IMG/VR virus record: IMGVR_UViG_3300026094_000757 | Location: 1-25,635 of that record | Reading direction: 5' to 3' (one strand) | DNA: 25,635 nucleotides | Source of the DNA: a virus | Shown: positions 1 through 25,635 of the stretch, piece by piece | Layout of the letters: every line of letters starts with the position of its first letter | How positions within the stretch are numbered: position 1 is the first letter of the stretch | The notes under the pieces: generated by a model | What the model was told of the DNA's origin: nothing | Databases searched by the model: none | What the model saw: only the letters and a program-made list of their open reading frames with translations | Program-made: the position numbers and the translations under genes

Positions 1-798
1 TACGAGAAGGCTGACAAGATTGATCTTGATGAACTGGGCAAGATGCTAGACGAACACATTGATTGGGAGAAAGAAAACGGTTCCGGTTCTGACGGTGGCA
101 AGGACGGAGAAGGCAAAAACGGACGCCCTCGTTATTCTAGGGAAGAACTAGAAAAGATTCGAGACGAGATCAAAGAAAACATGATCTCTGCTGCTCAGGC
201 TGCTGGTGCTGGCAATATTCCTGGAGACATTGAACGCATGGTTAAGGATCTTACTGAGCCTAAGATGGACTGGCGTGAGATTTTACAGCAGCAGATTCAG
301 AGCACTATCAAGAACGACTTTACTTTTGCTCGTCCTTCACGCAAAGGCTGGCACACAGGTGCTGTGCTGCCTGGACAGAACTTCGACGAGACAATTGATA
401 TCTGTATTGCGCTTGACATGAGCGGTTCAATCGGCGACGATCAAGCTCGTGTGTTTCTTAGCGAAGTCAAAGGCATTATGGACCAGTACGAAGACTACAA
501 TATCAAAATTTGGTGCTTTGACACAGAAGTATATAATGAAGATACATTTACAGCAGACGACGGACGCGACATGCTTGAGTATGAAATCAAAGGCGGCGGC
601 GGTACTGACTTTATGGCGAACTGGACATACATGAAGGATCAGGATTTTGTGCCTAAAAAGTTCATTATGTTTACAGATGGTATGCCGTGGGGCGATTGGG
701 GTGATCCGGATTACACAGATACTGTATTTGTTATACACTCTGTATACGGGCGATCTCCCGAAGCGCCGTTCGGAGTAACTACATACTATGACGACTAG
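1..798 (+). CDS. VWA/MIDAS-domain protein, C-terminal part (gene enters from left edge)
   Basis: The reading frame is open from base 1, so the gene starts upstream; the ATG at 43 is internal. The first ~40 visible residues are charged and Gly/Asp/Lys-rich (linker-like), followed by a helical stretch (RYSREELEKIRDEIKEN). From about residue 130 of the visible part a VWA-type fold is recognisable: DMSGS near bases 415-429, a Thr in GGGGTDF near 604, and an Asp in FTDG near 676. Together these form a complete metal-ion-dependent adhesion site. This arrangement resembles the DUF2201-type proteins (metallopeptidase-like domain followed by a VWA-like domain) found in T4-like marine phages, often next to a MoxR-type AAA ATPase; whether either part lies just outside the window is not known. 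The next gene starts inside its last codons. Role unknown; a chaperone or remodelling partner is an inference. Confidence 0.8.
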   Translation, partial: YEKADKIDLDELGKMLDEHIDWEKENGSGSDGGKDGEGKNGRPRYSREELEKIRDEIKENMISAAQAAGAGNIPGDIERMVKDLTEPKMDWREILQQQIQSTIKNDFTFARPSRKGWHTGAVLPGQNFDETIDICIALDMSGSIGDDQARVFLSEVKGIMDQYEDYNIKIWCFDTEVYNEDTFTADDGRDMLEYEIKGGGGTDFMANWTYMKDQDFVPKKFIMFTDGMPWGDWGDPDYTDTVFVIHSVYGRSPEAPFGVTTYYDD

Positions 799-1078
799 GT
801 ATAAACCACGCAAAATTAATCCCTTAAACTTCTATGGTATACGTCAATGCGAAGTGCCTGCACCGCACTTTGAATACGTTACCATAGAAATGAGACGATA
901 CAATCTAGAACAAACTATTGTTAAGTGGATTACACAGAATCTTAAAGGTCGATTCTATGTAGGCGCAATACACGAACTAAATCAGCATAACAAACCACAA
1001 AAAGTAATCAAAATTGGATTTGAAGATCCAAAAGAACTGTCTATATTCACTTTGGGTTGCCCTTACCTAAAGTATTAG
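788..1078 (+). CDS. small conserved-type phage protein, 96 aa, unknown function
   Basis: The ATG at 788 overlaps the stop of the VWA gene by 11 bases, implying translational coupling. The product is basic at the N-terminus (TTRYKPRKINPLN) and has a compact mixed alpha/beta look, ending in KIGFEDPKELSIFTLGCPYL. There is no signal peptide or membrane segment. I do not recognise the family by function. Its tight placement and its codon pattern, similar to its neighbours, make it a real gene of the core phage block. Confidence 0.75.
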   Translation: MTTRYKPRKINPLNFYGIRQCEVPAPHFEYVTIEMRRYNLEQTIVKWITQNLKGRFYVGAIHELNQHNKPQKVIKIGFEDPKELSIFTLGCPYLKY

Positions 1079-1084
1079 TAAATA
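1077..1084 (+). promoter_or_regulatory. possible T4-type late promoter (AGTAAATA)
   Basis: AGTAAATA matches six of eight positions of the T4 late consensus TATAAATA and lies at the stop codon of the previous gene. It is 26 bases ahead of the ATG at 1111, leaving room for a short leader carrying the AGGAGG site. Low-to-moderate support because the first two bases differ. Confidence 0.35.
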
Positions 1085-1099
1085 AAACACGCACATTAT

Positions 1100-1105
1100 A
1101 GGAGG
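1100..1105 (+). promoter_or_regulatory. strong Shine-Dalgarno site AGGAGG
   Basis: AGGAGG lies five bases before the ATG at 1111. It is the best ribosome-binding site in the window and fixes the start of the 79-residue gene. It suggests higher translation than for the mostly SD-poor accessory genes further right. Confidence 0.8.
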
Positions 1106-1110
1106 AAACA

Positions 1111-1350
1111 ATGGCGAAAGAAGAAGAAACTGCACAGGTTGAAGAAACTGCTACTGCAGAAGCGCCACAGGAGTCTGGTGCAGAGCTAACAGTACAGGAT
1201 CTTAATGCTATTAAGCAGATCATTGACGTCGCAAGTCAGAGAGGCGCTTTTAAGCCTAACGAAATGATGACTGTGGGACAAACATACACAAAACTAGAAA
1301 CATTCCTAGCCGCTGTGTCGCAGCAGCAAGGGGCACAAGGAGAATCCTAA
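1111..1350 (+). CDS. small acidic phage protein, 79 aa, unknown function
   Basis: The start is fixed by AGGAGG five bases upstream. The first ~28 residues are low-complexity and acidic (Glu/Ala/Thr-rich, probably disordered). The rest is a helical segment, ELTVQDLNAIKQIIDVAS...FKPNEMMTVGQTYTKLETFL, with a Gln/Gly-rich tail. The size and helical pattern suit an accessory or structural phage protein, but I cannot assign a role. The stop TAA shares its last base with the ATG of the next gene (TAATG), so the two are translationally coupled. Confidence 0.8.
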   Translation: MAKEEETAQVEETATAEAPQESGAELTVQDLNAIKQIIDVASQRGAFKPNEMMTVGQTYTKLETFLAAVSQQQGAQGES

Positions 1351-1958
1351 TGGCTCTTAAGCATGTAGGTAGAATCAAGAACAATCAGAGAAAGGTTGTA
1401 GTGGCTTATCGCACTGTGCCAGGTGATGCTGGAAGTTGTATCGTAGTTACTACAGAAAATCTAATGGCAGACGAGCACGATGCTCTTATGAAGTGTGTAG
1501 AAAGTCACACAGGACAAACTTCGTACGAATTTGCTGAGGCTATGGCTCGCACACAGTTGCCGGATGGTAGGAATATGCTGGCTGGGTTTCATACCACAGG
1601 CAGAATGATGAAGGTTGCTACTAACGAAGTAGAAATGGTGCCGGATCGCAACAGTGCTATTCCGCTTAACGAACTGAATCAACAGATTGCGGAACAAAAA
1701 GGCGTATCTGTAGAAGACCTTGCTATTAGCGGTGGTGATCAGCCTGTTGATAATCAACGTGAAACTACAGTAGAAACTATCGATTACGATGCCGAGCCTG
1801 TTCCTGCCAACACAGACGGTGCTTTGTCAGACGAAGAACTTGCTGCTAAGTATCGAAGTGACGCAGATCGTCTCTACAAAGAAGCAAAGGCGCTGAGAGA
1901 GCAGGCAGAAGCTCTGTCTCCTACAAAGAAAAAGACTAAAGCAGCAAGTGCCCAGTAA
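1350..1958 (+). CDS. conserved-type phage protein, 202 aa, unknown function
   Basis: The start overlaps the previous stop (TAATG) and AAGGAG lies seven bases upstream. Residues 1-120 look globular (KHVGRIKNNQRKVVVAYRTVPGD at the N-terminus, then a helix with DEHDALMKCVES). Residues ~130-165 are a polar linker. Residues ~165-200 (DEELAAKYRSDADRLYKEAK...) are predicted by eye to be a charged helix or coiled coil ending in a Lys-rich tail. There is no catalytic signature. The operon with the small acidic gene suggests a shared role, possibly in virion assembly (inference only). Confidence 0.75.
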   Translation: MALKHVGRIKNNQRKVVVAYRTVPGDAGSCIVVTTENLMADEHDALMKCVESHTGQTSYEFAEAMARTQLPDGRNMLAGFHTTGRMMKVATNEVEMVPDRNSAIPLNELNQQIAEQKGVSVEDLAISGGDQPVDNQRETTVETIDYDAEPVPANTDGALSDEELAAKYRSDADRLYKEAKALREQAEALSPTKKKTKAASAQ

Positions 1959-2250
1959 GAAGCTTCCGCCAGAAGTAATTGAGTACTGGCCTGAGGTTTT
2001 TGAAGATGTAGAAGTAGAAGTTGTCCCAGTAGATTATCTCCATTCTGTTCGAATATCTTTCGAAGATGGCATAACCTGGGACATAGACCTTACCAAAGAA
2101 GAAGGTCTATACGATCTAGAGGCTTCTATCGCGGATCTTTTCGAAACCTACGAAGACTCTATAGTTCACATAGACTTTCGCTTGAACACAGAAAAGGTCA
2201 AAGAAGATATCTCAAAACGCACTCATCTGTTTATGAAGAAGCGGCGATAG
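1948..2250 (+). CDS. small acidic phage protein, 100 aa, GTG start
   Basis: GTG at 1948 overlaps the previous gene by 11 bases; no clear Shine-Dalgarno is visible, consistent with coupled translation. The product is strongly acidic with alternating beta and helix segments (PEVFEDVEVEVVPVDYLHSVRISFEDGITWDIDLTKEE, then ASIADLFETYEDSIVHIDFRL) and a basic C-terminus (KKRR). The WDIDLT strand followed by an acidic helix is typical of small phage proteins, but I recognise no functional family. It is the last gene before the late-type promoter of the fibre gene. Confidence 0.7.
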   Translation: MPSKKLPPEVIEYWPEVFEDVEVEVVPVDYLHSVRISFEDGITWDIDLTKEEGLYDLEASIADLFETYEDSIVHIDFRLNTEKVKEDISKRTHLFMKKRR

Positions 2251-2264
2251 TAATAGACTAGATT

Positions 2265-2272
2265 GATAAATA
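2265..2272 (+). promoter_or_regulatory. T4-type late promoter (GATAAATA) for the fibre-like gene
   Basis: GATAAATA matches seven of eight positions of the T4 late consensus. It sits between the stop at 2250 and the ATG at 2303, leaving a leader of roughly 25 bases that contains AGGAG at 2291-2295. Position and spacing are right for an independent late transcript of the structural gene. Confidence 0.6.
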
Positions 2273-2302
2273 CTTTAGTAAGATTAATCTAGGAGCAAAT
2301 TG

Positions 2303-3430
2303 ATGGCATTTCAATTTCGTCGTGGCACTGACGCAGAAAGACAAAGTATAACCCCTAAAGCAGGAGAACCGCTTTTTGTTACTGATACTGGCAAAGTCTT
2401 TGTAGGTAACGGTACCACACAAGGTGGTTTGCTAGTTTCTGCTGCTGTGTCTGATGATGATTCACCGAGTCTCGGTGGTAATTTAGACCTAAACAACAAT
2501 AACATTATAGGCACCGGGAACATTAACATAGACGGTACTATAACTGCTACCGGAAGCATCAATCTCGGTGACGGTGTAGAAGATAATATCATCGTAGGTG
2601 GAGTAATAGGATCGAATCTAATTCCTGATACAGATGGAATATATGATTTAGGATCAAGCGATTTTTACTGGCGCAAAGGATATTTTGAAGATGTAGCAGT
2701 AGACGGCGAACTAAGTGCAAACAGTTTACAAGTAAACTCTATTGAGCTAGACGACAGCACGACTGTATTCGACGGTTTAACAAATTCTCTGTTTGTAGGA
2801 TCTATAGTTGCAAATAACATTGAAAGCAATTTTCAAGGATCAGTTTTTGCAGACGATTCGACATTATTAGTAGATGCACTAGACAGTTCATTAAATACTA
2901 CTTTCTTAAAAATTCGCGATACAGAGATAGCTGTTCAGAATGAATCTCAGGGACTTAACCTTGTTACTAATCAAGGTATAGGTGTACGTGCAAATAATAT
3001 TAGCGGTGACCCGTCATCTAACCTGCTTATTTTAGAGTCTGCTAAAACAGTTAACAATTCTCTTGCTTCTCCGAGTCCTGGAGACAGTATAGGAGGTTTT
3101 GGTGCATCTATTTACAGCGATTCTATCGATACTTACGAAGCAAAAAGTTTAATAATAACAAGACTGGACACATCAGGTGAAGGTTCTAATTTAGATTTTG
3201 CAGTTGCAGATTCAACCGGAGAATTACAAGCAGCGTTAATTCTAAACTCTCAGGGAGTAGCAGAGTCTAGCATATTTAAGACAGGTTCATATGCAAACGA
3301 AACAGAGAGAGATACAGCTATTCCAAACCCCGAGCAAGGAATGATTATATTTTTGTCAGGCCACGATGATAGCAGCGGCTTTCCAAAATTTCAAGGGTAT
3401 GACGGCACAGCTTGGCGAGATTTTAACTAA
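2303..3430 (+). CDS. tail-fibre-like structural protein, 375 aa
   Basis: The N-terminal ~40 residues carry the phage fibre head pattern (FQFRRGTDAE, then GEPLFVTDTGK.FVGNGT). Next come beta-strand-rich repeats with 'LDLNNNNIIGTGNINIDGTITATG' character and an 'IYDLGSSDFYWRKGYF' strand pair, as in trimeric receptor-binding fibres of marine phages. The C-terminus has the 'ERDTAIPNPEQGMIIF...FPKFQGYDGTAWRDF' ending shared by many such proteins. I chose the ATG at 2303 over the in-frame TTG at 2300 because AGGAG (2291-2295) is seven bases away and ATG is standard. The protein is short for a long tail fibre, so it may be a distal fibre, whisker or capsid-decorating protein. Its convergent neighbour is the accessory cluster, whose enzymes might modify it (inference). 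Confidence 0.85.
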   Translation: MAFQFRRGTDAERQSITPKAGEPLFVTDTGKVFVGNGTTQGGLLVSAAVSDDDSPSLGGNLDLNNNNIIGTGNINIDGTITATGSINLGDGVEDNIIVGGVIGSNLIPDTDGIYDLGSSDFYWRKGYFEDVAVDGELSANSLQVNSIELDDSTTVFDGLTNSLFVGSIVANNIESNFQGSVFADDSTLLVDALDSSLNTTFLKIRDTEIAVQNESQGLNLVTNQGIGVRANNISGDPSSNLLILESAKTVNNSLASPSPGDSIGGFGASIYSDSIDTYEAKSLIITRLDTSGEGSNLDFAVADSTGELQAALILNSQGVAESSIFKTGSYANETERDTAIPNPEQGMIIFLSGHDDSSGFPKFQGYDGTAWRDFN

Positions 3431-3474
3431 ATTTCCTACACCTATTTCAACATTCTACGAAAATAATTATTTTT

Positions 3475-4545
3475 TTAAGAATAAAACTGTGAATCTCTGT
3501 CATAAAACTTCTTGTTTTTAAGTTTTCCGCACACAACATTACACACAAAAGATTTTTTCAGTTTCCAATATTTCTCCCATATCTCTGTGTATTTCGGATC
3601 ATGGATAATATTTTTTATAGGTGTTTTTCTCAAATCAATGTAACCTATGTTGTTATACTCCTTATGAATATTGGTTAATTGTTTTTTTAGTTCTGGTAGC
3701 ACACTGTTAAAATTAGGTTCGTCTAGTCGTTCTATTTCATAGCGTATCCCTGCTGTTTCGCAGCAGGGATAGAGATGTTTATAAGCATCTATATAAATTT
3801 CCTTCATATGCATCGATCTACATACGATTTCTGATTCCATTGCATTTTCAAGCACTGCAGGCAGATCGGAATCTTTATAGTTTATAACTTTAGAGTTATC
3901 ATCTGGAAAAAGTTTTCCTATCTCATTACTACCTTTATCAAGAACTGAGAAACTATCGTGCCTAAATCTATAAGAGTATTTTTTAAAGACGTTAGTAAAA
4001 CCTATGTTTAAAAGATATTCCTTTAAATCGTCAAAATCGTCTCTATTATGTTCAAAACTAATAAACTGAGATTCAGCGTTGCCGCCGGATGCAATAAATG
4101 CTTTTGCATTCTCTATAATTTTATCAAAATTTGTACCTATTCTGTGCTTTTCGTGATTATCTTCAAAACCGTCAATACCAAAAATAACCCTGTGACTTTT
4201 AGGTAAAGATTTAGCAAAACGAGCCCACCATTTTGGTTTATACATGCTTGCATTTGTGTGTATAGTTAATTTCGCATTACTATTTTCTTTGGTGTATCTA
4301 CAAATTTTTTCTATATCTCTGCATATTAAAGGATCACCGTAGGTGCCACAAAAACTAATTTCCTTTACGTGTTGCAAAACTTCAAGATTCATAATTTTTT
4401 TGTAGTCTTGATAATTCCAACTAACACTCTTTACATTTTCATTAGGAAGTAATCCATGAAAATTTCTACTGCACATCGGACAACTAGCCTGACACTGAGT
4501 TGTTAGTTCAAGTTCTATTTTTTGTATATCTTGAAGTTTAAACAT
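3475..4545 (-). CDS. radical SAM protein, group A, 356 aa
   Basis: CQASCPMC at residues 18-25 gives the CX3CX2C motif that binds the [4Fe-4S] cluster used to cleave S-adenosylmethionine. The usual GGEP strand is replaced by FCGTYGDP (about 65-71). An 'HRVIFGIDGFEDNH' strand and 'KIIENAKAFI' helix follow. C-terminal cysteines (LYPCCETAG near 260, FVCNVVCGK near 336) suggest a SPASM/twitch-like auxiliary cluster domain. It is a close paralogue of 14380-15459, with the core cysteines at identical residue numbers. No Shine-Dalgarno is visible; a perfect late-promoter octamer ends five bases before the ATG. It probably modifies a peptide or sugar by radical chemistry, but the substrate is unknown. 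Confidence 0.88.
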   Translation of the reverse strand: MFKLQDIQKIELELTTQCQASCPMCSRNFHGLLPNENVKSVSWNYQDYKKIMNLEVLQHVKEISFCGTYGDPLICRDIEKICRYTKENSNAKLTIHTNASMYKPKWWARFAKSLPKSHRVIFGIDGFEDNHEKHRIGTNFDKIIENAKAFIASGGNAESQFISFEHNRDDFDDLKEYLLNIGFTNVFKKYSYRFRHDSFSVLDKGSNEIGKLFPDDNSKVINYKDSDLPAVLENAMESEIVCRSMHMKEIYIDAYKHLYPCCETAGIRYEIERLDEPNFNSVLPELKKQLTNIHKEYNNIGYIDLRKTPIKNIIHDPKYTEIWEKYWKLKKSFVCNVVCGKLKNKKFYDRDSQFYS

Positions 4546-4550
4546 TTGAA

Positions 4551-4558
4551 TATTTATA
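4551..4558 (-). promoter_or_regulatory. T4-type late promoter (TATAAATA), leaderless spacing
   Basis: A perfect TATAAATA on the minus strand ends five bases before the ATG at 4545. In T4 the octamer covers about -13 to -6, so transcription would start at or beside the A of the ATG, giving a leaderless message. No Shine-Dalgarno is present, in agreement. Confidence 0.65.
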
Positions 4559-4603
4559 TTTTACATCTGTTAATATAATAAGTGGGAGAGTACAAAATTC
4601 TTT

Positions 4604-5731
4604 TTAAATTTGGTTTAACATTTCAATGCATTCATTGTAATCTAATAAGAAATTCTTTTCCTTTTTAGATATTTCACTACTATGTAAGTAGTCTAAAAAT
4701 TGTTGCGGTATGCTGTTTTTATCTTTTAAAATTTCAATAAATTTATTATAATTAAATTCTATTTTAGGTAATAATTTTTGATAAAGAACATTGTAATCTT
4801 TATTTTCTATCAACTTTATATTTTGTGTAATTCCGAAAATCCTCTTATCTATATCCTCTTCATCATCAAAACTATAATCAAATACGTCATCATAAAGGAT
4901 AAATCCAAGTTCTTGAAGTTTTTTATGAATTTTTGGTGCTCCTAGAATTAAAAAAGGCTTTTTATGGAGAATTGCATAAAATGTTTTTTCACTCAAGTCT
5001 TTAATCACAACTTCTCCTTCAGAAATAATGTTCACAAAACCTTTGAAATACTCATCTTCGTATATTATTTCTGATATACATAAATTTTGATCTAGAGAAT
5101 TTTTTCCATTTAGATATATAGGTTTATTATGAAAATATTCAAAAATATGATCATATAAATTATCATCTAGAGTTTTCAGCCAGCTTACATAACCTACATT
5201 TATTAAATTATTTTTAGCTAAAGACTCCATCATTTTACATCTATAACTGGTTATTCTGTTGTTTAGACAAACAAATGGTTTATCTATTTTAATTGTTGTA
5301 CAGTTGCACTTGAGATGATAACTTAGGAAATTACGTAAAGATTTGTACATTAAAAATGTATTCCAGTTTATAATAGAAATTCTACTCTTAGGTAAATCAA
5401 CGCCAACTGTTTTTTTCCCTTGTTTTTCTTCAAAATTTCCGAGCCAGACTTCTAACGTACAATTATTTTCTTCTAGTATTTCATGCACATCTTCAAGATA
5501 ATTCGGACCAAAAAATCGACATTCTTCTGGTACAAAATATACAATTTTTTCGTTCTTTAAAGACTTGCATAATTTAATAAATTCGTCGTTTTGATGTGAT
5601 ATATAAAGATATACCTCATAAGGAACTTCGTGTGTTTTTAAGAAATCTGCTATTTCTCTATTATTAACATCTAAATCAATATTAGGTTCAAAATCGGGAT
5701 GTTCTTTCCAGTACCAAAAAACAAATTTCAT
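4604..5731 (-). CDS. putative glycosyltransferase-like protein with SEKTF motif, 375 aa
   Basis: The C-terminal half has LSEKTFYAILHKKPFLILGAP, then LQELGF and a D.FDYSFDDEED.D.R acidic stretch. The same pattern is in 19045-20232, so the two are paralogues. A 'SEK.F....KPF...G' loop resembles the donor-binding region of GT-B fold enzymes such as family 10 fucosyltransferases and related phage proteins; the assignment rests on this resemblance. The N-terminal half (NNREIADFLKTHEVPYEVYLYI...) looks like a Rossmann-type acceptor domain. Base composition is extremely AT-rich, more than any neighbour, hinting at separate acquisition. It starts two bases before the stop of the upstream oxygenase-like gene in a minus-strand operon and has no visible Shine-Dalgarno. 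Confidence 0.6.
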   Translation of the reverse strand: MKFVFWYWKEHPDFEPNIDLDVNNREIADFLKTHEVPYEVYLYISHQNDEFIKLCKSLKNEKIVYFVPEECRFFGPNYLEDVHEILEENNCTLEVWLGNFEEKQGKKTVGVDLPKSRISIINWNTFLMYKSLRNFLSYHLKCNCTTIKIDKPFVCLNNRITSYRCKMMESLAKNNLINVGYVSWLKTLDDNLYDHIFEYFHNKPIYLNGKNSLDQNLCISEIIYEDEYFKGFVNIISEGEVVIKDLSEKTFYAILHKKPFLILGAPKIHKKLQELGFILYDDVFDYSFDDEEDIDKRIFGITQNIKLIENKDYNVLYQKLLPKIEFNYNKFIEILKDKNSIPQQFLDYLHSSEISKKEKNFLLDYNECIEMLNQI

Positions 5732-5732
5732 A

Positions 5733-6293
5733 CTAATACAAATTTAACAAAAATTTAGGAGATCTACCTGCATTGAATCCAGCATGCCAAGCATAGACAC
5801 TATTCCATGAGTATGCGTTGCCTTTGTCGACATTTGTATAATATTCGTCTTCGATCATAAACACATGACCCGTTTCAGGCTCACCGATGTGACAATGATA
5901 TCTTTTTATATTATCTAATACTTTATATTGATCTACATGCCACGGTGCACATCTGCCAGGCATTATCATGCTTATCCAGCACGAATTATATTTTTCAATA
6001 TTATAAAATTCTACAAATCTATCAATAACGGATTGGTCAAAGTTTGTAGTAGGATAAAACATGTGCCACTCTGCGGAGCCTCCGTCCTCTACTGACTTAT
6101 AGCCTATTTCGTCCCATAATTTTTTTGTTTCTAAAAACTGTTTTGAATTAGATAGGTATTCTGGGGTGTGCTTATCTTTGCCTCCTGCTGTACTCGGGCC
6201 AATAGTAGGAGCAGTCTGATCTAACAAATCTTTAATTATGCTGTCCCAATCTATAATGTCTTTGCAATTTCCTAAAAATTTTGTTGTATTCAT
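5733..6293 (-). CDS. Fe(II)/2-oxoglutarate oxygenase-like protein, 186 aa
   Basis: The facial triad of this superfamily is visible: H119-V-D121 in APWHVDQYK and H170 in YAWHAGFNAG, with R177 or K180 placed to bind 2-oxoglutarate. The spacing and the 'CHIGEPETGHVFMIEDEYY' strands resemble aspartyl/asparaginyl beta-hydroxylase-like proteins. The expected reaction is hydroxylation or desaturation of a peptide or small molecule in the cytoplasm. The ATG shares one base with the stop of the upstream oxygenase-like gene (TAATG), and the downstream gene is the SEKTF glycosyltransferase-like protein, so these three form one operon. The substrate is not evident. Confidence 0.72.
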   Translation of the reverse strand: MNTTKFLGNCKDIIDWDSIIKDLLDQTAPTIGPSTAGGKDKHTPEYLSNSKQFLETKKLWDEIGYKSVEDGGSAEWHMFYPTTNFDQSVIDRFVEFYNIEKYNSCWISMIMPGRCAPWHVDQYKVLDNIKRYHCHIGEPETGHVFMIEDEYYTNVDKGNAYSWNSVYAWHAGFNAGRSPKFLLNLY

Positions 6294-7111
6294 TAATAGT
6301 GCTCTAGGTGATCGATGCCTATTTTTTCTTTAAAATCTGTAGTGAATTTACAATCTATTCTCAGCCCATATTCTTGCTCCATACTAAACTCACCGCCGTG
6401 CCAGTCCTGATCATTAAAAAAACATGCATGAGAGTTCACGTATGATTTATTTTTAGTAGTTGGATTCCAAATATAAAATCCTCTTTTCAAAAAAGGCCTA
6501 ATATGGATAAATTCTATATTATGATTAGAGTATCCATTTTCATCACCTTGTGTGCTATAATCTATATCTCTATGTTCGAAAGGCTGGCAGGAAGAATTTG
6601 ATACAAAAAATATAACCCTTCCTACAGACTCTACTATATTGATCGTTTTTAAATTTTCTACCCATTTTGTTACGTTAGGAAAAAATTGAGATTCGTACGT
6701 TTTTTTGTGCTGACTCTCGCCCCTATCTGACATGTTACTTGCATCTTCCCAAAGAAAATAATAAGAGTACGGATCGTGAGCTCCTAGAGCAGATTTTAAA
6801 AATACTAAAAAAGTGTTTCTTTCTTCGAAATTTTTGAAATCCTTTGGCCATAGTTCAAGACCTGCTTTTTTAACTGGATCGTTTTTATCTAATTTTTCAA
6901 ATTCTTCAAAAGCTTTGTATATAGGTTTCCAATTTACAATGTAACTACTATCGTCGAAGTTAAACGCAGGCTTCATCCATGTCCCTTCTTTTGCAAAGTT
7001 TTTTGCAAGTGCAAAGCCTTTGCAAATTTCTGGATGAAGATTTTTAAAACCTTCTATATCAAGAAATCTGTCTAAATCAACATAGGGCTTACCGTCTATT
7101 CCACGTATCAT
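6293..7111 (-). CDS. Fe(II)/2-oxoglutarate oxygenase-like protein, 272 aa
   Basis: H180-R-D182 in PFEHRDIDY, H238 in QDWHGGEF and R251 in YGLRIDC make an HxD...H...R set typical of Fe(II)/2-oxoglutarate oxygenases. The N-terminal ~150 residues are a separate alpha-rich region without a recognised fold. I placed the start at the ATG 7111 rather than the in-frame GTG at 7117: AGGAG (minus strand, 7117-7121) lies five bases before the ATG, and the GTG would fall within it. It is the first gene of the minus-strand operon that continues to 4604. It shares only the active-site layout with the 186-residue neighbour, so they are distant family members rather than a recent duplication. Confidence 0.7.
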   Translation of the reverse strand: MIRGIDGKPYVDLDRFLDIEGFKNLHPEICKGFALAKNFAKEGTWMKPAFNFDDSSYIVNWKPIYKAFEEFEKLDKNDPVKKAGLELWPKDFKNFEERNTFLVFLKSALGAHDPYSYYFLWEDASNMSDRGESQHKKTYESQFFPNVTKWVENLKTINIVESVGRVIFFVSNSSCQPFEHRDIDYSTQGDENGYSNHNIEFIHIRPFLKRGFYIWNPTTKNKSYVNSHACFFNDQDWHGGEFSMEQEYGLRIDCKFTTDFKEKIGIDHLEHY

Positions 7112-7134
7112 AATCACTCCTAACCAATTATAAC

Positions 7135-7142
7135 TACTTATC
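7135..7142 (-). promoter_or_regulatory. possible late-type promoter (GATAAGTA)
   Basis: GATAAGTA on the minus strand lies 23 bases before the ATG at 7111, with AGGAG in between. The same octamer precedes the plus-strand gene at 9133, supporting it as a functional variant of TATAAATA. The divergent gene at 7157 has only a poorer match (CATAAATT at 7148-7155) directly against its ATG. Confidence 0.45.
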
Positions 7143-7156
7143 AGCTACATAAATTT

Positions 7157-7852
7157 ATGCAAACAAAATTTGACTATTATTATAACAATGTACCAGGGCA
7201 TGGTAAATGTAGAAACAATTTGGTTTACACCAGCTTAATTTCTCATGATAAAAAGACATTTTGCCAGTGGTACTATAATGATAAAGTTTACCACAGTAGT
7301 CAAAATAAAGTTATTGACCCTGATTTAATGCAAGAAAAATGGAATAGGGAAGTTTATTTTTTGTCAGAGATGAACAACAATTACCCAGAACACCTTCCAC
7401 AAATTCTTGACATAGATCATAAAAATAAAAAGATTTTCCTTGAGATTGACGGTGTAGATTTCTGGCAGAAATCCTGTCCAAAAAAGCAAGATTACGAAAG
7501 TGTATTACAAGACTGGGACAATCAAATGCTAGAAATATTTAGAGCTTATAAAGATTTGAACTTATATAAAATGAGTCTACATCCTAGCAGTTATTTTGTA
7601 ATTAATGGTAAATTAAAAAGTATAAATTACTTTTTTTGTTATCATGAAAAAGAAAAAACTTTAAAAATAAAAGATGTACTAAGTCATATTAGCAACGAAA
7701 GATTAAAAAAACTTAATCCATTAATAGAATCCAAAGGAATAGATATAAACAACGATACTCTTCTATTACAAGCACAACACCTAGCACTTGACAGTTTTAA
7801 AAATAATTTTCCGTCAACTTTTATCGATAAAATAAAGAATTTGTATGTTTAA
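7157..7852 (+). CDS. kinase-like fold protein with degraded catalytic motifs, 231 aa
   Basis: The order of elements resembles small aminoglycoside/LPS-kinase-like proteins. KWNREVYFLSEM (61-72) fits helix C, PQILDIDHKNKKIFLEIDG (81-99) fits strands 4-5 and the hinge, LHPSSYFVINGKLK (141-154) stands where the catalytic loop should be, and SINYFFCY (155-162) where IDFG would lie. The loop His is present but the catalytic Asp and the metal-binding Asp (here Asn157) are missing, so it may be a pseudokinase or use altered chemistry. This fold assignment comes from pattern reading only. It starts divergently from the oxygenase operon and overlaps the GNAT-like gene by eight bases. Confidence 0.55.
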   Translation: MQTKFDYYYNNVPGHGKCRNNLVYTSLISHDKKTFCQWYYNDKVYHSSQNKVIDPDLMQEKWNREVYFLSEMNNNYPEHLPQILDIDHKNKKIFLEIDGVDFWQKSCPKKQDYESVLQDWDNQMLEIFRAYKDLNLYKMSLHPSSYFVINGKLKSINYFFCYHEKEKTLKIKDVLSHISNERLKKLNPLIESKGIDINNDTLLLQAQHLALDSFKNNFPSTFIDKIKNLYV

Positions 7853-8414
7853 GATCAAAAAATATAGCCACGATTTAGATTTAGATTCTTTTTATAAAGA
7901 GGCACACAAGAGAGGATTTACTAACAACTCTTCAAAAAAAGTATTGATAGATTGTTTCGATTGTGAAAAAGAAAAACAGGTATGGATACTATATTATCAG
8001 AATGTTCCTGTAGGTTCAGTAGCAGCTCATTCTTTCTTCGATGTAATGGGAGGAAATTCTTATAGAATAGCTGTTAGAACATGTGTTCTAACTAACCTTC
8101 TTACTAATCACATGTATGGAAAAAACCTACGTACTAAAAATGTTATTATGCATCATCAAAATCCAACCGCTCAGTTTTTAATTCCAGCCTGCATTAATTG
8201 GGTTCCAGATTCTGGATCAACCTATATCACAACTAATAATCTAGAAGCCGGCACTCAATCGAAAGTAGATAAAATTTTTGCTCCGCTAATGGAACAAAAG
8301 GGAATAATGAACAAGGAAAAAATTGTAGAATACAGAGGAGCTAAACAAACTGTTTGGAAGTTTAACAAACAAAAGTTTTTAGCTGATCTGTCTTTATATC
8401 CCAGGTGGTGTTAG
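7845..8414 (+). CDS. GNAT-like acyltransferase candidate, 189 aa
   Basis: The region VWILYYQNVPVGSVAAHSF (about 46-64) resembles strands 2-3 of GNAT acetyltransferases, where a strand ending in 'G' follows the self-description 'x.pVG'. YRIAVRTCVL (73-82) would be strand 4. The R/Q-x-x-G-x-G/A acetyl-CoA loop is not clear, so the assignment is tentative. The C-terminal half contains NWVPDSGSTYITTNNLEAG and a basic helix. The ATG overlaps the kinase-like stop by eight bases, implying coupling. The 3' end overlaps the convergent oxygenase-like gene by 21 bases. An alternative is an unrelated phage-specific fold. Confidence 0.45.
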   Translation: MFKIKKYSHDLDLDSFYKEAHKRGFTNNSSKKVLIDCFDCEKEKQVWILYYQNVPVGSVAAHSFFDVMGGNSYRIAVRTCVLTNLLTNHMYGKNLRTKNVIMHHQNPTAQFLIPACINWVPDSGSTYITTNNLEAGTQSKVDKIFAPLMEQKGIMNKEKIVEYRGAKQTVWKFNKQKFLADLSLYPRWC

Positions 8415-9077
8415 TTCTATGTAGAAACTATCAGGAAGATTTTTTTCCAATAGTTGTACATGTTCTTCTTCGATATCAAATCTAGCGTATCCCAAATCAA
8501 GATTGACAGAAAAGTCGGTTATAATTTTATTTTTATTAGCAAAATTCAACCATGGACTGATATAATTGTCAAACTTATACCTAGGATTTTCTCCGCCTGC
8601 TATTAGTTTTACACCTTTAGAATTCTTAAGTTGATTCTCCTGCAACAAAGATCTTACTACTAATTGATAACGAATAAATTCACCACAATTTATTGCAGTG
8701 TGGAGTTTTCCAGTATCCATATGATACCATGCAGCATCTGCTTTTGTAGGATAGGTAATGTTTTCTGTTAAATCTATCAAATACGCAGCATCGCCTGTAA
8801 GATTTAAATGGTATCTGTCATCAATATCAGCATGTTGTGTATAACAAGTTTTTGATTCTAAACCAATTACCCGTGCTTCGCCGACAGGAAAAGTAAGAGC
8901 GCCCAATAGTTTTGACCAACAAGAATTTTTAAATTCATCTTTAATTATCCATGGGTCATAAAAAAAGTTTCCAGTTGGCTTGTTTATAGGTGTTTTGAAA
9001 TCTGAAAAATTAAAAACGTGCTCTTGACTTTTTTCTAAATCATGAGAATCCACAGTATAATTAGTTTTTCGTATCAT
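8394..9077 (-). CDS. Fe(II)/2-oxoglutarate oxygenase-like protein, 227 aa
   Basis: H82-A-D84 in CYTQHADIDDRYH, H126 in GKLHTAINCG and R136 in EFIRYQLVVR form the HxD...H...R pattern, with a spacing matching aspartyl/asparaginyl hydroxylase-like enzymes. The ~75-residue C-terminal extension has no assignment. I set the start at the ATG 9077 rather than the in-frame GTG at 9092: the octamer GGTAAATA ends five bases before that ATG, so the GTG region would be part of the promoter. It is monocistronic on the minus strand, divergent from the PP-loop gene, with its tail overlapping the GNAT-like gene. It is the third oxygenase-like gene in the window. Confidence 0.72.
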   Translation of the reverse strand: MIRKTNYTVDSHDLEKSQEHVFNFSDFKTPINKPTGNFFYDPWIIKDEFKNSCWSKLLGALTFPVGEARVIGLESKTCYTQHADIDDRYHLNLTGDAAYLIDLTENITYPTKADAAWYHMDTGKLHTAINCGEFIRYQLVVRSLLQENQLKNSKGVKLIAGGENPRYKFDNYISPWLNFANKNKIITDFSVNLDLGYARFDIEEEHVQLLEKNLPDSFYIELTPPGI

Positions 9078-9082
9078 AATCC

Positions 9083-9090
9083 TATTTACC
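9083..9090 (-). promoter_or_regulatory. late-type promoter (GGTAAATA), leaderless spacing
   Basis: GGTAAATA on the minus strand ends five bases before the ATG at 9077, the same spacing as the perfect octamer before 4545. Six of eight positions match the T4 late consensus. Confidence 0.45.
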
Positions 9091-9118
9091 ACTCTTAATT
9101 TTTGAAAACACCTTGATT

Positions 9119-9126
9119 GATAAGTA
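9119..9126 (+). promoter_or_regulatory. late-type promoter (GATAAGTA), near-leaderless spacing
   Basis: GATAAGTA ends six bases before the ATG at 9133, and no Shine-Dalgarno is visible. It forms a divergent pair with the octamer at 9083-9090. Confidence 0.45.
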
Positions 9127-9132
9127 CATCAA

Positions 9133-9876
9133 ATGCAGGATTACAATTATATTACAATAGACAACTTGCAGTTTCCAATAAGTCAAAATTGGAAAAAAAT
9201 AGGAATAAGCGTTAGCGGAGGAGCCGACAGTGCTCTTTTATTATACCTTTTAACAAAAAATTGCATCGATTGTGAAATACATGTTATATCTCAAATAAGA
9301 TGTTGGAAAACTCGTCCTTGGCAAGAACATAACAGTCTAGAAGTCTTTAACTGGATAAAGTCTAAATTCCCAGAAAAAAAATTCAAACGTCATACAGGAT
9401 TTATTCCGCCTGAATTAGAATGGGGAGAGAAAGGACCTACAATTAAAGACGAATACGGAAAAATCAAAAGCGGCGATCAAATAATACTTCGGTCTCATAA
9501 CGAATATATTTGTTACAAAGAAAAAATTGATGCTTGGTATGCTGCTGTTACTCGTAATCCAGATGTACCGATAAGTGGCGGCGTGCCTGATCGAGACGAA
9601 GGATATTTACCTGTGGTATTTGAACATATGAATAAAATCGTATGCCATCCTTTTATAAACACTCGTAAAGATTGGATTATAAAACAATATTACAACAATA
9701 ACATCCTAGAACTACTTGAATGCACTAGAAGCTGTGAAGGTGATAAAATACACTATCCTGAAATTTTTGGTGATCTAGATTATAAAACCTATATACCCGG
9801 GCAAACTGTGCCAGAATGCGGTGAGTGCTTTTGGTGCAAGGAGAAAGAATGGGCCTTAAATCGTGTTAAAGAATAG
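9133..9876 (+). CDS. PP-loop ATP pyrophosphatase, QueC/ExsB-like, 247 aa
   Basis: SVSGGADSALLLYLL (26-40) is the SGGxDS pyrophosphate-binding loop of N-type ATP pyrophosphatases, which adenylate a carboxylate or amide. The C-terminus has CTRSC (197-201) and ECGECFWC with Cys229, 232 and 235, like the zinc site of QueC (7-cyano-7-deazaguanine synthase). None of the other queuosine or deazaguanine genes (folE, queD, queE type) is present: the radical SAM genes downstream have CX3CX2C rather than the CX14CX2C of many QueE proteins. It is therefore more likely a relative that activates a different acid. It begins a plus-strand operon with two radical SAM genes, overlapping the first by 14 bases, so a joint pathway is likely. 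Confidence 0.75.
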   Translation: MQDYNYITIDNLQFPISQNWKKIGISVSGGADSALLLYLLTKNCIDCEIHVISQIRCWKTRPWQEHNSLEVFNWIKSKFPEKKFKRHTGFIPPELEWGEKGPTIKDEYGKIKSGDQIILRSHNEYICYKEKIDAWYAAVTRNPDVPISGGVPDRDEGYLPVVFEHMNKIVCHPFINTRKDWIIKQYYNNNILELLECTRSCEGDKIHYPEIFGDLDYKTYIPGQTVPECGECFWCKEKEWALNRVKE

Positions 9877-11134
9877 CTCTTGTACCTTTTGTATGCATCC
9901 ATTTACTGGTCTAGCTACTAGAGAAGATGGTGCTATCAAAATCTGCTGTAGAAGCCAGCCTGTAGGGTGGATACAGGATCAAAGCCTCGAAGAAGTCTGG
10001 AACTCGGACAAAATGAAAGAAGTCCGTAGACAGGTTCTAAGCGGTGAGAGGCCCGATGTCTGTATCCCATGTTTCGACTTAGAAGATCAAGGCGTAGAGA
10101 GCTTAAGACAGCGTCATACACGCGGAGTTATACCCGAAGCTAGAGTCAACCTTTATTCTGATGCTTTAGACAAACTAGAAGACGACTATTCAATGCCGTT
10201 TGAATTACCTACTATGGAGATTAAAATTAATAATCTCTGTAACCTAAAATGTCGCATGTGTAATCCTCTTGATTCTACTTCGTGGACTGACTGGAAGGAA
10301 GTAGAACCGTTTTACGAAAAAGAAAATAACTACCTAGTACCTGTAGTAAGAAAACTAACAAAAAGACCAGGGCAATACATAGGAGCGTTTGACGATAGTA
10401 AACACTGGTGGGAAAGTTTTGAAAAGCTGCTGCCGCATTTTAGAAGAGTAGAGTTTGCAGGAGGCGAGCCTCTAATGGATCCTAACCATTACAAAATTCT
10501 TGACATGCTTAAACCTTATGCTGACAACATTGAAATTAAGTATGCTACAAATGGCACGAAACTAGGTATATCAAAAGGCAGAACCATATTCGACTACTGG
10601 CCACATTTCAAATCGGTTGCTGTCAACATAAGTATAGACGGTATACATGATGTGTATGAATACATTAGAGGCAATGGCGACTTTGCGCTTATTGAAGAAA
10701 ATATTAAAAAAATTAAACAGATTCCTAATGTGTCAAGAATTGTAGGAGCATTTACTGTGCAATCAAATAATATAATGCAGATAGACAAAGTAATAGAATA
10801 CTTTCTAAAAGATTTGAAAATAATTTTTTACAGCCACAGAGTAAATTATCCTAGAGCACTGTCGGCGCAGGTTTTACCTACAGAATTAAAACAACAGGTT
10901 ATAGAAAAACTTGAAAGTATGAAAGATCGAATCAATTCATATGAAATTATTAGAGATAGTGAAGTTTTAAAAGAATTTACTTTAACACAAATACAAGATA
11001 ATATAAATTTCCTTAATGCAATCGATTTAAGTGAACATTGGTCTGATTGTGTGCAATTTAATCGAAAACTAGACGCAACAAGACAGCAAGGTCCTCTAGA
11101 AAAAATTATACCAGAATTCAAACCCTATGTATAA
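9863..11134 (+). CDS. radical SAM protein with N-terminal twitch-like domain, group C, 423 aa
   Basis: The N-terminal ~75 residues hold Cys7/Cys10, CC at 28-29 in the DGAIKICC strand, and C67/C70 (VCIPC). This is the layout of the N-terminal twitch domain of the 'twitch domain-containing radical SAM' family, which binds an extra Fe-S cluster. The core has LCNLKCRMC (Cys126, 130, 133) and FAGGEP at 198-203. GTG at 9863 is chosen because it keeps Cys7/Cys10; the next in-frame ATG would lose them. It overlaps the PP-loop gene by 14 bases and the next radical SAM gene by eight. The reaction is unknown; SPASM/twitch enzymes often act on peptides, some on sugars. Confidence 0.88.
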   Translation: MLKNSSCTFCMHPFTGLATREDGAIKICCRSQPVGWIQDQSLEEVWNSDKMKEVRRQVLSGERPDVCIPCFDLEDQGVESLRQRHTRGVIPEARVNLYSDALDKLEDDYSMPFELPTMEIKINNLCNLKCRMCNPLDSTSWTDWKEVEPFYEKENNYLVPVVRKLTKRPGQYIGAFDDSKHWWESFEKLLPHFRRVEFAGGEPLMDPNHYKILDMLKPYADNIEIKYATNGTKLGISKGRTIFDYWPHFKSVAVNISIDGIHDVYEYIRGNGDFALIEENIKKIKQIPNVSRIVGAFTVQSNNIMQIDKVIEYFLKDLKIIFYSHRVNYPRALSAQVLPTELKQQVIEKLESMKDRINSYEIIRDSEVLKEFTLTQIQDNINFLNAIDLSEHWSDCVQFNRKLDATRQQGPLEKIIPEFKPYV

Positions 11135-12011
11135 AGTAACCAGTAGATGGCCACATCAAAATTCACTTAAGATAGAATGGAATTTAGGTAAGAGATGCAA
11201 TCTTGATTGTGCCTATTGTCCTGCGGAGATACACGATAATCATTCTCCGCATACAGATATAGAGATTCTAAAATCAACAGTAGATAAATTATCTCAAATT
11301 GGGAAACCTTTGAGAATAAGTTTTACTGGAGGCGAGCCCTGTGTCCATCCTAAAATATCAGAACTGTTTAATTACACAAGAGAACATGCTTCGTGGATAA
11401 ATGTCACTACCAACGGGACAAGGAAAGCAGAATGGTATGCCAACCAGCCTCTAGATCATATTGTGTTTTCTCTACACTTTGAAACTGCTGACTGGGAACG
11501 ACATTTGTTAAACATCATAGATACACACGAACTAGTAGATATTCCAATACAGGTTAATATCATGGCACATCACGAACATATGGAAGGGGTTAGGTTTGCT
11601 GTTATGATGTTGCACAATCACAAGATAAAATATGTTATACGCCGTATTCGTTGGACAGAATCACACGATTGGTTTGATGACATGCGATATGACCAAAAAG
11701 ATCTAGACTGGATCTTAGAAAACGAAGCAACTGCTTTACCTAACTGCGAGGTAGACGGTGAGTATTATATACATGCTAATGATATTATTAAAAAGCATGA
11801 TAATCAATTTCAAGGTTGGCAATGTAATATCGGACTTGAAAGTTTAATGATTAATTGGGACGGCAAAGTCCATAGGGCTACTTGTAGAGTAGGAGGAAGT
11901 CTAGGTAATATATACAAAGGCAGTTTTAGGATACCAGAAGAACCAGTTATCTGTTCTAGAAATTGGTGCACCTGTGCTGCTGATATTCCAATAACTAAAT
12001 TTTCTGCTTAG
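11127..12011 (+). CDS. radical SAM protein with C-terminal Cys-rich domain, group B, 294 aa
   Basis: RCNLDCAYC (Cys24, 28, 31) and FTGGEP (66-71) define the radical SAM barrel; TTNGTRKAEW follows. The C-terminus reads FQGWQC (Cys233), then Cys253, and C276, C281, C283 in CSRNWCTC, consistent with a SPASM/twitch auxiliary cluster. It is coupled to the upstream group C enzyme by an eight-base overlap. The gene's tail overlaps the tail of the convergent group B paralogue 11995-12993 by 17 bases. Shared features with that paralogue and with 16103-17098 are 'TTN...', a 'FS.H.E.AD'-like strand and the F.GW.C start of the C-terminal domain. Confidence 0.87.
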   Translation: MYKVTSRWPHQNSLKIEWNLGKRCNLDCAYCPAEIHDNHSPHTDIEILKSTVDKLSQIGKPLRISFTGGEPCVHPKISELFNYTREHASWINVTTNGTRKAEWYANQPLDHIVFSLHFETADWERHLLNIIDTHELVDIPIQVNIMAHHEHMEGVRFAVMMLHNHKIKYVIRRIRWTESHDWFDDMRYDQKDLDWILENEATALPNCEVDGEYYIHANDIIKKHDNQFQGWQCNIGLESLMINWDGKVHRATCRVGGSLGNIYKGSFRIPEEPVICSRNWCTCAADIPITKFSA

Positions 12012-12993
12012 AAACATGAGTGTCTGGTTGGCAGGAACAGCAGTTTCTAGGGCAAATTATTGACTGTAAATCTAATTTTGCTCTATTAAATTTTTCTTCA
12101 AAATCTTCAGAAAATAAACTTAGATTCGCATCCTTGAATATTTCTTCTTGACATGACCCGGTTATTTTGCCATCATGAGATATAACTAAATTTTCTATAG
12201 CAACTGAACATTTCCATCCTTTGAAATTGTTACCTAGTTTTGAAATGTAATGATTTGGAGCAGCAGGTTCTGCTTCGTCGTTGTCGAACATTGCAATAGA
12301 TTGATAATAGTTTAATTCGTTTAAATTATCTAAAATCCATTTACTATCTGGAATCCTTTTTAGAGGATTAGTAAAAAATTTTTTTTGTTTATCTGTATAG
12401 GAATCAAAGTCTAATCCAGGTGCGTCTACTACTTCTTTTGCTTGAATCGGCCACGAATGTTTACTGCGTAACATTTCATCTAATAGTTTAAGACATTGAT
12501 CCCAATGTTGAGCATCCATTACTAACAATGCACCTACTCGGCTTCCCCTTTCCCATAAGTAATCGCAATTCTGAATATATCTAGAAATATCTACTTCTTT
12601 ATAATGACAACTTAATGAAAATTTATCGATATGCTTTGTGTTTTTTTCAAACCATTCTGTCTTTCTAGATCCATTTGTTGTTAATTTTATAGCTACATTG
12701 TGAAATTTTTTAATTTCAATACAAAAATCATTTAAGTAAGGCCAGAGCGTAGGCTCACCGCCTCCAGCAATATCAATCCTAAAAAAATCTTTATTATGAG
12801 ACTTTTGATATTCATCTAACAGAATTCGAAAATTTTTTATTACTGTTTCGATATTTTTTGGAAATTTATTAATGTTTAGAACAGAACCAGGAAAACAATA
12901 CTCACAATTAAAATTGCAAATATCTGTAGGCCAAAATCTTATATCTAATATATTTCGAGGCGTTGTGCTAACAACTCTTGTTAACTGTTTCAT
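11995..12993 (-). CDS. radical SAM protein with C-terminal Cys-rich domain, group B, 332 aa
   Basis: ICNFNCEYC (Cys26, 30, 33) and IAGGGEP (75-81) mark the core, with TTNGSRKTEW afterwards. The C-terminal domain starts FKGWKC and ends CPRNCCSC (Cys314, 318, 319, 321), one cysteine more than its paralogue. It is the last gene of a three-gene minus-strand operon of radical SAM enzymes; its ATG overlaps the upstream stop as ATGA, the classic coupling arrangement. It is convergent with, and overlaps, the plus-strand paralogue. The substrate is unknown. Confidence 0.87.
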   Translation of the reverse strand: MKQLTRVVSTTPRNILDIRFWPTDICNFNCEYCFPGSVLNINKFPKNIETVIKNFRILLDEYQKSHNKDFFRIDIAGGGEPTLWPYLNDFCIEIKKFHNVAIKLTTNGSRKTEWFEKNTKHIDKFSLSCHYKEVDISRYIQNCDYLWERGSRVGALLVMDAQHWDQCLKLLDEMLRSKHSWPIQAKEVVDAPGLDFDSYTDKQKKFFTNPLKRIPDSKWILDNLNELNYYQSIAMFDNDEAEPAAPNHYISKLGNNFKGWKCSVAIENLVISHDGKITGSCQEEIFKDANLSLFSEDFEEKFNRAKLDLQSIICPRNCCSCQPDTHVSKQKI

Positions 12994-14387
12994 AATAAAT
13001 GTGCTAACTCAGGGAATACTTTTTTAGCAGAAATTCCTCTAATTTTGTCTAATTCTGAAATATATTCTTTAAAACCTTTAAGTTCATTTGATTTGTCTTC
13101 AGCATCCATATGATTCATTACAGATTCCCATCTCTTCCAACCATACGGATTATGTTTCCAGAAATCATCGTCTTGTCTATAATTGTGCCAAAGCCAATCT
13201 TTAAATTCAGCGTATTTTTCTCTTACCTCTAGTTTATCTTCCTTAGGCAAGCATTGAATACTTAAAAAGGTAGGAATATACAAAAGATGCATGTTTACTA
13301 ATCCGCCGCCCATCTGTATACCGCCAGGAACTTGTGCAAAATTTAATTTTTTGAAACCAGATTCAACTTTCCATTTCATAAAATCAGGTAGGTGTTTTAC
13401 ATTTAGTATCTGAATTGCTGTAGCAAGACTGGTTGTAATATTATCTGGGGTATTATCTAACATACGAAGATTACGTTCTACAGTTGTCCAATCTGTAGGG
13501 TATCTTATGTATTCATCTCTTTCATAACAGGCATCCATTGATATTGCAAATTTTACCTTTTTGAATCTTTTCCACATATCTATAAGGTCTTCGTCTACTA
13601 ATAACCCGTTAGAATTATATCGGAGAAGTATTTGGTCTTGATATCCCTGACGAAGGATCTCTTCGATAAATTTCTTGTGCTCTTTTATCATTAGAGGCTC
13701 GCCGCCTGCAAAATACACCTGTTTAAGGTTAGGTATTTGTGCATTCATTTCTTCCCAGAAAGAAAACTTTTCATGCCATTTGTTATCGAATGAACTGGTA
13801 TCAAACTGCATTTGCTGTTTTACACTAGGATCTTTTAGTTTATTCATTAACTGAGAATGGTCCTGCAACCAGCGCGACGAATCATGTGGTGAGCACATTA
13901 CACATTTCAGATTACAAGTGTGCCCTAGTCGTAAGTCGAGATATTTTAACTGTTCAGGAACTGTGCCGTCTTCTTGTGTTTGTCTTATTAATTCTGGTAT
14001 ATCGATATCGTCATAGTGCCATGTCAGTGTTTCCCATATTCTCTTGGAAACAACACCTTTAGATTCTTCGGCAAAACACTTGGTACAGGACTTAGGTACT
14101 TCGCCTTTCATCATGGTAGTTCTAACACTTTTCATATAAGCGTTATTCCATGCTGACATTGGAGTTTCTTTAGCAAAATTAGCAGGAACTCCGTTTTCGT
14201 TTTTTACTAGACCAATTTCGTGGTCTGCGCCGGCGCCGCTTGAGTTTGCAGAACAGCAAAGTCTCATATCTCCATTGGGTCTAGTTGCAAAGTGTATCCA
14301 AGGTAAAACACAATACGTAGAAGATCCAGAAGCCTCTTTAATTTTCTCTTGAAGATCAATTATACTAGCATTTTTTAAGTTATTCAT
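12990..14387 (-). CDS. radical SAM protein with N-terminal twitch-like domain, group C, 465 aa
   Basis: YCVLPWIHFATRPNGDMRLCC (Cys26, 44, 45) followed by CTKC (101-104) is the N-terminal Fe-S domain of the twitch-type family. The catalytic core has TCNLKCVMC (Cys158, 162, 165) and a FAGGEP strand. AAGGAT precedes the ATG. It lies in the middle of the 15459-11995 operon, eight bases overlapping the upstream gene and ATGA-linked to the downstream one. It is the longest radical SAM protein here. A conserved-looking C-terminal helix region ends in a 'VFPELAHLL' tail similar to those of other group C members (IIPEF, YFPEL, TFPEM), a small family signature. Confidence 0.88.
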   Translation of the reverse strand: MNNLKNASIIDLQEKIKEASGSSTYCVLPWIHFATRPNGDMRLCCSANSSGAGADHEIGLVKNENGVPANFAKETPMSAWNNAYMKSVRTTMMKGEVPKSCTKCFAEESKGVVSKRIWETLTWHYDDIDIPELIRQTQEDGTVPEQLKYLDLRLGHTCNLKCVMCSPHDSSRWLQDHSQLMNKLKDPSVKQQMQFDTSSFDNKWHEKFSFWEEMNAQIPNLKQVYFAGGEPLMIKEHKKFIEEILRQGYQDQILLRYNSNGLLVDEDLIDMWKRFKKVKFAISMDACYERDEYIRYPTDWTTVERNLRMLDNTPDNITTSLATAIQILNVKHLPDFMKWKVESGFKKLNFAQVPGGIQMGGGLVNMHLLYIPTFLSIQCLPKEDKLEVREKYAEFKDWLWHNYRQDDDFWKHNPYGWKRWESVMNHMDAEDKSNELKGFKEYISELDKIRGISAKKVFPELAHLL

Positions 14388-15459
14388 TATTAATCCTTTT
14401 TACTTGCATATATTGATCTTTAGGTTGTGAAAGGTTTATATTCTTTCCGCACGTTCTTACGCAAGTTAGTAGTTTTTTAGGTCCCCAATATTCTTCCCAA
14501 GCAGTTTGCCAGGCATGCGAATTAATAATTTCTTTTATTGAGCGACTTAACGCATTTGTATTCCCTAAGGTCTTCTTTAAATCTTTATATTGTTCTAATA
14601 CATCTTTTCTGTATTCCGAAGCAATGTCTTCCTTAGGTGAATATGTATACGGAGCACTTGCTAAAAAACAACACGGAAATACATTTTTTTGAGCATCGAT
14701 AAAAATTTCTTTTGTTTTTTTAACATAACAATCGATCTCACTATCCTGGAGGAAAGACTTATAGTTATCTACTATTTGCTGCGGTATAAATCCGGTGCCT
14801 GAATTTGTAGGCATTTCTAAACTGTATAAAGTTTTACCTTCTTTATCATAAACATCAAATTTTGGCTCTCCGATAAACCTGCTTGAGTTTTTTTCTGTGA
14901 ATACATGAAATCCAATATCGTCTGCTCTTTGTTTAGCTTCTTCAACTTGATGTTCATTATGTTTGAATTTAATAAAACACCATTCTGCTATGCCACCGTT
15001 TTTTATAAATGCTCTAGCATTTTCGATTATCTTATTATAGCTTGTACCAATACGGTATAAGGAATGAGTATCTTCTAAGCCGTCGATAGCAAAAACAACC
15101 CTGTGTGTTTTTGGCATTGCCTTTGCTAGCTCACTCCACCATTCGGTTGTCCTTGCACTGCCGTTAGTGTGTATCCTGATGTTTAAATCTGGATTTATTG
15201 TAGAAGAATATTTTATTATATCAATTAAATTGTCATTAATGATTGGATCTCCAAAGTTACCGCACATGTAATATCCGGTAATTTGATTTAAAACTTCCGT
15301 TGTTGCTACTTTTTTAAAGTCTTTTAGAGACCAATCGGTTAATTTAAGAAGAGGATTTTTTACACCCCCATGGTAATTCCTAATACACATAGGACAACTA
15401 GCTTGACATCTGCTAGTTATTTCAAAATGTATATCTTTTAGATCTTGGTAATTAAACAT
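14380..15459 (-). CDS. radical SAM protein, group A, 359 aa
   Basis: RCQASCPMC with Cys18, 22, 25 matches 3475-4545 residue for residue in position. The GGEP element is replaced by MCGNFGDP, and HRVVFAIDGLEDTH plus KIIENARAFI follow at matching places. C-terminal VFPCCFLAS and LLTCVRTCGK suggest an auxiliary cluster. It is first in the operon of three radical SAM genes. A late-type octamer lies 36 bases upstream; no Shine-Dalgarno is visible. The two group A enzymes are clearly duplicates that now sit about 10 kb apart. Confidence 0.88.
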   Translation of the reverse strand: MFNYQDLKDIHFEITSRCQASCPMCIRNYHGGVKNPLLKLTDWSLKDFKKVATTEVLNQITGYYMCGNFGDPIINDNLIDIIKYSSTINPDLNIRIHTNGSARTTEWWSELAKAMPKTHRVVFAIDGLEDTHSLYRIGTSYNKIIENARAFIKNGGIAEWCFIKFKHNEHQVEEAKQRADDIGFHVFTEKNSSRFIGEPKFDVYDKEGKTLYSLEMPTNSGTGFIPQQIVDNYKSFLQDSEIDCYVKKTKEIFIDAQKNVFPCCFLASAPYTYSPKEDIASEYRKDVLEQYKDLKKTLGNTNALSRSIKEIINSHAWQTAWEEYWGPKKLLTCVRTCGKNINLSQPKDQYMQVKRINNE

Positions 15460-15494
15460 AAATTAGAAAATAAAGAGAGAGTTTGCATTAAAGA

Positions 15495-15502
15495 TATTTA
15501 TA
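15495..15502 (-). promoter_or_regulatory. T4-type late promoter (TATAAATA) for the triple radical SAM operon
   Basis: A perfect octamer on the minus strand in the 63-base gap between the methyltransferase-like gene and the ATG at 15459, leaving a leader of about 30 bases. It would drive the operon from 15459 to 11995. Confidence 0.55.
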
Positions 15503-15522
15503 GCGCCTGACTATCTATTTGA

Positions 15523-16113
15523 TTAGATTTTGGTACCGATTATCATCCATCTATTATATAGAGGAAGTTCTTTTGTTCCTGACCATTTAACTTTGATATT
15601 TGATTGTTCTATAAATTCATTAAGACTATTTGCAATACGTATATGTTCGTTAATTTTATAATTATTACTTTGCAGCACTAATAATCGACTATCTATATTT
15701 TCAAGCCAATCGTCAAATTGAGATTGTGTTAGATGCTCGCAACTAGTATTAATAATTACATCTGCGTTTGATTTTCGAGAGCACATATCATCAGTAATTG
15801 CTAGAAATCTGTTTTCTATCTTTTCGAGCATATTCATTTCATTTGCAATACTTTCACAAGTAGGGTCTAAGTCTATACTCCTAATAGAATTTACAGGAAT
15901 ATTACTTTGAAAGAGTAAACTAGCTAGAACTCCGACCCATCCTCCGTGTATTTCTATATCAACATGCTCTGCAATATGGTTACTTAGTTCTTCAACTAAC
16001 CATTCTTTGCTTGATATCTGGCCTCTCCAAAAAGCATCTAAAGTCCTATGAGGATTAGAACTTTTTCGTATAGCTTGCATCCAATGATGAAGATGTTCTG
16101 TGTCAATATTCAT
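15523..16113 (-). CDS. class I methyltransferase-like protein, 196 aa
   Basis: The Rossmann pattern of class I SAM methyltransferases is partly visible: a modified motif I in IEIHGGWVGVLA (53-64), an acidic strand end IRSIDLDP (77-84), TDDM (107-110), and motif IV-like ADVIINTSCEHL (117-128). Motif I has HGGWVG in place of the usual D/E-x-G-x-G-x-G, so cofactor binding may differ. The product is short, with no separate substrate domain. It overlaps the upstream radical SAM gene by 11 bases, so the two are probably co-translated. Target unknown. Confidence 0.6.
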   Translation of the reverse strand: MNIDTEHLHHWMQAIRKSSNPHRTLDAFWRGQISSKEWLVEELSNHIAEHVDIEIHGGWVGVLASLLFQSNIPVNSIRSIDLDPTCESIANEMNMLEKIENRFLAITDDMCSRKSNADVIINTSCEHLTQSQFDDWLENIDSRLLVLQSNNYKINEHIRIANSLNEFIEQSNIKVKWSGTKELPLYNRWMIIGTKI

Positions 16114-17098
16114 ATTTTGCCTTAGGTATTTTGGAGTCTGCTGAACTTACACAGGTTGGTGTTATACACTTTTTAGGTGATTGAAATAAATCAAAACCTT
16201 TATCGATAGTGCCAAGAGGTTCGTCGTGGCAGGAATAAGAACGTTTTATCTCACCGCCTGGCTCACGGATAATACAACTCTGATAACCAGCATTACAGTC
16301 CCAGCCTTTGAACTTGTTAAATCCAAACGCATTAAGTCGCTCGGCTTGATCTAAGTCATACTCGGTACCGACATCGTCCGTCAGTCTCATTTGCGCAAGT
16401 TCTTCGCCATTAGCATGCTGCGGAAAGCCTGTCTGTAAACAGTCAACCTGTGTCTGAGTATATCCATGCACTACAAAACTTGCTGTAGGGTCGCTTTGAG
16501 GCTTTACAGTAACGTTTATGCCCCGGTCTGCAAAGCGCTGGCAGCGTTCCCAATATTCGTCGAACAGTTCAGGCACCATTACCTGATTGATTGTGACAAA
16601 TACCCCGGCATCTATCAGTTGAAGACACTTGTCGCCGAACTGTTGTTCGTCCGCAAACTCTGCGTGAAAACTTGCTGTGACAGATCTCCTACTGAGATTC
16701 TTTGTAGCAGCGATCCAGCGACTCCACCATTTCGCACCCGGTGACAGATTTGTAGTCATGTGTATGCTTTGATACTCCGGCAGGCTGTCTTCGGCATAGT
16801 GTTCAATCAGTTTGAGAAAATGTTTATACGAAGTCGGTTCGCCTCCGGAAAAACTGAAGTGGAAACTGTCAAAACCATTGAGACGACTCTGTGCCTTGAT
16901 GTTGTCCATTACAGAACAGTAGGTTTCTAGAGGACGGTGATCTGAGACACTAGATCTTGCGTATGGCCAACAATAAGAGCATGAATAATTACAATATCTA
17001 GCCAGGATCCAAGAAACTGAGAAAAGACGGTGGTCTAGGAGAGTCTTTTGACCCAGTTTGACTATTTTATCGAATGGTATTTGTTGAAAACCTTTCAT
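16103..17098 (-). CDS. radical SAM protein with C-terminal Cys-rich domain, group B, 331 aa
   Basis: RYCNYSCSYC (Cys36, 40, 43) and SFSGGEP (82-88) define the core. FKGWDCNAGYQSC, a YSCHDEP segment and KCITPTC give the C-terminal cysteines seen in the other group B members. I start at the ATG 17098; an in-frame TTG at 17110 would add four residues and also lies inside the upstream gene, and neither has a clear Shine-Dalgarno. Base composition is visibly richer in G+C than neighbouring genes, suggesting a different source. It is flanked in the same operon by a DxD glycosyltransferase-like and a methyltransferase-like gene. Confidence 0.86.
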   Translation of the reverse strand: MKGFQQIPFDKIVKLGQKTLLDHRLFSVSWILARYCNYSCSYCWPYARSSVSDHRPLETYCSVMDNIKAQSRLNGFDSFHFSFSGGEPTSYKHFLKLIEHYAEDSLPEYQSIHMTTNLSPGAKWWSRWIAATKNLSRRSVTASFHAEFADEQQFGDKCLQLIDAGVFVTINQVMVPELFDEYWERCQRFADRGINVTVKPQSDPTASFVVHGYTQTQVDCLQTGFPQHANGEELAQMRLTDDVGTEYDLDQAERLNAFGFNKFKGWDCNAGYQSCIIREPGGEIKRSYSCHDEPLGTIDKGFDLFQSPKKCITPTCVSSADSKIPKAKYEY

Positions 17099-17753
17099 AT
17101 AACCATTCAAAATCGTTTATTTTCTGTAACTCGGTAACGTTGTCTTTGTTTTCTTCACCGAATTTTCTACCTTCTTTGGCGCCTTTTATAGCATCTATGC
17201 CAAACGGTCGATTTACGCCTTTATTACACCATGTTTCTAAGCGTTCAAGTGTTTCTGAATTGCGCTGTCTGTCTATTGTTTGGCTAGCAAGTTTCACACA
17301 CTCTCTAAAGCCAGACCGCCACGAAGAAAAAGGATCGGTGTTAAATGCTGTTATGTTTGATATTTCTTGAATTGCTTTAAAACTTTTGGATATACTAGTT
17401 GTCATGTCGGGCTTAGAAGTATCCATCTTTAGAGTCTTTGTTCTTGGAAGTAGTTTTACTCCGCCATAACCATATATTAAATCATTTACAGGATTCTTAG
17501 AACGCCACACATGAACAGTGTTTAAGTTGTATTCGTTTACTTCGTAATCAAAAGAAAAATCATCTCGTAATTCAGCATCCGCATCTACTACCCAAAACAT
17601 TTTTGTAAAACATTTTTTTGCGGCTTTGATGTGTGCTTGGTGAATTCCTTTAACACCATCTACTCTTTTAGCAGAAGGGAAACGAGATTTTAAAAGTTCC
17701 CAGTTTTTATCTGCGTTCGATTCATTATAGGATATAAAGACGATATCATACAT
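17067..17753 (-). CDS. GT-A-like glycosyltransferase candidate (DxD), 228 aa
   Basis: The N-terminus MYDIVFISYNESNADKN and the later FWVVDADAEL (53-62) follow the GT-A layout: a first strand with acidic loop, then an Asp-x-Asp metal site at 57-59. YGYGGVKLLPR (about 95-105) and FSSWRSGFRE (about 143-152) recur in 24583-25482 as YGNGGLKLW and FQAFRAGFRE, so these are paralogues. Family DxD proteins would use a nucleotide-sugar donor; that donor could come from the neighbouring dehydrogenase-like gene (inference). It follows that gene by 24 bases and overlaps the downstream radical SAM gene by about 30 bases. Confidence 0.65.
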   Translation of the reverse strand: MYDIVFISYNESNADKNWELLKSRFPSAKRVDGVKGIHQAHIKAAKKCFTKMFWVVDADAELRDDFSFDYEVNEYNLNTVHVWRSKNPVNDLIYGYGGVKLLPRTKTLKMDTSKPDMTTSISKSFKAIQEISNITAFNTDPFSSWRSGFRECVKLASQTIDRQRNSETLERLETWCNKGVNRPFGIDAIKGAKEGRKFGEENKDNVTELQKINDFEWLYERFSTNTIR

Positions 17754-17777
17754 AGTATACTATACTACACTCAAACA

Positions 17778-19001
17778 TTATCTCTGTCTAGTATTTCCAT
17801 AATGTATAACTCTACTAACAGAACTTGTAAATTTCCTCCAGGGATCTATCACGATGCTAAATGGCGGAATAGGACAATAAATTTCATCTTGAGTTTTGGT
17901 TTCTGTGTAATCGTAGGTTACCGAGGCGGAATGTGCCATGAGAAATACACCAGGTTCTGTAGGTTGGTAAAAGTCGCCTGTATAAGGATCTATGTAGGTG
18001 GGTTTAATTCCTGCTTCTTGAACATAGTGTCCAACTAATAGACTGTATGATCCGTCTGTATAGGGTACTTGGGGTTTGTATGCTTTGCCGTGTATGTATA
18101 TTGGCATGTTATTTTCATTGGCGTGTTTAACTAGTTCAAGCGCAAGGTTTTGTGCTTGGATCTCTCTTGCACTCATAATAGCATCAAACAAGTCGTAGCC
18201 TAGGTCAAGTTCCTGTGCCATATAGCGTAAGGCAATATTGTCTCTTGGATGACAGGCGCCCCCGTCTCCCATTCCTGCTGTCATATACTGAGGACTCATA
18301 ATACGTTTGGTAGAATTGGCAAGTGCTTCTGTAACTACATCAACATTGATATTTTTCTGTTTTTCCGCAACGTCCTGAATCATGTTAACCAGAGATATTT
18401 TTGTAGATATAAAAGTGTTGTAAAAAACCTTGATACATTCGCATTCGTCATAGGTGCCTACAACTGTAGTAGGCTCGTTTTCCATTACAGTATCGTAGAA
18501 TTCTTTTAACTGTTTTGCATCACCTGTTTCAGATCCGTCTTCTGTGCCAACCATAATCATTTCTGGATTAACCATGTCCCAGGCAACAGATCCCATTGCT
18601 ATAAGGTAAGGGTTATAAACAAATCTTGTGTTTTTCACAAGTGGCATAAATTCTTTTCTAGTAGTGCCTGGCAACACTGTAGAAATTAATACTAACAACT
18701 GATCTTTGTTCATATGCTTGTCTGCTTTTTCAAGAACAGACTTTACAGTATCATATGAAAAGTCTTTTGGCGGTAAATGATATGTTGGCATACTACCATC
18801 ATAGTCAGCATCATGCGGTGTTGGCACCGCTACAAATACAATATCGCAGTCTTTTACACAAGCTTCAATAGATGTTTTAAACTCTACTAGATCGCTAGGA
18901 AGGGGCTCAAGGTCGTATCCTTTTACAGAATGTCCTTTTTTTACAATTTCTTCCGCGCACGGAAGCCCTAATTTACCTACTCCGATATATCCTATGTTCA
19001 T
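17778..19001 (-). CDS. nucleotide-sugar dehydrogenase-like protein, 407 aa
   Basis: GxGxxG at 7-12 (GVGKLG), VAVPTP (58-62), STVLPGTT (107-114), K191 and N195 with K201 (KVFYNTFISTK), and catalytic Cys250 with Asp254 (GGACHPRD) are the landmarks of the UDP-glucose/GDP-mannose 6-dehydrogenase family, which oxidises a sugar to a uronic acid in two steps. The loop normally NPEFLREG reads NPYLIAMG here, so both conserved Glu residues are replaced. Length is normal for the family. AAAGGGT lies just before the ATG. It probably heads an operon with the DxD transferase, radical SAM and methyltransferase-like genes down to 15523. Confidence 0.82.
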   Translation of the reverse strand: MNIGYIGVGKLGLPCAEEIVKKGHSVKGYDLEPLPSDLVEFKTSIEACVKDCDIVFVAVPTPHDADYDGSMPTYHLPPKDFSYDTVKSVLEKADKHMNKDQLLVLISTVLPGTTRKEFMPLVKNTRFVYNPYLIAMGSVAWDMVNPEMIMVGTEDGSETGDAKQLKEFYDTVMENEPTTVVGTYDECECIKVFYNTFISTKISLVNMIQDVAEKQKNINVDVVTEALANSTKRIMSPQYMTAGMGDGGACHPRDNIALRYMAQELDLGYDLFDAIMSAREIQAQNLALELVKHANENNMPIYIHGKAYKPQVPYTDGSYSLLVGHYVQEAGIKPTYIDPYTGDFYQPTEPGVFLMAHSASVTYDYTETKTQDEIYCPIPPFSIVIDPWRKFTSSVSRVIHYGNTRQR

Positions 19002-19011
19002 TTTTACCCTT

Positions 19012-19019
19012 TATAAATA
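19012..19019 (+). promoter_or_regulatory. T4-type late promoter (TATAAATA)
   Basis: A perfect octamer on the plus strand between the divergent starts at 19001 and 19045, leaving about 20 bases of leader before the ATG at 19045. Confidence 0.6.
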
Positions 19020-19044
19020 TGATATTAATAATTATACCTTAACT

Positions 19045-20232
19045 ATGAAAAAACTACAAAAAGCGATTGAAAGCAACATATACATCCATAATACAGAAAG
19101 CACAATATTCACAGTTTTATTGGATAAAGTTCTACACGAAAATCCTGATATAGAGTTAGGTAAAGAATGCTACGTACATGCACTGCTAGGTTATCCTAAG
19201 TGGTGCAAAGATTCTGATATATTTTGTTACATAAAAGATAAGCCTCTACGCTTACTGCAAAAAAATAAAGCATATTTTGTATTTGATGCTTCAACCGAGG
19301 GCTTTAGCACTCTGTATGATCAGCCATTTTTTGATATGTTATATTTTAATTGCGAAAAGTATAGGGTCGATCCTTCGCAAATAATTTTTGTTTCATCAAA
19401 CCTTAGAGACGAAAAAAATATAAAAATTTATTCTGTTAAAAATAATAAAAAACCATTAAACGTATTTTCCTTTATTTCTTTTGAACAGGTGCTAGCAATT
19501 GACGACGGACAGGCACTAAAAAAATGTGACGAGTTTTTTAAAAATTCTTACCAACAATGCGTAAAGCAATTTGATAACAAATACTTTTCTGCTCTTAGCC
19601 GCGTAAATCGAGAATGGAGAATGTATTCTCAAGCGTTAATTTATAATAGTGACTTAGAAAAATATGCATTATTAAGTCATGATAAAATTGGAAAAAATTT
19701 TACTAAGTTTCTATACGATAAAAACCTATCAAACAATAAAGTCAGTGATTTTGAAAATGCCTTGCCGCTTATAATTGATCAAAAAGATTTTTCTAAAAAC
19801 TGGGCAATTGATACTCCTTATAACAATATTCACGATCGAACACTTTTTCAAATTGTAAACGAAACTTTAGTTGAAGATCACCACCGGAGTTCTTTATTTT
19901 ACAGTGAAAAAACATTTAGACCAATAGCAAAGTTTCAGCCTTTTGTTATATGGGGGCAGCCCGGTGCAAACACACAGTTAAAAGCTGTAGGGTATGATTG
20001 CTACGAAGACTGGTTTGACTTAATATTTGATAACGAAAATGACCATGTAAGGCGGCATAAAATGATGATAGAAATGCTACAGCATGTATGTGCAGAAATT
20101 GGCAAATTATCTAGAGACGAACAAATCGAATGGCGTTTTAAGAATATAGAAGTTTTGAAACATAATTTTAAAACAATGGCATCGTCAGAGTGGTCTAGAA
20201 ATAAATTAAAAGAGTTTTTAAAGAAAATCTAG
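19045..20232 (+). CDS. putative glycosyltransferase-like protein with SEKTF motif, 395 aa
   Basis: The C-terminal region YSEKTFRPIAKFQPFVIWGQP, then LKAVGYDCYEDWFDLIFDNEND...R matches 4604-5731 segment by segment, so these are paralogues. The N-terminal half contains FDASTEGFS, DMLYFNCEKY and IIFVSSNLRDEKN. The likely role is sugar transfer (GT-B-like), but no direct catalytic residue can be named. I chose the ATG at 19045 over one at 18994, because the earlier start overlaps the divergent gene and puts the late-type promoter inside the coding region. The last four bases overlap the convergent radical SAM gene. Confidence 0.6.
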   Translation: MKKLQKAIESNIYIHNTESTIFTVLLDKVLHENPDIELGKECYVHALLGYPKWCKDSDIFCYIKDKPLRLLQKNKAYFVFDASTEGFSTLYDQPFFDMLYFNCEKYRVDPSQIIFVSSNLRDEKNIKIYSVKNNKKPLNVFSFISFEQVLAIDDGQALKKCDEFFKNSYQQCVKQFDNKYFSALSRVNREWRMYSQALIYNSDLEKYALLSHDKIGKNFTKFLYDKNLSNNKVSDFENALPLIIDQKDFSKNWAIDTPYNNIHDRTLFQIVNETLVEDHHRSSLFYSEKTFRPIAKFQPFVIWGQPGANTQLKAVGYDCYEDWFDLIFDNENDHVRRHKMMIEMLQHVCAEIGKLSRDEQIEWRFKNIEVLKHNFKTMASSEWSRNKLKEFLKKI

Positions 20233-21389
20233 ATGCTTTTCAGTTCTGGAAAATAATCTAGTAAATTTCTATTCCTTTTTCTGTCATAGATTTTTGTCTG
20301 TTCGAGAAAATTATTTCTGTTTTCGTGATTATAATTGGTTTTTTCTAGTGTTTGTATTATGCCATCTATTTGTGCATTTAGATTTTCATCGAAATTCCTA
20401 GTCTTTAGTTCATCAATAATTTTGTGTTTTAGATTATCGTTTATTACGGAAAAATTATAAAAATCAGGTTCTATTAATGTGTAGAGTGTAGGCGAGTACT
20501 TTTTTGAGTATAAATTATTCTCTAAAATATAATTGTAAAAATTATTCAAGGTAGATACATTCAAAACACTGATAACTGAATTTGTGCTTAACAATATATG
20601 CGGTGTGTATTCTTTTATTTGGCGTATATTTTTTTCAACTTGCTTCCAATTTGTTCCTTCGCGAATATATTCTGCCTTTTCCCCATAATGATCTATACTG
20701 GCATATATCTCTATATCAGAAAAATGTTTCCACAGGTCTAATACATTTTTGTTTTTGAATTTTAGTTTTGATAAATTAGAATTATATCTTAATCTAACAT
20801 CTGTTTTACCTAAAGTAATAAGTTTTTCTAAAATTGCATAATGCTTGTCTGTTAAGAGAGGTTCGCCGCCTGCGAAATAAAATTCTTCAACTCCTTCGAA
20901 ATAAGGTTCTAATTCGTTGTACAATTTATCGTTAGAATTTCCGCCAGCAAAAATGTATACATTCTTGTTTCCGTCCTCTTTTGCCCAAGCCGAAGAAAAA
21001 GTTGCACAGCAGGTACGACATTTAAAATTACAGATATTGCTCCATCGGATATCAAGATATTTAAAATCCATTTTTTCTAAATATCCATCTGGCTGCGTAA
21101 AATCTTCTAGAAATTTATACTTTTTAAATTTTTGGTTAAAATGTGTTCTTGCACTATTTCCGGTCATTTTTTCGCTTTGGTAGCAGGCATTACAATGCGG
21201 CGATTCTAATCCGTTAATCATGTTATAGCGTAGATTTTTAAAATTTTCATTGTTCCATATTTCTTCGATACTGGAGTTTTTTGCATCGCCGAGCGGATAT
21301 CTATAATCGCCGATACAACAGGGCAGTACTGATCCGTCTGCATTTACATATAGATGCAACCATGGAAGAATACAAAACGTATTACTCAT
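20229..21389 (-). CDS. radical SAM protein with N-terminal twitch-like domain, group C, 386 aa
   Basis: FCILPWLHLYVNADGSVLPCC (Cys6, 24, 25) and HCNAC (66-69) make the N-terminal Fe-S domain. ICNFKCRTCC holds the SAM-cluster cysteines 120, 124 and 127, and FAGGEP lies at 172-177. The shortest group C member; it keeps the YFPEL-type C-terminal tail. Its start overlaps the stop of the SGNH-like gene 21382-22299 by eight bases, so esterase-like and radical SAM proteins are produced together. Confidence 0.88.
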   Translation of the reverse strand: MSNTFCILPWLHLYVNADGSVLPCCIGDYRYPLGDAKNSSIEEIWNNENFKNLRYNMINGLESPHCNACYQSEKMTGNSARTHFNQKFKKYKFLEDFTQPDGYLEKMDFKYLDIRWSNICNFKCRTCCATFSSAWAKEDGNKNVYIFAGGNSNDKLYNELEPYFEGVEEFYFAGGEPLLTDKHYAILEKLITLGKTDVRLRYNSNLSKLKFKNKNVLDLWKHFSDIEIYASIDHYGEKAEYIREGTNWKQVEKNIRQIKEYTPHILLSTNSVISVLNVSTLNNFYNYILENNLYSKKYSPTLYTLIEPDFYNFSVINDNLKHKIIDELKTRNFDENLNAQIDGIIQTLEKTNYNHENRNNFLEQTKIYDRKRNRNLLDYFPELKSI

Positions 21390-22299
21390 CTAACCATCCT
21401 GATTCGGTTAGCAAATGATCTGCCCATACAGCATGCCCTTTGTGATTAGGATGCATCGAGTGAAATTTATTTGCTTTTAAAAAATCATTAGACTTTTCAA
21501 TTTTTTCCATCTCTTTGTTTAACCATTCTAGATTAAAATTGATTTTGAAAAAATCTCTATTTTTGTACATTTCGTCTAACCACCCTATTGACTGAAACGA
21601 TAAACTTCTATACTTTATATTAAGTAGTTGTGCTGATTTGGCAATCCAACTAGGTTGTATTTGTTTAACATGCTCTAATTTTATATGAGTATTCCACTTG
21701 CAGAAATTTTTCCACACAATTACATCAAGATTCGAGTTGTCTCTTTCTATTTTATCTAAGATATCTAAAAATATTTCATCATATTTCTTTAACCATTCAT
21801 AAAAAGAAATATTTTGGTTTCTCTGATAAAGTTTTTGAATCGGATGATTATAATCTAGAGTATTTAAATGTGCGTGTTCTCTCGAAGGTTCGGTGATTTG
21901 CATTACTAACAGAATTTTATCGTAATTAAATGTTCTTTTAATATAAGCAATTATTCTTTCTAATTCAGAAAACATATACCCGTTCGAATTACCCGGGCGT
22001 GCATATTGATATAAATCCACGTTTAATTCTTTTGCAATTCTAGGTCCAAATGTGTATTCAAGCTGTGTATCTAGACTGTAATCCTGTAATGCACTGGCAA
22101 TTCCTTTTACATTTTCACCGTATGTCCAACTTTCACCTATATTAACAAGGACAGTGTCAGAACCGGTTATTGCATGAACTTCAGAATATTTTACAGGCAG
22201 TTCTACCCAGTCTGGATGAATATTATCATCGTTCAGCATAATTTTTGCTTTACGATAATACTCAACATTTACGGGTTCGGCATGTTCGTACCATTGCAT
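21382..22299 (-). CDS. SGNH/GDSL hydrolase-like protein, 305 aa
   Basis: VNIGESWTYG (52-61) has the block I nucleophile Ser57, YARPGNSN (99-106) supplies the Gly/Asn of blocks II-III, and SMHPNHKGH (281-289) looks like block V with His283. The Asp that usually lies three residues before the catalytic His is a His here (H280), so the triad is incomplete or rearranged. Family members are esterases or O-acetyl hydrolases/transferases on glycans or lipids. AGGAG six bases before the ATG and TATAAATA 20 bases upstream fix the start. There is no signal peptide, so it acts inside the cell or on the virion. Confidence 0.68.
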   Translation of the reverse strand: MQWYEHAEPVNVEYYRKAKIMLNDDNIHPDWVELPVKYSEVHAITGSDTVLVNIGESWTYGENVKGIASALQDYSLDTQLEYTFGPRIAKELNVDLYQYARPGNSNGYMFSELERIIAYIKRTFNYDKILLVMQITEPSREHAHLNTLDYNHPIQKLYQRNQNISFYEWLKKYDEIFLDILDKIERDNSNLDVIVWKNFCKWNTHIKLEHVKQIQPSWIAKSAQLLNIKYRSLSFQSIGWLDEMYKNRDFFKINFNLEWLNKEMEKIEKSNDFLKANKFHSMHPNHKGHAVWADHLLTESGWLDE

Positions 22300-22319
22300 C
22301 TACTGCTCCTATCAAAAAT

Positions 22320-22327
22320 TATTTATA
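22320..22327 (-). promoter_or_regulatory. T4-type late promoter (TATAAATA)
   Basis: A perfect octamer on the minus strand, 20 bases before the ATG at 22299, with AGGAG (22306-22310) between. It is one half of a divergent promoter pair. Confidence 0.65.
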
Positions 22328-22341
22328 GTATCCAATAGATT

Positions 22342-22349
22342 ATTAAATA
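22342..22349 (+). promoter_or_regulatory. possible late-type promoter (ATTAAATA), leaderless spacing
   Basis: ATTAAATA ends four bases before the ATG at 22354; no Shine-Dalgarno is visible. Two positions differ from the T4 consensus, but the placement matches the other leaderless-type sites. Confidence 0.4.
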
Positions 22350-22353
22350 TAAC

Positions 22354-23214
22354 ATGGAATTAAAAAAACCCAGAAGACTGTTTACCTTTGGTTGTTCATT
22401 TACAGATTATAAATGGGCCACTTGGGCAAATATACTAGGATATGAACTTGGCTGTGAATTTTATAATTTTGCTAGGAGCGGTGCTGGCAATCACTACATT
22501 ACTAATACACTAGCACAAGCAGACAGTTATTTTGATTTCTCTAAGGAAGACCTAGTTGTTGTTTGTTGGACTAATATTTCAAGGGAAGATAGGTGGATTA
22601 GTAATCAAGGCTGGCTTACACCAGGAAACATTTATACCCAAAACGAATACGATTCGGCTTTTGTAAAAAAATGGGCAAACGAAACTCATTTTGGTTTGAG
22701 AGATTTTTCGAATATTCATTTAGTAAAAAACCTGTTAGAAAACAAAGAAGTTCCGTATAAATTCGTCTCCATGTGTGATCTAAGTCAACAGAGTCAATGG
22801 CAAACAATTCAAAAGAGAAAGCAGAACGATCCTATATCTAAAATATCAAAATTATATCAAGAAACACTAGAACATGTATCTTGTAATTTTTATGATGTTT
22901 TATGGGATAATGATATTTTTGTAAAATTTGAAAAAGATCGAAAAACTATTCATCCGCATCATTGCGACGGACATCCTACTCCTGAAGAACACTTAACATT
23001 TTTACAGTATGCGTTGAACTACACATTCACTGATAAAACATTAGACACTGTGAAAAATTTACAAAACGACTGGGTAGAATATTTAAAAAAATGCTATTCT
23101 ACCACGAAAAGAGACACACCAATCCACGAATTACCAGCTAGTGTAGAAAGAAAATTACGTGCAAAATATAAATTACGCCTTAGTGACAACGTTTCTGATA
23201 CTATTTTCCATTAA
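22354..23214 (+). CDS. SGNH/GDSL hydrolase-like protein, 286 aa
   Basis: FTFGCSFTDYKWATW (10-24) provides Ser15 of block I, ARSGAGNHYI (40-49) blocks II-like Gly/Asn, VVVCWTN (68-74) block III, and CDGHPTPEEH (204-213) block V with Asp205 and His207. Asp and His are separated by one residue rather than two, a variant often seen in phage members of the family. It is divergent from the other SGNH-like gene, which shares the fold but little sequence. Probable intracellular esterase or acyltransferase on a glycan; substrate unknown. Its tail overlaps the convergent radical SAM gene by 14 bases. Confidence 0.72.
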   Translation: MELKKPRRLFTFGCSFTDYKWATWANILGYELGCEFYNFARSGAGNHYITNTLAQADSYFDFSKEDLVVVCWTNISREDRWISNQGWLTPGNIYTQNEYDSAFVKKWANETHFGLRDFSNIHLVKNLLENKEVPYKFVSMCDLSQQSQWQTIQKRKQNDPISKISKLYQETLEHVSCNFYDVLWDNDIFVKFEKDRKTIHPHHCDGHPTPEEHLTFLQYALNYTFTDKTLDTVKNLQNDWVEYLKKCYSTTKRDTPIHELPASVERKLRAKYKLRLSDNVSDTIFH

Positions 23215-24586
23215 CTTCTTCACATAAATTCCAAAAGTTTTGCATCTCAGGAAAAGTTTCTACAAGACTTGCATTTCTTCTACGATCATGTTCCGAAAAC
23301 CATGCATTAAAGTTTTTACGAGCAATGATCAGTTTATCTTCTTCATAGTTAGTAGTCTCCATGTAGTCGACAACCCGCTTAAACTTTTCGTATTCTAGAT
23401 CTGTAAACTTAGTTCTATCTGCATTGTTTACGTTCAGTTTTATAAACTCTAAATGTTCACGCATATACGGCATGAATTCGTCCTTGGGGAGAATGTTCAT
23501 GTCAAATATAGCAGGTTCTTTTAGGTGAGGAGTGTCAAAACGAATTCTCTGCCATTGTGTCTCGTTTTCGTCTGAATTATATTTGTTTCTCCATTCTAGT
23601 ATCTTTTCTAGAAGGCTAGTAAAGCTAGTAACGCCGAATATGTTAAAAGTAATCATAAATGTTACAGGCAATCCTGTGTTAGAAAGATAATAGTCAAGAT
23701 TGCGTTCCCATAACGCAATATCTAAGCCGTGACGTGCATACTCAGCACGTTTGCCCCAAGTGTCAATAGAAGTGTACAGTTTAAAACTCTTTATAGCACC
23801 GATATTGCGTAGATGCGTAATCCTTTGTACTAATTGTTCTACTAATTTAGGCTTGACTCCTAGGTTAGAGTTAATTTCTATCTGAATATGCGGTTTAGGA
23901 TCTTCTTCCAGTCTATCAAACAAGTCCCATGTGCTTTTGTGCATCAAAGGTTCGCCGCCTGTTATGCGCAGTATGTTTAGCGTCTTTGAGGCTTCAGGCC
24001 ACCACTTCCACCATGCTTCCACATAGGGATTTTCTTCCTCTTTCTGATAGATTTTAAACCAGTCTATATCCTGTCTATGGTCAGTAGAGGTATCATATGG
24101 TCCGTGATCGTTAATTTCCTTCCAGTATCTTGAACTTGCTTTAGGATGGCAATATCCGCATTTGAAATTACACTCGTTTGAGAAAGAAATTTCTATGTAT
24201 TCGGGATTTACATTGTATTCTGCACCGCCTTGTTTAATTTCTTCCAGTCTTTCCGGTGTGTATATCGAAGCAGTTTTAATATGACGGTCTGACACATAGT
24301 CTTTACCCATTGCTTCGATCTTCCAGCAATAATTACAGCCGGTAGGCTGCTTGCCTTTCATCATAAACTCACGTTCTTGCTTCTTTTGCTGAGTATTATG
24401 AAGTGCAGCAGGATTAGTTTTAATTTCTTCTAGAGGTATTGGATGCGGAGCAGGATGATAACAACTATGCGTTTCCCCCGTTTGAAGGTAGATCGTAGTA
24501 TGATGCCACTTTGCCATACAGAAAGTGGGTGATATTTCTCGATCGGTGTGGGGAATAATTTCCTTTATCTTTTCTAGTTCGCTCAT
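23201..24586 (-). CDS. radical SAM protein with N-terminal twitch-like domain, group C, 461 aa
   Basis: The N-terminal domain has FCMAKWHHTTIYLQTGETHSC (Cys23, 42) and CNYC (84-87); the usual CC pair is a single Cys followed by YH, so cluster ligation may differ from the other group C members. The core has ECNFKCGYC (Cys139, 143, 146) and ITGGEP (208-213). The C-terminal TFPEM tail matches its relatives. ATGA overlap with the upstream DxD transferase-like gene (24583-25482) shows coupled translation. Substrate unknown. Confidence 0.87.
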   Translation of the reverse strand: MSELEKIKEIIPHTDREISPTFCMAKWHHTTIYLQTGETHSCYHPAPHPIPLEEIKTNPAALHNTQQKKQEREFMMKGKQPTGCNYCWKIEAMGKDYVSDRHIKTASIYTPERLEEIKQGGAEYNVNPEYIEISFSNECNFKCGYCHPKASSRYWKEINDHGPYDTSTDHRQDIDWFKIYQKEEENPYVEAWWKWWPEASKTLNILRITGGEPLMHKSTWDLFDRLEEDPKPHIQIEINSNLGVKPKLVEQLVQRITHLRNIGAIKSFKLYTSIDTWGKRAEYARHGLDIALWERNLDYYLSNTGLPVTFMITFNIFGVTSFTSLLEKILEWRNKYNSDENETQWQRIRFDTPHLKEPAIFDMNILPKDEFMPYMREHLEFIKLNVNNADRTKFTDLEYEKFKRVVDYMETTNYEEDKLIIARKNFNAWFSEHDRRRNASLVETFPEMQNFWNLCEEVNGK

Positions 24587-25482
24587 TGTCTTGATTTTAT
24601 TATTCGAGGAGTGTTATGATATACTTTTTTAAAGAATCTACTAGAATCTTCGTCGAGTAAAGCAATTTCTAATCCTAAATCAGTAGCAAGTATATTTCCT
24701 GCTTCTTGTATATGAGAAATTAAGTCGTCATTTTGAATTTTAGAATAATGATTGTTCCACTGTTCTGTAAGATACTCGAAATCTCTTACTTGAGTGTAGT
24801 CCCAGTCTGTGCAATTTGTTAGGAAACAGCCTTCTCTCGCACCGTATACGCTCCATAATCCGTTTTCTACATCAGCACCCACAGAACACCATATTAGTAG
24901 ACGCTCTAGGTTTTGCCACCACACTGATTGAATATCTTTTACTGGAGCACCTTGATTCAAACTCATCTTTACACCTTCTCTAAAGCCCGCTCTGAATGCT
25001 TGAAAAGGTGATGCGTTTGTATATGAAGTTGAAAAGTTCTCATTAAATTGATAATACAAATCATCGAAGCAGAATTCTACTAGAGAGCGAGAATCAGCAC
25101 CGTCTGCTGCTTCGTGGGTTTTCATATTATTAACAAATTTTTTATTCCATAATTTTAAGCCGCCATTGCCGTACATCAATCCATTTACATGAATTTTTCC
25201 ACACCATGAAAACACATGATCCGCTGTTAATCCTAGTTTTTCGACGTCTACTTCTACATTTAGAAATTCAGGTTTTACTTGATTGTCACCATCAACAGTT
25301 ATGAAATATTCAGTGTCGGATAGATCCGCGCAGGCTTTATGTGCTGCGTCTGATCCTTTTATACCATGTACTCTTTTTGCCCAAGGAATCTTTTGGCAGA
25401 GGTCTGCGTAGTTTTTTTCAGCATTAGGCTCGTCGTAGGATAAAAAGATAATGTCTTGCTCTACTATTCTAATTTTATTCAT
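24583..25482 (-). CDS. GT-A-like glycosyltransferase candidate (DxD), 299 aa
   Basis: IIFLSYDEPNAEKNY (11-25) and FITVDGDNQV (60-69; DxD at 64-66) match the same elements in 17067-17753, as do YGNGGLKLW and FQAFRAGFREGVK. It has about 70 more residues than the paralogue, mainly in the middle and a C-terminal tail. AAGGAT stands five bases before the ATG. It is coupled downstream to a group C radical SAM gene and upstream to the partial gene at the right edge, whose stop overlaps this ATG. In both loci a DxD protein is directly followed by a radical SAM gene, suggesting they work on one product. Confidence 0.65.
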   Translation of the reverse strand: MNKIRIVEQDIIFLSYDEPNAEKNYADLCQKIPWAKRVHGIKGSDAAHKACADLSDTEYFITVDGDNQVKPEFLNVEVDVEKLGLTADHVFSWCGKIHVNGLMYGNGGLKLWNKKFVNNMKTHEAADGADSRSLVEFCFDDLYYQFNENFSTSYTNASPFQAFRAGFREGVKMSLNQGAPVKDIQSVWWQNLERLLIWCSVGADVENGLWSVYGAREGCFLTNCTDWDYTQVRDFEYLTEQWNNHYSKIQNDDLISHIQEAGNILATDLGLEIALLDEDSSRFFKKVYHNTPRIIKSRQ

Positions 25483-25635
25483 CTAGTATCCTTTTAAACT
25501 GATAAGTATCGAAGCGTCTTGCAGTAAAAACAGATAGAGGCGTGTTTTCTGTCTCAAACGGCATGGAAAAATCTATTACTGCGTAATTATCATTCAGTAT
25601 ACGGGCAAAGTCTACAGAAAGAGTTTTGTAAAGTA
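25475..25635 (-). CDS. unidentified protein, C-terminal 52 residues (gene enters from right edge)
   Basis: An open minus-strand frame runs from the right edge to a TAA at 25475-25477, overlapping the ATG at 25482 by eight bases, the same arrangement as other gene pairs here. The visible part reads well as protein (VDFARILNDNYAVIDF, then a VFTARRFDTYQF segment) and no alternative frame is open across the interval. Too little is present to assign a family. Confidence 0.6.
   Translation of the reverse strand, partial: LYKTLSVDFARILNDNYAVIDFSMPFETENTPLSVFTARRFDTYQFKRILDE

Follow-up and report, generated by a model that had tools for sequence, protein, structure and literature searches.

The occurrence of nine CX3CX2C proteins within about 21 kb of viral DNA raises the question whether their genes form one functional unit and which product it might make. 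The window, i.e. the whole stretch of DNA analysed here, comprises 25,635 nt of the IMG/VR record IMGVR_UViG_3300026094_000757, in which the initial annotation had delimited an accessory region at positions 3475-24586. The features are:

1..798, +: VWA/DUF2201 protein, open at the 5' end, flank marker (PF09967 52.7 bits; phrog_1314)
788-1078, 1111-1350, 1350-1958 and 1948-2250, +: u1-u4, small conserved phage genes, flank markers (phrog_13789, phrog_15894)
2300..3430, +: tail-fibre-like protein with Mtd_N domain (PF18454 46.6 bits, cut-off 26.3)
3475..4545, -: rS1, radical SAM, rSAM-A type, CQASCPMC (PF04055 46.8 bits)
4604..5731, -: g2, SEKTF-type glycosyltransferase (43% to the SEKTF patch of 18994-20232; same profile family)
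5733..6293, -: ox1, 2OG oxygenase-like
6293..7117, -: ox2, 2OG oxygenase-like (invariant H182/D184, H240, R253)
7157..7852, +: g5, degenerate kinase-like protein (weak match of its family profile to Ser/Thr kinases, E 0.009)
7845..8414, +: g6, putatively acetyltransferase-like by eye (conserved neighbour in 19 loci among the matches listed)
8394..9092, -: ox3, aspartyl/asparaginyl beta-hydroxylase-like (invariant H87/D89, H131, R141)
9133..9876, +: PP-loop ATPase, QueC/ThiI-like, C-terminal Cys cluster
9863..11134, +: rS2, radical SAM, N-terminal twitch (N-terminal SPASM/twitch PF13186)
11127..12011, +: rS3, radical SAM, rSAM-B type (PF04055)
11995..12993, -: rS4, radical SAM, rSAM-B type (PF04055)
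12990..14387, -: rS5, radical SAM, N-terminal twitch
14380..15459, -: rS6, radical SAM, rSAM-A type (PF04055)
15495..15502, -: T4-type late promoter box TATAAATA upstream of rS6
15523..16113, -: MT, putative methyltransferase-like protein (motif only)
16103..17110, -: rS7, radical SAM, rSAM-B type (PF04055)
17067..17753, -: GT_a, predicted GT-A fold glycosyltransferase-like protein with DxD
17778..19001, -: UGDH, UDP-glucose/GDP-mannose dehydrogenase family protein (phrog_9148 E 2e-93)
19012..19019, +: T4-type late promoter box TATAAATA upstream of the SEKTF gene
19045..20232, +: SEKTF glycosyltransferase, GT-B fold in the model (ORF opens at 18994)
20229..21389, -: rS8, radical SAM, N-terminal twitch
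21382..22299, -: SGNH1, SGNH/GDSL-like (PF00657 18.5 bits, below cut-off)
22320..22327, -: T4-type late promoter box TATAAATA upstream of SGNH1
22354..23214, +: SGNH2, SGNH-like (conserved GCSFT, SGAGN and DGH blocks)
23201..24586, -: rS9, radical SAM, N-terminal twitch
24583..25482, -: GT_b, predicted GT-A fold glycosyltransferase-like paralogue of GT_a (31.5% BLAST identity; family A7)

All nine CX3CX2C proteins, which had been taken for radical SAM enzymes from their motif, passed the PF04055 cut-off (33.7-46.8 bits versus 29.5), and their ORFs were found where expected and without internal stops. Since real homologues and not motif matches were counted, nine radical SAM genes in about 21 kb represent a density far in excess of chance. 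Four of them are full-length members of the N_Twi_rSAM family (NF033640, cut-off 170), namely rS2 (328 bits), rS5 (387), rS8 (370) and rS9 (318), and their N-terminal twitch shares the invariant cysteines C6, C24, C66 and C69. With NF033640, the remaining five do not exceed about 48 bits; they represent separate radical SAM families, in which auxiliary cysteines are weaker or C-terminal. Among these, rS1 and rS6 are paralogues (37% identity); in a quick rSAM-A tree both belong to a phage clade of 26 (SH-aLRT 99), outside of which phage and bacterial rows interleave.

The gene set is an ordered cassette, and a random pile-up can be discounted. Among the IMG/VR matches listed, dozens of further T4-like contigs from environmental phages share its order, such that these and the following counts are lower bounds. 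The recurring block consists of GT-A, rSAM-B, MT, rSAM-A, an N-twitch radical SAM gene facing rSAM-B, a further N-twitch radical SAM gene, the PP-loop gene and the beta-hydroxylase gene. Among the matches listed, rSAM-B, MT, rSAM-A and N-twitch were contiguous in 33 of 193 dereplicated loci, while shuffling gave a mean of 0.36 and a maximum of 4, and the MT gene was kept in 70 of 76 rSAM-A loci. Close relatives were not found with rS1 alone as query; the family alignment did find relatives. Furthermore, the distances of cassette members covary (Mantel r 0.39-0.76, p 0.0005), and the core genes overlap (median gaps -5 to -38). The initial annotation had named in advance what would speak against it, i.e. 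several of the nine not being radical SAM enzymes or the neighbours being unrelated elsewhere; the opposite was observed on both points, with the neighbours strongly conserved in other genomes.

The genomic site of the cassette recurs as well. The VWA/DUF2201 protein has relatives in 675 phage records and marks the same flank in the contig G001 and in the loci L187 and L087, u1-u4 lie next to the cassette in some 15 further loci among the matches listed, and the Mtd_N fibre gene is found at the equivalent place in G001 and L187. In G001, a T4-like contig of 156 kb, the cassette lies at the same site between the VWA/u1-u4/Mtd_N block and a structural tail-fibre module; the locus is bounded by fibre and structural genes there, and by the Mtd_N fibre on one side in the window, as is found for a T4-like host-recognition cluster. 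The T4-like core genes for gp23, portal and terminase were not found in the 25.6-kb window fragment; the syntenic G001 carries gp23 (E 2e-83). The window contained no tRNA or Rfam features, and its positions 1-12000 gave no megablast match to cultured phages.

Regarding the companion genes, PDB sequence profiles were uninformative for the glycosyltransferases, giving nothing useful for GT-A and a chance-level match for SEKTF, and both folds were settled by structure models. The AlphaFold model of GT_a (pLDDT 90.8; VIA Z 11.3 to B4GALNT1) and the invariant D57-x-D59 predict a GT-A fold for GT_a and GT_b, in agreement with the proposed two DxD glycosyltransferases, of which GT_a lies inside the delimited region and GT_b just past its end. 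Likewise, the two SEKTF proteins can be assigned to glycosyltransferases, since the SEKTF model displays a GT-B fold with Z about 11 (11.3 to T4 BGT) to T4 BGT and an alpha-1,3-fucosyltransferase. The sugar dehydrogenase call is solid (PF03721, PF00984, phrog_9148). Among the three suggested Fe(II)/2OG oxygenases, ox3 was verified as aspartyl/asparaginyl beta-hydroxylase-like by its profile match to 7v4f (E 1e-15) together with an invariant HxD...H iron triad, whereas ox1 and ox2 are supported by their invariant HxD...H residues, with a weak beta-hydroxylase match for ox1 (E 0.011) and conservation in the window protein and four relatives for ox2, which gave no profile match. The PP-loop protein resembles TilS/ThiI/QueC; it has no match to QueC PF06508, while a relative in G008 scores 24.6 bits versus 22. 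The SGNH-like calls are weak, with motifs in both proteins and the sub-threshold GDSL match in SGNH1, and the methyltransferase-like call stands by its motif, since profile support was not found and the PDB profile search with MT gave nothing useful. Neither GT_a nor MT matched any protein in 50,697 phage records. An IscA-type carrier was rejected as general companion, being above cut-off in only 4 of 17 rSAM-rich records.

Related clusters exist in bacteria. In Bdellovibrionota and other bacteria (L250, L255, L267), rSAM-A occurs with N-twitch and variably with rSAM-B, MT, GT-A, SEKTF, UGDH and PP; unlike the phage cassette, these clusters are chromosomal, flanked by housekeeping genes and accompanied by GT2 and membrane proteins. 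The cluster on the bacterial chromosome L267 contains PP, 2OG-like, rSAM-A, rSAM-B, N-twitch, SEKTF and UGDH genes. Next to it lie genes for a GT2 and for a membrane transferase that is GT39-like, and then secE, nusG and ribosomal protein genes. Two further loci, L265 and L285, were rejected as bacterial evidence, because their contigs (G019:C3 and G020:C1) carry gp23 and are thus phage contigs binned in MAGs. For L261/L266, the gp23 of that MAG is situated on a different contig.

Our preferred reading, to which we give a probability of about one half, is that the locus is part of the host-recognition cluster, a hypervariable region, of a T4-like phage and is occupied by a glycan-tailoring cassette that acts on a surface glycan and that the phage has taken over from bacteria or has in common with them. 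Most likely, the cassette builds an unusual surface sugar. A glycan-related function, as initially proposed, is supported by the GT-A and GT-B folds, by UGDH and by the related bacterial clusters, which adjoin GT2 and GT39-like genes. Moreover, the aminocyclitol dehydrogenase BtrN has an auxiliary domain to which the N-terminal twitch can be aligned, and the radical SAM core aligns with cytosylglucuronate decarboxylase, a sugar-acid enzyme. The claim of a complete tailoring pathway has to be abandoned: no full sugar-nucleotide route is readable, and gene content varies among phages. UGDH, the sole complete sugar-nucleotide step in the window, was present in 60 of 239 loci among the matches listed, which also counts against a glycan product. 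In such a scheme, UGDH would yield a uronic acid nucleotide, the carboxylate of which may be activated and then amidated (or thiolated) by the PP-loop enzyme. The radical SAM enzymes, probably bearing auxiliary Fe-S clusters, would perform C-H chemistry on sugars or the assembled glycan, with dehydrogenation, epimerisation, deoxygenation or C-methylation as candidate reactions. Oxygenases, methyltransferase-like and SGNH proteins could add hydroxyl, methyl or acyl groups or trim them, and the transferases would attach sugar units. The product might be placed late in infection, either on the host envelope, where it would mask receptors or exclude superinfecting phages, or on fibres of the progeny virions. 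Late expression has modest support from T4-type late promoter boxes TATAAATA upstream of several cassette genes; their count in the window is at chance level, hence they are informative by position alone, which was checked across loci.

Peptides are the commonest substrates of twitch/SPASM radical SAM enzymes, which counts against the glycan reading. It is conceivable, if rather improbable, that a virion protein, for example the Mtd_N fibre or the tail fibres, is modified post-translationally by radical SAM C-H chemistry and that the glycosyltransferases glycosylate the same protein. The four N-terminal twitch proteins with their four invariant cysteines, typical of peptide-modifying enzymes, would fit this explanation, as would the Mtd_N fibre gene adjoining the cassette here, in G001 and in L187, the interleaving of structural and radical SAM genes in L010 and the aspartyl beta-hydroxylase-like ox3. 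However, the homologous bacterial clusters sit beside membrane glycosyltransferases and lack phage fibres, and no precursor or leader gene as in a RiPP cluster was found in the cassette, where gaps between called genes reach at most 63 bp.

It is unlikely that no single pathway exists and that a hypervariable island merely gathers independent accessory genes, the products of which act separately. Cassette gene content indeed differs between phages: the sister contig L009 lacks rS4, and in place of MT, rS6 and rS5 it has alleles of 43-50% protein identity, against 83-98% for the flanking genes. Pelagimyophage clusters, as described in PMC7029224, also diverge gradually. Nevertheless, the core order far above shuffling, the covarying distances, the overlapping genes and the related gene set in bacteria argue for a common function. 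The cassette genes are under purifying selection, with dN/dS of 0.04-0.15 in the segments shared by the sister contigs, for example 0.10 for rS3 (88% protein identity), 0.08 for rS7 (96%) and 0.04 for rS9; rS8 is 98% identical.

Hypermodification of phage DNA, in which the QueC-like PP-loop protein and radical SAM enzymes would supply 7-deazaguanine or another base pathway and the glycosyltransferases would glycosylate the base, is very improbable. T4 BGT and AGT glucosylate DNA, and the SEKTF model resembles both, the PP-loop family is QueC-related, and G001 contains elsewhere an ORF that is QueE-like by eye; yet the BGT likeness is equalled by fucosyltransferases and many other GT-B enzymes, no further enzyme of base modification was identified among the cassette genes, and the bacterial counterparts adjoin membrane glycosyltransferases. 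Thymidylate synthase was uninformative as marker of thymine hypermodification. Least probable of all is the synthesis of a viperin-like or other small molecule (antimetabolite, cofactor). One of the closest NCBIfam models is prokaryotic viperin (NF038283), yet the best window protein reaches 47.8 bits and all are far under the cut-off of 180; MoaA and others give similar scores.

T4-like phages with dense sets of radical SAM genes have already been published (PMC2853527, PMC5332604, PMC7029224). The Campylobacter phages CP220 and CPt10 harbour 11-12 radical SAM genes per genome; they are likewise T4-related myophages, with an exchangeable five-gene module beside sugar-transferase and baseplate/PAAR genes (PMC2853527). 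Their homology to the window is distant (L248, about 25% protein identity), an amidinotransferase replaces PP-loop/MT, and the GT_a and MT families are absent. The 183-kb environmental T4-like phage genome TARA_ERS488813_N000010 has 12 radical SAM genes, reported under Fe-S metabolism in PMC5332604 and likened here by that description only. Host-recognition clusters of the T4-like marine pelagimyophages, a hypervariable region by the tail fibres, hold glycosyltransferases, UDP-glucose 6-dehydrogenase and radical SAM cassettes according to PMC7029224; the present locus differs from the cluster as described there by nine radical SAM genes in 21 kb and a conserved ordered core. New are hence the conserved order, the fixed site and the bacterial counterparts, which turn gene lists noted for years without function into a cassette that is defined and has a core amenable to testing, namely rSAM-B, MT, rSAM-A, N-twitch, PP-loop and beta-hydroxylase. 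Tentatively, the cassette may encode an undescribed multi-enzyme radical SAM pathway that would install a radical-derived modification on a surface glycan or fibre protein with a role in phage-host recognition; uncultivated T4-like phages would share it as a conserved unit with bacteria, Bdellovibrionota among them. If a modified surface sugar is the product, radical enzymology would enter the phage-host surface arms race, and the cassette would offer new chemistry of carbohydrates or peptides.

Finally, the start of the SEKTF gene is likelier at 19045 than at 18994, as the L009 homologue begins at the position matching 19045 and residues 1-35 of the longer form have a pLDDT under 50.

All nine CX3CX2C proteins encoded at 3475-24586 (rS1 to rS9), located by an ORF and motif check of the window, a 25,635-base IMG/VR virus record, passed the Pfam radical SAM cut-off, which confirms the enzyme class proposed for them in the initial annotation. 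They form three groups. The proteins rS2, rS5, rS8 and rS9 are full-length N-terminal-twitch enzymes (N-twitch; NF033640, 318-387 bits), a type in which seven cysteines are invariant, four of them N-terminal and three within the core domain, according to the family alignment. The rSAM-A family comprises rS1 and rS6 (motif CQASCPMC, 37% mutual identity), while rS3, rS4 and rS7 represent the rSAM-B family with about 24% mutual identity. Hence, the nine reflect the expansion of three families in this region rather than a single recent tandem array. The similarities of these enzymes to BtrN and cytosylglucuronate decarboxylase are leads only regarding the chemistry.

Among the companion proteins, the sugar dehydrogenase (UGDH) assignment is solid, and one oxygenase, ox3, is aspartyl beta-hydroxylase-like, both from profile matches; the oxygenase-like ox1 and ox2 show the iron triad, but profiles back them weakly or not at all. 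The paralogues GT_a and GT_b share an invariant DxD and are predicted to adopt a GT-A fold. The g2 protein belongs to one family with the SEKTF protein (18994/19045-20232), and the latter has a predicted GT-B fold; in neither case does the fold alone name the sugar or the acceptor. The N-terminal extension listed for the SEKTF protein (18994-19044) is probably untranslated, because it contains a late-promoter box, is missing from the sister contig L009 and has low model confidence. The PP-loop protein combines a QueC/ThiI/TilS-type domain with four invariant cysteines, motifs mark SGNH1 and SGNH2 as SGNH-like, and the putative methyltransferase (MT) was assigned from motifs only. The g5 family (7157-7852), conserved next to the oxygenase genes, resembles a degenerate protein kinase by a weak match.

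IMG/VR was searched with alignments of three of the families, and among the matches listed, about 600 stretches each, at least 552, 581 and 556 encode relatives. The fetched viral loci and the window (n=239; 193 after dereplication) contain 670 N-twitch, 194 rSAM-A and 395 rSAM-B ORFs in profile searches, with up to 11 radical SAM genes in a single locus of 18-21 kb. Since the sampling was conditioned on three of the families, gene order rather than mere presence was tested. The genes for rSAM-B, MT, rSAM-A and N-twitch are contiguous and codirectional in 33 of 193 loci, compared with a mean of 0.36 and a maximum of 4 after shuffling. The facing block of rSAM-B, N-twitch and PP-loop genes occurs in 21/193 loci (shuffled mean 0.48), and together with ox3 in 15/193 (0.008). 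Moreover, at least one radical SAM gene was found in 75 of 80 loci from the GT-A query, which were not selected for radical SAM. The four core proteins have covarying distances, for which shared phage ancestry accounts in part. Sixteen selected rSAM-rich virus records carry 5-19 such genes apiece. The phage contigs L072 and L029 represent a second array type, which has between eight and eleven radical SAM genes, almost exclusively of the N-twitch kind, and lacks the rSAM-B/MT core.

L009 shares 89% identity with the window across 8.7 kb from rS9 to rS7, then MT, rS6 and rS5 are swapped for alleles with 43-50% protein identity and rS4 is absent, before identity returns to 86% from rS3. Similar mosaics exist in L092/L172, L171, L093 and L094. 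In the segments common to the window and L009, dN/dS is 0.04-0.15, indicating that the proteins have been maintained in functional form.

Relatives of rSAM-A were found on 39 genome contigs, many from Bdellovibrionota. Two related clusters, which support an envelope-glycan role and phage-bacteria exchange, have housekeeping neighbours.

Gene content of two bacterial clusters (neighbours named by eye)
L267: PP-loop, 2OG-like, two rSAM-A, rSAM-B, N-twitch, SEKTF, sugar dehydrogenase, rSAM-A, GT2-like, membrane GT39-like; then secE, nusG and ribosomal genes
L250: rSAM-A, two GT-A, MT, N-twitch; flanked by mdh/sucCD and ndk

Two further candidates for bacterial clusters, with large radical SAM arrays, L265 (contig G019:C3) and L285 (G020:C1), were set aside as phage because gp23 lies on the same contigs, which are misbinned in marine MAGs named Gammaproteobacteria and Chloroflexi. 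Other L265 genes resemble, by eye, those for APS kinase, carbamoyltransferase, a sugar epimerase and an MTA/SAH nucleosidase. Rhodobacteraceae/Defluviimonas genomes (L271, L275, L276, L287) carry a single, isolated rSAM-A gene close to a member of the GT-A family, in L271 and L275 also with a putative sulfotransferase nearby (by eye).

The genomic site is visible in G001 (locus L135), a contig of 156 kb that encodes a T4-type gp23 capsid protein. There, VWA, u1, u4 and an Mtd_N fibre gene are followed by about 33 kb of cassette genes and several long proteins that look structural or fibre-like by eye. About 15 other loci have the u-gene flank as well. This position is that of the host-recognition cluster reported for pelagimyophages (PMC7029224).

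The box TATAAATA is used by T4-type late genes. Its four exact copies in the window are not above chance, but all four sit just upstream of a same-strand gene, and for three the distance to the start, 21-36 nt, is workable. The fourth (4551-4558) lies just 6 nt before the listed rS1 start; rS1 may begin further downstream in its reading frame, or this box may be a coincidence. Across loci, when 56 permutations were ranked by the fraction of their copies lying no more than 60 nt upstream of a cassette gene start, ATAAATAT, an overlapping register of TATAAATA, came first (0.19) and TATAAATA second (0.14; median 0.024), a consensus-based argument in support of late transcription of some units.

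Collectively, the best-supported reading is that the host-recognition region contains a cassette for glycan tailoring that is expressed late at least in part, with a probability of about 0.5. The main rival, that the cassette enzymes modify a fibre protein, is possible but clearly less probable. A random collection of genes is disfavoured, as the order test speaks against it, and DNA hypermodification or viperin-like chemistry are unlikely.

T4-like phages with dense sets of radical SAM genes have already been published: PMC2853527 reports 11 and 12 such genes and an exchangeable five-gene module, PMC5332604 another phage with 12, and PMC7029224 cassettes within the host-recognition cluster. 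In the open-access passages covered, there is no description of the conserved order of the core, of its fixed flank or of counterparts in bacteria. The GT_a and MT families gave zero tblastn matches among cultured phages, hence only uncultivated phages and bacteria are known to carry the system to date.

Finally, an A-type Fe-S carrier gene (PF01521) overlaps the end of an N-twitch gene amid phage structural genes (L010:5839-7174), which suggests that some phages supply Fe-S clusters to radical SAM enzymes. The cultured Vibrio phage K566 (L247:14971-24432), with at least three N-twitch genes near a PagP-like lipid A acyltransferase gene, might serve as a laboratory entry point.
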